Assembly (NCBI RefSeq): GCF_011694515.1
Contig: NZ_CP050192.1
Span: forward strand, 4,169,064 to 4,233,063
Direction: 5' to 3'
Length of the DNA: 64,000 nucleotides
DNA from: Mycobacterium sp. DL592
GTDB lineage: Bacteria > Actinomycetota > Actinomycetes > Mycobacteriales > Mycobacteriaceae
Position 1 is the stretch's first letter. Each line of letters begins with the position of its first letter. Made by a program: the position numbers and the translations under genes. Below the pieces are notes generated by a model. The model was not told the origin of the DNA and searched no databases. It worked only from the letters and a program-made list of their open reading frames with translations. Shown here in pieces: positions 1 to 64,000 of the stretch.

Positions 1-2
1 GC

Positions 3-527
3 GCCTTCTTCGCCGTCGCCTACGGCCTCACCGACGATCAGGCACGTCAGACTCCGACCGTCAGCACGCTGTCGATAGGCGGTCTGATCAAGCATGCCAC
101 CGGTGTGCAGCACAGCTGGTGCCAACGCATCGCGGCCGCACCCGGCGAGCCGCCGGAGGACACCCGGCCGTTCGAGGAACGCGCCAGGGAATACGAGGCG
201 CAGTACGTGATGAGCCCGGACGAGACGCTGGCGCAGCTTCTCGACGCCTACGCCCGGCAGAACCGCGAGACGCTGCGGCTGGCCGAGACCGCGGGCCTCG
301 ACGCGGCGGTACCGGTACCGCGTGATGCACCGTGGTTCCCGCGGGACGTCGACGCGTGGTCGGTGCGCTGGGTGTTGCTGCACCTCGTCACCGAGCTGGG
401 CCGCCACGCCGGGCACGCCGACATCATCCGCGAAAGCATCGATGGCGCAACCATGTACGAACTCGTCGCGGCGGCCGAGGAGTGGGAGCCGCAACCGTGG
501 TTGACACCGTGGTCGCCGAAGCGGTGA
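3..527 (+). CDS. DinB-like / DUF664 protein, 5' end cut by the window
   Basis: The reading frame is open from base 3 to the TGA at 525-527, so the start lies outside the window. The visible part is about 174 residues. It shows the hallmarks of a DinB/DUF664 four-helix protein: a helix with a KHATGVQHSW segment (a His on the first helix), and near the C-terminus VRWVLLHLVTELGRHAGHAD, where the HxxTE-like and GRHxGHAD histidines would bind a metal. Proteins of this type in mycobacteria are often metal- or thiol-dependent transferases of unknown substrate. An internal GTG at 105 is in frame but would remove the first metal-binding helix, so it is unlikely to be the true start. The exact function is unknown. 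Confidence 0.7.
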   Translation, partial: AFFAVAYGLTDDQARQTPTVSTLSIGGLIKHATGVQHSWCQRIAAAPGEPPEDTRPFEERAREYEAQYVMSPDETLAQLLDAYARQNRETLRLAETAGLDAAVPVPRDAPWFPRDVDAWSVRWVLLHLVTELGRHAGHADIIRESIDGATMYELVAAAEEWEPQPWLTPWSPKR

Positions 528-543
528 CAGCACGGCCAGCAAA

Positions 544-555
544 CACAACGTTGTG
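544..555. promoter_or_regulatory. 12-bp perfect palindrome upstream of the ABC1 kinase gene
   Basis: CACAACGTTGTG is a perfect dyad 65 bases before the start at 620. It is followed by a small hairpin, CCACC at 571-575 and GGTGG at 584-588. This could be an operator or part of the terminator of the gene before it. No regulator can be named. Confidence 0.3.
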
Positions 556-619
556 ACCGCCGTCGCTGCGCCACCGTGAAATTGGTGGTAATAGGGGCCG
601 GTTTGGCACACTGGGAAGA

Positions 620-1966
620 ATGAGTTCGACCAAACACCGCGAAGTAGCCAAGCTCGATCGGGTTCCGTTGCCGATCGAGGCGGCGCGCATCGGTGCGACG
701 GGTTGGCAGCTCACTCGCACCGGCGCCCGAGTTCTCACCAAGTTGCCCGGCCGTGGGCCCTGGCAGGACAAGGTCATCAGGGAGATTCCGAAGACCTTCG
801 CCGAGCTCGGCCCGACGTACGTCAAGTTCGGTCAGATCATCGCCTCCAGCCCGGGAGCGTTCGGCGAGTCGTTGAGCCGTGAGTTCCGCGGTCTGCTCGA
901 CGCGGTCCCGCCGGCCGACACCGCCGAGGTGCACAAACTGTTCAAGCAGGAGCTCGGTGGCGAGCCCGGTGAGCTGTTCGCGACCTTCGAGGAGGAGCCG
1001 TTCGCGTCCGCCTCGATCGCCCAGGTGCACTTCGCCACCCTGCGCAGCGGTGAGGATGTCGTCGTCAAGATCCAGCGCCCGGGTATCCGGCGCCGGGTTG
1101 CCGCCGATCTGCAGATCCTCAAGCGCTTCGCCCAGATCGTTGAGTTCGCGAAGCTGGGCCGGCGGCTCTCAGCCCAGGACGTGGTGGCCGACTTCGCCGA
1201 CAATCTCGCCGAGGAGCTGGACTTCCGTCTGGAGGCCCAGTCGATGGAGGCCTGGGTGTCGGGTCTGCACGGTTCGTCGCTGGGCCGCAATATCCGGGTC
1301 CCGGAGGTGCACTGGGAGTTCACCAGCGAGCGGGTGCTGACGATGGAGCGTGTGCAGGGCGTGCGGATCGACGATGTCAAGGAGATCCGCAAGAAGGGCT
1401 TCGACGGCACCGAACTCGTCAAGGCGCTGCTGTTCTCCACCTTCGAGGGCGGCCTTCGGCACGGCCTGTTCCACGGCGACCTGCACGCGGGCAATCTGCT
1501 CGTCGACGACGACGGCAAGATCGTGTTCCTGGACTTCGGCATCATGGGCCGGATCGATCCCCGAACCCGTTGGCTGTTGCGCGAACTGGTCTACTCGCTG
1601 GTGGTCAAGAAGGACCACGCGTCGGCGGGCAAGATCGTGGTGCTGTTGGGTGCGGTGGGCACCGTCAAGCCGGAAGCCCAGGCCGCCAAGGACCTCGAGG
1701 CGTTCGCCCAGCCGCTGACGTTGAAGACCTTGGGCGATATGTCCTATGCCGATATCGGCAAGCAGCTCTCGACGCTGGCCGACGCCTATGACGTCAAGCT
1801 GCCGCGGGAGCTGGTGCTCATCGGCAAGCAGTTCCTCTATGTCGAGCGGTACATGAAGCTGCTGGCACCCAAGTGGCAGATGATGAATGACCCCCAGTTC
1901 TCCGGCTACTTCGCCAATTTCATGGTCGAGATCAGCCGCGAACATCAGAGCGACGTCGAGGTCTAG
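620..1966 (+). CDS. ABC1/UbiB-family atypical protein kinase (Rv0647c type)
   Basis: A 448-residue UbiB/ADCK/ABC1-family protein. The family-specific KxGQ motif (VKFGQ) has its lysine near residue 69. The Ala-rich nucleotide loop is in SIAQVH, the ATP lysine is in VVVKIQRPG, the catalytic loop is HGDLHAGN (about residues 285-292), and the metal-binding motif is DFG (D305). In this family the N-terminal KxGQ segment folds over the active site, so these proteins are usually ATPases linked to lipid or quinone metabolism rather than ordinary protein kinases. The gene lies 4 bases before lipG and is followed by two mycolic-acid methyltransferases, the same order as in M. tuberculosis. The ATG at 620 has GGGAAG directly upstream. 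The substrate is not known. Confidence 0.9.
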   Translation: MSSTKHREVAKLDRVPLPIEAARIGATGWQLTRTGARVLTKLPGRGPWQDKVIREIPKTFAELGPTYVKFGQIIASSPGAFGESLSREFRGLLDAVPPADTAEVHKLFKQELGGEPGELFATFEEEPFASASIAQVHFATLRSGEDVVVKIQRPGIRRRVAADLQILKRFAQIVEFAKLGRRLSAQDVVADFADNLAEELDFRLEAQSMEAWVSGLHGSSLGRNIRVPEVHWEFTSERVLTMERVQGVRIDDVKEIRKKGFDGTELVKALLFSTFEGGLRHGLFHGDLHAGNLLVDDDGKIVFLDFGIMGRIDPRTRWLLRELVYSLVVKKDHASAGKIVVLLGAVGTVKPEAQAAKDLEAFAQPLTLKTLGDMSYADIGKQLSTLADAYDVKLPRELVLIGKQFLYVERYMKLLAPKWQMMNDPQFSGYFANFMVEISREHQSDVEV

Positions 1967-1970
1967 AACG

Positions 1971-2891
1971 TTGGAGATTCGTTGCGGCACGGCTCAAGTC
2001 GCCGACGATGTGGAGATCTACTACGAGGACATGGGCAACCCCGGCGACCCGCCGGTGCTGCTCGTGATGGGTCTGGGAGCCCAACTCCTGTTGTGGCGCG
2101 ACGGCTTCTGCGAGCGCCTGGTGAACCAGGGCCATCGCGTCATCCGCTACGACAACCGCGATGTCGGGTTGTCGTCGAAACTGCACGGCCAACGTGCCGG
2201 CGGCGCCCTAGTGCCCAGCCTGTTGCGGTCGTTCGTCGGCCGGCCCAGCCAGTCGGTGTACACGCTGGAGGACATGGCTGATGACGCCGCGAACCTGTTG
2301 GATCATCTCGAGATCGACCAGGCGCATGTCGTCGGCGCGTCGATGGGCGGCATGATCGCGCAGATCTTCGCCGCCCGGTATGCGCACCGCACCAATGCGC
2401 TGGGAATCATCTTCTCTTCGAACAACTCTGCGTTCCTGCCGCCGCCGGCGCCGAAGGCGCTGCTGTCGTTGATCAAGGGTCCGGCACCGGACTCGCCGCG
2501 CGAGGTGATCGTCGAGAACTCGATTCAGGTGAGCAGGATCATCGGCTCACCGGGCTATCCGGCATCCGAAGAGAAACTTCGCCAGGAGGCCATCGAGGCC
2601 TACGATCGGGCTCACTACCCGCAGGGCATCGCGCGTCATTTCGGGGCGGTTCTGGGCAGTGGCAGCCTGAAGCGTTACGACAAGCAGATCAGCGCTCCCA
2701 CCGTCGTAATTCACGGCCGCGCAGATAAATTGATGCGTCCGACGGGCGGCCGTGCGATCGCCTCGGCGATCCCCAATGCGCGCCTGGTGCTGATCGACGG
2801 TATGGCCCACGACCTGCCCGAGGCGTTGTGGGACGACATCGTCGGGGAGTTGAAGACGACGTTCTCCGAGGCGAACAGCCCGGCCGGCTGA
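1971..2891 (+). CDS. lipG: alpha/beta hydrolase, LipG-like esterase/lipase
   Basis: A 306-residue alpha/beta hydrolase. The TTG at 1971, four bases after the upstream stop, gives MEIRCGTAQV, which matches family N-termini better than the longer frame from 1887 that would overlap the kinase gene. The nucleophile elbow is GASMGGM with Ser about 124. The acid strand contains VIHGRADKLM and the catalytic histidine is in GMAHDLPEALW. The order ABC1 kinase, lipG, mmaA genes matches Rv0647c-Rv0646c-Rv0645c in M. tuberculosis, so the four genes are probably one transcription unit concerned with the envelope lipid. The natural substrate is unknown. Confidence 0.85.
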   Translation: MEIRCGTAQVADDVEIYYEDMGNPGDPPVLLVMGLGAQLLLWRDGFCERLVNQGHRVIRYDNRDVGLSSKLHGQRAGGALVPSLLRSFVGRPSQSVYTLEDMADDAANLLDHLEIDQAHVVGASMGGMIAQIFAARYAHRTNALGIIFSSNNSAFLPPPAPKALLSLIKGPAPDSPREVIVENSIQVSRIIGSPGYPASEEKLRQEAIEAYDRAHYPQGIARHFGAVLGSGSLKRYDKQISAPTVVIHGRADKLMRPTGGRAIASAIPNARLVLIDGMAHDLPEALWDDIVGELKTTFSEANSPAG

Positions 2892-2987
2892 GTTAAGCTC
2901 GTCTGAGCAAGTCCGCGGTGATCGCAGATCCCGTCGGGGGGATAAGTGGTTGCTGCCTTAAGCATTCTGCGAAAGGCACATCGAACA

Positions 2988-3872
2988 ATGCCGAAACGGC
3001 TCACACCTCATTTCGACGACGTGCAGGCACATTACGACCTGTCCGACGATTTCTTCAGGCTCTTCCTCGACCCCACTCAGACCTACAGTTGCGCCTACTT
3101 CGAGCGCGACGACATGACGCTGGAAGAAGCCCAGCTCGCCAAGATCGACCTGGCACTGGGCAAGCTGGGCCTGCAGCCCGGGATGACGTTGCTCGACATC
3201 GGCTGCGGGTGGGGCGCCACGATGATGCGGGCGGTCGAACAGTACGACGTCAACGTCATCGGGCTGACGTTGTCGAAGAATCAGCGTGACCACGTCGAAC
3301 GGCTGTTCTCCGCATCGGGGAGCCCACGCAGCACACGCATCGAGCTGATGGGCTGGGAGGAGTTCGACGAGCCCGTCGACCGCATCGTGTCGATCGGCGC
3401 CTTCGAGCACTTCGGATTCGACCGCTACGACGACTTCTTCAATATGGCCTACAAGGCGCTGCCCGACGACGGGGTGATGCTGCTGCACACGATCACCGCC
3501 CTGACGTTGCCGCAGATGGCTGACCGGGGCATGCCGCTGACCATCGAGGTGGCCAAGTTCGTCAAGTTCATCCTCACCGAGATCTTCCCGGGCGGGCGCC
3601 TGCCGTCGATCGAGAAGGTCGAGGAGCATTCGGCCGCCGCCGGCTTCACCTTGACCCGCACGCAGTCGCTGCAGCCGCACTACGCCCGAACCCTGGACCA
3701 TTGGGCCGCGGCGCTCGAGGCCAACCGGGACCAGGCGATCGCGGTGCAGTCCGAGGAGGTCTACGACAGATATATGAAATACCTGACCGGATGTTCACGA
3801 GCCTTCCGAATTGGGTACATCGACGTCGACCAATTCACGCTCGAGAAGCAGCCACGACATACCCATAGCTAG
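2988..3872 (+). CDS. mmaA2: cyclopropane mycolic acid synthase, MmaA2/CmaA type
   Basis: A 294-residue SAM-dependent methyltransferase that adds a cyclopropane to the meromycolate chain. The N-terminus [17 protein letters not shown] is family-typical. The SAM-binding loop DIGCGWG is at about residues 70-76, followed by GLTLSKNQ. The active-site strand reads IGAFEHFG and the C-terminus is GYIDVDQFTLEK. Stretches such as FFRLFLDPTQTYSCA and MLLHTITALT resemble MmaA2/CmaA1 rather than MmaA1 or MmaA4. The ATG at 2988 has GAAAGG 12 bases upstream; a longer GTG start at 2946 is less likely. Cyclopropane position (proximal or distal, cis or trans) cannot be read from sequence. Confidence 0.8.
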   Translation: MPKRLTPHFDDVQAHYDLSDDFFRLFLDPTQTYSCAYFERDDMTLEEAQLAKIDLALGKLGLQPGMTLLDIGCGWGATMMRAVEQYDVNVIGLTLSKNQRDHVERLFSASGSPRSTRIELMGWEEFDEPVDRIVSIGAFEHFGFDRYDDFFNMAYKALPDDGVMLLHTITALTLPQMADRGMPLTIEVAKFVKFILTEIFPGGRLPSIEKVEEHSAAAGFTLTRTQSLQPHYARTLDHWAAALEANRDQAIAVQSEEVYDRYMKYLTGCSRAFRIGYIDVDQFTLEKQPRHTHS

Positions 3873-3998
3873 CAGGAGCTTTTTGCGGATCGCCGGTGGG
3901 CGCGACGGTATGGTCCGCGTCACATGAGGCATACTGACGCCCACACACCACCACACGCGGGGGCCGTGGTGCGAGAGATTCAGGAAGGTTTGACAACC

Positions 3999-4898
3999 AT
4001 GGCCGAGGCAACAGACACCAAGGACATGCGGCCCCATTTCGAGGAAATCCAAGCTCATTACGACCTTTCGGACGATTTCTTCGGCGTGTTCCAGGATCCG
4101 ACCCGCAAGTACAGCTGTGCGTACTTCACCGGGCCGAACGCCACCCTGTCGGAAGCCCAGGTCGCCAATGTCGACCAGCACCTCGACCGGTTGGACCTCA
4201 AGCCGGGCATGACCCTGCTGGAGGTGGGCTGCGGCTGGGGACTGACGTTGCAGCGCGCGATGGAGAAGTACGACGTCAACGTCATCGGGCTGACTCTGTC
4301 GAAGAATCAGAAGGCCTACTGCGACCAGCTGCTGGCCAACGTCGACAGTGACCGCACGTTCGACGTGCGGCTGGAGGGCTGGGAGCAGTTCCACTCGCCG
4401 GTCGACCGGATCGTCTCGATCGAGGCCATCGAGCACTTCGGCTTCGAGCGCTTCGACGACTTCTTCAAGCGCTGCTTCGACATCCTGCCCGATGACGGTC
4501 GCATGACCATCCAAAGCAGCTGCGGCTACCACCCGGATGACCTGATCGCCCGTGGCAGGAAGCTGACGTTCGAGTTGGCCCGCTTCGCCAAGTTCATGGT
4601 TGATGTGATCTTCCCGGGTGGCCGTATCCCGAGCACCAAGATGTTGGTCGCGCACGGAGAGAAGGCCGGGTTCGTCGTGCCTGAGCCGCTGTCGCTGCGT
4701 AACCATTACATCAAGACCCTCGGTATCTGGGCCGCGCGACTTGAGCAGCACAAGGACGAGGCCATCGCGGCGGCCGGCGTCGAGAGCTACGACAACTACA
4801 TGCGGTATTTGACCGGCTGCCAGTACTACTACCTCGACGAGTCGATCGACGTCAGCCTGGTGACCTACCTCAAGCCGGGCGCCGTCGCCTCCGCGTAG
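3999..4898 (+). CDS. mmaA4: hydroxymycolate synthase, MmaA4 type
   Basis: A 299-residue SAM-dependent mycolic-acid methyltransferase. The SAM loop is EVGCGWG (about 75-81), followed by [17 protein letters not shown] and FPGGRIPST. The C-terminal part, with [15 protein letters not shown] and [10 protein letters not shown], matches MmaA4 (Hma), which makes the methyl-branched hydroxymycolate precursor of keto- and methoxymycolates. The ATG at 3999 follows AGGAAGG at 3982-3988. It is 126 bases after mmaA2. In M. tuberculosis this gene is next to rplA; here about 51 kb lies between them. No mmaA3 (O-methyltransferase) or mmaA1 is present, so this locus alone predicts hydroxy or keto mycolates but not methoxymycolates. 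Confidence 0.82.
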
Positions 4899-4915
4899 TT
4901 CTTGTCGGCATGATC

Positions 4916-4942
4916 TGTCGGATCGGGCCGACATCGTTCGTC
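4916..4942 (+). promoter_or_regulatory. candidate ECF42-type promoter of the YCII-sigma operon
   Basis: TGTCGG at 4916-4921 and CGTC at 4939-4942 are separated by 17 bases, and lie 54 bases before the YCII gene start at 4996. ECF42 sigma factors are reported to use a -35 of TGTCGA and a -10 of CG(A/T)C, so this fits autoregulation by the sigma factor encoded second in the operon. The match is by eye only. Confidence 0.45.
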
Positions 4943-4995
4943 GAATAGGTAGAGAGTGGAACGCAGGGTTCTGCTCCCGACCCGAGGACGGCACG

Positions 4996-5694
4996 ATGTA
5001 CTACTTCGCTTTGCTCCAGACGCCCGAGCGTGACCTTGCCCCCGAGGCTGCGCAGGCGGAGATGCAGGCTTATCACGACTTCCATGTGCGGGCGCGCGAG
5101 GCCATCCGCGGCGGCGACGCGCTGGCCTCGACGACTGAGGCGGTCCGGATCGACGGCGGCCCGGATCACCCGGTGGTCACTGACGGCCCGTTCGCGGAGG
5201 GCGCTGAGGTCGCCGGCGGCTTCTACGTCTTCGAAGCCGACAACCTCGACGACGCGCTCAAGCTGGCTGAACAGGTGCCGGCCGCCCGGTACGGCGCGGT
5301 CGAGGTGTGGCCGATGGTGCATTGGACTCCCCCGGCTCACCGGACAACCGGCAACGACTGGCTGGCCCTGCTCTTGGAACCGCCCGCCCGGGTCAACACG
5401 CCGGGCACGCCCGAGTGGGACGCCGGCGCGCGCCGGCATGTCGATTTCGGTGCCGCGGCGGGCGACCACGCGCTCGGCGGGGCGCCGCTGCATCCCCCGA
5501 GCACTGCAACGACGGTGCGGGTGCGCGATGGCGAGGTGCTCTTGACCGACGGGCCGTTCGCGGAGGACGCGGAGGTGGCCAACGGCTTCTATCTGTTGCG
5601 GGCTGCCGACCGGGATGAGGCGACCAAGCTCGCGTCGATGATTCCGGCGACGGCTGTGCAGTTGCGCCGCCTGGCGGGCGTTTCGCTCCTCTAG
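4996..5694 (+). CDS. tandem YCII-related (DGPF) protein
   Basis: A 232-residue protein made of two YCII-like domains (about 1-110 and 120-232). Each carries the signature VTDGPFAE or LTDGPFAE, followed by a GFY(V/L)-type strand. The first domain starts MYYFALLQTPE, the usual beginning of DGPF proteins. The histidine and aspartate residues resemble those thought to form the YCII active site, but no reaction is established. It overlaps nothing and is three bases before the sigma-factor gene. DGPF genes are the standard genomic partner of ECF42 sigma factors. A fused double copy is less usual than a single domain. Confidence 0.85.
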   Translation: MYYFALLQTPERDLAPEAAQAEMQAYHDFHVRAREAIRGGDALASTTEAVRIDGGPDHPVVTDGPFAEGAEVAGGFYVFEADNLDDALKLAEQVPAARYGAVEVWPMVHWTPPAHRTTGNDWLALLLEPPARVNTPGTPEWDAGARRHVDFGAAAGDHALGGAPLHPPSTATTVRVRDGEVLLTDGPFAEDAEVANGFYLLRAADRDEATKLASMIPATAVQLRRLAGVSLL

Positions 5695-5697
5695 AGC

Positions 5698-6915
5698 ATG
5701 CAGTCTCTGGACGGCGTCTTCCGGCGCGAGTGGGGCCCGGCGGTGGCCGCGCTGGCCCGTTGGTCCGGTGATCTCACCGTCGCCGAGGACGCCGTTCAGG
5801 AGGCGTGCTCAGATGCGGTCCGGGCGTGGTCGCGTGAGGGATTGCCCGACAATCCCGGGGCGTGGCTGATGACGGCCGCGCGCAACCGGGCCCGCGACCG
5901 TCTGCGTCGCGAATCCCTGCGTCCGGGAAAGGAGTTGGCAGCTGTGCTCGACGACATCGTCGCCCGCACCGACCGGGTCGACATTCACCCGGTGCGCGAC
6001 GACGAGTTGCGGATGATGTTCACGTGCGCGCACCCGGCCTTGGAACGGGCGTCACAGCTGGCTCTGACGTTGCGGCTTGTCTCGGGCTTGACGGTGGCCG
6101 AGATCGCGCGGGCCCTGCTGCAGAGTGAGGCGGCCGTTGCACAGCGAATCACGCGTGCCAAGAACAAGATCCGGCATGCGAACATCCCGTTGCGGGTGCC
6201 GGAGGCTGATCGGCTGCCGCAGCGGACGCCGCACGTGCTGTCGTGCATCTACTCGGTGTTCACCGAGGGCTATTGGTCTACTGGGGGTCCGTCGGCGATC
6301 CGCGACGAACTGTGCGACGAGGGCGTACGGCTGGCCGGTGAGCTAGCTGTGCTGATGCCTGACGAGCGCGAGGCACATGCTCTGTCAGCCCTTGTGCTGC
6401 TGCATGATTCGCGCCGCGCGACCCGCGTCGACATCTCGGGCGCGCTGGTACCGCTAGAGGAACAGGACCGACGGCGCTGGGATCGCGGCAAGATCGCGCG
6501 CGGGCTCGCCGCAGTGACCCGGGCGCAGGGGTCGACGGGGCCGTATCTTCCCCAGGCGGTGATCGCCGCGGTGCACGCGACGGCTCCGGACTGGCATCGG
6601 ACCGACTGGGCGACGATCTGCCTGGCCTATGACCGCCTGCTGGAGCTCACCGACTCCCCGGTGGTCCGGGTCAATCGGGCGCTGGCGATCGGGCTTCGCG
6701 ACGGACCGGAGGCAGGCTTGGCCGCGCTGGACAAGGCGGCCCACGATCCACGGCTGGTCCGCTCGAACGTTGCGGCCACGGTGCGCGCCGACCTGCTGCG
6801 CCGGGCCGGGCGGCGCCGAGAGGCCGCGCAGTGGTACCGGGACGCTCTGGAACTCAACGGCTCTGAACCGGGCAAGGTGTTTCTCCGACGGCGAATCGCC
6901 GAATGCGGAGGATGA
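5698..6915 (+). CDS. ECF sigma factor, ECF42 type with long C-terminal extension
   Basis: A 405-residue RNA polymerase sigma factor. Sigma region 2 is at about 10-75, with ARWSGDLTVAEDAVQEA and NPGAWLMTAARNRARDRLRR. Region 4 is at about 105-160, with GLTVAEIARALLQSEAAVAQRITRAK. A roughly 230-residue C-terminal extension with helical repeats (for example RVNRALAIGLRDGPEAGLAALD and AAQWYRDALELNG, resembling TPR units) follows. This layout and the adjacent DGPF gene define the ECF42 group, in which no anti-sigma factor is encoded and the extension controls activity. The ATG at 5698 is three bases after the YCII stop. A likely target promoter is at 4916-4942. Confidence 0.88.
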   Translation: MQSLDGVFRREWGPAVAALARWSGDLTVAEDAVQEACSDAVRAWSREGLPDNPGAWLMTAARNRARDRLRRESLRPGKELAAVLDDIVARTDRVDIHPVRDDELRMMFTCAHPALERASQLALTLRLVSGLTVAEIARALLQSEAAVAQRITRAKNKIRHANIPLRVPEADRLPQRTPHVLSCIYSVFTEGYWSTGGPSAIRDELCDEGVRLAGELAVLMPDEREAHALSALVLLHDSRRATRVDISGALVPLEEQDRRRWDRGKIARGLAAVTRAQGSTGPYLPQAVIAAVHATAPDWHRTDWATICLAYDRLLELTDSPVVRVNRALAIGLRDGPEAGLAALDKAAHDPRLVRSNVAATVRADLLRRAGRRREAAQWYRDALELNGSEPGKVFLRRRIAECGG

Positions 6916-6935
6916 CTGGCCACTAGGGTCGGTTC

Positions 6936-7997
6936 ATGCTTGCTGGTCGACTCGCAGATCCGAATTGCACGCTCGGCACCGATCCCCGCTCCGATCCACG
7001 GATGGTCGCCGCATTCGCCCCGCTCGGCCTGGCCGACGCGCTGCCGGATGCGCCGCTGACCGTCGACTCCCCGATCGAGCATCGACTGGCCTACGCGGCG
7101 GCCGCCGAGGAAGCCATCGGCGCGGTGTTCGACGCGCTCGCGCTGGCCGCACCGGCACCTGGGGGCGTCAGCACGACCACGGTCACCATTCCCGGCGGCG
7201 ACGGCAACGAGCTGACGTTGTTCATCAGCCGACCGGACATTGCACCGGGGGCGTTGCCGGCCGTCGTGCATTTCCACGGCGGGGGGATGGCGATCGGCAG
7301 CGCTGCCGATGCCGCCTATCGGCATTTACGTGAGTCCTTGGCGGCGACCGGGTTGGTGGTGGTCGGTGTCGAGTTCAGGAACTCGGCCGGCCGTCTCGGG
7401 GTGCATCCGTATCCGGCGGGACTCAATGACTGCGCGGCGGCGACCCGCTGGGTGTACGCCAACGCCGCGGATCTGGGAGTCAGCCATCTGATCGTGGCGG
7501 GCGAGTCCGGCGGCGGAAACCTGACGCTGACGGTCACCCACAAAGCCAAGCGGGAAGGCTGGCTCGGGGAGATCGCCGGCGCGTACGCGCAATGCCCCTA
7601 TATCTCCAACAAGTGGCTGGACTATCCGGCGGAGTTTCCGTCATTGCGGGAGAACGACGGTTACTTCATCAGCTGCCAGCAAGCGGCGTTACTGGGTTCG
7701 GTGTACGACCCGTCTGGGACGCATGTGAACGATGTGACATGTTGGGCCGGGAAAGCCTCGGAACAAGATTTGACCGGATTACCACCGCACGTCATATCGG
7801 TGAATGAGCTCGATCCCTTGCGCGACGAGGGGCTTCTCTATTACCGCCGCCTGCTTGCCGCCGGTGTCCCGGCGGCGGGGCGGATCGTCGTGGGCACCTG
7901 CCATGGCGGTGACCTGCTGTTTCCTGCTGTCATGCCGGAGGTTTTCGGGGCGACCGTGCGGGATATCAGTGGTTTCGCGAATTCGTTGAATTCGTAA
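6936..7997 (+). CDS. HSL-family alpha/beta hydrolase (esterase)
   Basis: A 353-residue esterase of the hormone-sensitive-lipase group. The oxyanion motif HFHGGGMA begins at His about 114, and the nucleophile sits in AGESGGGNL with Ser about 191. The acid is probably in ELDPLRDEGLLYYRRLL and the catalytic His in GTCHGGDLLFP. There is no signal peptide. It begins 20 bases after the sigma-factor gene on the same strand, so it could be cotranscribed. It is the last gene before the polysaccharide locus. Substrate unknown. Confidence 0.85.
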   Translation: MLAGRLADPNCTLGTDPRSDPRMVAAFAPLGLADALPDAPLTVDSPIEHRLAYAAAAEEAIGAVFDALALAAPAPGGVSTTTVTIPGGDGNELTLFISRPDIAPGALPAVVHFHGGGMAIGSAADAAYRHLRESLAATGLVVVGVEFRNSAGRLGVHPYPAGLNDCAAATRWVYANAADLGVSHLIVAGESGGGNLTLTVTHKAKREGWLGEIAGAYAQCPYISNKWLDYPAEFPSLRENDGYFISCQQAALLGSVYDPSGTHVNDVTCWAGKASEQDLTGLPPHVISVNELDPLRDEGLLYYRRLLAAGVPAAGRIVVGTCHGGDLLFPAVMPEVFGATVRDISGFANSLNS

Positions 7998-8154
7998 CCA
8001 CTTTCGCGTGGAGCGACGCTCTGTGCCACTGATTAAGATCAATTAATTGTGTCGTCAATAACCGGCTTTTTGTAGTTGGTGATTCCGTTGACAGCCCTAT
8101 GCGGCGGTGGGACGCTTACGCCAGTTATAAGGCATTACATAGGGGGTCGGGGAT

Positions 8155-8646
8155 ATGTCCACAGCTAACGTGGTTCAGTTCGGAACCAAGAGGTTGCAAC
8201 TCAGCACCGCAGCACTAGTAGTCGCTGCGGCAGCCACGCTCACACCAGTGGTCGCTCACGCGGGGCCAAGCCTCGCGCCGTTCGCCGAAAACATCGGCAG
8301 CGCAGCATCGCTCGTCGTCAATCCGGTCATCGTTCCGAGTAATTCCGCCAACGCTTCGGCGTCTGTCGTCACGGATCCGTGCGCCACCGCCAACTTCAAG
8401 CTGGGCTGCTACACGGTCGAGGGAGCCGTCGCAGGTACCCAGGCCATCGTCCGCGGCGTCGTGGTCTACGTCGGGACGGTAGCGTATGTCTTCGTCCAGG
8501 CCACGGGTGAACTTCTCAAGGCGATAGGCAACATTCTCCCCGGACCGGTGGGCAACTTCTTCACGAATGTCGGCAACGGAGTCAGCGCCTTCGCCACCAA
8601 TATCGCCCAGACGTTCCACGTCGGCCCGTATCTCACAGGCGCGTAG
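8155..8646 (+). CDS. small secreted protein, module copy 1 (unnamed family)
   Basis: A 163-residue protein of no recognised family. A signal peptide covers about residues 1-38: positive FGTKRLQ, then a hydrophobic stretch rich in Ala/Val/Leu, then VVAHAG as a likely signal-peptidase I site. The mature part has a Pro/Ser/Ala-rich segment, two cysteines eight residues apart (DPC...GC, a possible disulfide), and a strongly apolar C-terminal half (AIVRGVVVYVGTVAYVFVQA) that may be a hairpin of membrane-active helices. It ends HVGPYLTGA. A paralogue at 34488 keeps the Cys pair and the GPYxTGA end. Both sit directly before a DUF4012 gene and a Wzz-kinase, so a role in polysaccharide export or attachment is inferred. 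The start has GGGGG at 8142-8146. Confidence 0.8.
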   Translation: MSTANVVQFGTKRLQLSTAALVVAAAATLTPVVAHAGPSLAPFAENIGSAASLVVNPVIVPSNSANASASVVTDPCATANFKLGCYTVEGAVAGTQAIVRGVVVYVGTVAYVFVQATGELLKAIGNILPGPVGNFFTNVGNGVSAFATNIAQTFHVGPYLTGA

Positions 8647-8768
8647 CCCAATTCAGGGACGCAACTCGTCAGCTGACGCCCGACCGGCGGCTGGCGGGTT
8701 GTTCCACACTTGCCAGCTGTGTGGCTTCCCTCTGCGGAAGCCCACATCAGAGCACGGGGGATTACTGA

Positions 8769-10586
8769 GTGGGTGTCTTTTCAGGGCATTCGTCCAGCGA
8801 CGACGAGGACGACGAAGAGCGGCGCCGAATGTGGCGCCGCAAGACTGCTTGGGCGGGGCTCCTAGTGCTCGTTGTCCTGATCGGCCTCGGAGCATGGCTT
8901 GGCCTCCGCGCGCAAGCGGCGAAGACTGACCTCGAACAAGCACGCGGCAGTGCCCAACAGGCCAAAGATGCCCTGCTGCAGGGAAACACCGCGGACGCAT
9001 CACGCTTCGCGGCCGACGCGCAATCGCACGCCCAGGCAGCTCGCGACGCGACCCACTCGCTGCCGTGGAACATCGCTTCTGCCGTGCCATGGTTGGGCAG
9101 CCCGTTCAGAACCGGTCAGCAGATATCGAACGTTGTTCTCGGGTTGACTACCGACGTGTTGAGGCCCACCGCAGATGCCGGCACAGGTCTCGCACCAACG
9201 CAGTTGCTAGCCGACGGCCGGCTTGATGTAGCGGCATTGCGCAAGGAAGAGCCGGTGCTGGCCAAGATCGCCGCATCCGCGGCTCGAATCAATGCTGAAG
9301 CTATGGGGATTTCAGAGCCGGGGTACGTGTCAGCGATCGGCGAAGCACGGTCACAACTACAGAAGCAGACGTCTGATATCGCCCGACTGATGGACAACAC
9401 GGCCTTGGCCGCGCAGCTGGCCCCGTCGATGTTGGGCGCCGACGGACCACGCACCTACTTCATGGGCTTCCAAACCAACGCCGAAGCCCGTGGAACTGGC
9501 GGTCTGCTCGGCGGTTTCGGAATCCTGCGGTTCGACAATGGCAAGCCGAGCGTGGACACGTTGGGGGCGAACAGCGACTTCAAGAAGCCGTTCACACCCT
9601 TCAGCCTAGGTCCGGAATACGACCAGGAATACGGGTTCACCCATCCGACTACGGATTTCCGCAACAGCAACCAGAGCTCCCACTTCCCCTACGCGGCGCA
9701 GATCTGGAAGTCGATGTGGGCACAGGAGTCGGGAGTGAACGTCGACGGAGTGATTGCAATCGATCCGATCGCTCTGAGCTACATCCTCGGAGCCACCGGA
9801 CCGGTGGTGATGCCGAACGGTGAGACGGTGGCGGAGAACAACGTCGTGGAACTGACTGAGTCGACTGTTTATAGCCGATTTCCGAGCGATCAGGCTGCGC
9901 GAAAACAGTATCTCCAGGACATCGCAACCGAGGTCGTCAAGATGATCACCAAGCCGATAAACTCGCCTCGAAAGCTGTTGGATGCGTTGGGGCGGGCCAT
10001 CAGTGAGCGCCGAATAGCGGTCTGGAGTGCATCGCCTGCAGACCAGAAGCTCCTTGAAGAAACACCCCTGGCTCATGCGATCCCCGACGACCCAGCCCCC
10101 TACGCCGAAGTTGTCATCAACAATCTCGGCGGAAACAAGATGGACTACTACCTCGACCGGCAGATCGAGTATGTCGCCGACGGCTGTGACGGGGATACCC
10201 GGATGTCGACCGTCACCGTCAGGCTGACCAACACGCTGTCGGATCCGGCGGGACTCCCTGATTATGTCGCAGGGCGGTTGGGTTTCTTTCCAGCCCTTGC
10301 GGAGAATGTTCCGCGAGGTGCGATGCTCACATCCGTGCGCCTTCTCGCGACCGAGAATGCACAGGTCATCAGTGTCCTGGTCAACGGCAAAAGGATTCGC
10401 GTCTTTGGAGCCAAGGAGCGCGGCCATCCAAGCTTCGAAGCTCAGGTGGCGATTCCGCCCGGAAAGACTGCCGAACTGACCTTCCGGCTCTCCGAGCCGA
10501 CGGCTCGCGGCGGAGCACGGGTTCCTGTGCAGCCGTTGGCAGACAACCTGACGCCTGTGGTCTCGGTGCCCTCGTGCACGGGATGA
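8769..10586 (+). CDS. DUF4012 membrane protein, module copy 1
   Basis: A 605-residue protein with one N-terminal membrane segment (about residues 25-46, KTAWAGLLVLVVLIGLGAWL) after a short acidic cytoplasmic tail. A coiled-coil-like Ala/Gln/Asp-rich stretch follows (about 50-100), then a long extracellular domain. That domain has conserved blocks GPRTYFMGFQTNAEARGTGG, VDGVIAIDPIALSYILGATG and GGNKMDYYLDRQIEY. DUF4012 proteins occur in actinobacterial polysaccharide clusters and have no proven function. The block VDGVxxIDPxxLSxxLxAxGPV is reminiscent of the LytR-CpsA-Psr attachment enzymes, but this is my reading, not an established relation. The GTG at 8769, preceded by GGGGG at 8756-8760, agrees with the start context of the copy at 35068. 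Confidence 0.85.
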   Translation: MGVFSGHSSSDDEDDEERRRMWRRKTAWAGLLVLVVLIGLGAWLGLRAQAAKTDLEQARGSAQQAKDALLQGNTADASRFAADAQSHAQAARDATHSLPWNIASAVPWLGSPFRTGQQISNVVLGLTTDVLRPTADAGTGLAPTQLLADGRLDVAALRKEEPVLAKIAASAARINAEAMGISEPGYVSAIGEARSQLQKQTSDIARLMDNTALAAQLAPSMLGADGPRTYFMGFQTNAEARGTGGLLGGFGILRFDNGKPSVDTLGANSDFKKPFTPFSLGPEYDQEYGFTHPTTDFRNSNQSSHFPYAAQIWKSMWAQESGVNVDGVIAIDPIALSYILGATGPVVMPNGETVAENNVVELTESTVYSRFPSDQAARKQYLQDIATEVVKMITKPINSPRKLLDALGRAISERRIAVWSASPADQKLLEETPLAHAIPDDPAPYAEVVINNLGGNKMDYYLDRQIEYVADGCDGDTRMSTVTVRLTNTLSDPAGLPDYVAGRLGFFPALAENVPRGAMLTSVRLLATENAQVISVLVNGKRIRVFGAKERGHPSFEAQVAIPPGKTAELTFRLSEPTARGGARVPVQPLADNLTPVVSVPSCTG

Positions 10587-10599
10587 GTAGCTGTCGACT

Positions 10600-10634
10600 G
10601 GCCGGACCGCGATCCCACGTCGCGCCGACCGGCC
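10600..10634 (+). terminator. imperfect hairpin after the DUF4012 gene
   Basis: Outer arms GGCCGG (10600-10605) and CCGGCC (10629-10634), inner arms CGCG (10608-10611 and 10621-10624), starting 14 bases after the stop. There is no T-run. It may reduce read-through into the kinase gene, which appears to have its own -10 element. Confidence 0.35.
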
Positions 10635-10750
10635 TTGCGTACGTAGGGCAAATCGATTCACCTCAAGCAGTTCGGCCGAATCTCGCCTTCTGCCCGAGGA
10701 ATACGCGATGCCCGAGTTCTCATTCTGGGCTGCCCAGAGACTCCGAAAGG

Positions 10751-10756
10751 TATAAT
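10751..10756 (+). promoter_or_regulatory. candidate -10 element before kinase copy 1
   Basis: A perfect TATAAT lies 66 bases before the kinase start at 10822, in DNA where such a hexamer is rare. No convincing -35 is visible 16-18 bases upstream, which is common in mycobacterial promoters. The equivalent gap in copy 2 (36910-37057) has no matching hexamer. Confidence 0.4.
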
Positions 10757-10821
10757 TCGCAAGGATGCGACGTCCAGGCGCCGCGACACGGGGCGGGAAT
10801 TAGCATGTCGGGGAGACGGCT

Positions 10822-12282
10822 TTGACACTTCAAGACTTCCTAAAGGTTTTGCGTTCTCGATGGATAACCATCGCCGTTACCACCTTGGTGGTCGTGTTGG
10901 GCGCCATCATCGCCACGATGACCATGACTCCGGTCTACCAGGCATCGACGAGGCTGTTTGTCTCTACGGCCGCCAGTTCATCGCTGAGTGAGCTGTATCA
11001 AGGAAATCGACTCTCACAGGAGCGTGTTCTGTCATACACCGAATTGCTCATGGGAGAAACGCTGGCCCAGCGCACGATCGATAAACTCGGCCTCCCAATG
11101 ACAGCGGCCGCGCTACGCAAGGATGTCAAAGCGACCGCCAAGCCCGACACCGTCCTGATAGACGTCAAAGTGGTTGACCCTTCGCCGATCCGAGCACGTG
11201 ACATCGCGAACGCGCTTTCGGACGAGTTCGTCGTCATGGTGCGTGAACTGGAGACGTCTGCCAATGGGTCGACACCAGACGCTCGCGTTGTCGTCGAGCA
11301 GCGCGCGTCGATGCCCGAAAAGCCGGTCTCCCCAAAACCTTTGCTCAACATCACAGCAGGTCTAGCACTCGGCATCGCGTTGGGCGTCGGTCTGGCGATT
11401 CTGCGCGAGAAGCTCGATAACACCGTCAAGGACCGGCGGGAGCTTGAGGAGATCAGTCAGGTCTCGCTGGTCGGCAGCATTCCGCTCGACAAGGAACGTC
11501 CGGACGAGCCAGCGATAACATTCGACAACGACAGTTCCACGATTGCTGAGGCATTCAGGAAACTCCGCACAAACCTCCAGTTCCTCTCGGTGGACGACCC
11601 GCCGCGGGTGATCGTTGTAACCAGTTCAATGCCGAGCGAGGGTAAGACCACCACTGCTATCAACATCGGGCTGGCATTGGCGGAAGCCGAGCACAATGTC
11701 GTGATAGTCGACGGCGACATGCGCCGTCCCATGCTGGACAAGTATCTCGGTATGGTCGGCCGCGTCGGCTTCAGTACGGTGCTCAGCGGTGCAGCACCCC
11801 TTTCAGATGTGCTCCAGAAGACGAGATTCCCCCGATTGTCGGTATTGACCTCTGGCGCCGTTCCACCCAATCCCAGCGAGCTGCTCGGGTCGCTGGCCGC
11901 CCAAAAGGTTCTGGGCGAACTACGCGCCCAGTTCGACTATGTCATCCTGGATTCGTCGCCGCTGCTCGCGGTTACCGACGCCGCGATCTTGGCGGCGCAT
12001 TCTGATGGCGCGCTTATCATCGCGCGGCACGGGCGGACAAAGCGCGACCAACTCGCACATGCGGTAGGAGCGCTGAGGGATGTCGGCGCACCCATACTCG
12101 GCGCCGTCTTCACCATGACTCCCTCACGTGGACGCTCGTCGTACAACTACAAGTACAACTACAACAGCCAGCCCGAGGCGCAAGTCACGTCTCCCCACGG
12201 ACCGCTCACCGAGCCTGCAGTACCAGAACCCGCACCCGTGCTCGAAGTAGCCTCACAGCAAGACCAGAAGGATCACGCGTGA
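10822..12282 (+). CDS. Wzz-type chain-length protein fused to bacterial tyrosine kinase, module copy 1
   Basis: A 486-residue polysaccharide co-polymerase. The N-terminal Wzz domain has two membrane helices (about 14-34 and 177-195) enclosing an extracellular part. The C-terminal BY-kinase domain has Walker [12 protein letters not shown] (Lys275), Walker A' [11 protein letters not shown] and Walker [11 protein letters not shown]. The C-terminus has a tyrosine cluster at about residues 440-447 (SYNYKYNYN), the usual autophosphorylation site. Such proteins control chain length and export of Wzx/Wzy-dependent polysaccharides, with the phosphatase at 31.4 kb as the likely partner. The TTG start at 10822 follows GGGGAG. 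A second copy is at 37058. The fused Wzz-kinase form is typical of proteobacteria and actinobacteria; many Firmicutes have separate proteins. Confidence 0.93.
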
Positions 12283-12331
12283 GCGCCGCTACGGATTGCT
12301 TCTCAGCATCCACGAAAGTCGGCGAAGGCCA

Positions 12332-13387
12332 ATGACTAAGCGCGCTTTGATTACTGGCATCACAGGCCAAGACGGCTCATACATGGCTGAGCTCTTACTC
12401 AGCAAAGGTTATGAGGTGCACGGTCTCATTCGCCGCGCATCTACGTTCAACACCTCGCGCATTGATCATCTGTACGTCGACCCGCATTCGCCCGATGCGC
12501 GACTTTTTCTGCACTACGGAGATTTGAGCGACGGTGTACGACTGGTGACACTACTCGCCGACATCAAACCCGACGAGGTTTACAATTTGGCTGCACAGTC
12601 ACATGTTCGGGTCTCATTCGATGAGCCCGAACATACAGCCGACACAACCGGAACCGGGACTGTTCGCATGCTCGAGGCGGTCCGATTGTCGGGAATCAAG
12701 ACGCGCTATTACCAGGCCTCCTCCTCAGAGCTCTACGGTGCAACGCCACCACCGCAGTCCGAGGACTCGCCCTTCTACCCGCGGTCGCCCTACGCCGCCG
12801 CCAAGTTGTACAGCTACTGGATCACCAAGAACTATCGCGAGGCTTACGGCCTCTTCGCGGTCAACGGAATCTTGTTCAACCACGAATCACCAAGGCGTGG
12901 TGAGACATTCGCCACCCGGAAGATCACCCGCGCGGTCGCCGCAATAAAAGCCGGCAAACAAGACTGCGTGTATATGGGCAACCTCAATGCAGTCCGCGAT
13001 TGGGGCTATGCACCCGAGTACGTCGAGGGAATGTGGCGGACCCTGCAGGCCGACCGGCCCGACGACTATGTCCTGGCAACGGGCGTGGGCACGAGTGTCA
13101 GAGAGTTCGTCGAGATTGCATTCGATCACGCGGGCCTCAACTGGGAGGATCACGTTCGGTTTGACGAACGCTACCTTCGCCCAACCGAGGTCGACGCCCT
13201 GATCGGTGATTCGTCTCGAGCTCGCGATCGACTCGACTGGGTGGCGAGCGTCCATGGCCCCGAGTTGGCTCGCCTCATGGTGGATGCGGACGTCGAAGCA
13301 CTCGAGCACGCGGGCACTCCCTGGATCGACAGGGTGGAGCTGGACACGTGGGAAACACCGGTCGCCCGAGTCGATGCCACAACATGA
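12332..13387 (+). CDS. gmd: GDP-mannose 4,6-dehydratase
   Basis: A 351-residue extended short-chain dehydrogenase. It converts GDP-D-mannose to GDP-4-keto-6-deoxymannose. The N-terminal NAD(P) loop is [15 protein letters not shown], and the catalytic YxxxK is in SPYAAAK (Tyr154, Lys158). The stretches [16 protein letters not shown] and [19 protein letters not shown] are characteristic of Gmd. The ATG at 12332 has GCGAAGG upstream; a longer TTG at 12296 lacks support. Its stop overlaps the next start (ATGA), so it is translated together with fcl. The pair makes GDP-L-fucose, as Rv1511-Rv1512 homologues do elsewhere. Confidence 0.95.
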
Positions 13388-14382
13388 CGGCCGGCGCACA
13401 GTTCTCGGCCGGCGAGCTCGACCGCGATGCGCCGTTCTACATCGCAGGCCATCGTGGACTTGTCGGTTCAGCGATTGTCCGCCGGCTTCAGGCAGCGGGC
13501 TTCGAGAACCTGATCGGCCGAACATCAGTCGAGCTAGACCTGAGGGACCGCACAGCGGTCTTCGACTTCCTTACTGACACCAAGCCCCGCTACGTCGTCA
13601 TGGCTGCGGCGAGAGTCGGCGGCATTCTCGCTAACAGTACCTACCCGGTCGACTTTCTCAGTGACAACTTACGTATCCAGGTCAATGTCCTCGACGCAGC
13701 GCGCAGTGCCGGCGTAGAGCGCTTGCTCTTCCTCGGGTCATCGTGCATCTATCCGAGGCTTGCTCAGCAACCGATACCCGAAGAGGCGTTACTCACCGGC
13801 CGCCTCGAGCCGACAAATGACGCTTACGCAATCGCGAAGATCGCAGGCATAGTGCACGTTCAGGCGGTGCGCAGACAGTTTGGCCTGCCGTGGATTTCGG
13901 CAATGCCGACGAATCTTTACGGCCCCAATGACAACTTCTCTCCCACTGGTTCACACGTGCTTCCGGCACTGATACGACGGTATGAGGCGGCGGCGGCGGC
14001 CGATGCCCGGTCGGTGGCCAACTGGGGTACCGGTTCGCCGCGACGCGAGTTTCTGCACGTAGACGACATGGCGGACGCGTGCCTGTATCTGCTTGAGCAC
14101 TACGACGGGCCCAGCCACATCAACGTCGGTAGTGGTATCGACGTCACGATCCGCGAACTTGCCGAGCTGATCGCATCCGCTGTCGGCTATCACGGTGAAA
14201 CCGTTTGGGATGCAACAAAGCCCGATGGGATGCCGCAGAAGCTTCTTGACGTCTCCAAGCTCACACGCGCGGGTTGGAAGTCACGGATCAGCCTTTACGA
14301 AGGCATCGAGTCCACCGTGGCCTGGTACCGCAATGGGGCCCACTCGTTACGCGGATATGCCGACAAGTCGAGACAGAACTAG
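13384..14382 (+). CDS. fcl: GDP-L-fucose synthase
   Basis: A 332-residue epimerase-reductase that turns GDP-4-keto-6-deoxymannose into GDP-L-fucose. The cofactor loop is [10 protein letters not shown] (about residues 21-30), the catalytic YxxxK is DAYAIAK (Tyr148, Lys152), and family blocks [25 protein letters not shown] and [16 protein letters not shown] are present. The ATG at 13384 overlaps the gmd stop by four bases. It is the last gene of the first + strand run and faces a glycosyltransferase gene on the other strand. Confidence 0.95.
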
Positions 14383-14417
14383 CGACTTCTCCGCGAGATT
14401 GTCTGGGAGACTTAGTC

Positions 14418-15530
14418 TCAACCCATCATTGCACACACGCCGCGCGCGAAGTTCTGGGTCATCTGCTCCAGGGTGGGATATCCGCATACCCGGTGACTGC
14501 TGGTCGTCAGGCGCCCTCGCGCGCGATCCAGCACAAGACGGGTGTACCCCTCGACGGTGTTCGGCGAAACGAAGAGGTCCTGGCCTTCGATGAGGTACTC
14601 GTACTCCGGGGCATGAAATGGCCAATCAGTTGTCAGTATCGGAATCTGAAGTGCCTGGCATTCAACGGCAATCAGTCCGACGCGCCCGGGGTTAAGCAAA
14701 GTCTGACACGATTTGAATATCAACGCCTTCTCTTCATCGCCTACGAATCCCAGTAGGACGGCCTGCCCCCGCGCGACCGCTGGCGTGAGGAGATGCTCTT
14801 CATCGCCCCGCCCACCCACTACCAGCTTTATCTCGGGGTCAAGTTCCCACAGTCGGTCGAGGACGTCGACGAGGAAGCTGACCCGCTTTGCGGCATCAAG
14901 ACCACCGATCCAGCCGAATGCTTTTCCTGGCACCAAGCCCTTCTCACGCTCAAATCTCGCGGAAGCGCCTGGACTAATCCCCTGGTATGCCGCCAACAGC
15001 GCGGAGACGTCGGTGGAGTTCATCACGCACGTCACCGAAGAGGAGTCGACCCCGGCTGCGACAGCAGCCTCGGCGCCGGATTCTGTATAGGCGAAGACAT
15101 GGTCACTTCGCCGCATCTGTCGGCGCTCGATCGCGAGATCAATCTGATTGCCCTCGGCCACGAATGGCTTGATGTGGCCCCACACGCCTACGCGTCGACC
15201 GGAGAGACCTTTCCGGAGCAACTCCGCATTGAGGTCGAGCGATATTCCCCGAAGCTGCATGATGACGCCATCACAGTCGCTCCAATGCCTCTGTGTGCCA
15301 TAGATATAAATGCTCCGCTTACCTACCGCGAGTCGGCGCGGCTCGGCGTCACGTAGCCACGGAACAGCGGTTCTGGAGTCACCGCGTACTGCCTGCGAAC
15401 CTGCCGGTGACCCGGCGATGACGACACAGTCGATCCCCCGCTCGCCAAGGGTGTCCACCAAACCCGAGAAGAAGGCGACTCGATACTGGGGTACGTACTC
15501 TTGGACGATTCCGACCGTTGTGCGCCTCAT
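14418..15530 (-). CDS. glycosyltransferase, GT4-like
   Basis: A 370-residue glycosyltransferase with GT-B fold features. The N-terminus RTTVGIVQEYVPQYRVAFFSG is a Rossmann strand with the acceptor-side loop. The C-terminal nucleotide-sugar domain has FGWIGGLDAAKRVSFLVDVL, KLVVGGRGDEEHL and, in place of the usual E(x7)E motif, GLIAVECQALQIPILTTD. The ATG at 15530 has GGGGG at 15537-15541; a longer frame from 15548 is less likely. It is encoded opposite to its neighbours, with a 364-base intergenic region on its 5' side. Donor and acceptor sugars are not predictable. Confidence 0.8.
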   Translation of the reverse strand: MRRTTVGIVQEYVPQYRVAFFSGLVDTLGERGIDCVVIAGSPAGSQAVRGDSRTAVPWLRDAEPRRLAVGKRSIYIYGTQRHWSDCDGVIMQLRGISLDLNAELLRKGLSGRRVGVWGHIKPFVAEGNQIDLAIERRQMRRSDHVFAYTESGAEAAVAAGVDSSSVTCVMNSTDVSALLAAYQGISPGASARFEREKGLVPGKAFGWIGGLDAAKRVSFLVDVLDRLWELDPEIKLVVGGRGDEEHLLTPAVARGQAVLLGFVGDEEKALIFKSCQTLLNPGRVGLIAVECQALQIPILTTDWPFHAPEYEYLIEGQDLFVSPNTVEGYTRLVLDRARGRLTTSSHRVCGYPTLEQMTQNFARGVCAMMG

Positions 15531-15894
15531 AGTTCGCCCCCTAAACATGCTCCCCCGGACTCCGCAACGATGCCGCCTGACTCAAGGGACCAGACCCATT
15601 CTCGACGCCTCTGCTTGACGAGGCAAACAGCTAGCGCAAGGCGGCTCGACTCGTCGTCTGCCACTAACTTAGCCGGAGATTTGCAACAAGCCACACCCTT
15701 GCAGAACAAGTCGCCAAACTTGGCGCATTACGAAGTTGGGGCGGGCATACTAACTCTCAGATGACATGCCTATGCCTGGACCACAGTGCATTTGGTGTCG
15801 CACGCAAGTGTGCTTTGGTCTGATCATGGGGAAAGCAGTTGAGAGGGGGGCGGAGCTGGGGGCTGGATTGCCGGTGCCCTGTCTCCGGCGACAT
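15531..15894. other. 364-base divergent intergenic region
   Basis: This region separates the glycosyltransferase (-) from the FkbM gene (+) and should hold promoters for both. It contains a G-rich stretch (15842-15862). The FkbM reading frame stays open back to 15766, so part of it may be coding if an earlier start is used. Confidence 0.5.
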
Positions 15895-16623
15895 ATGAGG
15901 TTCAAGCACGAACTACGGCACTTTGTTCAGCGCTTCGGTATCGACGTCGTTCGCTTTCCACTCCATGCTCCATTGGCTAGGACGGTGAAGCTTCTTCACC
16001 ATCACCGCATCGACACTGTGATCGACGTCGGCGCCAATGACGGCGGATTCGCAAATGACGTCCGGAGACTTGGCTACACCGGTCGTATCGTCTCCATCGA
16101 ACCGCTCCACGAACCGTTCAATGTGCTTCGCCGCAAGGCGTCCGCGGATGGCAAGTGGGATGTGATCCGCTGCGCGGTCGGCGACGTTGATCGGGAGGTC
16201 ACGATCAACGTCTCCGGTAACGCGGGCCTGTCCAGCTCTGTTCTGCCAATGCTGAAAGTTCACACCGAAGCTGCGCCAGAGTCGCGTTACGTAGGCACCG
16301 AGACGGTTACCGAGAGACGGCTCGACCGACTCGTCGCCGAATTGGATGCCCTCCCCGATAGCCGAACGTTCCTGAAGGTCGACGTTCAGGGGTATGAGCG
16401 GGCAGTGCTTGATGGCGCATCCGGCCTGTTTTCGCTTGGCGCAATCGTCGGACTGCAACTCGAACTGTCCCTAGTGCCTCTCTACGCCGGATCCATGACC
16501 TACCGTGAGGTTTTGGATCGCGCAGAGGGTCTGGGTATGACGCTGATGGGTCTCGACCCGGTGTTCTCCGACCCCACGTCGGGGCAGCTGCTCCAAGCCG
16601 ACGCCGTCTTCTTCGTCGCGTGA
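15895..16623 (+). CDS. FkbM-family SAM-dependent methyltransferase
   Basis: A 242-residue protein (285 if an earlier ATG at 15766 is used). The SAM loop is TVIDVGANDGGFANDV, followed by IVSIEPLHEPFNVL and KVDVQGYERAVLDGA, the typical FkbM blocks. FkbM enzymes O-methylate sugar hydroxyls or polyketides. In mycobacteria they act on rhamnose and fucose residues of glycolipids, so methylation of a sugar of this polysaccharide is likely. The ATG at 15895 starts MRFKHELRHFV, a common mycobacterial FkbM beginning. Its stop overlaps the next start (GTGA), indicating translational coupling to the glycosyltransferase. Confidence 0.87.
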   Translation: MRFKHELRHFVQRFGIDVVRFPLHAPLARTVKLLHHHRIDTVIDVGANDGGFANDVRRLGYTGRIVSIEPLHEPFNVLRRKASADGKWDVIRCAVGDVDREVTINVSGNAGLSSSVLPMLKVHTEAAPESRYVGTETVTERRLDRLVAELDALPDSRTFLKVDVQGYERAVLDGASGLFSLGAIVGLQLELSLVPLYAGSMTYREVLDRAEGLGMTLMGLDPVFSDPTSGQLLQADAVFFVA

Positions 16624-17723
16624 GCGAGACATCGGCAGCCGCAACGATGGACGATAGCGCCCGTGCGGCTTCAGTGACAATGATCGGCCCCATGCCGCCC
16701 CCGGTGCACGGACAGTCGGTAGTGATGGCCCACATGGTTTCATCACTCGCGCCGCTGATTCCCCGGATGCGAGTGGCCAACGTTGGCGAAGGCGAAAGCG
16801 TTGGCTGGCGCCGTCCACTCAAGGGCCTCCGCAATTCGATCCGTGCACTATGGTCTGTTCCCGGTTCAGACGCGGTGTACATCGCAGTCAAAGCCGGGCA
16901 TGGGATGTGGCTCACCACGGCGGCTGCCGGCTTGGCGCGGATAACCGGAGGGCGCCTGTTCCTTCATCACCACTCGTATGCCTATGTCCGAGAACGCAAG
17001 GCCCGAATGGTGGCGCTGACCCGTGCCGCCGGGTCGAAGGCATACCACGTTGTGCTCTCCAACTCGATGGCGAACGCGCTACGTGAGGTTATGCCCGAGG
17101 TGAGTCGACTCCTCGTCGTCGAAAACGCAGGGCTCATCGATAGCGCTCTCGTGGAACTGCCTCTGAAATCCGATGACGGCGAGCTGGTGCTGGGCCATCT
17201 GAGCAACCTCAGTATCGAGAAGGGAATCGCAGAGGTAGTTGACCTTGCCTCAGCACTGCACCAGGGCGGAGTCGACGTTCGACTGGTTGTCGGCGGACCC
17301 GCCGCAGATCGTGACTCACAGTTCCACCTCCATCGCGCGGTTGAGGAACTTGGCGATCGGTTCGAGTATCGGGGTCCACTCGGAGGCGCCGCCAAGGTCG
17401 AATTCTTCAAGGAAATAACACATTTCGTCTTCCCTTCTCGCTACGCACACGAGGCAGCTCCGATGGTGTTGTACGAAGCCATGGCAGCCGGTGTTGTTTG
17501 TGTGGCAACCCACCAGGGATCGATACCTGAGCAACTGCGCTCCAGCCCCGGCATCCTCGCCAGAAGTGCAGACACATTCGTGCAGGAAACACTGCCGCTA
17601 CTGATGAAAACGAGAGTGTCGGCGGCTGCATCCGACGAAACGCGGCAAGCTTATCTAAGAGCGCTCGCCGAGTCGGAGAGCCAGTTGACGGTTCTGTTCG
17701 AGCTGCTGTCGAGACCGGGATGA
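16620..17723 (+). CDS. glycosyltransferase family 4
   Basis: A 367-residue GT-B glycosyltransferase. The N-terminal motif GPMPPPVHGQSVV matches the family GPLPPPxGGxS loop. The C-terminal domain has LGHLSNLSIEKGIAEVVDL, a KG(I)xE-type element, VVGGPAADRD and a donor-site sequence FPSRYAHEAAPMVLYEAMAAGVV that holds the E(x7)E motif. The GTG at 16620 overlaps the FkbM stop by four bases. It lies in the + strand block with the first Wzy-like gene. Confidence 0.88.
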   Translation: MSETSAAATMDDSARAASVTMIGPMPPPVHGQSVVMAHMVSSLAPLIPRMRVANVGEGESVGWRRPLKGLRNSIRALWSVPGSDAVYIAVKAGHGMWLTTAAAGLARITGGRLFLHHHSYAYVRERKARMVALTRAAGSKAYHVVLSNSMANALREVMPEVSRLLVVENAGLIDSALVELPLKSDDGELVLGHLSNLSIEKGIAEVVDLASALHQGGVDVRLVVGGPAADRDSQFHLHRAVEELGDRFEYRGPLGGAAKVEFFKEITHFVFPSRYAHEAAPMVLYEAMAAGVVCVATHQGSIPEQLRSSPGILARSADTFVQETLPLLMKTRVSAAASDETRQAYLRALAESESQLTVLFELLSRPG

Positions 17724-17805
17724 ACACATCTGCCGGCGTCAAGATCCCTCCGCCGAAGAATCCGAAAAGTCTGCAACCTGCGCGGTCAACATCCCGGGGG
17801 ATGCG

Positions 17806-19191
17806 ATGGAAACCCAGATACGGCCTACCGGTCGGTTTGCGCAGCGAAGGTATCCGGACAGCTTTGGAGATTCAGGCATGACCACCAACCACAACTTGCG
17901 GACGGCTCCGCTTCCTGCCCCGCAGACCAGGTCTCCCTGGCCACTGACAACTGTGCTGGGATCTGCTATCGCATTCTCGCTGCCGTTCAACCAGCAGCTC
18001 CCCTCGGCACCAAGGGCATTATGGTTCGTCTGTGTCGCAGCCTTGATCGGCATACCGATCCTGTTCGCCAAGGCGGGTCGACGACCGCTGTACCCCGCCG
18101 TCTGGATTGTCGCCGGCTATGCGGCCATCGTCGCGGTTCTCACTGCGACCCGCGACGGCACGATCCCCGACAACTTTTTCGTCGGCTCCCAGTTGTTGCT
18201 ATTGGTCGGATTCGGACCGTTCGCCATGACGGCCAATGCGCTGACAGATCCCAAGTTCATCCAGCGCGTGAGCGTCGCGTTTCTTGGCGGCCAGTTTCTG
18301 TCCGACCTAGCCGCGATACTGCAACTCCTGGGCTTCACCACGGTCGGATCAAAACCGGTGTGGGGGCGCGCCTATGGTCTGGCCGAACATCCCACGACAC
18401 TAGGGCTGTTGGCGTGCGTCGGAATTCTGGTCGCTTTCGAGTTCCTCCTCAACACTCGACGTCACCGAACGCTAGTGCTCATAGCGCTGGCCGCCAATTT
18501 CGCGGGTCTCATCGCTTCAGGGACGCTCAGCGCGATGATGGCACTCGCCCTCGGAGCCACCGTTGTAGTCGTTGCCAGAAGGGATCGCCTCGGAAAGATT
18601 GCCCTTCGCGGAATCGCCTTCACACTCATCCTGTGGGCCATTGGCACGTTGACCGGCATTGCGGATTACTTTCCGTCAGCGCAACACCGATATCTCGAGG
18701 TCACCGGCCAAACCAAATCAGACAGCTCGTGGGAATTTCGACTATCAACCATCCGATTCGGCTGGAACAGGATCCTTGAAGATCCCTTCTTTGGTGTGGG
18801 TCTCAATATCAAGTACAGCGAGACGATCGAAAGGGCCACCGTGCATAACGTGTTCGTACGTGCTTGGTACCAAGGTGGCATTGTCCTGGCAGTCGCGTTC
18901 GCGCTCATCGTGATTGCGATCACCGCTGTTGCACTCAAGGCTATGGTCCACAAGAAGAACGCCACGGAAGCCGGCGTCCTCATTGCAGTCTTCTCGTATG
19001 CACTCACGTCATCCTTCTTTGAACAGCGCCACTTCTGGCTACCGGTGATTGTCGCCTGGGGCTCAATCTCGGCTGCCGCGATCAGAAATCCCTCACCAAA
19101 AGGCACGGCGCCAGACCTCGGCGCTCATCCATGCAGGATCACCGCATCAAATTCATCGTCGACGGACTCCAAGCCTGTGCGGCGCATGTAA
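17806..19191 (+). CDS. Wzy/O-antigen-ligase-like polymerase, copy 1
   Basis: A 461-residue integral membrane protein with about ten to twelve hydrophobic segments. A large extracytoplasmic loop after about residue 285 contains EFRLSTIRFGWNRILEDPFFGVGLNI and ATVHNVFVRAWYQGGI, the Wzy_C/O-antigen-ligase signature (conserved Arg and the H-N of VHN). It would polymerise lipid-linked repeat units outside the membrane or ligate a chain to an acceptor. GGGGG at 17796-17800 precedes the ATG at 17806; a later ATG at 17878 is also possible. A second, only distantly similar, protein is at 40273. Confidence 0.85.
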   Translation: METQIRPTGRFAQRRYPDSFGDSGMTTNHNLRTAPLPAPQTRSPWPLTTVLGSAIAFSLPFNQQLPSAPRALWFVCVAALIGIPILFAKAGRRPLYPAVWIVAGYAAIVAVLTATRDGTIPDNFFVGSQLLLLVGFGPFAMTANALTDPKFIQRVSVAFLGGQFLSDLAAILQLLGFTTVGSKPVWGRAYGLAEHPTTLGLLACVGILVAFEFLLNTRRHRTLVLIALAANFAGLIASGTLSAMMALALGATVVVVARRDRLGKIALRGIAFTLILWAIGTLTGIADYFPSAQHRYLEVTGQTKSDSSWEFRLSTIRFGWNRILEDPFFGVGLNIKYSETIERATVHNVFVRAWYQGGIVLAVAFALIVIAITAVALKAMVHKKNATEAGVLIAVFSYALTSSFFEQRHFWLPVIVAWGSISAAAIRNPSPKGTAPDLGAHPCRITASNSSSTDSKPVRRM

Positions 19192-19326
19192 AGTATCTGG
19201 CAGTAGTCATCAACCATCGTTGACGACGTACTGGGGGATATCGGCGGGCTGCACATCGTCAATGGTCGAGGGTTCTTCGAATCCTGCGCCAGTTGCGGGA
19301 CGTAGTTTTCGAGGTGGAGGGAAAGC

Positions 19327-20181
19327 ATGGGTGCCTTAGAAATTATCCGCTCATCAACGGGCATCTTCAAGATACTGTTACGCAACGGGTCGGCCCCACC
19401 ACTTCTATGGCACTACTTTCAAGATTCCCTGTACTATCTCTTGATTTCTCGCGGAGTTCTTCGCGGACCAGCAGCACATATTTCCCAGGTACGTGCGGAT
19501 TTTGAACAACGCGCCAAACAGGGCCAGTTCCGACGTACCTGGTTCGACCACAACATCACCCAGTGGTGCGTAGTTTTCGCGAGGACCTTCCAGCGCACCG
19601 ACCCAGTCCGGATCCTTGAAATCGGTTCTTACGAAGGGCGTTCGACCGTATTTCTATTGACGTATTTCCCGAACGGAACGCTGACTGCGGTGGACACTTG
19701 GGCTGGAAGTGACGAACATGTGTGTGCCGCCGATGGGCGTGAGGGCGATAACGGATTGCAGTCGTGCTCACGCGGAGAATTGCTGAGCCTCGAATCTCGG
19801 TTTGATGCTAATCTCGAACCGTTTGCAGGCCGGATGACAAAAATCAGAGGATCGTCGCTACGCGTGTTGCCGCAGCTGCTGGACGAGAAACAGGAGTTCG
19901 ACCTGATATATGTCGACGGATCGCATTTCGCTGATGATGTCCTGGCTGACGGTATCAACGCGTGGCGCCTGTTGACACCGAACGGTGTGTTAATTTTCGA
20001 CGATCTCGTCTGGAATTTCTATCCGCGTGCCCATGACAACCCAGCGTGGCCCGTGAATATCCTATTGAAGTTTCACTCAGGCAAGTACAAAATTCTCAGC
20101 GCTGCTGGGAATCAACTGCTGCTGAAGAAGTTACTGGAACCGACTGAACGAGCGATTACCGCGTCGGCCTGGCCCGCGTAG
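19327..20181 (+). CDS. class I SAM methyltransferase (Methyltransf_24 type)
   Basis: A 284-residue protein. The SAM-binding core has RILEIGSYEGRSTVFLL, TAVDTWAGSDEH, FDLIYVDGSHFADDVLADG and VLIFDDLVW, the pattern of the Methyltransf_24/CmcI-like group found in mycobacterial glycolipid and lipooligosaccharide clusters. It probably methylates a sugar hydroxyl. The ATG at 19327 has a good ribosome site (GGAGGGAAAGC). It is the last + gene before a block of - strand genes; the opposing gene ends only 24 bases away. Confidence 0.8.
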   Translation: MGALEIIRSSTGIFKILLRNGSAPPLLWHYFQDSLYYLLISRGVLRGPAAHISQVRADFEQRAKQGQFRRTWFDHNITQWCVVFARTFQRTDPVRILEIGSYEGRSTVFLLTYFPNGTLTAVDTWAGSDEHVCAADGREGDNGLQSCSRGELLSLESRFDANLEPFAGRMTKIRGSSLRVLPQLLDEKQEFDLIYVDGSHFADDVLADGINAWRLLTPNGVLIFDDLVWNFYPRAHDNPAWPVNILLKFHSGKYKILSAAGNQLLLKKLLEPTERAITASAWPA

Positions 20182-20204
20182 GATATCGGGAGCTGTGCAA
20201 TTCC

Positions 20205-20957
20205 CTAAATTCGCTTTGCGCCGACACCGTGGCTCGGATGCGTGCGCTCGTTCCGCTGCGCGATGAGCGTCTCGTGGAAGGTGAACATGCTACGCGCAAT
20301 GTTTGGAGTCACACGCAACGCTGACTGCTTGATCACCCATTTCGTCGATGACCGGATACCAGGGGTATGGAATAAAGCAACATCCCGGGACGGATTCGTA
20401 GTGAATTGGGCGAGCACGTCGAATTGGCAAGTTTGAATCAACTGTCGGATCGCTTTTCCGCTGTACTTATTGATGTGTCCCACTGGGTTCCAATCGTAGT
20501 CGATCCTTAGACCCCGATTCAGCTCGAGTGGGACTTCTGCGATGAGCAAAGGGGCGATACGACGGGCCTCTCTTATCAGTTGGCGTGGGTGTTCGAGGTG
20601 CTCGATGACATGCGACATGATCACGACATCTGCGGAATCGTCCTTGAGTGGAATGGGGAATCCTGAGACTGCGAAGTCCGCCCGGACAATCGCGCGTGCC
20701 TTAGCGGCCCCGATCCCAGACTCGGAGATATCGAAACCGAGATAAGAGTCGAAAAAATCCAGCTCTGCCAGTCTCGCGGCGATTGCCCCGTCACCGCAAC
20801 CGATCTCGACCACACGCGGCCGAGTACCTGTCAGCGAACGCCATGCTCGGACGATGTTGTCAGCCTTGTCGATGGCACCTAGGCGGCGCCACTCAAAGTC
20901 CTCGCCGCTGGCGTAGAAGCTTGCATAGTGCTGCTGCAAGTTCTCAGAAGCCACCAT
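20205..20957 (-). CDS. class I SAM-dependent methyltransferase
   Basis: A 250-residue methyltransferase. The SAM loop is VVEIGCGDGAIAARL, motif II YLGFDISESGIGAAKA, and motif III ADVVIMSHVIEHLEHP with the VIEHL signature of Methyltransf_11-type proteins. The ATG at 20957 is used because GGGGGG (20964-20969) lies just upstream and the extension to 21044 has no features. It follows another methyltransferase gene on the same strand. Substrate unknown; the context suggests a sugar nucleotide or glycan. Confidence 0.8.
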   Translation of the reverse strand: MVASENLQQHYASFYASGEDFEWRRLGAIDKADNIVRAWRSLTGTRPRVVEIGCGDGAIAARLAELDFFDSYLGFDISESGIGAAKARAIVRADFAVSGFPIPLKDDSADVVIMSHVIEHLEHPRQLIREARRIAPLLIAEVPLELNRGLRIDYDWNPVGHINKYSGKAIRQLIQTCQFDVLAQFTTNPSRDVALFHTPGIRSSTKWVIKQSALRVTPNIARSMFTFHETLIAQRNERTHPSHGVGAKRI

Positions 20958-21024
20958 TCGAATCCCCCCGAATCTTTGAAAGGACAGGTGTGCGGGCTTG
21001 TCGCGCTCGCCAGCCCCTCCCCCA

Positions 21025-21720
21025 CTAGGCCGTGCAGACGGCAACCAAGCTCCGCCGTCTACGCAGGATCGCGATCATGCGACACACAGCATTGAATAAC
21101 GGCCGGGGCAACAAGCGATAGAACTTCTCGGTGTGCCGCGGAGGAACTGCATGAGCATCAACCCGCACCGAGAATTCTCTGAATCCAGCGTCAAACAGCG
21201 TGTGGCCGAGCAGTAGCGGTGTCCAGGTGTGCAGGTGGTGGTTGATGTCCTCGGCACGATACTGCTTTGAAGCGCGCCAGTCATCGATCGGCACTCGCAG
21301 GATCAGGCGACCACCGGGGCGCAGCGTCCGGCGAATCTCGCGAAGTGCTGCGATGGGGTAGGGAACATGCTCCAAGCAGTGATTCGAAATGCAGACGTCG
21401 ACTGAGCCATTGCCGATCGATGAGATGTCAGAGTGCATCTCGATCTCATTGCCGAAGCGATCGTGGCATCCTTGACGCGCCGCTGGGTTGATCTCGACTG
21501 CAACTTTTCGACGCGCCTTCAGATGATGAAGTGTGCTCCCGGTACCCGCCCCGAAGTCGAGCACTGTGTCAGTGCTATTCACGTAGGGCTGCATAATCTC
21601 GGCAGTGATCTTGCCGGTCGTGTCCATGATCACCGCTGCGTACGCGAGGTAATCCTCACCAAGTTGCCCCAGATAATGATCTGAAGTCTCGTAAATCGGC
21701 ACTTGACTATTCGCAGACAT
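21025..21720 (-). CDS. class I SAM-dependent methyltransferase
   Basis: A 231-residue protein. The core is VLDFGAGTGSTLHHL, then KVAVEINPAARQGC, VDVCISNHCLEHVPYPIAAL and LRPGGRLILRVPIDDW. The ATG at 21720 has GAGGGGGAG just upstream; the longer frame back to 22023 runs through the amidotransferase gene and is rejected. It lies between the amidotransferase and another methyltransferase, all on the - strand. Likely modifies a sugar of the repeat unit. Confidence 0.82.
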   Translation of the reverse strand: MSANSQVPIYETSDHYLGQLGEDYLAYAAVIMDTTGKITAEIMQPYVNSTDTVLDFGAGTGSTLHHLKARRKVAVEINPAARQGCHDRFGNEIEMHSDISSIGNGSVDVCISNHCLEHVPYPIAALREIRRTLRPGGRLILRVPIDDWRASKQYRAEDINHHLHTWTPLLLGHTLFDAGFREFSVRVDAHAVPPRHTEKFYRLLPRPLFNAVCRMIAILRRRRSLVAVCTA

Positions 21721-21826
21721 AGTCTCCCCCTCAGGCTGCGGAATAGGCCGCCCCCAGCGTCCGTAACAGCCCAAATCACAGTACCTCTTCTCCTGTGTTG
21801 AGTCAGTGGCTTTTGCGGCGATGACC

Positions 21827-23689
21827 TCAGACCGATTCCGCGATACAGGTTCGGAGCCAAAGTTCGGTAGTGAGGAGGCGGTAAAGATGATGGGCGGCGC
21901 CCTTTCCCCCTCCGACATGGTGCTCGATGAGGCGCGCCACCCGCTCCGGGCTGCAGTAGGCCCGAGTCTCGGCATCGTTGGACAACAGCAGACACTTGAG
22001 GACCTCACCACCATTTGCCGCAAGCCACGTGCTGATTGGTGTGGGGTAACCGAGTTTGTCCCTGCGGTTCGCGACTACGGATAGACCTACAGACCGAAGA
22101 TATTCTCGCAGAATCCGTTTCGTCTCGCCGTTACCAACCTTGAACTCCGCCGGCAGCCTTCCTACAAACTCCACCAGACGATAGTCCAGGAAAGGCAAGC
22201 GGTTCTCTATCGAGTGGGCCATGCTGATGGCATCGCCGTAATGCAGTAGGCCGGGCAGAACATCCCGGGTGAGATCGTCGTTCAGTCGGGCATTCACCGT
22301 CCTCGCCGGCTTGTGAGATGCGCCGCGCTCGAACCGACTGACGAAGTCAGGATTCAGAGTACCGAGCGCCCCGACATGCCGGCGGTATACCCGCCTGGCG
22401 AACGCGGTCCGCTCTCTCACTATGAACAGCGTTAGCATCAGGGTCGAGAATGTCTGAGCGTAAGAACGGAATTCACGAGCAAAGGTCGGCAGTCGGAGCC
22501 GAAATAGCGAATCCAGTAGCACTATGGCGGCGTAGGGGGTGTACCCGCCCAACAGTTCGTCGCCTCCTTGGCCCTCGAGAAGTACCGGCGTTCCGGATGC
22601 CCGGGCATGCTGCACGATCTTCCACAGCGGAAACACCGCGGGAGAGCCTCCCGGGCCGTCCAGATGCCAGGTCACCCTTGTCAGCACGTCGAGCCAGTCG
22701 CAGGTGCTCGCCGAAATCTCTTGAAGGTCAACGGACTGATACTTACCGGCGACCAAGCCGGCCCAAGCGCGTTCGTCAATACTCTGGAAACCGTTGGGCG
22801 ACTCATATACCGAGGTATAGGCCCGCACCCTTCCTCCGCTGGATTCGGTAGCTGCCACGGCGGCTTGAAGTACGGCTGAGGAGTCGAGGCCGCCGCTCAG
22901 TGTGACACCGACCGGAACATCGCTACGCATCCGAAGCCGAACTGAATCCGCAAAGAGCTCACCGAACTGCTCGACCGCTCTTCCATAGTCAGGTTCTTGC
23001 AGCGCGGAATCATCAGGACTCCAATAGATTCGAGTAGTGGGCGAAGACGCGCCGAGAACAATGCGGCCACACTGGCCAGGTCGGAGAACTCGGATACCGG
23101 CGTAGAAGCTACGGTCGCTCGAGTAGAGATCGCCTTCCGCGAGGAACTGGTACACCGACGCGTCATCAGGAGTACGCAGCTCGGGATACAGCTTCAGGAT
23201 TGCCTTGGGCTCCGAGGCGATCGCGAGTCCGCCGTTCACCATCGCAAAATAGAGGGGCTTCTCCCCGAGACGGTCCCTCGCGAAGAAAGCCACCTGTTTA
23301 CGCGGATCCCAAATCACAAAGCTCCACATGCCGTTGAGTCGGCTGAGGCAGCCCTCACCCCACTCGAGGTAAGCAGCCAAAAGGACCTCTGTATCCGACT
23401 TTGTCCTGAAAGTATGTCCGGCCGTTTGGAGTTCGGCTCGCAGCTCTACATAGTTGTAGATCTCACCGTTGTAGGTGAGTACGACCCCGGTCGGCTCGTG
23501 AAGCATCGGCTGGTGGCCACCGGACGTAAGGTCGATGATCGCCAACCTTCGGTGGCCGAGCCACGCATGGGCATCCGCCCAGGATCCTTCGTCGTCAGGC
23601 CCACGGTGAATCAGACTATCGAGGGCTTGCTGGCGGCGGATGCCAAGATTCGCGTGGCCGTCACCGATGATCGCGACTATTCCGCACAT
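21827..23689 (-). CDS. asparagine synthase-like amidotransferase (class II glutaminase + synthetase)
   Basis: A 620-residue protein. The N-terminal class II glutaminase domain has the nucleophile Cys2 (MCGIVAIIGD), RGPDDEG, HRRLAIIDL and YNGEIYNY. The C-terminal ATP-pyrophosphatase domain has the PP-loop VTLSGGLDSSAV, and LEGQGGDELLGGY. Full-length catalytic residues suggest an active enzyme. Homologues in polysaccharide clusters (such as WbpS in Pseudomonas) amidate uronic acids. As the locus can make UDP-glucuronate, amidation of a uronic-acid residue is a fair inference. A housekeeping asparagine synthetase is the alternative, but the location and flanking methyltransferases favour a glycan role. 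Confidence 0.88.
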   Translation of the reverse strand: MCGIVAIIGDGHANLGIRRQQALDSLIHRGPDDEGSWADAHAWLGHRRLAIIDLTSGGHQPMLHEPTGVVLTYNGEIYNYVELRAELQTAGHTFRTKSDTEVLLAAYLEWGEGCLSRLNGMWSFVIWDPRKQVAFFARDRLGEKPLYFAMVNGGLAIASEPKAILKLYPELRTPDDASVYQFLAEGDLYSSDRSFYAGIRVLRPGQCGRIVLGASSPTTRIYWSPDDSALQEPDYGRAVEQFGELFADSVRLRMRSDVPVGVTLSGGLDSSAVLQAAVAATESSGGRVRAYTSVYESPNGFQSIDERAWAGLVAGKYQSVDLQEISASTCDWLDVLTRVTWHLDGPGGSPAVFPLWKIVQHARASGTPVLLEGQGGDELLGGYTPYAAIVLLDSLFRLRLPTFAREFRSYAQTFSTLMLTLFIVRERTAFARRVYRRHVGALGTLNPDFVSRFERGASHKPARTVNARLNDDLTRDVLPGLLHYGDAISMAHSIENRLPFLDYRLVEFVGRLPAEFKVGNGETKRILREYLRSVGLSVVANRRDKLGYPTPISTWLAANGGEVLKCLLLSNDAETRAYCSPERVARLIEHHVGGGKGAAHHLYRLLTTELWLRTCIAESV

Positions 23690-23819
23690 GGCGCCTGCTT
23701 GATATCCCTCGACGTCATCGCCCGCATGGGATCACCAATCGTGCGCCTGCGTAACGCGAGGGGCACAGTATTCTGCGCGTGCGCGAGCGCGTACGTCTCT
23801 CCACTGTTGCGGTTCCCCT

Positions 23820-25247
23820 TCATCTTTCACCTAGTATCGGCGCGGACGCCGCCGGGTTGCCACGCAGCCAGCGTTGAGGAAGCAGCATGCGAAGCGTCGA
23901 CAAGCCCACCGGAAAGGGCCCGGTCAGACGCCGCACGAGAATGACGCCACAGACGCACATGGCGAGGTCGAAAAGCAGGCCTGCGCCCGCAGCTCCGGTG
24001 ACGCCCAAATGTCGAACAAGGACGAAGGTGAGGGCCAGGGCCGCCACTGCGCCAGCCAAGAACCCATACGTGAACAGTTCGTGGCGATTTACAGCAAGTA
24101 GTAGGTAGGCCAGCGGATTCCACACCGTCGCCGCCACCAGGCTGACAGCGGTAAGGGCGATCATCGCTTGCGGAGCCGCTATTGCCCCCCTTGTCCACCA
24201 CTCGAGCAAAGGGTTTCCGAGAAGTATCAGAGTCAACGCCGCCGCCGCGCCGACCAACGCGTTGAACGTCGTCAGGGCACCGGTGACTCTAGCGAGCCAC
24301 GCCTGATTTCCACGAGCGTGCTCTGCGGTGAACTCCGGCAGTATCGGCAAAGTGACACTCAAGGAGAATTGCAAGCCAACCCGCGAAAGCGTGCGCAGGC
24401 TGGTAAAGATCGGCACCGTGGCGGCGCCTGCAGCAGCGCCGACCGCGAGCGCGGTTCCTTGGATGTAGCCCGCCTGCCCGAGTGGCAACATCATCGCCGC
24501 CAGGGCGGGTCGCAGCAGTTCGGACATTCGAGTCCGACTCGCTTCTCCGAATCCAAGCCTTAGCCAGCTCGCCCTGCGAAGCGCGAGCCCTATGTGTCCG
24601 ACCACACCTAGGGCTCTGGCGATGAGGTACGCGAGGGCAGCCTCGAGTGGTGTCCCACCAGATATCGCCACGCCAATGACGGCAAGGCCTTCAACAAGTT
24701 GCACGGTCGAGTCGAGGCTCGACGACAGGGCGAAACCACCATGTGCGCGCATTGCAGCCATGAACAGCCCGGACTGCATAGCCACGACTCCATACACGCA
24801 CAGCACGATCAGAACAGAACGTGCGCCCCCACCATCCATCCCCCCAGACACCGCGAGCAAGCGATCCGGCAGCAAGAAACAGATCAGCATCACCAATGCG
24901 AGGAGAGCTGTGCTGCAACACAACACGACAGCCTGGGCACTCTGAAACGTGACGCGTGCCTGGCGGTTGTCACCCCGCGCCACTTCACCGATCAGACGGT
25001 TGCCTGCGGCATACCCGAAACCGAAATCGCCGGCCACCAAGAACGTTGGCACGGTGGCGAGCAGCAACCACTGACCATAGAGTGGGAGGCCCCAGGCCGT
25101 GGCGAGCGCTGGAACCATCGCCAACTGAGTCAACGCGATGACGGTCTTGCTGTAGCCCATCGCCAGAACACCCTGCAGGATTCGACGGCGCTTGACTCCG
25201 TCTCCCGCGGGGGCATCTCGACTACGACGCATTGGGTTAGAAGTCAT
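23820..25247 (-). CDS. Wzx-like polysaccharide flippase, copy 1
   Basis: A 475-residue membrane protein of the MOP superfamily, with about 12-14 hydrophobic helices. The N-terminal helix ILQGVLAMGYSKTVIALTQLAM is followed by WGLPLYGQWLLLATVPTFL and DFGFGYAAGNRLIGEVARGD, a pattern shared by lipid-linked oligosaccharide flippases. It would turn lipid-linked repeat units across the membrane. It is 130 bases upstream of the amidotransferase on the same strand. A second, unrelated-looking flippase is at 38781. Confidence 0.88.
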   Translation of the reverse strand: MTSNPMRRSRDAPAGDGVKRRRILQGVLAMGYSKTVIALTQLAMVPALATAWGLPLYGQWLLLATVPTFLVAGDFGFGYAAGNRLIGEVARGDNRQARVTFQSAQAVVLCCSTALLALVMLICFLLPDRLLAVSGGMDGGGARSVLIVLCVYGVVAMQSGLFMAAMRAHGGFALSSSLDSTVQLVEGLAVIGVAISGGTPLEAALAYLIARALGVVGHIGLALRRASWLRLGFGEASRTRMSELLRPALAAMMLPLGQAGYIQGTALAVGAAAGAATVPIFTSLRTLSRVGLQFSLSVTLPILPEFTAEHARGNQAWLARVTGALTTFNALVGAAAALTLILLGNPLLEWWTRGAIAAPQAMIALTAVSLVAATVWNPLAYLLLAVNRHELFTYGFLAGAVAALALTFVLVRHLGVTGAAGAGLLFDLAMCVCGVILVRRLTGPFPVGLSTLRMLLPQRWLRGNPAASAPILGER

Positions 25248-25779
25248 GCTCGTCGGTCATCGACCAGCCGGGAGGCTCAGTCGGCCCACCCAACCGACGG
25301 CGGGTGATGATGGTGCCCTCAGCAACACCTGGCATGGCTCTAACGTCATCCGAACCCCCCGGTATGCGATTGCGCCCCAACGTCAACCGCGAGACTGATC
25401 AAGGCCCCGTCCCGCTGGAGCGGTCGTCAACCGCGTACTGCAGGCCCTCGAGCAGTGATAGCCGCTGCCGAGTGTAGGGCATTCACCAGATCAACGCCGA
25501 CTAATTCATCGAACCGTCAAGTATCAGTTCTTACGACGAAGAGGGCCGGAAGTTTCGCCCCCAACTCAGCCTACTGCCATCAGCCAGTCGGGTAACTGTT
25601 TCGGCAGCGCAGAACTCGCTAGCTCCAAGCTCAGGCGGCTGGTCGGGCCCGGAAGAACCTCGCCACCGAAGCGCGGACGAAGTTGCTCAGATAACCCCCG
25701 ACCCAAAGCGATCTTGAAGACTGGCTCGCGAATAAACTTGAAAAGCAAAGATCTAAGTCACGCCGCCCCGCATAACCCA
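25248..25779. other. 532-base intergenic region
   Basis: No convincing gene. It lies upstream of flippase 1 and after the end of the next glycosyltransferase, both on the - strand, so it should carry the flippase promoter. A 60-codon - frame at 25566-25748 has no recognised similarity or ribosome site. Confidence 0.5.
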
Positions 25780-27018
25780 TTACCAACCCCTTTCAGCCGC
25801 TATATCTTGAATAATCTCCTCAAATGCAGCTACCGCCACATCTGCGTCTAGCGTCTCCATTCGATATCTGCGTCCAGAGCGGCCAAAATTGGTTGCCTTC
25901 TCAATATCTTGGGAGACTTCCAGGGCCATCGCAAGGAGTGCCTGCGGATCTCCGGCGGGCACCACGATGCCGGCACTCGCGCGCTCGATTTCTCCTGCAG
26001 TTATTCCATTGGAATCGGTCGCAGCGAGAATCGGTCGTGCAGCATCGAAGTAAGAGGTGAGTTTGCTGGGCACTGCCATCGCTGCGACTCCCGGAAGTTC
26101 ATTCACCAGAAGGCAGTCAGCAGCGGCAAGGGCGCACCGATAGTCGGAGTCGTCTAGCGGATCGACGAATTCTATGCGGTCAACTCCTCGCGCCAACTGC
26201 TCGAGCCGGGCCCGTTCGCCGCCGTCGCCAACGAGGACGAATCTGATGTGCGCCCTCTGCTCGTCTGCCAAGCGCGCAGCCGCGACTACATTCTCGAGTC
26301 CTTGTTTCGCGCCCATGTTTCCGGTGTGAACGGCGAGGTATACGTCAGTGGGCCAGTCGAGCGCCGCACGCGCATCGCTTTGGGAGATTGCCGGAGCGGG
26401 TTGCAAGTGAGTCCAGTTGCGGATGACAGAGACACGTTCACCACTGACCCCGAGACTGGCGGTGACGTAGGCAGCGAACGTGGGGTGGATCACGACCACC
26501 CGATCAGCTGCCCGAAGGACGCAGCCCTCCACCCACTTCGTGAGGACTGTCGAGAAGCGGCCGCCTTCTTTGGTTTCAACCAGTCCAAGGGTGTAGAGGT
26601 CTTGCACCCAGACGATCAGAGCCGGTCGTCTCGGAGTCAAGCGAAAGCGCAACGCAACCAGGGCAGTGGCGAAAAGCGCAGGTGAAACGGCAATCACGAC
26701 GGAGTCGGAGCGAAATCGGCGGAGGAACAGGCGCAAGCCAAAGCTCACTTCAGACAACAACCGCCGCAAACCCCTCGGGGGGCGCGGCACGTAATGGCGC
26801 ACTCGATGAACGACTACACCGTCGATCACATCGGTCCGCTTCCACTGTCCGTAGCCGGGCCGAATCCTCCATTCCGGATAGAACGGATGAGCAACCCACG
26901 CCGTCACTCGATGCGCGCGCGCGCTGAGACCGGCGGCCAAGGCTCCGGCATACGGCGCGATTCCCGTTGCGTCCGGCGGATAGTGCAAGCTCAGTATCGA
27001 CACTCGGCGTCCAGCCAT
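25780..27018 (-). CDS. glycosyltransferase family 4 (WbuB-like)
   Basis: A 412-residue GT4 enzyme. The N-terminus SILSLHYPPDATGIAPYAGAL and the block GHxVTAWVAHPFYPEW (here AHRVTAW) are typical of the WbuB/WcaI subgroup that adds sugars such as fucosamine or fucose. The C-terminal domain has VHTGNMGAKQGLENVV and ELPGVAAMAVPSKLTSYFDAARPILAATD, with the donor-site motif SKLxSYxxAxRP. Starts at ATG 27018, facing the UXS-UGD gene across a 544-base gap. Donor not predictable, though the subgroup and the gmd-fcl pair make fucose possible. Confidence 0.87.
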   Translation of the reverse strand: MAGRRVSILSLHYPPDATGIAPYAGALAAGLSARAHRVTAWVAHPFYPEWRIRPGYGQWKRTDVIDGVVVHRVRHYVPRPPRGLRRLLSEVSFGLRLFLRRFRSDSVVIAVSPALFATALVALRFRLTPRRPALIVWVQDLYTLGLVETKEGGRFSTVLTKWVEGCVLRAADRVVVIHPTFAAYVTASLGVSGERVSVIRNWTHLQPAPAISQSDARAALDWPTDVYLAVHTGNMGAKQGLENVVAAARLADEQRAHIRFVLVGDGGERARLEQLARGVDRIEFVDPLDDSDYRCALAAADCLLVNELPGVAAMAVPSKLTSYFDAARPILAATDSNGITAGEIERASAGIVVPAGDPQALLAMALEVSQDIEKATNFGRSGRRYRMETLDADVAVAAFEEIIQDIAAERGW

Positions 27019-27562
27019 GGCGTGACATTACAACCGGTGGATTTTCTGCCGCAGGCAACAGAGAAACCCCGGATGGTCTCGAGCTTCGAGGTGCTTGCAA
27101 CTCGAAGCTTTCCAGGTTTGCGCGGCCGGTCGCGGACTTGCTCGTTGAGAACCACAAGTCGTGGCGGTTTCTGAAAGAAGCCGAACCGGGCCGCCGAGCG
27201 CCGATGAACACCGCATTGGACTCGCGCGCAAAGAACAGGGAGCACGCGCGTGTTCGCACTCCAAACCGCGGCTCTCCACACTTCCGCGCGCTGGTCGCCA
27301 AGGTTCGCCATTCTGATTGCTGAGGGCACCCGACGGTGCTAGCGTCAGAGTCGAGCATGAGCTGGCCAACATAGGCTCTACGCTATTCGGGGTTCGGGGG
27401 GATTCACGTGTGTTCATATTTTCCTTTGCAAATAGCGGCATCACCGCGACCTTTCTTAGCTAATGGTCGGCCAATATTTGCAGATGGAGGACGCGGCTTA
27501 CTCAAGATCAAATACCGATTCGAGTGGGCCGTATGGAACAGACAAGAGCATCGGGGGCGGTC
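27019..27562. other. 544-base divergent intergenic region with hairpin and short leader-like frames
   Basis: This region lies between the WbuB-like gene (-) and the UXS-UGD gene (+), so it should hold two promoters. It contains an inverted repeat, AGCTTCGAG (27082-27090) and CTCGAAGCT (27101-27109). At 27393-27405 is TTCGGGGGGATTC, also found before the methyltransferase at 20957, followed by two overlapping short frames from GTG 27409 and GTG 27411. No -10/-35 pair can be named with confidence. Confidence 0.45.
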
Positions 27563-29884
27563 ATGCGGCGACGGGCAGTATTAACGGGCGGTGCCGGGTT
27601 CATCGGCTCTCATCTTGCGGAACGGCTGCTGGATCACGACATTGACGTGATATGCCTAGACAACTTCGTGACTGGGGCGGCCGAGAATGTCGCCCACCTT
27701 CAAGGCCGGGAGGGCTTTCGCCTAGTCAATGTGGACGTTAGTGACTTCATTTCGATCCCCGGGCCAGTTGACTACGTGCTCCATTTCGCTTCTCCGGCTT
27801 CGCCCGTGGACTATGCGGAGTTCCCCATACAAACGTTGAAGGCCGGTTCTTTGGGAACACTCCACACCTTGGGCTTGGCCAAGGAAAAGGGGGCCCGCTT
27901 TCTTCTTGCGTCGACCTCAGAGACCTACGGTGACCCGCTCGTCCATCCTCAGCCCGAAACCTACTGGGGCAACGTCAATCCGGTGGGGCCACGTGCCTGC
28001 TACGACGAGGCGAAGCGCTTCGCCGAAGCGCTTACGACGTCGTACCGGAACGTACACGGCGTCAACACCGCGATCATGCGCATCTTCAACACATATGGGC
28101 CTCGCATGCGTGCGAACGACGGCCGTGCGATCCCAAACTTCGTAACGCAAGCACTGGCCGGTATCCCGATCTCGGTTCACGGCGATGGCAGTCAGACGCG
28201 CTCCGTCTGCTATGTCGATGATCTAGTCGAGGGTGCCCTACGGCTCTTGTTCTCCGACGTTGCGGGTCCGGTCAACGTTGGCAATCCCCATGAGATGACG
28301 ATCTTGCAGTTGGCGGAACTCATCCGGGAGCTCGCCGGAACAGACTCTCCGATTGAGTTCTCTGAGCGCCCCCAGGATGATCCGTCTCAGCGTCGACCAG
28401 ACATCACACTCGCGAGGAGCGAACTGGGTTGGGCTCCTGAGGTTGAAGCCCGCGATGGCCTGCTGCGAACCACTTCTTGGTTTCGCAGCGGCAGTGACCG
28501 CTCATGGCAGCGCACCCCCGTTGGTTCACTTGACGATCGGCCCCAGGAGCAACCGCGCCACAACGTTGCGGTCATCGGTACCGGATACGTCGGCGCGGTC
28601 ACTTCGACATGTTTGGCGTTTCTCGGCCATTCCGTGTGTGGTCTGGACACCAATGCTTCATGCGCTGGTCAGCTCAACGATGGGCAGGCGCCCTTCGTCG
28701 AGCCTGGATTGCAAGACCTTCTCAAGTCGACATTGTCGACCGGACGGCTACGGTTCACCAGCGAACCCAGCGACGCATTGTCCGATGCAGACTTCGTCTT
28801 CCTTTGCGTTGGAACTCCACCGGACGATGGCGGATCGCCGGACCTTTCGCAGCTCGAAAGTGCTATCAGTTCGTTGGCGCCGCATCTTCGCCCAGGTGCC
28901 GTGATCGTCAACAAGTCCACCGTGCCGGTCGGTTCAGGTAACTGGACGCGCACAATCCTGGAAGACGCATTAGAGGGGAGCCGGCAGCTGACGTTCCACG
29001 TCGTCTCCAACCCGGAGTTCCTTCGGGAGGGATCTGCTATCGATGACTTCCTCTACCCCGATCGCATCGTGCTGGGCGGTGCCGACGAGGACGTCAGTTG
29101 CGTAGCCGAGCTCTACCAACCGGTGCTGAATCAATCGTTCGCCGGCGGTCGACGGGGTATTCAGCCAGCGCTGATCACAACGGAATTGGCGTCCGCCGAG
29201 ATGATCAAGTACGCCGCGAATGCGTTTCTGGCGACGAAGATCAGTTTTGCGAACGAGATGGCCCAGCTGTGTGAGCTGCTCGGTGCCGACGTCCGAGAAG
29301 TGCTTCCCGCCATCGGTGCCGACCACCGCGTTGGAAGTGCGTTCCTCAATCCTGGTGTCGGGTGGGGGGGGTCGTGCTTCGGTAAGGACGTCGCCGCGCT
29401 GATCTCATCCGGCCAGGAATACGGCTACACGCCAACGATGTTGCAAGCAACCGTTGCTATCAACAAAGCGCAACGAGCCAGCGTCGTGCGAAAGCTTCAG
29501 CGGGAGCTTCACGTGTTGAAAGGCCGCCGAGTCGCGTTACTCGGCTTGACCTTCAAGCCCGGAACAGACGATCTGCGTGACTCGCCAGCCCTCGATATAG
29601 CTCGGCGGCTACTTGCCGCAGGCGTGACAGTCTCCGCCTTCGACCCAGTCCTGAAGGAACTTCCGGTCGAGTTCGGCGCGGTGCGACTAGCACACGATGT
29701 TTATGATGCCGCCGACAGAGTGGACGCTGTTGTCGTTACCACCGAATGGCCGGATTTCCGCCAGATTGACCCTGCCGAGTTGCGCCGTGCCATGCGAGGC
29801 ACTGTGGTTGTCGACGGCCGAAATTGTCTGCCGGAAGCACACTTTGCCGAGTCAGGCCTGCGACTGATCGGATTCGGCTGGTGA
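27563..29884 (+). CDS. UDP-glucuronate decarboxylase fused to UDP-glucose 6-dehydrogenase
   Basis: A 773-residue fusion. Residues 1 to about 320 are a UDP-xylose synthase (UXS): [36 protein letters not shown], catalytic YxxxK in CYDEAKR (Tyr147, Lys151), NTYGPRM and [16 protein letters not shown] short linker (near 321-331) leads to a complete UDP-glucose dehydrogenase: [45 protein letters not shown], catalytic Cys605 in GGSCFGKD, and [18 protein letters not shown]. The protein should convert UDP-glucose to UDP-glucuronate and on to UDP-xylose with two NAD-linked steps. GGGGG at 27553-27557 precedes the ATG at 27563; an earlier ATG at 27536 has no ribosome site. Separate genes are the usual arrangement. 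Confidence 0.93.
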
Positions 29885-29914
29885 CGCCACGCCACTGCAT
29901 CGCAAGGAGTCAAT

Positions 29915-31381
29915 GTGACTATTGACATACCCCGCAAGCGACTCTCCGTTCGCAAATCCGACCTGCGCGCGGCGTTGGATTCCCCGGTGGAGATTGGTGG
30001 TACAGCGCGGGCACGGCAACTCGGCCTGCAACATCGCTATCTCCTGGAGATATCAGATCTGATCACGCTGACAGCCTGCGCTACCCTTGGTGCGCTGGCA
30101 CTCAGCCACATCAGCGCGGAGCGCGCCGGCCATCTCGGCATCCGCGACATAGCGGTCGCGACCACAGCAATGGCGGTCGCACTGCACCTTCACGGGCTGT
30201 ACCGTCGACCCGCCTCGCGTCTGAGGCCGAGCGAGTGGTGGCGGCCCATGGTGGTCGCTCGGTGCCTGCCGACCGCCGCCCTGCTCGCACTCGGAGCTGA
30301 CACCTTCATCGGCGGCGGCGGAAGAATGCTCACGCTGACAGCTGCCGTGGCCATGACACTTCCTGCCATCGTCTTGGTGCCGTTCGGACGGCGACTGGTC
30401 GTCCGACTGTTCGATCCCACCGTGAGCCGAATCTTGGTGATTGGGACTGGACCGAGTTCGGTTCGATTGACATCGAGGCTGCAGCGGTGCCCCGATACTC
30501 TGGTGGTCGGCCACGTCGATGACAATCCGACTCCCGGAACGCTTGTCCTTGGCAGCCTTTCCGACCTTCCCGCCGTCTGCAAGGCTTATCAGGTTGATCG
30601 GGTCATCATTGGCTTTCCGAGAGCTGATGACGCCTCCGTGCTCGAGGCCCTGCGCCACCTTGAGGGACAAGTGCCGGTTTCTGAGATTCCACGCTATTTC
30701 GAGCTGCACAACTGGCGAAGCGAGGCCGAGGAGTTACATGGCCTAACTCTGGTGCACTTGCCTACTGCCTCACTGGGACCAGTCGCACGAGTCTCGAAGC
30801 GGATCATCGACGTGACGCTCGCGACGTGTGCACTCATGTTCGCCAGTCCGGTGCTGCTTATCGTCGCCGTCGCGATCAAGCTCGACAGCAGCGGGCCGGT
30901 GTTCTTTCGCCAAGAACGAATTGGCCAGGCCGGCAAACCCTTCCAAATCTTCAAGTTTCGCTCTATGACTGCTGACGCGTGGGAGCAACGCGACATCATT
31001 GCACAACTCAATGAGGTGGATGGTCCTCTGTTCAAGATGCAGAACGATCCAAGAGTCACCAGGGTCGGCGCCTTCATCCGCAAGACCAGCATCGACGAAC
31101 TGCCTCAATTGATCAATGTGGTCCGAGGCGAGATGTCGCTGGTCGGCCCTCGCCCACTGCCGACCGAGGAGTCCGAGCACATCGATGGTGCAGCGCTGGC
31201 ACGCCTGGACGTAAAGCCTGGCATAACCGGCCTTTGGCAGGTCTGCGGTCGGAGCGAGTTGACGTACGCCGACCTCCAGCACCTTGATTCGGTCTACGTC
31301 CGGTCGTGGTCGCTGATGTGGGACATGCGAATTCTGATACAAACGCCGCGGATAGTACTTGGACGCAACGGTGCCTACTGA
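29915..31381 (+). CDS. polyprenyl-phosphate sugar-1-phosphate transferase, copy 1
   Basis: A 488-residue WcaJ/WbaP-type initiating enzyme that transfers a hexose-1-phosphate to the lipid carrier. There are four N-terminal hydrophobic segments (about 50-160), a Rossmann-like middle region (ILVIGTGPSSVRL, CKAYQVDRVIIGFP), one membrane segment (near 300-325) and the C-terminal bacterial sugar-transferase domain. That domain has FFRQERIGQAGKPFQIFKFRSM, RKTSIDELPQLINVVRGEMS, LVGPRPLP and KPGITGLWQVCGRSEL. A strong AAGGAGT site precedes the GTG at 29915. It is cotranscribed with the UXS-UGD gene 31 bases upstream and the phosphatase downstream. A second copy is at 54766. Confidence 0.92.
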   Translation: MTIDIPRKRLSVRKSDLRAALDSPVEIGGTARARQLGLQHRYLLEISDLITLTACATLGALALSHISAERAGHLGIRDIAVATTAMAVALHLHGLYRRPASRLRPSEWWRPMVVARCLPTAALLALGADTFIGGGGRMLTLTAAVAMTLPAIVLVPFGRRLVVRLFDPTVSRILVIGTGPSSVRLTSRLQRCPDTLVVGHVDDNPTPGTLVLGSLSDLPAVCKAYQVDRVIIGFPRADDASVLEALRHLEGQVPVSEIPRYFELHNWRSEAEELHGLTLVHLPTASLGPVARVSKRIIDVTLATCALMFASPVLLIVAVAIKLDSSGPVFFRQERIGQAGKPFQIFKFRSMTADAWEQRDIIAQLNEVDGPLFKMQNDPRVTRVGAFIRKTSIDELPQLINVVRGEMSLVGPRPLPTEESEHIDGAALARLDVKPGITGLWQVCGRSELTYADLQHLDSVYVRSWSLMWDMRILIQTPRIVLGRNGAY

Positions 31382-31420
31382 CAAACTATCCCCTGACAGG
31401 TGAGTTGAGACCCCCGCGGC

Positions 31421-31966
31421 TTGCGCCGCCAGCGGAGCAAGGAGGACATTCTGAGAGTTCTGTTTGTCTGCACGGGAAACATCTGTCGGTCGCCTATGGC
31501 GGAACGGTATACAGCTGCCTACGCCAGGCAGCATCAACTCTCCCACCTCCTAGCATCTAGTGCCGGTACCCATGCGGTAGTCGCACATCCGATGCATCAC
31601 GAGGCAGCAGCGGTGCTTGCCGAAATCGGTGGCGACGCATCAGAATTCGCTGCGCGACAGCTGAATTCGAGAATCGCGTCAGACGCCGACCTCATTCTCA
31701 CCATGACGATGGCGCAGCGAGACATGGTATTGGAACTCGCCCCACGCCAACTCCGTAGGACATTTTCGCTGGGCGAAGCCTCTCGACTTGCATCAGAGGG
31801 CGGGGGCATTAGTGTCACCGACCTCGCAGATCTCCGTCCGCGCCTTCAATCGTCCGAGCTTGTGGACGTCCCCGACCCTATCGGCCAGAGCCCGGAATTC
31901 TTCGCGATGGTTGGCTTCCAGATCGCAGCCCTGCTGACACCGATCCTTGAATTGTGCAGACAGTAA
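31421..31966 (+). CDS. low-molecular-weight protein tyrosine phosphatase (Wzb-like)
   Basis: A protein of about 171-181 residues. The active-site loop is VCTGNICRSPMAERY (C(x)5R with Cys17 in the long form), and the general acid is in VDVPDPIGQSPEFF. It should dephosphorylate the tyrosine tails of the two Wzz-kinases, which cycles chain-length control. The start is unusual. The only standard codon, TTG at 31421, sits in the loop of a GCGGC/GCCGC hairpin (31416-31429). A perfect AAGGAGG (31439-31445) instead places initiation at CTG 31451 or ATT 31448, giving MRVLFVC, the family N-terminus. The coordinates give the longest form. Confidence 0.9.
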   Translation: MRRQRSKEDILRVLFVCTGNICRSPMAERYTAAYARQHQLSHLLASSAGTHAVVAHPMHHEAAAVLAEIGGDASEFAARQLNSRIASDADLILTMTMAQRDMVLELAPRQLRRTFSLGEASRLASEGGGISVTDLADLRPRLQSSELVDVPDPIGQSPEFFAMVGFQIAALLTPILELCRQ

Positions 31967-31986
31967 CTCCGAGCGTATTGCCAAAG

Positions 31987-32005
31987 CGGCCATATCTGCT
32001 GGCCG
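31987..32005. terminator. hairpin between convergent genes
   Basis: CGGCCA (31987-31992) and TGGCCG (32000-32005) form a 6-bp stem with a 7-base loop between the ends of the phosphatase gene (+) and the small secreted protein gene (-). It could act in both directions. There is no T-run. Confidence 0.4.
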
Positions 32006-32021
32006 ACAACGAGTCCCAGGA

Positions 32022-32528
32022 CTACGCCTTACTAGCTAAATAGTTCTCGAACTCAGCGGAGCAGCCACCGTATGCGTCACACTCCTGCTGGCACCATTGC
32101 GCAGTTTTCTTATCAGCACCGCATGCGTCGAAGTTTCCTTTGTTCCAGTACTCGATGTAACCCTCGATCTTCTTGGCCTGTGAACCATCAGCGGTGGCCG
32201 CTGAATTGCCGGGCTTGCCTGGGGAGGCGATCCGCTGATTGCAGTTCAGTTCAAACAGCCACCTTGAGCCGTGAGCGGCCCGCCCTTGGGAATTCAGCGT
32301 AATTGACGGGTACGCGTTGGTGACCACACAGTCATTGGTGGGCAGCTGACTACCAATGATCGTCGCAATCATCGGCGTCCCGCCGTTGCTCTTGACGGAT
32401 TCGGAAGCCTTTGCATAAGTCTCGCCATAGAACGGCGGCGCCCCATTGGCAGCGCCCGCACCGAGCATCAGCACTAGGATCGGTGCACTCGCGAGAGTCC
32501 CGAGACATGCTGCAACGAATCTCTTCAC
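32022..32528 (-). CDS. small secreted protein, mycobacterial-type hypothetical
   Basis: A 168-residue protein with a signal peptide (about 1-32, MKRFVAACLGTLASAPILVLML...GAANGAP). The mature part has NDCVVTNAYPS, LNCNQRIASPGKPGNSAA and a Cys-rich end (ACG...WCQQECDAYGGCSAEF). Six cysteines in total suggest disulfides. The LNCN(x)nASxGKPGNS pattern is one I recognise from many mycobacterial secreted hypothetical proteins; none has a known role. A GTG at 32528 has GGGGG at 32534-32538. Nearby ATG at 32540 is an alternative. It faces the phosphatase end and is divergent from the EEP gene. Confidence 0.8.
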   Translation of the reverse strand: MKRFVAACLGTLASAPILVLMLGAGAANGAPPFYGETYAKASESVKSNGGTPMIATIIGSQLPTNDCVVTNAYPSITLNSQGRAAHGSRWLFELNCNQRIASPGKPGNSAATADGSQAKKIEGYIEYWNKGNFDACGADKKTAQWCQQECDAYGGCSAEFENYLASKA

Positions 32529-32876
32529 GTTCTCCCCCATCGAACGGCACGCCACCCCAACGGACATGCAAACCAGCCCCTAAACCATATCGCTCGTTCG
32601 AGGCTCCGGTGACGAAATCTGTGACGCGACCGAAGCGTTCTTCGATAGGACTGGAACTGGCCCAATCTCCATCAATCACCGACGTCGTCTCCCCAGTCGA
32701 ACGGTGATTGCGACGCAATTTGACCGTTCAACGATCAGCCAAACAACTTCTCTCCCAAGCATCCCTGCACCTGCTCCGATTGCTTGAACCGGGACGCTTT
32801 AGACCGGCGTCCATCAATCCCCACACTGATAGCCTGCGTTCGAATCGTGGGGCGCCGTAGGGGGAGGGCTGCATAC
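32529..32876. other. 348-base divergent intergenic region
   Basis: This lies between the small secreted protein (-) and the EEP-family gene (+) and should contain promoters for both. No gene or clear repeat was seen, apart from the G-run at 32860-32864 before the + start. Confidence 0.5.
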
Positions 32877-33860
32877 GTGTACAAGACGATCCGTGTGGTG
32901 GTTCTGTCAACAGTGTCGATTTCGGCTCTCGGATTCGCCCTTCTCGCCCTGGCGGCGCGAACGCAACCGATAAAGACAGTCGCGGATCTGGTCCTCGCTG
33001 TGGGGTCGCCTTACGTCACGCTCGTTGCCCTGTTGGGGCTGTGCCTTGCTGCTTCCTGCCGTCGAGTGGCACTCTCGATCGCCGCCGTGGGCGTCCTCGT
33101 CGCCACCCTCGCTGTCCAGGTGTCGTGGTACTACCTTGGCCGGCCCGTGACGATCGGCGAGCACGTCTCCCTGCGGGTGCTGTCTTCGAACCTTCGCTAC
33201 GGACAGGCCGACCCTTCATTCCTCGTTGGCCTGGCCAAGGACGGCGCCGATGTGATCACCCTCTCCGAGTTGACTCCAGAAGCCGTGCAACGCTTTCAGC
33301 AAGCCGGAATCGACAAGACCTTCCCCTACTCTCAACTCATCCCCTCGGCTGGCGCCGGGGGAATCGGCATGTGGAGTCGGTATCCGCTTACCTCCTTGTC
33401 GGCACCGCGGCACCGCGGCGTGACGATTCCTGTAGCGCGGCTGCAGATTCCCGGGTTAGCGACAGAACCACTACTGGCGAGTGTGCACGTCACATCGCCG
33501 GTCGCCGAAGAACATAACACCGTCGCAGAGTGGCGCAGCGGAATGGCAAGCGCCAAAGCACAATTAGCGAACTTTGCGGACAGTGCTGGATTCGGTGCGG
33601 TCATCGTGGGTGGCGACTACAACAGCACTCCCGACATGCTGCAGTTCCGGGAACTGCTGACTGACGGCTACCGCGATGCTGTGGAGCAGCTCGGCGCCGG
33701 CTTCGCTCCGACCTTCCCGTCCAACAGGTGGTATCCACCTCTGATCACCATCGACCACATTTTGACCCACAACGCCGCTGCTTCGTCGATCCGTACTGTC
33801 GAAGTGCCGGGCTCCGACCACCGCGCATTGCTGGCAACCATCGAATTGCCCACCGGCTAG
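32877..33860 (+). CDS. membrane-anchored endonuclease/exonuclease/phosphatase-family protein
   Basis: A 327-residue protein with three N-terminal membrane segments (about 6-100) and an extracytoplasmic EEP domain. The domain has LRVLSSNLRYGQADPSFL, DGADVITLSELTPE, GGDYNSTPDMLQFRELL, and the catalytic end TIDHILTH...GSDHRALLATI, with D-H pairs for the metal and the histidine. The placement suggests a phosphodiesterase for a lipid- or sugar-linked phosphate, not DNA. The GTG at 32877 follows GGGGGAGGG (32860-32868). A longer start at 32784 is possible. Substrate unknown. Confidence 0.82.
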   Translation: MYKTIRVVVLSTVSISALGFALLALAARTQPIKTVADLVLAVGSPYVTLVALLGLCLAASCRRVALSIAAVGVLVATLAVQVSWYYLGRPVTIGEHVSLRVLSSNLRYGQADPSFLVGLAKDGADVITLSELTPEAVQRFQQAGIDKTFPYSQLIPSAGAGGIGMWSRYPLTSLSAPRHRGVTIPVARLQIPGLATEPLLASVHVTSPVAEEHNTVAEWRSGMASAKAQLANFADSAGFGAVIVGGDYNSTPDMLQFRELLTDGYRDAVEQLGAGFAPTFPSNRWYPPLITIDHILTHNAAASSIRTVEVPGSDHRALLATIELPTG

Positions 33861-34487
33861 TTCTACAACCGACTGAGGTCGTTGACAGTCTGGGCTCCTT
33901 GGAAGGAGCTGTATGGCTGAGCGCGTGTGGAGCGAGAAGGACCTAAGCCGGCGTCGATCACCCATGCGGGCCTGCGGTGGGCGATCCGGAACAGTCGCGC
34001 GCCCACATCACCGGCACAGTCCGCAGCATCGGCGATGACACCACCGTTGCCGACGCCCTCCGGCAGCCCCCCACTTCCACTGCTCCCGCCGCGGATCGGC
34101 AGGCCACCGGATGCTCACCTATTCGCAGCACTTCCACAGATGTCTCGCAGCAACCGCTACCGATGTTGGTACACCCAGATTCCGGACCCAGAGCACTGCT
34201 GAGTGCACGCGATTGGAATCCTCGCTATCGAAGCTGAGGGCCCGATCGAGCCCGGGAGCACGCCCTCTCGCGCTAAACACGTGGGCCAGCAAATTAATGC
34301 GCAAGAACGGCGATCCAAATTCCGTTGCTGGGTAGCAGAGAATTTACAAACTTTGCGCATGAAAGTAGGTATTTGCGTTTGACAGCACCATCACCTTCTG
34401 ACACGATCTCACCAGCTCAAGCCCTTATCCAGCAGGTTTCCGTCCACGAGTATCGACGGCTTCACGGCCGACAATTGGGGGTCCCAA
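33861..34487. other. 627-base intergenic region before module copy 2
   Basis: It holds a small hairpin right after the EEP gene, GCTCCT (33894-33899) and AGGAGC (33904-33909), and TTGACA at 34380-34385, 108 bases before the small secreted protein gene. Copy 1 also has TTGACAGC (8088-8095) upstream of its start. The several 60-90 codon frames in this gap show no family features. Just before the start, TTGGG-GGT-CCCAA forms a hairpin that covers the G-run. Confidence 0.45.
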
Positions 34488-34931
34488 ATGACTACTGCAG
34501 GCGCAACCAATTTCGCTACCAAGTTCCAGGTGGGTACTGCGGCACTGGTGCTCGCCACCGCTGCCGTGATCACGCCTACGGCAGCTCACGCGGCAGGAAT
34601 CGGCAATTCGGTGTCGGGAGCTGTCAACTCGGTCGTGATTCCCACTGCTGCGGCGTCCGCCACGACCACTTGCAACCCGGGAGACGTGGGCTGCTATCTC
34701 GTTGAATCAGTCGTCTCCGGAGTGCAAACCCTGGTACGCGGAACGGTGACCTTCATCGGAAATGTCGCCTACGTCCTCGTGGACGGCACCGCTCAGCTCT
34801 TGAAGCTGGTGTCCAAAGTCGTCGGCGGTCCCATCGGTGAATTCTTCAGCAACGTGAGCGACGGGGTCAGCGCCTTCGGCACCTCCATCGCCCTGACGTT
34901 CCATGCCGGCCCCTACCAGACTGGCGCGTAG
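34488..34931 (+). CDS. small secreted protein, module copy 2 (unnamed family)
   Basis: A 147-residue paralogue of the protein at 8155. A signal peptide (about 1-36) ends near AAHAAG. The mature part has a Ser/Thr/Ala-rich segment, a Cys pair six residues apart (TTCNPGDVGC), the apolar stretch TLVRGTVTFIGNVAYVLVDG, then LLKLVSKVVGGPIGEFFSNV and the invariant end HAGPYQTGA. It lacks about 16 residues of the first copy between the signal peptide and the Cys pair. The ATG at 34488 has GGGGG at 34477-34481. The conserved apolar helices and terminal GPYxTGA argue for a partner of the DUF4012 protein encoded next; function unknown. Confidence 0.82.
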   Translation: MTTAGATNFATKFQVGTAALVLATAAVITPTAAHAAGIGNSVSGAVNSVVIPTAAASATTTCNPGDVGCYLVESVVSGVQTLVRGTVTFIGNVAYVLVDGTAQLLKLVSKVVGGPIGEFFSNVSDGVSAFGTSIALTFHAGPYQTGA

Positions 34932-35067
34932 CTCAATCTCAACGGAATCACTCGTCAGTTGGCGCCGCCCGCGCCCGCTGGAGATTCGGTTCTTCAGAGT
35001 CAGCTATCGCGACTGCTGTCTGCTGTCGTCTAACGCAGACCGCACTGGAGCACGGGGAATGTACTGA

Positions 35068-36909
35068 GTGGGTCTCTTTTCACGGCATCGGTCCAGTGGC
35101 GACTCGAACGATAGCTCCACGACTTCGCCCGACACCGATGAGCGCCCCTGGTTCAGGAGCGGCAGGGTTGCGTGGTCAGGCCTTGGGATTCTTGTCCTGC
35201 TCATCGCGTTCGGCTGCTGGCTCGGTTTCCAAGCGCAAGCAGCCAAGGCCCACCTCGACCAGGCGCGCAGCACTGCCCAGCAGAGCAAAGATGCACTGCT
35301 GCAGGGTGATACGGCTGACGCGACACGGTTTGCCGCTGATGCGCAGACGCAAGCACAGGCTGCCCGGGATGCGGCCCACTCCCTGCCCTGGAACATCGCT
35401 TCCGCAGTGCCGTGGCTGGGCGGCCCTTTCAAGACCGGCCAACAGATAACCGATGTGGTGCTGGGGCTGGCGGCTGACGTTCTGAAACCCACCGCAGATG
35501 CCGGCACCAGCGTCGCGCCGAAGCAACTGCTTGCGAACGGCCGACTCGACGTACAGTCACTTCGCAAGGAAGCGCCGATTCTGGCCAAGATCGCTGCGAG
35601 CGCAGCGCGGCTTAACGCTGAGGCAGAAGCGATTTCGGATCCGCATTATGTTTCGGCGCTCGGTGAGGCCCGAACGAAACTTCAAGCGCAGACTGCCGAT
35701 ATCTCCCAGCTGGTGGGCAACGCCGCTGTCGCCGCGCGTGTAGCGCCGGCACTCATGGGTGCCGACGGCCCCCGCACTTACTTCATGGGATTCCAGACCA
35801 ATGCCGAGGCCCGAGGCACCGGAGGGCTCCTCGGCGGGTTTGGAATTCTGCGATTCGACAATGGCAAGCCCGCAGTGGACACGCTGGGCCGCAATACCGA
35901 GCTTGATAAGCCCTTCACGCCGATGTCTCTTGGCCCAGACTTCGACCAGCAGTACGGGTTCACCCATCCAACTACGGATTTCCGTAACAGCAACCAGAGT
36001 TCCCATTTCCCATATGCGGCCCAGATCTGGCAGTCGATGTGGGAACAACAGTCGGGAATGAAGGTCGATGGTGTTGTCGCCATCGACCCCATCGCACTCA
36101 GCTATATCCTCGGGGCCACCGGACCTGTCGTGATGCCGGACGGCGAGACGGTAGCGGACAACAACGTCGTCGAGTTGACTGAGTCGACCGTCTACACCCG
36201 CTTTCCCACAGATCAATCCGCGCGTAAGCAGTATCTGCAGGAGGTTGCTTCCGCGGTGGTCAAGAAGATCGGCGCGCCGGTGCAGTCCGCGCGCAAGTTG
36301 TTCGACGCCTTAGGCCGTGCGATCGGCGAGCGGCGAATCTCGGTCTGGAGTTCGTCACCTGCCGACCAGAAGCTGCTTGAAGAGACTCCTCTGGCTCATG
36401 TGGTTCCAGATGATCCGGCGCCCTACGCGGAGGTCGTCATCAATAATCTCGGCGGCAACAAGATGGACTATTACTTGGATCGACAGATCGAGTATGTCGC
36501 TGACGGTTGCGATGGAGATACGCGGATGTCGACTGTCACGGTCCGGTTGACCAATACACTCCCGGATGCATCTGGACTGCCGGATTACGTCGCAGGGAAG
36601 TTGGGCTTCTTTCCCGCTCTCGCAGAGAACATCCCGAGGGGCGCGATGCTCAGCTCGGTACGCCTGCTCGCAACCAAGGACGCGCAGGTAATCAGTGTTG
36701 TCGTCAACGGCAAGAGGGTTCGTGTCTTCGGCGCCAAGGAGCGCGGACACCCCAGCTTTGAGAGTCAAGTGGCCATCGCACCCGGAAAGACTGCGGAGAT
36801 CACTTTCCGGCTCTCCGAACCCACAGCCGCTGGGGCGCCACGCGTACCAGTTCAACCGTTGCGCGACACCGTTATCCCGGAAGTCACGGTGCCGCAATGC
36901 TCAAAGTGA
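35068..36909 (+). CDS. DUF4012 membrane protein, module copy 2
   Basis: A 613-residue protein, very similar to the one at 8769. It has an N-terminal cytoplasmic tail rich in Ser/Asp, one membrane helix (about 32-52), an Ala/Gln-rich heptad stretch, and a long extracellular domain. Conserved blocks are GPRTYFMGFQTNAEARGTGG, NSNQSSHFPYAAQIWQSMWE, VDGVVAIDPIALSYILGATG and GGNKMDYYLDRQIEY. Conservation of the whole extracellular domain in both copies suggests it binds or acts on something common, such as the lipid carrier or the wall acceptor. GTG start at 35068 with GGGG upstream. Confidence 0.85.
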   Translation: MGLFSRHRSSGDSNDSSTTSPDTDERPWFRSGRVAWSGLGILVLLIAFGCWLGFQAQAAKAHLDQARSTAQQSKDALLQGDTADATRFAADAQTQAQAARDAAHSLPWNIASAVPWLGGPFKTGQQITDVVLGLAADVLKPTADAGTSVAPKQLLANGRLDVQSLRKEAPILAKIAASAARLNAEAEAISDPHYVSALGEARTKLQAQTADISQLVGNAAVAARVAPALMGADGPRTYFMGFQTNAEARGTGGLLGGFGILRFDNGKPAVDTLGRNTELDKPFTPMSLGPDFDQQYGFTHPTTDFRNSNQSSHFPYAAQIWQSMWEQQSGMKVDGVVAIDPIALSYILGATGPVVMPDGETVADNNVVELTESTVYTRFPTDQSARKQYLQEVASAVVKKIGAPVQSARKLFDALGRAIGERRISVWSSSPADQKLLEETPLAHVVPDDPAPYAEVVINNLGGNKMDYYLDRQIEYVADGCDGDTRMSTVTVRLTNTLPDASGLPDYVAGKLGFFPALAENIPRGAMLSSVRLLATKDAQVISVVVNGKRVRVFGAKERGHPSFESQVAIAPGKTAEITFRLSEPTAAGAPRVPVQPLRDTVIPEVTVPQCSK

Positions 36910-37057
36910 TTCTCCATCGCCGCCCGGGACAAGTTCGTCGGATGCAGCCTGCGGATAGTGCAGGTAACAGCTGTGCAATGTTCAATTTGAGGTCCAGCGC
37001 CTACTCAGGTAGGTCAGCCGCCGGGGACGCAAGTCCGCCTATGGGAAGGGGAACGCA

Positions 37058-38515
37058 GTGAATCTCCAGGAATTTGTCAAAATTCTTCGAGCGCGCTGGA
37101 TTACAGTCACCGCAGCCCTGACGGCCGCCCTACTGGCGGCGGTCGCTGTCACTCTGCTGACCACACCGCTCTACCAGGCGTCGACACGGCTGTTCGTCTC
37201 GACAGCGGCGGGCGATTCCTTGGCAGACGCCTATCAGGGCACCCTGTTCTCCCAAGAGCGCGTGTTGTCGTACACGCAGCTTCTGAAGGGTGAGACCCTG
37301 GCCAAACGCACGATCGACAAGCTCGGCCTCGATATGAGACCCTCCGCACTGACCAAACAGATCACAGCCTCTGCCAAGCAGGACACGGTGCTCATCGATG
37401 TCCAGGTACTCGACGCCTCGCCCGTCCGGGCCCGCGACATCGCAAACGCGTTGTCCGACGAGTTCGTGAAAATGGTTCGAGAACTCGAGACGCCCCCAGA
37501 CGGCTCGAAGCCCGACGCACGGGTGATCGTCGAACAACGCGCGACGATTCCCGAATCACCCGTCGTGCCCAAGACCAGCCGCAACATCGCGTTGGGGTTG
37601 GTCGCCGGTGTGTTGTTGGGCGTGGGCCTGGCGGTCCTCCGAGATCGACTGGACAACACCGTCAACGACCGTGAGACGGTCGAGGACATTACGGGCGTCG
37701 TGCTGGTCGGCAACATCCCGGCTGACAAGGAACGGCGTAAGGACGCGGCGATCGCGTTCGACAAAGAGAGTTCGGGTATCTCGGAGGCCTTCCGCAAGCT
37801 TCGGACCAATCTGCAGTTCCTCGCCGTCGACGACCCGCCCCGGGCGATCCTCGTTGCCAGCTCGCTGCCGAATGAAGGGAAATCCACAACAGCGATCAAC
37901 CTGGCACTCGTACTGGCCGAAGCCGGGCACACGGTCGTTCTGGTCGATGGCGACATGCGCAGGCCGATGCTGGACAAATACCTGAACCTCGTTGGCACAG
38001 CGGGCTTCAGCACTGTCCTCAGCGGCGCAGCATCACTCAGCGACGTCCTGCAGAAGACCCGGTTCCCCGGCCTGACGGTGCTGGCTTCCGGCGCGATTCC
38101 GCCGAATCCGAGCGAATTGCTCGCATCCCAGGCCGCCAAGCGGATCGTGGGCGAACTGCGCGAGCAATTCGACTACGTCATTGTGGATTCCTCCCCCCTG
38201 CTGGCCGTCACAGATGCGGCCGTCCTGTCCACCAGTGTCGACGGCGTGCTGGTGATGGTGCGGTTCGGAACGACGAAACGCGAACAGCTCGCGCATGCGA
38301 TCAGGAACCTCACCGGCGTGGGCGCGTCCATCCTCGGAGCTGTGTTCACCATGACCGCAGCACGTGGCACAACCTCGTACAGCTATAACTACAACTACAG
38401 CTATGGCAGCGATGGCGCGTCGCTGAACGGTTCATCGGCCACCACGAGCGGATCCGCCGAGGACTCCTCCGATGTGCCGGCCACATCCGAGAAAGAGGCC
38501 GTCGAGCCGGTGTGA
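37058..38515 (+). CDS. Wzz-type chain-length protein fused to bacterial tyrosine kinase, module copy 2
   Basis: A 485-residue paralogue of the protein at 10822. Wzz domain with two membrane helices (about 14-34 and 177-195). The BY-kinase domain has Walker A SSLPNEGKSTT (Lys275, the same position as in copy 1), Walker A' [11 protein letters not shown] and Walker B YVIVDSSPLL. The C-terminus is Tyr-rich (about 441-451, SYSYNYNYSYG) then Ser/Glu-rich. The GTG at 37058 is preceded by GGGAAGGGGAACGCA. Two such kinases, each with its own DUF4012 and small secreted protein, suggest two polysaccharides or two lengths of one. Confidence 0.93.
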   Translation: MNLQEFVKILRARWITVTAALTAALLAAVAVTLLTTPLYQASTRLFVSTAAGDSLADAYQGTLFSQERVLSYTQLLKGETLAKRTIDKLGLDMRPSALTKQITASAKQDTVLIDVQVLDASPVRARDIANALSDEFVKMVRELETPPDGSKPDARVIVEQRATIPESPVVPKTSRNIALGLVAGVLLGVGLAVLRDRLDNTVNDRETVEDITGVVLVGNIPADKERRKDAAIAFDKESSGISEAFRKLRTNLQFLAVDDPPRAILVASSLPNEGKSTTAINLALVLAEAGHTVVLVDGDMRRPMLDKYLNLVGTAGFSTVLSGAASLSDVLQKTRFPGLTVLASGAIPPNPSELLASQAAKRIVGELREQFDYVIVDSSPLLAVTDAAVLSTSVDGVLVMVRFGTTKREQLAHAIRNLTGVGASILGAVFTMTAARGTTSYSYNYNYSYGSDGASLNGSSATTSGSAEDSSDVPATSEKEAVEPV

Positions 38516-38679
38516 TCGATTCTCCTCGCTGCCAAGTTGGCGTTGACTACCTCTTCGCCGACCTGAGCTGCATCCCGACAGTCGCGAATCTAGTTCGCTG
38601 CCAAGGGATCCCGGGCAGAACCGACGCCCGCTATATGCTCGGCTCCCTGCTCACCTCACCAACGGAACTCGATCATCTC

Positions 38680-38708
38680 GATACCGACTTAGGTTGATCA
38701 TCGGTATC
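38680..38708. terminator. hairpin between convergent kinase and flippase genes
   Basis: GATACCGA (38680-38687) and TCGGTATC (38701-38708) form a perfect 8-bp stem with a 13-base loop. It lies in the 265-base gap between the ends of kinase copy 2 (+) and flippase copy 2 (-), where a bidirectional terminator would be expected. Confidence 0.5.
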
Positions 38709-38780
38709 AAGGTCGTCAGGTAGACGCGATGCCAGCCGCGTCCCCGCGTTGCGACTCAATTGATTTGGTCCGCCCATGGT

Positions 38781-40268
38781 CTAGGTCTTGCCGAGTCCCC
38801 GCAATCGCGCGACAGCGGGGCCAACGTTCTCGCGCAACATCTCTCGGGCGAGCCTGTTCGCCAAGATGAGTATCGCGTAGACGGCGGAGACCACAATGAA
38901 ACCGAGCACCAACAGGATGAACACGTTAATGTTCGGTCCCGCAACCGCGACGAGACCCCATCCAGCGAGGCCGGCGACCAGACCACTCAGCAACACATGA
39001 ACGCCTGATCGAAGGAAAATGCGCACTGGCATCGAGTCGCATCTCCTCAGCCACGCTAGGTTAATAAACCACGATATCGCCAACCCGGTCGTAAATCCCC
39101 AGGCAACGCCCGCCAAGCCAGCCAAAGATCCAACGACTATGCACAGCACCAAAATCGATCTCGTGACCAAACCGGCATAGAACAACTGGCGTGCATTTCC
39201 TGAGGCCAGAAAGGCCCAGAATACAATGTAGCTCATGACCTGGACCGCTCCGCCGATCGATAGAATTGACAACAGCGGTGCAGACTTACTCCAAGTCGGT
39301 CCGAGCACCACCTCAACGATAGGGTGCGCGAGAGCCGCGGCAAGCGAGAACATTGCCGTCAGCGCCACCGATATGGCAACCTGGGCCTTCAGCAGCAAAG
39401 GATAGAAGTCACCACCGGCGTGACGTCGGCGGGACAGTAAGGGAAGCGCGACATTCGTAAGTGGCGCCAACAGCTGATTGGCAGGCACGGTGAACATTTG
39501 GAACGCCCGATTGTAAATACCCAGCGCGCTCGCCCCCCAGCGAGTACCAATCAGATACGAGTCCGTGTTGTAAGCGAAGAAATTGAGCAGTTGAGTTAAG
39601 CCAGAATGAATGCCAAACAGGTATAGGGCTTTCATGCCGGACTCGCGCCTCGGCAATCCCGGCCACCACCCGCTGACCACGACTCGCATTATCAGCAGCG
39701 CTACATAAATTGTCAGCATTTGAATGACTAAGGACCAATATGCGGCTCCCGCCACAGCGGCAACCAAACCCGCAGCCAAGCCGATCACCTGTGACAACGC
39801 ATCGGTGGCCGTCAATGCCATAAACCTCAAGTCGCGTGCGAGCCGCACCTGAAACTGCGTTTGAAGTGCGTTGATTGAGAATGACAGCGCGATCCAAGGT
39901 GCGACGGCTCGCAACGTGGGTTCGCTGTACATCGCCGCTACAGCCGGAGCCGCAGCGGTCAGGCTCACCGACATCACAAGACCAATAAATGTATTGCTCC
40001 AGAACAGGTTGCTCGCTTGCCCGTGGGTGAGCTTCGGCGTTTGAATTGCCGCTTGCAGTAGACCAAAGTCCCGAATTGTTTCGCCGAGCATGAGGAATAC
40101 CGCCAACATGGCGATAAGACCAATGTCACGCGGGCTCAATAGGTGTGAGAACGCAACCAGACCGACAAACTGAACGATGCCTTTGATCAGCTGGCCTGCT
40201 ACCGTGATTGCGCCGGCAGTCTTGGCTGATGTGGATGGCGGCTCGTCCACAGATTTGTCCACCGTCAA
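38781..40268 (-). CDS. Wzx-like polysaccharide flippase, copy 2
   Basis: A 495-residue MOP-superfamily flippase with about 14 hydrophobic helices. The N-terminus AGAITVAGQLIKGIVQFVGL and LLSPRDIGLIAMLAVFLMLG, and later FFAYNTDSYLIGTRWGASALG, match the WzxC/lipopolysaccharide-exporter group, a different subfamily from the flippase at 23820. TTG start at 40268, five bases after the Wzy-like stop, with GAGG upstream. It is cotranscribed with the Wzy-like gene. Confidence 0.9.
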   Translation of the reverse strand: MTVDKSVDEPPSTSAKTAGAITVAGQLIKGIVQFVGLVAFSHLLSPRDIGLIAMLAVFLMLGETIRDFGLLQAAIQTPKLTHGQASNLFWSNTFIGLVMSVSLTAAAPAVAAMYSEPTLRAVAPWIALSFSINALQTQFQVRLARDLRFMALTATDALSQVIGLAAGLVAAVAGAAYWSLVIQMLTIYVALLIMRVVVSGWWPGLPRRESGMKALYLFGIHSGLTQLLNFFAYNTDSYLIGTRWGASALGIYNRAFQMFTVPANQLLAPLTNVALPLLSRRRHAGGDFYPLLLKAQVAISVALTAMFSLAAALAHPIVEVVLGPTWSKSAPLLSILSIGGAVQVMSYIVFWAFLASGNARQLFYAGLVTRSILVLCIVVGSLAGLAGVAWGFTTGLAISWFINLAWLRRCDSMPVRIFLRSGVHVLLSGLVAGLAGWGLVAVAGPNINVFILLVLGFIVVSAVYAILILANRLAREMLRENVGPAVARLRGLGKT

Positions 40269-40272
40269 AGCC

Positions 40273-41616
40273 TCAAGTCCGAGCAGTCGAGGTGTCAGCT
40301 AAGGCTTCGCTATTTATATGCGGCGGTTGGGCCCGATTAAAGAAATTGTTGTTCGCGGCGAGGAAACCAAAACCCATGAACCACAAGGGAAGCGCCTCTG
40401 TAGCGATCATTCCCCAGCCGGTCCATGCAATCAGCAACAACCCCGGAAATATCGACAACAGTGCGGCTGTCTGCACCTCGAGGCCGAGGTGAGGTCTGAT
40501 TCTGCTGATCCGAACCACGATGGTCAAGACTATCGGCACGAATAAAAGGATCGCCAGCGGGATTCCTAGTTCAGCAGCGGGATACAAGAACGAGTTATGG
40601 ACGGGAAATCCAGCTGCGGCAAGTCGGTCGTAGCGGCCAACTACGTCAGTGTAGAAATTCGGGCCCGTGCCGGTAAAAGGGGCGCTTTCGATTTGGCCCA
40701 ATCCGGTCTGCAGAAGCCGGTCACGGTATCCACCACCGGGGTCGGCCCGCTGCCTGTCCTGCAAAGCTCCGATGAGGCCGCCGTTCAGGACAATGAGCCC
40801 AATCGAGACGGCAAGGACGCCTAGTCTTGCTGCAATGGAGGAAGCCCTACCGCTGAGAAGCACCCACAGCACGATCGCGATCCCGATGGCGAGGATGTTC
40901 GCCCGCGAGAGGGTGAAGAGAGTCGCAAGAGAACCGAAGGCCACGGCAGTGTAGGTCAATCGTCGAGTGAGTGGTCGACGGCACGTCGACAGCGGCAGCA
41001 GAAAGCAAAGAAGTAGAAACACTGTCTTTCCGAGGATTGCGGGATGGCTGAAGAGACCCACCATCCGGCCCTCAGACGTGATCCAATTCTCGGTGTCGGG
41101 GCCACCCGCTCGGAGCAACATCACTCCCCGGGACTGCGCGACTGTAAAGACAAGCTGAAGGAAACAGACCGCAGCGCAGACCGAGGCCAGTAGCAGAGCA
41201 GATTTCTCAGTGAGGTTCTCGCTGAGCCAACGGCCTACAGCGAAAGCGACGATCGCCGTCACATACAGCTTGAGACCAGACCACTGCGCGGGGGTGCCAC
41301 CCCACACGGTTATCTCCAGCACTAGGGCCGGCAGCCCGAAAGCCGCTAAGAGCCAACCGATTCTCAGACGCCCCCCGCCTGCCCATACGGCAAGCACGGC
41401 ACCTAACAGCAATGCATCGCCAAGCCAGACTACGGGCGTTGAGGGAGCAATACCTGTATGCCTCGTTTGCGAACCGACAATAATCAACGAGGTCGTGACA
41501 CCACCAAACGTGATCACATAGCCGGCTAAACATGCCACAGCCCAGCCCACATGTGACGCTGCAGCAAAGACGAATATCCCTACTGCTGCAATAATCAGTA
41601 ACTGATTCGTTGACAC
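40273..41616 (-). CDS. Wzy/O-antigen-ligase-like polymerase, copy 2
   Basis: A 447-residue membrane protein with about 11-12 hydrophobic segments. The Wzy_C-type region has GLFSHPAILGKTVFLLLC, FTLSRANILAIGIAI, RDRLLQTGLGQIESAPFTGTGPNF and a conserved VHNSFLYPAAELGIP. It is distinct in sequence from the protein at 17806, so the locus has two different polymerase/ligase candidates. It directly precedes flippase copy 2 on the - strand; the flippase-polymerase pair may serve one glycan. Confidence 0.87.
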   Translation of the reverse strand: MSTNQLLIIAAVGIFVFAAASHVGWAVACLAGYVITFGGVTTSLIIVGSQTRHTGIAPSTPVVWLGDALLLGAVLAVWAGGGRLRIGWLLAAFGLPALVLEITVWGGTPAQWSGLKLYVTAIVAFAVGRWLSENLTEKSALLLASVCAAVCFLQLVFTVAQSRGVMLLRAGGPDTENWITSEGRMVGLFSHPAILGKTVFLLLCFLLPLSTCRRPLTRRLTYTAVAFGSLATLFTLSRANILAIGIAIVLWVLLSGRASSIAARLGVLAVSIGLIVLNGGLIGALQDRQRADPGGGYRDRLLQTGLGQIESAPFTGTGPNFYTDVVGRYDRLAAAGFPVHNSFLYPAAELGIPLAILLFVPIVLTIVVRISRIRPHLGLEVQTAALLSIFPGLLLIAWTGWGMIATEALPLWFMGFGFLAANNNFFNRAQPPHINSEALADTSTART

Positions 41617-41719
41617 AGGTCAGACCAACTATTCTCCGACGCAACTTTTCAGCCATAGCTTATGGCAAAGGAGTGTCCGTCGCCGAGGGGCACAGCCAAA
41701 CTACGATGCGGGAGCTCCG

Positions 41720-43003
41720 ATGACGCACTCGTCCAGTCATGCTGGGACCAAGCCACTAGCGCGGCGGATACAAGATCGGTGCAGGTATTCACTCGACGCC
41801 CGCTTCAATGCCGAACGCTGGCTTGTCAGTTCGCTGAGGCGTGACACCACAATGCCGTCCGGCCTCAGACACGTCGCGCGAAGCCGCCATCGGAGCCACC
41901 TGCTGCTCCCCACGATCGGCATGGGAAACATCGGCGACCAGGCGATGCTTGAGTCCTTCCTGCTCAACACCACTTGGCCGGTGACCCTCCTCGTAGAACA
42001 CGAGGGTGGCCATGACATACCCTCGAAGTTCGCCGGGCGTGTCGAGAAGATCGTTTTACCAGATCTTTTCGCCACCAGACCCTGGGTTCGCAGCAGACTC
42101 CGGCGCCACATCGCGGGCCTCATCGGTGCCCACTCGACATTCTCGGTGATCGGCGCCGACGTGATGGATGGCGGTTACGACGCGGCTCAATCGAGCATCC
42201 GCTTTGGCATGCTCTGTATCGGTAACGCACTTGGAACCCCGAACCGGGTCCTCGGGTTCAGCTGGAATGGCGCGCCGCCCAGCGCAGTCCGGCAGGCACT
42301 CACGCTTTCTCAGCCAGGCTCACTGCTGTGCTCACGCGACCCGCGCTCCCTTGCCCGTCTAGGTCGTGACGGAGGTTTGAACCTGCACCAGACAGCAGAC
42401 GTCGTTTTCGCCATGGACGCGGTCGAACCCTACGCCCCGGCGGCACCCTGGATAGCGGCGCAAGACCGCCGGCGGATCATCATCATGAATGTCAGCGGCC
42501 TGTTGGCGAGTCGGGGGGTCCGAACCGAGCAATACGTGGCCGTAGCACGCCATTTCGTCCGTTCTGGATGCTCGATCATGTTGCTGCCACACGTTATTCG
42601 TCCAGGCGACGACGACCTCGCCGCCTGTGCCGAAGTGGCGAACGAGGCCGGCACCGGTAGTTACGTTCATCTTGTCGAAAATTTGCTGCGGCCCAGCCAG
42701 GTCGCATGGCTCGCCAAGCAATCGTCGGCCGTACTAACTGGGCGAATGCACCTGTCGATTCTTGCACTTAATCAAGGCGTGCCAGCGGCAGTACTGTCCA
42801 CCCAGGGCAAAGTCTCTGGATTGATGGACTTGTTCGAGACGCCTGATATGGCTCTGGAACCGGGGCCGGACCTTGCGAAGGATGCAATGGCTGCTTTGAA
42901 TCAGATCATCGACGATCCTTCGGTACGTCAACGGGTTTCAGCTCGCCTGCCTAAAGTCCGGGAGTTGGCGCTTCTGAATTTCGATGGGCTCGAATCGGAC
43001 TGA
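41720..43003 (+). CDS. polysaccharide pyruvyl transferase family protein
   Basis: A 427-residue protein of the PS_pyruv_trans group. Features are TIGMGNIGDQAMLESFL, GADVMDGGYD, LGFSWNGAPPSAVRQAL, CSRDPRSLARL and a C-terminal LTGRMHLSILALNQGVPAAVLSTQGKVSG, which fits the pyruvyl-transferase active-site pattern (GRxH). It would add a pyruvate ketal from PEP to a sugar, giving the polysaccharide a negative charge. The ATG at 41720 has GGGAG upstream. It is divergent from the polymerase and points toward the LamG-like lipoprotein. Confidence 0.85.
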   Translation: MTHSSSHAGTKPLARRIQDRCRYSLDARFNAERWLVSSLRRDTTMPSGLRHVARSRHRSHLLLPTIGMGNIGDQAMLESFLLNTTWPVTLLVEHEGGHDIPSKFAGRVEKIVLPDLFATRPWVRSRLRRHIAGLIGAHSTFSVIGADVMDGGYDAAQSSIRFGMLCIGNALGTPNRVLGFSWNGAPPSAVRQALTLSQPGSLLCSRDPRSLARLGRDGGLNLHQTADVVFAMDAVEPYAPAAPWIAAQDRRRIIIMNVSGLLASRGVRTEQYVAVARHFVRSGCSIMLLPHVIRPGDDDLAACAEVANEAGTGSYVHLVENLLRPSQVAWLAKQSSAVLTGRMHLSILALNQGVPAAVLSTQGKVSGLMDLFETPDMALEPGPDLAKDAMAALNQIIDDPSVRQRVSARLPKVRELALLNFDGLESD

Positions 43004-43051
43004 TAGCACCAGACCGAGCCTGGCCTGCCTGCAGCCATCCTCATGCCCGAC

Positions 43052-44626
43052 TCAGTCAGCTAAGAGTTCGAGATCAGTAACTCTGGCTGCCGATCCGTCG
43101 CCGCCAGCCGATATGAACCCAATAGCAGTCACCCTATCCGCGGAGATGGGCTCCGTGTTGGCGCCGTCAGCCAGCGCGAGCGCATCGGGTTCCAGGGTGA
43201 CCGGCCGCCACTGTCCGGGCCCCCACGACATCACATGAACGACGGTCTCGGCCTCCGACCAGTTTGAAGCGTTGGCATGCGGTGTCTTCGTGCCATAAGC
43301 CGAGTTGGAAGCCCACCATTTTTCACCCGTGCGGATCAGCACGCGTTGCTGCGCTGATGACGGTAAGGCCGATAGCAGCTTGAAGCGCAACCGCTTGACC
43401 TGAGAGGCCGAAAGTCCAGTCAGCGGAATCCAGGTCGCGCCGATCGCCGGATTCGCCTTCCGCAAGAACGCCTTGTCTGAATCCGCCGGTCGCGAAGCAC
43501 GGTAGTCGTCCTCGATCCCTGCAGAAACGTCTGCACTCAGCGTCCCCGCTACCGCAGTCCAACCGATCTCGCGCAAAGGATGCGGACCAGGAGACGTCAC
43601 CTCGAACGAGAACATCGTAATCGGCTCGCCCGGTCTCAAAGTTCCCAGCCGGATAGCCATGATTTCGTCAGCCGTCAGCGCACGGTTGAAGACTGCCACA
43701 CCGCCCAGTTTGCCGTCGGTGAAGTTCACCCCGTGAAAATCCGGCGGCTCGCCGCTAACCGCGGCACCAATCGAGAAGCGCTTAGTGGTAGGTGAATTAT
43801 TTATCGGCTTCCCGAGAAAAAACGGGTTTCGGTCAACTGTTTGGTGCAATGAGTAACCGGGTTCATCCGGCGCAGGCTCGGCGACTGCCTTCCATACGTC
43901 GGACAGTCCGTCAACGTAAGCGGTGATGGTCTCACCGTCATAGGTGAAAGCCTCCATATGCCACTGGCCCTGACCCACTCCGGTGAAATACTTTCGCGCG
44001 CTTGCTGCGTAGTCCCTGTTATACGGGTACCCAGGACTTGGACCGTCCTGTGCGCCGATATGGGGCGTGTAGTGGCCGTGTGACCAGCCGATGTAGCGGA
44101 TCGCATCGAAGTAGGATGCGTACTGGCGCGCCGAGTCGGGACCTCCCTCACAGTGCGACCCTGCTCGGCACGCTGTGCCGTTGAAGTTATCGTCGTGGTT
44201 ATCAGCGGTGTCCTTGACCCAGTTCACGACTGACACCTGGTTACCACTCTTGGTTACGTCCAGAGCTCCGATGTCACCGTCTTTCACGAAGACGGTTTCG
44301 CCGTCGAGCACCAAAGACGGCCCGAACGGCCCCCTGTCGGCTGCATCCTTGACAACCGTCTTGGTGCCACGCGCCGTCAGAGTTAGCAGCTCGGCCCCAT
44401 GGACGGCTGTGACAGTCTTTCCTCCCTCCTGATCGTCTTGGAAATCCCACACCGCCACAAGGCCATCGGGCCACGGGAAACTTGATGCGCCCGCGGATTG
44501 TCGCTTTGCAGTAGACGCCGTACATGCCCCCACAAGAGGAATCCCCGCGGTAGCGCCCACCGCGAACAGACCAAATGTCCCTAGGGCTTTGCGGCGTGAG
44601 AACAAGCCATCAGATCCAGCTGTCAT
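43052..44626 (-). CDS. Tat-exported lipoprotein with LamG/concanavalin-like fold, copy 1
   Basis: A 524-residue secreted protein. The N-terminus GLFSRRKALGTFG is a twin-arginine motif followed by a hydrophobic stretch and a lipobox (LVGAC, Cys near 35), so it should be a Tat lipoprotein on the outer face of the membrane. The first half (about 50-330) has a jelly-roll pattern typical of LamG/laminin-like modules: LVAVWDFQDDQEGG, FGPSLVLDGETVFVKDG, YTPHIGAQDGP, GQWHMEAFTYDGETITAYVDG and LGGVAVFNRALTADEIMAIRLG. The second half is another beta-rich part. Related to the protein at 46928. May bind or trim the polysaccharide. No catalytic residue is recognisable. Confidence 0.82.
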   Translation of the reverse strand: MTAGSDGLFSRRKALGTFGLFAVGATAGIPLVGACTASTAKRQSAGASSFPWPDGLVAVWDFQDDQEGGKTVTAVHGAELLTLTARGTKTVVKDAADRGPFGPSLVLDGETVFVKDGDIGALDVTKSGNQVSVVNWVKDTADNHDDNFNGTACRAGSHCEGGPDSARQYASYFDAIRYIGWSHGHYTPHIGAQDGPSPGYPYNRDYAASARKYFTGVGQGQWHMEAFTYDGETITAYVDGLSDVWKAVAEPAPDEPGYSLHQTVDRNPFFLGKPINNSPTTKRFSIGAAVSGEPPDFHGVNFTDGKLGGVAVFNRALTADEIMAIRLGTLRPGEPITMFSFEVTSPGPHPLREIGWTAVAGTLSADVSAGIEDDYRASRPADSDKAFLRKANPAIGATWIPLTGLSASQVKRLRFKLLSALPSSAQQRVLIRTGEKWWASNSAYGTKTPHANASNWSEAETVVHVMSWGPGQWRPVTLEPDALALADGANTEPISADRVTAIGFISAGGDGSAARVTDLELLAD

Positions 44627-44759
44627 TCATTAGCTCCGGCGCTGGCCCACACGGTCACGCGTGTAGGTTACTGCAGGTTTGCTGAGGTTGCCGCTTCCTC
44701 TTCGACGTTCTGGATTGTCGATCCAGTGAGTGCTCATCGCCACCACGCTACGTAACGGT

Positions 44760-45701
44760 CTAGCTGGGAACTCGCTGTGTCCCCAGGAACCCGTCGAGGG
44801 TTCCTCGAATAGCATGGCGCACCTTTGACAATCGGCCCTCTCGCTCTCGTATGGCGTGCGCGATCGGACGGAAGCATTCGACGCCACGGCGTCCCCCCAC
44901 AACCTGCCATCGTGAAAGGCCGATATCGCCCGCAAAGGTGAACCGATTCCGAGTTGACCAGTAGTAGAAGCTCCGGCTCTTCCCGTACCCGGACGATGCG
45001 CCAACCGCATGCCACAAATGCGCGGCCGGTACAACACCAAGACGTCGGCCCGTCCCCCTTGCCTGCCACGAGAAGTACGCATCCTCCCAGTACATGAAAT
45101 AGCCCCGGCGAAACCCCCCCAAGTCGTGGAAGGTGTCTGCCCGCATCATCGGAGCTGCCCCAGTTACGAACCCGGTCTCGAATGGCTCGCGTCCCGCCTC
45201 ACCCAGACTCGATCCGTAAAGTTGGTGGGTCACACGCAGCTGTCGAACGTTGATGTCGCCGCCGCAGTACCAAATCCACCGATCCTCATCACCGTCTCCG
45301 CTGAAGATCAACGGTGACACAACGTCGAACCGACCGCTGTCGAGTTCCGCTTCGAGTTCGCCCAAGCATCCGGGCTCGAGCCGAGTGTCGGGGTTCAGTA
45401 GCCAAACGACGTGCGAAGGTTGTATATCGTTACGGCTCGCAAGGCAATTGATGCCCTCTCCGAATCCAACGTTGCGGTCACTCACGTCAAGGGTGGTTCC
45501 ATGCACGCCGTCGGTAGCCTGCTGGAGCATCCGCAGATTCTCAGGTTCTGACGAATTGTCGAGAATATGGATGAAGACGCGGCGCCCACGAGGCGTGATG
45601 CGGGGAAACTCCCTCACAAGACGTGAGGTTAAGTCGGGTGTGTTGTAGTGAACGGTCAGAACGTGTAGAGCCTCGTCGGGATCGAAAGTCATGCGAATCA
45701 C
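44760..45701 (-). CDS. glycosyltransferase family 2 (rhamnosyltransferase-like)
   Basis: A 313-residue GT-A fold enzyme. N-terminal VLTVHYNTPDLTSRLV, HILDNSSEPENL, the NVGFGEGINCL block and VVWLLNPDTRLEPGCL (the acidic metal-binding site) match GT2 rhamnosyl- and galactofuranosyl-type transferases. The block ETGFVTGAAPMMRADTFHDLGGF and FFMYWEDAYFSWQARGTG (here GYFMYWED) is the acceptor-side EDxxxxxR-type signature. GTG at 45701 overlaps the next gene's stop by four bases. In the - strand set with the glycosyltransferase at 45698. Confidence 0.88.
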   Translation of the reverse strand: MIRMTFDPDEALHVLTVHYNTPDLTSRLVREFPRITPRGRRVFIHILDNSSEPENLRMLQQATDGVHGTTLDVSDRNVGFGEGINCLASRNDIQPSHVVWLLNPDTRLEPGCLGELEAELDSGRFDVVSPLIFSGDGDEDRWIWYCGGDINVRQLRVTHQLYGSSLGEAGREPFETGFVTGAAPMMRADTFHDLGGFRRGYFMYWEDAYFSWQARGTGRRLGVVPAAHLWHAVGASSGYGKSRSFYYWSTRNRFTFAGDIGLSRWQVVGGRRGVECFRPIAHAIREREGRLSKVRHAIRGTLDGFLGTQRVPS

Positions 45702-46693
45702 CCGCTCCGAAAGTCAGCGGGGCACACCAGTTCGCGCCACTCCACCGCCCCGCGGTTGGAATAGTCTGTGGCAGAGCGCAACTGCTCCGTGCGCCCGCTG
45801 GCAGCTGCACGGACCGCCGCCAACCATGCCGCCGGGTCGTCCCAGTCGTCGACAGCACCGGGAAAGCCCTTCCCGAGGATAGAGGTAAGGAAGCCTGTGC
45901 TGCGACCTACGACGGGCACACCCGCCTCTAGCGCTCGCAGCGCGACACCGCTTTGAAAGTAGTACTTGTACGGAAGGAGTAACACCGCAGACCCTGCTAG
46001 TAGTTGCTGGAACTCTTCTTCGGTAACGAATCGGTTGACGACTGACCATCCCGGAAGATCTGGCCATCCGCGCCCGACAACCATCGGATTCCAGCCAGCC
46101 CGCGTCAGCACGGGGGCGATCGCTACCATGGCATCGAGATCACGAGCGGGTTTGTACTGGCCAAGGACGAGAACCGTCTCCGCAGACGTAGCCGGACCCG
46201 CGACCTTCGGGCGAGACATCGGATGGGGCAACATGTGAATCCGACGGGTATCAAAGTATTTCGCGGTCACAGCGCGGGCCTCTGGGCTCATGGTGACTAA
46301 GTGCGGCCAATTCGACCCGCTCAGCTTTGCGGAAAACATCGCAGCGCATGGCGATATGCCGTTCTGCCGGACTAGCGGTTCCGGATCGTGCATCGCGATG
46401 AAAGTCTCGTGTAATGGGTGGCGCCACATCGGCATCTCCAACCAGCCGAGCAGAGGCCATGTAACTATATTCGGCCCACCAGATCGAACGTGCAGACGAG
46501 CGTTTCGCACGTGCGCTCCGAGTGCAAGCGCCTTGCCGTAGGGATGTCTGCCAACCTCTCCATTTCGCGAGGCGAGCTCAATCGTGGAGAGACCTTGACC
46601 ACCTAGGCCTTCAATCAGCCGGCCAGTGAAATGGGCCAGAACGTTATGAAGTGGATTATAGATCCGCACGGAGCGGTCCGCCATGTAATTCAA
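45698..46693 (-). CDS. glycosyltransferase, GT-B type
   Basis: A 331-residue protein. The C-terminal domain has VLVLGQYKPARDLDAMVAIA, NPMVVGRGWPDLPGW, LLAGSAVLLLPYKYYFQSGVALRALEAGVPVVG and the donor loop SGVxxRALExGxPVVG, all typical of GT4/GT1-like enzymes. The N-terminal acceptor domain is short and atypical (RIYNPLHNVLAHFTGRL). Start is TTG 46693 with GGAGA upstream, or ATG 46684. Its stop overlaps the GT2 gene, so the two are translated together. Confidence 0.8.
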   Translation of the reverse strand: MNYMADRSVRIYNPLHNVLAHFTGRLIEGLGGQGLSTIELASRNGEVGRHPYGKALALGAHVRNARLHVRSGGPNIVTWPLLGWLEMPMWRHPLHETFIAMHDPEPLVRQNGISPCAAMFSAKLSGSNWPHLVTMSPEARAVTAKYFDTRRIHMLPHPMSRPKVAGPATSAETVLVLGQYKPARDLDAMVAIAPVLTRAGWNPMVVGRGWPDLPGWSVVNRFVTEEEFQQLLAGSAVLLLPYKYYFQSGVALRALEAGVPVVGRSTGFLTSILGKGFPGAVDDWDDPAAWLAAVRAAASGRTEQLRSATDYSNRGAVEWRELVCPADFRSG

Positions 46694-46927
46694 AGAGTCT
46701 CCGAAAGCATACGCACGCGCGTCCTCTCAACTTTCCGAGGTGGTCGACGTTTGGTCTCTTCAAACCATAGCAGTTAACTATTCGTGTCGTAGCCGCGCGA
46801 ATGGATGGCCGCATCGACAACCAAGGGACTGAACACGGTGATTGCGATGGGTGGATCTCGGTCGTTCAGGCTCATCGCATGCCCCGGACACCCACTTAAA
46901 CCTCAAGGTGTTGAACAGTGCGGGCCT

Positions 46928-48601
46928 CTAATTCGGAAAGATCTCCACGTCAGTAATACGGACCACCGAACCATCACCGCCTTCCGACAGAAAGCCAATT
47001 GCCGTCAATCCGCCCGGCGGAATAGGCGCGGCATTGTGACCGTCGGAAAGGATCAGTGACCCCGGCCGAAGACTCACCGACCGCCACAGCCCCGGATCCC
47101 ATCTCATCGGGTGGGTAACGCTCTCAGCTCTAGACCACTTGGTGTCGGCCGAATGCGCCTTAACCGTTCCATAGGCAGTGTCGGATGCCCACCAGGTGTC
47201 TCCTACCCTGACGAGTACTCGTTGAGGCGAAGCAGATGGCTTTTCTGAAAGCAACTTGAAACGAACACTCTTGATCTGTGAGCTCGACAGTCCAGTGAGC
47301 GGTACCCAGGCGGCGCCTAGAGCCTTGGAGGTCTTGCGAAGGAACGCCTTCGGTGAACCAGACGGTCGTGAGACGCGGTAGTCATCACCCCATGCCGCGG
47401 ACACATCGCTATTCAATGGCCCCGCAACGGCGGACCATCCAATTTCCGCTAATGGGTGCGCACCCACGGAGGTAACCTCGAAAGAATAAGTTGTTATGGG
47501 CTCGTTCGGTTTCAACGTACGGAGGCGGACCGCCATGATCTCCTCGGCCGTCAAGCATCGGTCGAATACCGCAACACCACCCAGCTTACCGGTCGTGAAA
47601 TGTACGCCTGGAAATTCAGGGGGCTCCCCTTTCACCGCTGCGCCAATGCTGAATCGCTTCATTTTCGGTGAGCTGTTAATGGGTTTATTCAGAACATATG
47701 GATTTCGATCGACCGTTGGGTGCAGTGTGTAACCCGGTTCACTCGGAGGTGGTTCCTTGACCGCTTTCCATACATCAGATAATCCATCTATGAAGGCGGT
47801 TATCTTCTTGCCGTCATAAGTAAACGCCTCCATGTGCCATTGCCCTTGGCCCACACCTGTGAAGCACTTCCTGGCGCTCGCGGCATAGTCGTGATTGGAA
47901 GCGAATCCTGGCGTTGGTCCGTCCTGCGCACCAATATGGGGGGTATAGTGTCCATGAGTCCATGTAATGTAACGGATTGCATCGAAGTAAGAGCCGTACT
48001 GCAAAGACTCTTCCGGGCCGCCTGTGCAATATGAGCCGGCCCGGAAGGCCATACCATTTATGTCTGAATCGTCATGATTGTCGGCAGTGTCGTTAATCCA
48101 CGTTAAGACGGTAACTTGGCCACCGTGTTTGGTGACGTCCAATGCCCCGATCTCGCCATCCTTCACATAAACAGTTTCTCCATCGAGCACTAGCGAGGGA
48201 CCAAATGGACCGGGGTCAGTCGAGCTTTTGACAACAACCTTCGACCCACGCGCGGTTAAGATCAGCGGTGCGACTCCGAGACTGGAGGTGACCGTGTTCC
48301 CACCTTCTGGATCACCCTGGAAATCCCACATCGCAACAAGACCCGCCGGCCACGGGATATCGGCGGCATTCACCGCAGATATGGCCTCGGGGGTATCGCT
48401 CTGCTGCGCCCCCGTCGGCTCAGTGCTGGTATCTGGAGCTGATGAATCTTGCGTGGCCTGCTGGCAACTACTTAGGACCAACGCGCCCGAAGCGCCAACG
48501 CCGAGAAGCCCTAGGCGGCGGAAAACCTCACGGCGCGAGAACAATCCGCCAGATTCGATGTCACTGAATACCAGACGGGGGTTGTTCTCCGAGGAGCTCA
48601 T
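46928..48601 (-). CDS. Tat-exported lipoprotein with LamG/concanavalin-like fold, copy 2
   Basis: A 557-residue paralogue of the protein at 43052. The twin-arginine sequence FSRREVFRRLGLLG is followed by a hydrophobic stretch and lipobox LVLSSC. A Ser/Thr/Pro-rich linker (about 50-85) then leads to the same jelly-roll blocks (LVAMWDFQGDPEGG, FGPSLVLDGETVYVKDG, YTPHIGAQDGP, LGGVAVFDRCLTAEEIMAVRLR). The ATG at 48601 is used; a longer frame to 48826 has no signal-like extension or ribosome site. Two such lipoproteins flanking two glycosyltransferases suggest a role at the surface, perhaps glycan binding or remodelling. Confidence 0.8.
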   Translation of the reverse strand: MSSSENNPRLVFSDIESGGLFSRREVFRRLGLLGVGASGALVLSSCQQATQDSSAPDTSTEPTGAQQSDTPEAISAVNAADIPWPAGLVAMWDFQGDPEGGNTVTSSLGVAPLILTARGSKVVVKSSTDPGPFGPSLVLDGETVYVKDGEIGALDVTKHGGQVTVLTWINDTADNHDDSDINGMAFRAGSYCTGGPEESLQYGSYFDAIRYITWTHGHYTPHIGAQDGPTPGFASNHDYAASARKCFTGVGQGQWHMEAFTYDGKKITAFIDGLSDVWKAVKEPPPSEPGYTLHPTVDRNPYVLNKPINSSPKMKRFSIGAAVKGEPPEFPGVHFTTGKLGGVAVFDRCLTAEEIMAVRLRTLKPNEPITTYSFEVTSVGAHPLAEIGWSAVAGPLNSDVSAAWGDDYRVSRPSGSPKAFLRKTSKALGAAWVPLTGLSSSQIKSVRFKLLSEKPSASPQRVLVRVGDTWWASDTAYGTVKAHSADTKWSRAESVTHPMRWDPGLWRSVSLRPGSLILSDGHNAAPIPPGGLTAIGFLSEGGDGSVVRITDVEIFPN

Positions 48602-48889
48602 TCGACGGAGAATACTGCGTGGGGGGTCCGCCCGCCGCATATGCAGGGTCGTGTGTCCGCCGAGTTGCGCCGTGTCACACGTCAAAGTCGGATCGGCCCA
48701 CAGAGCTGCTGCATGCCCACCACACCGCCGCGGGGCCACCTTCGGACCAGTTAATTCGTGCGTATCGAACGAAACTCTCGTACTCTCACACCGCTGGGCA
48801 CCCTCGGCATGTCGCAGTGCGAACATTCAGCTTCGCGAAGACGCCGGGATTCCAGCCGAATGCTGGCTACATCTGAGTTGGGGGCGCCG

Positions 48890-50101
48890 ATGAAAGTGCT
48901 GCTACTGACACCGTATTCGCCTCTGACTCAACATGACCACGCAGCGAACGATCTGATGCGGCCCCTCGTCAATGCACTGGCAGGCTTTTCGGAGGTTCAT
49001 GTATATGCGCCCGGTCAGCGTAACGGCACACTAGACCAGTGGAAGGTTGACGGTGTCACCTACCACGCAGGCTCGGCTGTGCGCAGAACACAGTTGGACC
49101 GTATCTCGCCTTATCCATACGCGGGCCGCGGATCATGGTCTCGACAATCCACGCGGGAAGCTCTAGCTGTTGCACGGACATTGCGCCCCGACATTCTGCA
49201 CGCAGAGTACAACCAGACCGCGGAGGCACTTCTGCGCTGTGACAAACACGTGCGTCACACATTGATGCGCACCAGCATCACGCTTCACGACTTGTCGTGG
49301 GGAACGGCTGAAAGGTCACTCCTGAGCCACAACATGATCCGCAAGTGGATGCAAGAGATCGAGCGTGTGAAGATGCGGCGCACAAGAAGCGCCATCTTGA
49401 CCAATGTGGACGCCGCACTCGTGTATTCGAAACGCGACAAGGAGAAGCTCTCCGACGCTGCCGGAATCGTCGAAGTCGTCCCCGTCGGAGTAGAACCGCC
49501 TCGCACGAGATGGATTGGAGATCGGCCCCACACCGCCGTTTTCGGCGGGGCGATGTGGCGCGCAGAAAATGAGGTCGCTGCTGTCTTTCTCGCACGGGAG
49601 GTCATGCCGCTCGTGCGTCAAGTGCTACCCACTGCTGAACTGCGAGTATTCGGAGCAAGACCGACTGCTTTGGTTCGTGCGCTCGACGGTGCGAATGGTG
49701 TCACCGTCGTTGGGCAAGTCGATGATTATGATGACGAGTTTCTCCACGCGGCGGTGAGTCTTGCGCCGTCCATGGTCGACGCGGGCGTATTCCTGAAGGC
49801 GATTCGGCCGATGGCCATGGGCTGTCCGGTCATTCTGAACTCCGCAAGCGCCAGCCCCATCGCGGGCCTTGTTCCAGGCTTGCACGCACTTGTTGGTGAC
49901 GGTGCGCAAAGCATTGCGAACCACATTGTTACGACAATGCAGAACACTGAGCAGGCGAGACAGCTGGGTGGAGCGGCAATGGACCTCGCGCGCGAGCACT
50001 ACAGTTGGGAGCGCACTGCTAACGCTTACATGGAAGTGTTCAGGCGAATGCTCCAGGGCCAAAGCCCGTTCCGAGGGGCGGACTCACGACCGGCAACGTA
50101 G
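48890..50101 (+). CDS. glycosyltransferase family 4
   Basis: A 403-residue GT4 enzyme. N-terminal KVLLLTPYSPLTQHDHAANDL, middle LHAEYNQTAEALL, and a C-terminal donor domain with HTAVFGGAMWRAENEVAAVFL, TVVGQVDDYDDEFLHAAVSLAPSMVDAGVFLKAIRPMAMGCPVILN, which carries the family E/K-R donor-site pattern in altered form (DAGVFLKAI in place of EGxGxxxxEA). The ATG at 48890 has GGGGG at 48880-48884; an upstream in-frame start at 48758 is rejected. A 28-bp palindrome lies 40 bases after its stop. Confidence 0.85.
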   Translation: MKVLLLTPYSPLTQHDHAANDLMRPLVNALAGFSEVHVYAPGQRNGTLDQWKVDGVTYHAGSAVRRTQLDRISPYPYAGRGSWSRQSTREALAVARTLRPDILHAEYNQTAEALLRCDKHVRHTLMRTSITLHDLSWGTAERSLLSHNMIRKWMQEIERVKMRRTRSAILTNVDAALVYSKRDKEKLSDAAGIVEVVPVGVEPPRTRWIGDRPHTAVFGGAMWRAENEVAAVFLAREVMPLVRQVLPTAELRVFGARPTALVRALDGANGVTVVGQVDDYDDEFLHAAVSLAPSMVDAGVFLKAIRPMAMGCPVILNSASASPIAGLVPGLHALVGDGAQSIANHIVTTMQNTEQARQLGGAAMDLAREHYSWERTANAYMEVFRRMLQGQSPFRGADSRPAT

Positions 50102-50140
50102 CGGATCCACGCCGGCACTTAGGAGCCATGCAATCTAGTC

Positions 50141-50168
50141 GCATATCCTGTTGCGCAACAGGATATGC
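50141..50168. promoter_or_regulatory. perfect 28-bp palindrome between two genes
   Basis: Half-site GCATATCCTGTTGC is followed at once by its exact reverse complement, with no loop. It begins 40 bases after the glycosyltransferase stop (50101) and ends 49 bases before the beta-helix start (50217). It could be a tight operator for a dimeric regulator or, as RNA, a long hairpin acting as terminator. Its AT content is above the surroundings. Confidence 0.6.
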
Positions 50169-50216
50169 CCGCAGATGAATCAACAGATCGACTAGTCAGT
50201 GGCACAGGGGAACGCC

Positions 50217-51575
50217 GTGGATTCTCACTTCTCACGCAGGAGGCTGTTCCACGCTGCCGCACAGGTAGCGACCGCCGGTGTGCTGCTGCCTGGAACTGGT
50301 GAGCCGACCGTGGCATCGGCGGCGCTACCAGCACCGTCGACCCATTACGTCTCCAACGCGGGCAACGACAGCGCCGACGGGCTCACCCCCGCCAGTGCTT
50401 GGGCAACCATACAGAAGGTCAACGCAGCCCTGCCGGGCGGACGGTCGACAGTTCTGTTCCGCCGCGGCGATACCTTCTATGGCGAGTTGACGCCCCCGTT
50501 TGGGTGCGAGGTCGGCGCATACGGCTCCGGAGTCAGACCCGTGCTGACGATGTTCAAGGTGCTGAACCGTCCCGACGGGTGGGTGCAGCACAGCGAGGGC
50601 ATCTGGACGATCGACCTGGGCTCGCCCGACACCCACGGCGGATACAACGCGCTCAACGACGCCAACATCGGTTTTCTCATGGTCGATGGCACCGCGGTTC
50701 CGACCATGAAAGCCGATCCCGCTCAACTGACTTCACCGTGGGACTTCTGCACCGATATCGCTGGGCATCTCCTCTACGTCAAGTCGTCTGCCAACCCGAC
50801 CACGCTGGCCCGCGACATCCGCGCGGCACCGAACGGCACCAGCGCGACAGGGCAGGTGATCAACTGCATCAATGGGTCGCTCGACATCCACGACCTACAC
50901 ATCACCGGCTCCGGCGGATGCGGGATCGCCGGAGAGGCGACAGACGTGCATGTGCACGACTGCCAGATCGACTACATCGGCGGCTCCATCCTCCAGAACG
51001 GAGCCAATCCTCGCTACGGCAACGCAATCCAGAACTGGGCCAACAGCCAGCGCTGGCTAATTGAGGGCAACGAGATCACGCAGGTGTACGACGCCGCCTG
51101 GACCGCACAGGGGCGGGACGTCGCCGACGGTCCAGTGCTATGGCGCGATCTGACTGTACGTAACAACCACATTCACGATTGCGGCCAGACGTTCGAACTG
51201 TGGTCCGAGAGCAACAACGCCGCCTCTCCCGGCTTCGGCAACATCAGCATTGCGGGAAATCTTTGCCAGCGTGGTGGCTATGGGATCTTCTCTGACGTTC
51301 GGCCGGATCAAGGCGTGCGTACGCATTTGCTCACATATCGGCTGCAAACGCCCGTTGATGTGGTGATCCAGAACAATACTTTCGAGGATGCGTACAGCGC
51401 GTACAGTTACCACTCCTCAGACGTGCCTACCGGCTACATCACCCGCAATAACACCATCCGGCTGAAACCGGGAACCAAGATGGAATTCCAGCGGCCGGAG
51501 ACGGTCGAGGAAGCCCAAAGCTGGCAAAGGGCCACCGGGCAGGAAAGCGGTTCGAAGATCTCAATCCTGCAGTGA
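50217..51575 (+). CDS. Tat-exported right-handed parallel beta-helix protein
   Basis: A 452-residue protein. The N-terminus SHFSRRRLFHAAAQVA is a twin-arginine signal with a cleavage site near VASAALPAP; there is no lipobox. The mature part starts HYVSNAGNDSADGLTPASAWAT, the usual opening of pectate-lyase-like beta-helix proteins in glycan clusters, and has repeats of the form VxIxNNxFxxxYxAYxYHS and LTVRNNHIHDCGQTFELWSE. Such proteins are lyases, epimerases or glycan-binding proteins. GTG at 50217 has GGGG six bases upstream; an earlier GTG at 50199 is possible. Substrate unknown. Confidence 0.82.
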   Translation: MDSHFSRRRLFHAAAQVATAGVLLPGTGEPTVASAALPAPSTHYVSNAGNDSADGLTPASAWATIQKVNAALPGGRSTVLFRRGDTFYGELTPPFGCEVGAYGSGVRPVLTMFKVLNRPDGWVQHSEGIWTIDLGSPDTHGGYNALNDANIGFLMVDGTAVPTMKADPAQLTSPWDFCTDIAGHLLYVKSSANPTTLARDIRAAPNGTSATGQVINCINGSLDIHDLHITGSGGCGIAGEATDVHVHDCQIDYIGGSILQNGANPRYGNAIQNWANSQRWLIEGNEITQVYDAAWTAQGRDVADGPVLWRDLTVRNNHIHDCGQTFELWSESNNAASPGFGNISIAGNLCQRGGYGIFSDVRPDQGVRTHLLTYRLQTPVDVVIQNNTFEDAYSAYSYHSSDVPTGYITRNNTIRLKPGTKMEFQRPETVEEAQSWQRATGQESGSKISILQ

Positions 51576-51671
51576 GCCAACGGGTCTACGACTAGCGCAA
51601 ATCCTGCCGCCAATATATAACTTCTTGCTGTCGAAACTATTCCGGTTGTCGCTCACAGTGAGGGAAATATA

Positions 51672-52772
51672 TTGCCGTCTGTCGCGCTGATCGGAACGCG
51701 GGGATATCCGAGCTATTACGGTGGCTTCGAGACAGCAACCCGGAAACTCGCCCCCTACCTCGTGGAGGAAGGTTGGGATGTCACCGTATACGGTCGGCAT
51801 AACGCATCAAGGCTCGACGACCCCGAGAGAGATCCGCGCGTACAGACGCGGGTGACGCGGGGCCTGGAGACCAAGAGTCTGAGTACCCTTTCCTACGGAC
51901 TCACATCGACATTCGACGCCGCGGTGCGACGTCCTGACGTAGCACTGGTCATGAACGTCGCCAACGGATACTTCCTCCCGTTGTTAAAGGCGCGCAACAT
52001 TCCCTCGCTGGTCAATGTCGACGGTATCGAGTGGGATCGCGACAAGTGGAACGCACTGGCCAAACGCGTCTTCTATCAGGGGGCCCGATGCACGGCACGC
52101 TGGAGTGACGGTCTGATCTTCGACGCGAAGGCTATCGAGTCCTACTGGCAACAGAAGTTCAGGGCCACAGGAACTTTCATCCCATATGGAGGGACCGTTC
52201 CGCCGCCACTGCCGGTGCCCGACGGTTTGGTGCACCGGGGTTACGTGCTGATCGTTGCCCGTTTCGTGCCGGAGAACAGCGTCCCTCAGTTCTTTGAAGC
52301 GGTGTGTACGATCGCCGCCAAGCATCAGGTGGTCATCGTGGGGACGACCGGATACGGCGGGGAGTTGGACGACGCAGCGCGGCAGTTGGCCACCGACTGG
52401 CCGACGGTGACCTGGCTGGGCCACGTCTCCAACGACAAGTTGCTGCTCGCCCTCTGGCAGCACGCCGGCGTGTACTTTCACGGCCACAGCGTCGGTGGTA
52501 CGAATCCGGCACTGGTTCAAGCCATGGCAGCAGGCGCCCCAACGCTGGCCAGAGATACCGTGTACAACCGGGAGGTACTGGGATCGGCCGGACGATTCGT
52601 GCCAGGCGAGTCGCAGGCCATCGCCCGGGCCGTACTGGACATGATGGACGACCGCGCGGGACTCGACCAGGCAAGCCGGGCCAACCAGACGCGCGCCGAG
52701 GACGACTACTCCTGGAAACAGGTATGTACGGAGTACGAGCAGGCGTTACGCGCGTTGCTCACATCGACCTAG
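51672..52772 (+). CDS. glycosyltransferase family 4 with DUF1972 N-terminal domain (rhamnosyltransferase-like)
   Basis: A 366-residue enzyme. The N-terminus ALIGTRGYPSYYGGFETATRKL is the DUF1972 signature. The GT4 part has YVLIVARFVPENSVPQFFEAV, VIVGTTGYGG, TWLGHVSNDKLLLALWQHAG and HGHSVGGTNPALVQAMAAG, with the donor-site pattern of this group. Such proteins are often annotated as rhamnosyltransferases that follow the initiating sugar. The neighbour rmlB supports a 6-deoxyhexose donor. The TTG at 51672 has GAGGGA upstream. Confidence 0.88.
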   Translation: MPSVALIGTRGYPSYYGGFETATRKLAPYLVEEGWDVTVYGRHNASRLDDPERDPRVQTRVTRGLETKSLSTLSYGLTSTFDAAVRRPDVALVMNVANGYFLPLLKARNIPSLVNVDGIEWDRDKWNALAKRVFYQGARCTARWSDGLIFDAKAIESYWQQKFRATGTFIPYGGTVPPPLPVPDGLVHRGYVLIVARFVPENSVPQFFEAVCTIAAKHQVVIVGTTGYGGELDDAARQLATDWPTVTWLGHVSNDKLLLALWQHAGVYFHGHSVGGTNPALVQAMAAGAPTLARDTVYNREVLGSAGRFVPGESQAIARAVLDMMDDRAGLDQASRANQTRAEDDYSWKQVCTEYEQALRALLTST

Positions 52773-52858
52773 AGCCTCATCGGTCCAGTTCTGGGCCACG
52801 ACGTTCGCCGTTTCGGGTTTAACTGCGGTACAAAGCTTTTCCCTGCTGAGGGTGACGG

Positions 52859-54765
<1,907 letters not shown>

Positions 54766-56268
54766 TTGTTGACAGCTGCAGGCGAAAGCAATGAGCTACA
54801 GGTTGCGGCCCACACCGATACAGCGCTGACCAACAGATTCGCCTCGTGGCAGTACGGCTATGCGCGGCGCCTCGTCGCCATCGACTTCGTCGGAGTCGTT
54901 GCCGCGGTTGGGCTTGCCCACTGGATTCGATTCGGCAACATGCCCGTGGTACCCCGAACTCCGCAGGGCCCCAGCTACACAACGGTCTCGCTGACGATTG
55001 CCGTCATATGGTTGGCCGCGCTATACGCTGCCCGATCCCGCTCGGTGCGAATCATCGGCGCGGGCGCAGAAGAGTACCGCCGTGTCTGGGTGGCGACCCT
55101 GTCGGTGTTCGGTGGCGTTGCGATTGTCTCGATGCTGTTCAAACTCGAGATCGCCAGGGGCTATCTCCTTGTGGCCCTTCCGGCGGGAATCGTCATTCTT
55201 GCCCTGATGCGCTGGTCGGTCCGACGCTCGATGATCAGAGCCCGAATGAAGCACGGCCGGTACATCACTCGCGTACTGGCGGTCGGCAGCGTTCCCGCCG
55301 TTCGTGATCTGACTCAATCCCTCGCCCGCGAGCAGTGGTCGGAATACCAGGTCGTCGGCGCGTGTATACCCGGCCCCAACATCCACACCCACGTCGACGT
55401 ACCCGGCGTCAGGAAAGTCCCGACATTCGGTGACGAATCCAACGTGGTGGAAGCCGTCCTGGCCACCGGCTGCCAAGCCGTAGCGGTCACAGCGACCGAG
55501 CGCCTCCACAGCCGCGCGATCAGAGATCTGTCATGGGAACTCGAGAAGCTCGACGTCGACCTACTCGTCGCGCCCGGTGTCGCCGATATCGCAGGACCGC
55601 GACTTCAGATGCGACCGGTGTCGGGACTCCCGCTGATCCACGTCGAGAAGCCACAGTACGACGGCGCCAAGCGCTTTCAGAAGCGAGTCTTCGACGTCGC
55701 GTTCTCGTCCGCAGTCCTGCTGTGCGGCTTCCCGTTCCTCGTCCTCGTCGCACTCGCCATCAAGCTGACGAGTGCAGGACCCATCTTGTACCGATCGAGC
55801 CGTATCGGCTTGGACGGCAAGCCATTCGTCATGCTCAAGTTCCGGACGATGATCGATGGCGCTGATCGCATGGTCGACAGATTGGCGCGCCACAACGACT
55901 TCCAGGGTGGGGTGCTGTTCAAGCTCCACGACGACCCTCGAGTCACCCCCGTCGGCCGGTACTTGCGCAAGTACAGCATCGACGAACTGCCACAGTTCAT
56001 CAACGTCCTCAAGCGCGAGATGAGCGTTGTCGGACCGCGCCCCCCACTGGCCAAAGAGGTCAACTCCTACGACGACTACGCGATGCGCCGTCTGCTCGTA
56101 CGGCCCGGCATCACGGGCCTGTGGCAGGTCAGCGGCCGCTCCGACCTGTCGTGGGAGGACACCGTCCGGCTCGACCTGTTCTACGTCGAAAACTGGTCCA
56201 TGGTCGCCGATTTGCTGATCGCTCTGAAAACGATGAAGGCCGTCTTCTCACATTCAGGGGCGTACTGA
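54766..56268 (+). CDS. polyprenyl-phosphate sugar-1-phosphate transferase, copy 2
   Basis: A 500-residue WcaJ/WbaP-type initiating enzyme. It has four or five N-terminal membrane segments (about 35-155), a Rossmann-like middle domain (ITRVLAVGSVPAVRDL, GCQAVAVTATERLHSRAIRDL), a membrane segment (near 310-335) and the sugar-transferase domain with ILYRSSRIGLDGKPFVMLKFRTM, RKYSIDELPQFINVLKREMS, VVGPRPPL, RPGITGLWQVSGRSDLSW. TTG start at 54766 (or 54769), with GGGGG at 54759-54763. It is the last gene of the glycan locus and meets rplA head-on. It differs enough from copy 1 (29915) to use a different sugar. Confidence 0.93.
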   Translation: MLTAAGESNELQVAAHTDTALTNRFASWQYGYARRLVAIDFVGVVAAVGLAHWIRFGNMPVVPRTPQGPSYTTVSLTIAVIWLAALYAARSRSVRIIGAGAEEYRRVWVATLSVFGGVAIVSMLFKLEIARGYLLVALPAGIVILALMRWSVRRSMIRARMKHGRYITRVLAVGSVPAVRDLTQSLAREQWSEYQVVGACIPGPNIHTHVDVPGVRKVPTFGDESNVVEAVLATGCQAVAVTATERLHSRAIRDLSWELEKLDVDLLVAPGVADIAGPRLQMRPVSGLPLIHVEKPQYDGAKRFQKRVFDVAFSSAVLLCGFPFLVLVALAIKLTSAGPILYRSSRIGLDGKPFVMLKFRTMIDGADRMVDRLARHNDFQGGVLFKLHDDPRVTPVGRYLRKYSIDELPQFINVLKREMSVVGPRPPLAKEVNSYDDYAMRRLLVRPGITGLWQVSGRSDLSWEDTVRLDLFYVENWSMVADLLIALKTMKAVFSHSGAY

Positions 56269-56280
56269 GCCCTCAAACGG

Positions 56281-56314
56281 CGAATGGCCACCTGCTGCAG
56301 CAGGTGGCCATTCG
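56281..56314. terminator. 34-bp perfect palindrome, bidirectional terminator
   Basis: A 17-base half-site beginning CGAATGGCCACCTGC is followed by its exact reverse complement. It sits in the 57-base gap between the ends of the sugar-transferase gene (+, ends 56268) and rplA (-, ends 56326). A strong hairpin without a T-run is typical of mycobacterial intrinsic terminators and would stop both transcripts. It marks the right border of the inserted locus. Confidence 0.75.
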
Positions 56315-56325
56315 AACGAAATGCG

Positions 56326-57036
56326 TTACGCCTCTTCGGTGAAGTTGCGTGTGACGGCCGGGTCGACCGGGATGCCCGGGCCCGTGGTCGTCGACACGGT
56401 GATCTTCTTCAGGTAGCGGCCCTTCGACGAGGACGGCTTGGCCCGCAGCACCTCGTCGAGCGCGGCGCCGTAGTTCTCGACGAGCTTCTTCTCGTCGAAC
56501 GAAGCCTTGCCGATCACGAAGTGCAGGTTGGCCTGCTTGTCGACGCGGAAATTGATCTTGCCGCCCTTGATGTCGGCCACAGCCTTGGCCACATCCGGGG
56601 TGACGGTGCCGGTCTTGGGGTTGGGCATCAGACCGCGCGGGCCGAGCACACGGGCGATGCGGCCCACCTTGGCCATCTGGTCGGGCGTGGCGATCGCGGC
56701 GTCGAAGTCGAGGAAGCCACCCTGGATCTTCTCGATCAGGTCGTCGCTGCCGACGACGTCGGCGCCGGCGGCGATGGCGGCTTCGGCCTTCTCACCCACC
56801 GCGAACACGGCGACGCGGGCGGTCTTGCCGGTGCCGTTGGGCAGGTTGACGGTGCCACGGACCATCTGGTCGGCCTTGCGCGGGTCGACGCCCAGCCGGA
56901 TCGCTACCTCTACGGTCGCATCCTGCTTCTTCGACGACGTTTCCTTGGCGAGCTTGGCGGCCTCGAGCGGGGTGTAGAGCTTGCTCTTGTCCACCTTCTC
57001 GGCGGCTTCGCGGTATGCCTTGCTTGTCTTGCTCAT
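56326..57036 (-). CDS. rplA: 50S ribosomal protein L1
   Basis: A 236-residue L1 protein, full length. Typical blocks are [61 protein letters not shown] and [20 protein letters not shown]. It binds 23S rRNA at the L1 stalk and in many bacteria represses its own operon. The order secE-nusG-rplK-rplA is standard. A hairpin in the rplK-rplA gap (57123-57140) may be a regulatory or stability element. Confidence 0.98.
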
Positions 57037-57122
57037 TGGTATCTCCTGAATTCAGAGGTTGTGGTTGCGAGCCGAAGCGGGCTCTCCCACGTCTAACTTT
57101 TCGTCGAGTGAGAAGTGACGCT

Positions 57123-57140
57123 GTTGGTTACTCGACCAAC
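57123..57140 (-). promoter_or_regulatory. hairpin in the rplK-rplA spacer
   Basis: GTTGGT and ACCAAC form a 6-bp stem with a 6-base loop in the 134-base gap between rplK and rplA. It could be a target for autogenous control by L1, as in other bacteria, or a weak attenuator. Position is the only support. Confidence 0.3.
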
Positions 57141-57170
57141 CTGTGCGTCAGCGCTCAATCAACAGTGAAA

Positions 57171-57599
57171 TTATTCGACCGTGATGCCCATCGACCGGGC
57201 GGTGCCGGCGATGATCTTGGCGGCCTGGTCGATGTCGTTGGCGTTGAGGTCGGCCTTCTTGGTCTCGGCGATCTCGCGCACCTGATCCCAGGTCACCTTG
57301 GCAACCTTGGTCTTGTGCGGCTCGGCCGAACCCTTCTGCACACCGGCGGCCTTCAGCAGCAGCCGGGCGGCGGGCGGGGTCTTCAGTTCGAAGGTGAAGC
57401 TGCGGTCCTCGTAGACGGTGATCTCGACGGGGATGATGTTCCCGCGCTGGTTCTCCGTCGCGGCGTTGTAGGCCTTGCAGAACTCCATGATGTTGACGCC
57501 GTGCTGGCCGAGCGCGGGGCCGACCGGCGGGGCGGGGTTGGCCTGCCCGGCCTGGATCTGGAGCTTGATCAGCCCGGCGACCTTCTTCTTGGGAGCCAT
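57171..57599 (-). CDS. rplK: 50S ribosomal protein L11
   Basis: A 142-residue L11 protein. Family blocks are [60 protein letters not shown] and [13 protein letters not shown]. It forms the base of the stalk where GTPase factors act, and is needed for the stringent response. Between nusG and rplA in the usual order. Confidence 0.98.
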
Positions 57600-57639
57600 G
57601 GGTGTTCGTTTTCCTTTCTGGGGGCCGAAGCCCGACTTA

Positions 57640-58425
<786 letters not shown>

Positions 58426-58860
58426 TCAGCCGAACACCAGCAGCACCAGCTTGGCCAGGCCCAGGTCCACGCCGCCGATCAGCGCCACCATGAAAGCCAG
58501 GAACAGCAGCACGACGCTGGTGTAGCTGACCATCTGCTTGCGGTTCGGCCAGATCACCTTGCGCAGCTCGGCAACCACCTGCTTGAGGTAGTTCCACACG
58601 AACACGAAGGGGTTGCGCGACGGTCCGGTGGAGGCCTTCTTCGGCTTCTTGGCTTTCTTGCCGGACTTCGTCTCGTCGACGCCGAGTTCCTCGGCGCCCG
58701 ATTCCACTTCTTCCTGCTCGGCCAGTGCGGTGGCGCCGGCGCGCTGCCGGGTCCGCTTGCCGGTGGGACGCTGGGGGCGGCTCACGACGACGGTTTGACC
58801 GCCGGTGGTGTCCTCGTTGCTGTCGCTTGCGGCGTCAGCACTATCGCGCTCATCGCTCAC
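58426..58860 (-). CDS. secE: preprotein translocase subunit SecE
   Basis: A 144-residue protein with a long charged N-terminal extension and the SecE core at the C-terminus: [23 protein letters not shown], then one membrane helix (about 117-139). The GTG at 58860 has AAAGGAG six bases upstream. The core amphipathic helix plus membrane helix stabilise SecY. It is directly followed by nusG and preceded by tRNA-Trp. Confidence 0.95.
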
Positions 58861-58950
58861 CGCATGCTCCTTTGTGTCGAGTCCGTATGGGCTGGGACCA
58901 CCCAGCCCGGTGTGCACCCTCCAGTGTCCACCATTGCCTATTCAGTTGAG

Positions 58951-59023
<73 letters not shown>

Positions 59024-59046
59024 CTGTTGGTCCCCCCACATAACTC

Positions 59047-59090
59047 GCGCGCTCCCCGTTCGGTGAAACCCGAACCGACGGACAGCGCGC
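59047..59090. terminator. two-tier hairpin after hadC
   Basis: Outer arms GCGCGCT (59047-59053) and AGCGCGC (59084-59090); inner arms GTTCGG (59058-59063) and CCGAAC (59070-59075). It lies between the ends of the had operon and tRNA-Trp on the same strand, and further bases outside (CCCAC/GTGGG) add to it. Likely the had operon terminator. Confidence 0.6.
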
Positions 59091-59142
59091 TTACGTGGGA
59101 AAACCCCGAGGTCCGAGTGTACAACGGCACAACGAGCAGGTG

Positions 59143-59673
59143 TTAATCCGCTTCGTCGTCCTCGTGGCGGACGGGCTTGCGCAGAACCTGGCCGGTTTCG
59201 GGGTCCCAGCCGGCCGAGATCGAGTTGTCGCCCTCGTGGCCCATCAGGGTGGTGAAGGCTTCCATGACGACCTCGCCGGTCTTCACATCGACCAGGATAT
59301 TTCGGGAGGTAACGATGTCGGCGCCGAACCGCTCGTTGACCGAGTCGATTGCCAAGCTGCCGCGCAGCTCGTCACCCTCGGCGATCGGCCGGTAGAACTT
59401 GAACTTTTGGTCCACCTGGACGATCTGCAGGGTTTCGAAGCCCACGTCGACGTGCTGGAAGAAGTGCCGCTGAATCATCACCGCGAAGATCGACATAAAG
59501 GTCAGGGGTGCGACGAGTCCGTCGTAGCCGAGTTCCTTGGCCGCCTCGGTATCGATGCTGGCCGGGTCCTGGGCCTTGATCGAATTGGCGTACTGGCGGA
59601 TCTGCTCACGGCCGATGGTGAAGGTCTCCGGGTACTCGTACACCATGCCGCGGATGTCGGTCTTGAGGGCCAT
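59143..59673 (-). CDS. hadC: (3R)-hydroxyacyl-ACP dehydratase subunit HadC
   Basis: A 176-residue MaoC-like hot-dog protein, paired with HadB in the late dehydratase step of the FAS-II mycolic acid cycle. Blocks are GMVYEYPETFTIGREQIRQYA, LGYDGLVAPLTFMSIF, QIVQVDQKFKFYRPIAEGD and GADIVTSRNILVDVKTGEVV. It lacks the catalytic D-H dyad that HadB has, as expected. The ATG at 59673 is two bases after the hadB stop. Confidence 0.96.
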   Translation of the reverse strand: MALKTDIRGMVYEYPETFTIGREQIRQYANSIKAQDPASIDTEAAKELGYDGLVAPLTFMSIFAVMIQRHFFQHVDVGFETLQIVQVDQKFKFYRPIAEGDELRGSLAIDSVNERFGADIVTSRNILVDVKTGEVVMEAFTTLMGHEGDNSISAGWDPETGQVLRKPVRHEDDEAD

Positions 59674-59675
59674 CT

Positions 59676-60104
59676 CTACGCCAGCTTTGCGATGGCTACA
59701 GCGCGGCCGAAGATCTTCTTGCCGCCGGTGGTGGCGGTCAGCGCGATGTGGACGGTCTTGGTCTCGGCGTCGGCAGACTTGACCTTGCCGGTGAACACGA
59801 TGTCGGTCCCGGTTCCGTCGTTGGGGACTGGGACGATCGCGGTGAACCGAACGTTGTATTCGCTGACCGCGCCCGGGTCGCCGACCCACGCCGTCACGTA
59901 GCCGCCGCCCAGACCCATGGTCAGCATGCCGTGGGCGATGGCGGTGTCCAGACCGACCTGCTTGGCGATCTCGTCATCCCAGTGGATGGGGTTCAAGTCG
60001 CCGGACACCCCGGCGTAGTTGACCAGGTCTGCCCGGGTCAGGGTGATCACCCGCTCCGGCAGCTCTTCGCCGACTTTGACCGAACTGAACTCACGCAGTG
60101 CCAT
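59676..60104 (-). CDS. hadB: (3R)-hydroxyacyl-ACP dehydratase subunit HadB
   Basis: A 142-residue catalytic subunit of the mycolate FAS-II dehydratase, the same length as in M. tuberculosis. The hydratase-2 motif with the catalytic Asp and His is YAGVSGDLNPIHWDDEIA. Other blocks are HGMLTMGLGGGYVTAWVGDP and VYVxFTAIVPVPNDGTG-like (here VRFTAIVPVP). It overlaps the hadA stop by 14 bases and is followed by hadC two bases later, so all three are translated together. The A-B and B-C dimers act on different chain lengths. Confidence 0.97.
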   Translation of the reverse strand: MALREFSSVKVGEELPERVITLTRADLVNYAGVSGDLNPIHWDDEIAKQVGLDTAIAHGMLTMGLGGGYVTAWVGDPGAVSEYNVRFTAIVPVPNDGTGTDIVFTGKVKSADAETKTVHIALTATTGGKKIFGRAVAIAKLA

Positions 60105-60570
60105 CGTTGAAGCCACTCTCTCCGTTTTCCTCGCTTCGCCCCGCCAGCGTCGTGTAGGCCTCTTGGACCACCGTGCCGTCCTGGTTCGTGACGATGTTTT
60201 TGGTGACGATGATGTCGGTACCGTGCGCCTGCCGAATGGAATCCAGGTAGACGTCACAGTAGAGCTTGTCTCCGGCCGTGACCGGGGCCAGGAACTTCAG
60301 TACCTGGTCGATCTGAACGATCTGACGGTCGGAGATGCCGATGTTGGCGTTCTCGAAGAACGCCTTCTGCGCCACGTAGCTAAACACGCTGATGAACGTC
60401 AGCGGTGCGGGCAGCCCGTCGTAGCCGAGTGCGGCGGCAGCCTCGTCGGAGACGAAGACCGGATCGTCGTTATGCACGGCCCTGGCGTATTCGCGAATCT
60501 TTTCGCGCTCCACCGCGTAGTGATCGGGATAGCGGTAGTGCGTTCCGACGAGAGTCTGGGACAACGCCAC
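60091..60570 (-). CDS. hadA: (3R)-hydroxyacyl-ACP dehydratase subunit HadA
   Basis: A 159-residue MaoC-like subunit that pairs with HadB. Blocks are YRYPDHYAVEREKIREYARAV, LGYDGLPAPLTFISVF, QIVQIDQVLKFLAPVTAGDKL and HGTDIIVTKNIVTNQDGTVV. GTG start at 60570, as in M. tuberculosis. HadA carries the cysteine target of thiacetazone-type drugs in M. tuberculosis (Cys61); at the equivalent FSYVAQ segment here no cysteine is present. Directly follows rpmG. Confidence 0.96.
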   Translation of the reverse strand: MALSQTLVGTHYRYPDHYAVEREKIREYARAVHNDDPVFVSDEAAAALGYDGLPAPLTFISVFSYVAQKAFFENANIGISDRQIVQIDQVLKFLAPVTAGDKLYCDVYLDSIRQAHGTDIIVTKNIVTNQDGTVVQEAYTTLAGRSEENGESGFNDGTA

Positions 60571-60626
60571 GGGCTAGAACCTACCTAGTAACTTTCTCCG
60601 GCCGTCACACGGACAGCCGGGCGCGA

Positions 60627-60794
60627 TCAGCGCGACTCTTTGTGCGGCTGATGCGTGCCACAGTTCGGGCAGAACTTCTTCAGCTCCAGCCGATCAGGAT
60701 CGTTGCGGCGGTTCTTCTTGGTGATGTAGTTGCGGTGCTTGCACACCTCGCAGGCCAAAGTGATCTTCGGCCGGACGTCAGTACTGGAGGCCAC
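60627..60794 (-). CDS. rpmG: 50S ribosomal protein L33
   Basis: A 55-residue L33. It starts [22 protein letters not shown] and ends [15 protein letters not shown]. Two CxxC pairs make it the zinc-binding (C+) form. GTG at 60794 with GAAGG upstream. The usual gene before hadA in mycobacteria (rpmG2). Confidence 0.95.
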
Positions 60795-60833
60795 GTTCGT
60801 TGCCTTCTTTCACACTCTCGTAGTTCGTTCCTG

Positions 60834-60907
60834 TAGCGGTGGGGAGGCTCGATCTCCCGACCTCACGATTATGAGTCGTGCGCTCTAACCAGCTGAGCTA
60901 CACCGCC
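60834..60907 (-). tRNA. tRNA-Met (anticodon CAT, elongator type)
   Basis: 74 bases. Acceptor GGCGGTG pairs with CACCGCT (one G-U), discriminator A. D-arm TAGCTCAGCTGGTTAGAGC, anticodon loop CTCATAA, T-stem GGGAG/CTCCC. Lacks the C1-A72 mismatch and GGG/CCC pairs of an initiator tRNA. Neighbour of tRNA-Thr and rpmG. Confidence 0.95.
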
Positions 60908-60944
60908 CCGATCGACGCGGGCGGAGCTCCGCTCGCGTCCACCG

Positions 60945-61017
60945 AGCCCCCTAACGGAATCGAACCGTTGACCTTTTCCTTACCATGGAAACGCTCTACC
61001 GACTGAGCTAAGGGGGC
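60945..61017 (-). tRNA. tRNA-Thr (anticodon GGT)
   Basis: 73 bases. Acceptor GCCCCCT pairs with AGGGGGC, discriminator T. D-arm TAGCTCAGTCGGTAGAGC, anticodon stem TTTCC/GGAAA with loop ATGGTAA, T-arm CGGTTCGATTCCG. The pair with tRNA-Met in front of rpmG is conserved in mycobacteria. Confidence 0.96.
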
Positions 61018-61145
61018 CTTACCCTCGGCGTCAGTTGAACCGCGCCGTGGGCCTTAAAGAGGGTACAGCCTGCGACTCGGCTCAGCCAAACCGCTCGTCG
61101 AGGGGCGAAATCCGGCCTGGCACGTACACGCCATAGGCTGAGGTC

Positions 61146-61862
61146 ATGTCATCGACGGACCGGCTGTACTTCCGCCAACTGCTCTCCGGCCGGGACTTCG
61201 CGCCCGGCGACATGATGGCGCAGCAGATGCGCAACTTCGCCTATCTGATCGGCGACCGCGAGAGCGGCGACGCCGTGGTGGTCGACCCGGCCTACGCCGC
61301 CGGGGACCTGCTCGACGCGCTGGAGGCCGACGGCATGCACCTCTCCGGTGTGCTGGTCACCCACCACCACCCCGATCACGTCGGCGGAACGATGATGGGC
61401 TTCACGCTGGCGGGCCTGGCCGAGCTGCTCGAGCGCGTCAGCGTGCCGGTGCACGTCAACGCCCACGAGGCGCTGTGGGTGTCAAGGACCACCGGCATCC
61501 CGATGAGCGAGCTGACCGCCCACGAGCATCGCGACAAGGTCGCCGTCGGCGACATCGAGATCGAACTGCTGCACACCCCCGGGCACACCCCGGGCAGCCA
61601 GTGCTTCCTGCTCGACGGCCGACTGGTGGCCGGCGACACCCTGTTCCTCGACGGCTGCGGGCGCACCGACTTCCCCGGCGGCGACGTCGACGAGATGTTC
61701 CGCAGCCTCCAGCAGCTGGCCGCTCTGCCCGGCGACCCCACGGTGTTCCCCGGGCACTGGTACTCGACCGAGCCCAGCGCGGTGCTCTCCGAGGTCAAAC
61801 GGTCCAACTACGTCTACCGGGTGTCGAGCCTGGAGCAGTGGCGCTCGTTCATGGGCGGCTGA
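61146..61862 (+). CDS. metallo-beta-lactamase-fold hydrolase, glyoxalase II-like (Rv0634c type)
   Basis: A 238-residue MBL-fold protein. Metal motif VTHHHPDHVGG (HxHxDH), then LLHTPGHTPGSQCFL, VAGDTLFLDGCGRTDFPGG and VFPGHWYST supply the other ligands. The two-metal glyoxalase II pattern is present, though homologues also include persulfide dioxygenase-like proteins. It faces away from the tRNA genes, as Rv0634c does. Acts in the cytoplasm on a thioester, substrate unproven. Confidence 0.9.
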   Translation: MSSTDRLYFRQLLSGRDFAPGDMMAQQMRNFAYLIGDRESGDAVVVDPAYAAGDLLDALEADGMHLSGVLVTHHHPDHVGGTMMGFTLAGLAELLERVSVPVHVNAHEALWVSRTTGIPMSELTAHEHRDKVAVGDIEIELLHTPGHTPGSQCFLLDGRLVAGDTLFLDGCGRTDFPGGDVDEMFRSLQQLAALPGDPTVFPGHWYSTEPSAVLSEVKRSNYVYRVSSLEQWRSFMGG

Positions 61863-61988
61863 CCGGCCTGCAACTGGTCACGCCGACATCGAGATCCGTT
61901 GGCAGACTGGCTGATTCGTGCGCCAGACCGGGGCCGTGGGATTCCCCGCCCGGGTGGGTCGAGATTGCATCTTGGCAATCGGAACTTT

Positions 61989-61998
61989 GTTACGTAAC
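61989..61998. promoter_or_regulatory. 10-bp palindrome upstream of echA3-tetR
   Basis: GTTACGTAAC is a perfect dyad 36 bases before the echA3 start at 62034. It could be the operator of the TetR protein encoded second in the operon. The spacing is right for repression over the promoter. No test from sequence alone. Confidence 0.4.
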
Positions 61999-62033
61999 GT
62001 CGATTCAACTGACGCTGCGACGAAGGAGCATCC

Positions 62034-62732
62034 ATGAGCGGGCCGGTAAGTTATCGCAAGGACGACGCGATCGCCGTGATCACACTCGACGACGGCAAAG
62101 TGAACGTGCTGAGCCCGAGCACGCTGCAGCACATCAACGACGCCCTCGATCGCGCCGAGGCTGACAACGCCGCAGCGGTGGTCCTGGCCGGCAACGAACG
62201 GGTGTTCAGCGGTGGCTTCGACCTCAAGGTTTTCCGCTCCGGCGATATCGACGCCTCCATCGCGATGCTGCAGGCAGGTTTCAACCTGTCCCACCGCCTG
62301 CTGTCGTTCCCCAAGCCGGTCGTCGCCGCCATCACCGGGCACGCGATCGCGATGGGCGGGTTCCTGGCATGCAGCTTCGATCATCGAATTGCCGCCCACG
62401 CCTACAACTTCCAGGCCAATGAGGTGGCGATCGGGATGATCCTGCCCTACCCGGCGCTGGAGGTGCTGAAGCTGCGGCTGACCCCGTCGGCCTACCAGCA
62501 GGCCGTCGGGCTGGCCAAGACGTTCTTCGGCGAAACCGCACTGGCCGGCGGCTGGGTCGACGAGATCGTGCTGCCCGACCAGGTGCTCCCCCGCGCCCTG
62601 GAGGCCGCCCAGGAGTTCACCACGTTGACCCCGGGGGCCCACCTTGCCAGCAAGCTGCGGGCCAGGCAGGCCACTCTCGATGCGATGCGCCACGGTATCG
62701 ACAACATCCATACCGAGTTCGGGCTGTCCTAG
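62034..62732 (+). CDS. echA3: enoyl-CoA hydratase/isomerase family protein, EchA3-like
   Basis: A 232-residue crotonase-fold protein. The CoA-binding block is VFSGGFDLKVFRSGD, followed by FPKPVVAAITGHAIAMGGFLACSFDHRIAA, which holds the oxyanion Gly. The catalytic Glu positions of true hydratases are not clearly present (NEVAIGMILPYPALEVL), so it may act as an isomerase, hydrolase or other crotonase. AAGGAG precedes the ATG at 62034. It is three bases before the TetR gene. Confidence 0.88.
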   Translation: MSGPVSYRKDDAIAVITLDDGKVNVLSPSTLQHINDALDRAEADNAAAVVLAGNERVFSGGFDLKVFRSGDIDASIAMLQAGFNLSHRLLSFPKPVVAAITGHAIAMGGFLACSFDHRIAAHAYNFQANEVAIGMILPYPALEVLKLRLTPSAYQQAVGLAKTFFGETALAGGWVDEIVLPDQVLPRALEAAQEFTTLTPGAHLASKLRARQATLDAMRHGIDNIHTEFGLS

Positions 62733-62735
62733 TCC

Positions 62736-63326
62736 GTGCCGAGGGTCAAGCAGCGCACCCCCGAGCTGCGCGACCGGGTGGTCGACGTGGCGGTGGCCAC
62801 GTTGTGCGAGAACGGCATGTCCGGTTTCACCACGCGACGGGTGGCCGAGCGCGCCGGCACCTCGGTGCCCGCGGTGTACGAGCTGTTCGACGACAAGGCC
62901 GGCCTGCTGCGGGCGGTCTTCTTCGAAGGGTTCCACCGCCTCGGCCGCCAGCTTGCCGGGCTGCAGGAAACCGCTGACCCGCTGGCGGACCTGCGCGCCG
63001 TGATCCCGGTGTTCCGGCGGTTCTGCCTGGACTACCCGCCACTGGCCCGGGTGATGTTCAGCCGCCCGTTCCAGGATCTCGACCCCGGCCCCGAGCAGAC
63101 CGGGGCCGCGCCGACCGTGCGGGAGATCCTCGTCGGCAAGGTGCAGCGCTGCATCGCCGCCGGCACACTCTCCGGTGATCCGGTCGACATCGCGCACGTA
63201 TTGCTAGCTCTGGCACAGGGTTTGGCCGTGCAAGAGGCGGGCGGCTGGCTGGGCTCCTCGGCCGTCTCGGTCAACCGCCGCTGGGACGTCGGGGTGCAGG
63301 CCGTGCTGGCCGGGTTCGGCCGGTAG
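62736..63326 (+). CDS. TetR-family transcriptional regulator
   Basis: A 196-residue regulator. The N-terminal HTH is at about 20-50: FTTRRVAERAGTSVPAVYELFDDKAGLL, preceded by RDRVVDVAVATLCENGMSG. The C-terminal ligand domain is alpha-helical and unclassified. GTG at 62736 lies three bases after the echA3 stop. It probably controls its own operon, perhaps through the palindrome at 61989, in response to an acyl-CoA or lipid. Confidence 0.9.
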   Translation: MPRVKQRTPELRDRVVDVAVATLCENGMSGFTTRRVAERAGTSVPAVYELFDDKAGLLRAVFFEGFHRLGRQLAGLQETADPLADLRAVIPVFRRFCLDYPPLARVMFSRPFQDLDPGPEQTGAAPTVREILVGKVQRCIAAGTLSGDPVDIAHVLLALAQGLAVQEAGGWLGSSAVSVNRRWDVGVQAVLAGFGR

Positions 63327-63336
63327 CGTGCCGAGG

Positions 63337-64000
63337 ATGGGACGCGTCGACGGCAAGGTCGCAGTCATCAGCGGCGCCGCGCGCGGCATGGGCGCCTCGC
63401 ACGCCCGACTGCTGGTCAGCGAGGGTGCCAAGGTCGTCCTCGGTGATGTGTTGGACGACGAGGGCATGGCAGTCGCCGACGAGCTCGGTGACGCCGCGCG
63501 GTATGTGCACCTAGACGTCACCGATCCTGACCACTGGGCGGGCGCCGTCGACACGGCGCTGCACGCGTTCGGCAAGCTCGACGTGCTGGTGAACAACGCG
63601 GGCATCGTCTACCGGCGCACGTTGGGCAATCTGGAACCCGAACGCTGGCAACGCGTTCTCGACGTCAACCTCACCGGGACAATGCTGGGCATCAAGTCGG
63701 CGATCGAGCCGATGATCGCCGCCGGCGGCGGCTCGATCATCAACATGTCCTCGATCCAGGGTATGCGCGGCACTCCGGGAAACCACGGCTACGTCGCCTC
63801 CAAGTGGGCGATCCGCGGACTGACCAAGTCCGCCGCATTGGAGCTGGCGCCCAACAACATTCGGGTGAACTCGCTGCATCCGGGGATGGTCCGCACCCCG
63901 ATGACCGCGCACATGCCCGAAGATCTGGTCGCCGCACCCCTGGGTCGGATCGCCGAGCCCGTCGAGGTGTCAACGTTCGTGTTGTTCCTGGCCAGTGACG
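63337..64000 (+). CDS. short-chain dehydrogenase, FabG3-like, 3' end cut by the window
   Basis: Only the first 221 residues are visible. NAD(P) loop ISGAARGMGASHARLL, NNAG in LDVLVNNAGIVYRRTL, catalytic Ser in INMSSIQGMRG and YxxxK in GYVASKWAIRG, then GLTKSAALELAPNNIRVNSLHPG. The stretch ARYVHLDVTDP and the overall pattern resemble FabG3 (Rv2002), a 20-beta-hydroxysteroid dehydrogenase. ATG at 63337, ten bases after the TetR stop. Complete length and substrate cannot be seen. Confidence 0.85.
   Translation, partial: MGRVDGKVAVISGAARGMGASHARLLVSEGAKVVLGDVLDDEGMAVADELGDAARYVHLDVTDPDHWAGAVDTALHAFGKLDVLVNNAGIVYRRTLGNLEPERWQRVLDVNLTGTMLGIKSAIEPMIAAGGGSIINMSSIQGMRGTPGNHGYVASKWAIRGLTKSAALELAPNNIRVNSLHPGMVRTPMTAHMPEDLVAAPLGRIAEPVEVSTFVLFLASD

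Follow-up and report, generated by a model that had tools for sequence, protein, structure and literature searches.

In the head of the capsule (cps) loci of Streptococcus pneumoniae, CpsC is followed by CpsD. This head also comprises the LytR-CpsA-Psr (LCP) protein Cps2A and the phosphatase CpsB, according to the accessible text of one source (PMC12220298). In Actinomyces oris the LCP enzyme LcpA glycosylates the surface protein GspA, as stated in the available part of another paper (PMC6381275); the accessible text of an LCP review treats this as the so far unique case of protein glycosylation and holds no word beginning with "DUF" (PMC7831098). For the exopolysaccharide (EPS) locus of Bifidobacterium longum 105-A, the available text lists a priming glycosyltransferase, a DUF4012 protein and wzz, the DUF4012 gene lying directly 5' of wzz; it describes DUF4012 merely as auxiliary to an envelope protein and mentions no small partner (PMC5412050). 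A protein-family paper on the candidate phyla radiation discusses DUF4012 in its accessible part (PMC6744442). In an open-access literature search the family was seldom named, and no fold was given for it in the text available. Two points are new here and were not found in print among the matches listed by that search: DUF4012 is probably LCP-like, and it is repeatedly paired with a small surface protein whose type changes.

The DNA analysed here (the window) is a 64,000-nucleotide stretch of the Mycobacterium sp. DL592 genome (contig NZ_CP050192.1, positions 4,169,064 to 4,233,063). A first-pass annotation had claimed that genes for a small secreted protein, a DUF4012 protein and a Wzz-kinase occur twice in it, in one order and orientation, and open reading frames (ORFs) and protein alignments confirmed this double occurrence. 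The module starts that it gave, 8134 and 34467, were both 21 nt too early, the ORFs starting with ATG at 8155 and 34488. Modules A (8155-12282) and B (34488-38515) are identical in gene order and strand and consist of the following genes.

8155..8646, plus strand: small secreted protein of module A (163 aa; ORF and family profile match)
8769..10586, plus strand: DUF4012 protein of module A (605 aa; PF13196, E 3.4e-44)
10822..12282, plus strand: Wzz/BY-kinase fusion of module A (486 aa; PF02706 and PF13614; TIGR01007 above cut-off)
34488..34931, plus strand: small secreted protein of module B (147 aa; ORF; member of the small family, A3)
35068..36909, plus strand: DUF4012 protein of module B (613 aa; PF13196; AF2 model)
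37058..38515, plus strand: Wzz/BY-kinase fusion of module B (485 aa; kinase motifs and structure match)

In global protein alignments of A with B, the small proteins were identical at 78 of 147 aligned residues, the DUF4012 proteins at 473 of 605 (78%) and the kinases at 307 of 485. At E <= 0.001 the two DUF4012 proteins of the window were the sole PF13196 matches in the 5.1 Mb genome. Inspection of the motifs bore out the earlier placing of the Walker A lysine at residue 275 (K275) in both kinases; Walker A' and Walker B were present as well, the motif set of BY-kinases of the Wzc/CapAB type, and the tyrosine tail occupied residues 441-447 in kinase A and 441-449 in kinase B (four and five tyrosines, respectively). 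The nearest solved structures to the kinase domain were CapA/CapB, which we take to be the Staphylococcus aureus proteins, then BceF, Etk and Wzc.

The description of the modules as direct repeats stood as far as their likeness is concerned, but a recent DNA duplication was not supported, the trees (FastTree, midpoint rooting, some supports weak) placing A and B in non-sister lineages. In the DUF4012 tree, the partner of A was Mycobacterium sp. NBC_00419 (support 0.99), that of B was P0004 (0.95), and the smallest clade holding both contained 26 sequences; the kinase tree (weak support, 0.44) and the small-protein tree likewise parted A from B. The spacer between the small and DUF4012 genes was alignable between the modules at the DNA level (58 points), and the DNA 5' of the small genes gave a short match alone (25 points over 28 columns). 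Six other two-copy genomes were in the list, and in a second DUF4012 tree of 83 sequences the copies were non-sister in five of them; in the sixth, the metagenome bin O_S4.2_bin.18 (L201, L209), they were sisters, which could reflect a true duplication or two strains. Two modules also shared a single contig in Mycobacterium sp. URHB0044 and AZCC_0083. Based on the non-sister placement, the window holds two diverged modules that were brought together. That copy B arose from copy A by recent tandem duplication, as the common order, orientation and island and the sister copies of the one bin might suggest, is very hard to credit, and this source of the pair was rejected by the trees, barring gene conversion having reshuffled pieces.

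Both modules lie in an island at approximately 8-56 kb with a G+C content of 58.5-61.6%, compared to 64-67% in the flanks, a drop that suggests that the island was acquired. Its principal genes besides the modules are listed below.

12296..14382, plus strand: GDP-mannose dehydratase and epimerase (GDP-fucose type), directly 3' of module A (PF16363, PF01370)
17806..19191, plus strand: first Wzy-type polymerase/O-antigen ligase family protein (PF04932; 8 hydrophobic segments)
23820..25247, minus strand: polytopic membrane protein, from its context a possible second flippase (9 hydrophobic segments)
29915..31381, plus strand: first priming polyprenyl-phosphate sugar transferase (PF02397; TIGR03025 above cut-off)
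31421..31966, plus strand: low-molecular-weight (LMW) tyrosine phosphatase (PF01451, E 6.3e-25)
38781..40268, minus strand: Wzx-type flippase (PF13440, PF01943)
40273..41616, minus strand: second Wzy-type polymerase/O-antigen ligase family protein (PF04932; 10 hydrophobic segments)
54766..56268, plus strand: second priming polyprenyl-phosphate sugar transferase (PF02397, PF13727)

The island additionally codes for glycosyltransferases, methyltransferases, sugar-nucleotide enzymes and one pyruvyl transferase. A priming transferase, a flippase, a polymerase and a co-polymerase/kinase, which together characterise a Wzx/Wzy locus, are all present, the second flippase by hydropathy alone; a Pfam search with the polytopic protein at 23820..25247 gave no match above cut-off. 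Given two priming transferases, two Wzy proteins and one or two flippases, the gene stock would suffice for two Wzx/Wzy-type polysaccharides. The suggestion that each module serves one polysaccharide is compatible with this count, in which one flippase is Pfam-supported and the other possible. The LMW phosphatase is a probable partner of the BY-kinases. As in the S. pneumoniae cps head, an LCP-type protein and a co-polymerase/tyrosine kinase start a variable Wzx/Wzy locus (PMC12220298, accessible text); unlike in that head, the mycobacterial Wzz and kinase are fused, the phosphatase is encoded elsewhere, a small protein is added and DUF4012 replaces the LCP protein. The gene order agrees with that of B. 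longum 105-A, where DUF4012 immediately precedes wzz in the part of the paper available (PMC5412050).

The AF2 model of DUF4012 copy B (pLDDT 88.6) was used for fold comparison, in which residues 228-442 matched the LCP transferase fold with Z up to 11.0. This assignment derives from VIA-align and profile comparison, not from plain Foldseek, where nothing reached E <= 0.001, aminopeptidases filled the top rows and the first LCP protein came at rank 21 (E 0.024). Profile comparison of DUF4012 with LCP by hhalign gave probabilities of 1-8% (E 0.003-0.036); with the domain cut out and under other settings the score was 20-24, inside the shuffle range, and the best unrelated profile, Wzz, scored 27.6. 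A sequence search against solved structures gave a best E of 0.21. The copy B model, and copy A by its likeness to B, comprises an N-terminal transmembrane stretch with a long helical part, the LCP-like domain and a C-terminal beta-sandwich. The hydrophobic N-terminal stretch covers residues 34-52 in B and 28-46 in A (model helix 31-78), consistent with an N-terminal membrane anchor and a remainder that presumably lies outside. Among 86 sequences with identities as low as 25%, five charged residues were invariant: E247, R249, D340 and R423, which lie within the LCP-like domain, and K465, which lies outside it.

An LCP-like fold is predicted to be common to DUF4012 and the LCP transferases Cps2A, TagT/U/V and LcpA. 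DUF4012 differs from these in the long helical part at its N-terminus, in its C-terminal beta-sandwich and in the lack of a match of either copy to the Pfam LCP model PF03816 (PF13196 alone matched at E <= 0.001). Domain-only and global hhalign, which failed or scored at shuffle level, gave no reliable residue match to the LCP catalytic Arg/Asp. Taken together, the model comparison indicates that DUF4012 is likely to be an LCP-like enzyme. Five Pfam-LCP matches were found elsewhere in the source genome. Across the phylum, 91 of 296 genomes sampled carried DUF4012.

Both small proteins have a Sec-type signal, a variable middle and similar C-termini, HVGPYLTGA in A and HAGPYQTGA in B. Neither end (GPYLTGA or GPYQTGA) holds an LPXTG sorting signal. 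No match to the small protein of module A was found in Pfam/NCBIfam, and a sequence search of solved structures with the small family found none; the AF2 model of small protein B was uninformative (pLDDT 48.6, helices at low confidence), and no fold was claimed from it. In the alignment of 79 family members (77 loci and the window pair), one of 101 well-filled columns was invariant, a tyrosine near the C-terminus, usually within G-P-Y. Its presence in 79 of 79 members was partly selected, as the choice of ORFs preferred a C-terminal tyrosine motif, a preference that another count of the loci did not have. This tyrosine was flanked by two cysteines in 46 of 79 members, and in 31 of 79 the last 36 residues were free of cysteine. 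The small proteins of L114, L118 and L120, of approximately 230-270 aa, carry long Ser/Thr/Gly repeats between the signal peptide and the GPY end. Two or three small-family matches, mostly near DUF4012, were seen in each of six genomes: G037 (C2:190506-196266), G096, G034, G079, G085 and G044.

Co-inheritance was examined in 118 genomes drawn from the same genus, Mycobacterium in the wide sense. DUF4012 was present in 35 of these genomes, two of which had two copies. The small-family profile, which was built from DUF4012 neighbours and hence is not blind to linkage, matched 33 of the 35 genomes with DUF4012 and one of the 83 without it (Fisher p 1e-25 over the 118 genomes), the latter a weak match (E 9e-4) in G092. 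The match adjoined DUF4012 in 32 of the 33 genomes and lay elsewhere in G002. The two genomes missed by the profile were G052, in which inspection by eye picked out a candidate small gene, and G070, whose assembly is fragmentary and shows an LPXTG-type neighbour. Of the 35 genomes with DUF4012, 33 had a kinase at least 60% identical to that of copy B, and none of the other 83 did; any related kinase at E <= 1e-20 occurred in 70 of the 118.

Gene order was examined in the best 80 of 90 confirmed loci, which include one from Rhodococcus and three from bins filed under other phyla. A small Sec-type ORF ended no more than 260 nt upstream of DUF4012 in 77 of the 80, and a kinase started on the same strand within 1.2 kb downstream in 64; from these counts, the small protein is bound to DUF4012 more firmly than the adjacent kinase is. 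In three of the 16 loci without an adjacent kinase one lay 1.5-4.5 kb downstream, three further sequences ended within 1.2 kb, and in the remaining ten no kinase was found in the flank examined. The possibility that the small protein and DUF4012 usually occur without the kinase, raised beforehand as evidence against a single unit, was thus contradicted by the adjacent kinase of 64 loci and the distribution of close kinases among genomes. These results support the three genes as one unit of inheritance, with the small protein a dedicated partner of DUF4012. The centre of the locus was variable, the triplet close to constant: at E 1e-15, in flanks of up to approximately 10 kb beyond which genes would escape, relatives of the first Wzy protein occurred in two of the 80 loci and relatives of the second Wzy protein and of both flippase-type proteins in none. 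The three loci filed under other phyla, L197 (Planctomycetota), L225 (Verrucomicrobia) and L227 (Acidobacteria), are Mycobacterium-like modules whose contigs are probably mis-binned.

The first-pass view of the module as a dedicated actinobacterial machine was not upheld as regards its spread: the full triplet is not pan-actinobacterial. In a draw of 251 genomes of the family, DUF4012 was found in 103 genomes of other genera and, among the candidates scored, a clear small-family match occurred in one of these alone (G865, E 7e-18). This match (C12:85029-85481), from another genus of the family, adjoins DUF4012. Among the candidates scored, the small profile A4 (E <= 0.001) also matched weakly and partially, around the half that holds the signal peptide, in 16 genomes of other genera, and weak matches were therefore counted only beside DUF4012. 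Neither a small-family nor an LPXTG partner was seen in L121-L125, five loci of the same family, one of them from Rhodococcus phenolicus.

Farther out, an LPXTG-type protein often stood beside DUF4012. Among 54 distinct non-Mycobacterium regions, hand-picked from DUF4012 matches (L251 and L124, one Rhodococcus contig, were counted once), an LPXTG-type protein, identified by regular expression, lay within 250 nt of DUF4012 in 25 and none did in 29; eight further LPXTG-type ORFs were present in those 840 kb. In an overlapping set of 25 such neighbours (24 in common; L154 and L132 differ), 23 were on the DUF4012 strand. When ten LPXTG-type proteins were checked, three scored above the TIGR01167 cut-off, at least three more matched sorting-signal models below cut-off, and the same three passed the PF00746 cut-off. 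In all six loci examined from one genus of the order (L133, L134 and L146-L149; f13 g20), a kinase lay 1.4-2.1 kb upstream of DUF4012 and an LPXTG-type protein directly downstream. Only one of 41 Mycobacterium loci had an LPXTG-type neighbour, and its contig is doubtful: L115 (G070:C537) comes from an assembly that is 73% complete, and its small contig, which carries a low-scoring DUF4012 gene and an LPNTG protein upstream of it, is probably foreign to the genome under which it is filed. As with LcpA and GspA of A. oris, the genes for an LCP-like enzyme and for a secreted surface protein are linked here, and the 25 LPXTG-type neighbours extend this likeness. The Mycobacterium small protein differs from GspA in having a C-terminal GPY motif in place of a sorting signal, and the enzyme that glycosylates GspA is an orthodox LCP protein, unlike DUF4012.

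These observations led us to a reading whose chances we hold to be evenly balanced, in which the otherwise variable Wzx/Wzy loci for capsular polysaccharide in environmental mycobacteria have the triplet as their conserved head, two such loci adjoin in the window, the LCP-like DUF4012 fastens the chain to the envelope and the small protein is most likely its acceptor or anchor. Judging from the protein families, locus-specific enzymes would prime the sugars on polyprenyl phosphate, then flip and polymerise them, with polymerisation set by the Wzz/BY-kinase and the LMW phosphatase. DUF4012 may then move the finished chain from the lipid carrier onto the envelope, in the manner of LCP enzymes with capsules (PMC12220298), and the small protein would most likely receive or anchor it, by analogy with GspA; outside Mycobacterium, an LPXTG-type wall-anchored protein would often fill its place. 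The earlier idea that the module might anchor a glycan was strengthened by the modelled LCP-like fold. A bolder form of this proposal, which we consider unlikely, is that DUF4012 forms a branch of the LCP superfamily that has gone unrecognised and uses a dedicated small surface protein as its acceptor, capsule being attached to the region of the invariant C-terminal tyrosine in mycobacteria and to a sortase-anchored LPXTG protein in other actinobacteria; if true, protein-anchored capsule would be a general actinobacterial strategy. The LCP-like assignment makes DUF4012 a testable candidate glycan-transfer enzyme, which would add a mycobacterial capsule-attachment route beside arabinogalactan ligation; its small partner is thereby named and the role of that partner open to direct testing, and environmental mycobacteria offer a tractable setting for the study of polysaccharide retention on the mycomembrane.

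DUF4012 could instead be a classical LCP ligase that joins polysaccharide to peptidoglycan or arabinogalactan, with the small protein an accessory (localiser, chaperone or stabiliser). According to the accessible text on Gram-positive capsules, their LCP proteins attach the capsule to peptidoglycan, and the serotype 2 locus of S. pneumoniae opens with cps2A (PMC12220298), precedents that fit the LCP-like fold and the 29 non-Mycobacterium loci with no LPXTG-type neighbour within 250 nt. However, the genome already has its five Pfam-LCP matches, the small gene accompanies DUF4012 more regularly than an adjacent kinase does, and other actinobacteria place a different type of surface protein beside DUF4012; this role seems somewhat unlikely to us. 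It is improbable that the small protein is a short helical export component for crossing the mycomembrane, in place of a Gram-negative Wza-type exporter. The restriction of clear matches, among the candidates scored, to Mycobacterium and one other genus of the family, the several copies in some genomes, the second hydrophobic stretch of small protein A (residues 96-114) and the low-confidence helices would suit such a component, but G865 was the single clear case among the 103 genomes of other genera, which we take to be mycomembrane-bearing, a wall-anchored protein stands beside DUF4012 in actinobacteria that presumably lack a mycomembrane, and the type closed by cysteines makes up over half of the small family. 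Finally, the lack of a match to the Pfam LCP model and the unmatched LCP Asp/Arg positions would be expected if DUF4012 were a scaffold that couples Wzy and kinase to the wall and has lost LCP chemistry, but the four charged invariants are placed inside the LCP-like domain as an active site would be, and we regard a scaffold as distinctly improbable.

The surroundings of the modules were also compared between loci. One flank of the island, beside module A, carries cyclopropane-synthase-type (CMAS-type) genes; such genes lay close to DUF4012 in 34-35 of the 80 loci, from which module A probably occupies a long-used chromosomal site. The other flank has minus-strand ORFs readable as ribosomal-protein and NusG/SecE-like genes, with tRNA-Trp, -Met and -Thr beyond; an Rfam scan of the window returned these three tRNAs and nothing else. 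Immediately 5' of module B, at 32784-33860 (plus strand), is an endonuclease/exonuclease/phosphatase (EEP) family protein with three hydrophobic segments, a possible lipid-carrier phosphatase, relatives of which were found near DUF4012 in 8 of 35 and 10 of 80 loci. A single 786-aa ORF at 27524-29884 (plus strand) fuses a sugar-nucleotide epimerase to a UDP-glucose/GDP-mannose dehydrogenase. The protein at 50199-51575 (plus strand), a right-handed beta-helix protein by a weak Pfam match, has a twin-arginine-like start and relatives in three of the 80 loci and is possibly a polysaccharide-cleaving enzyme. Weak laminin-G/concanavalin-like matches were obtained for the minus-strand ORFs at 43052-44626 and 46928-48826.
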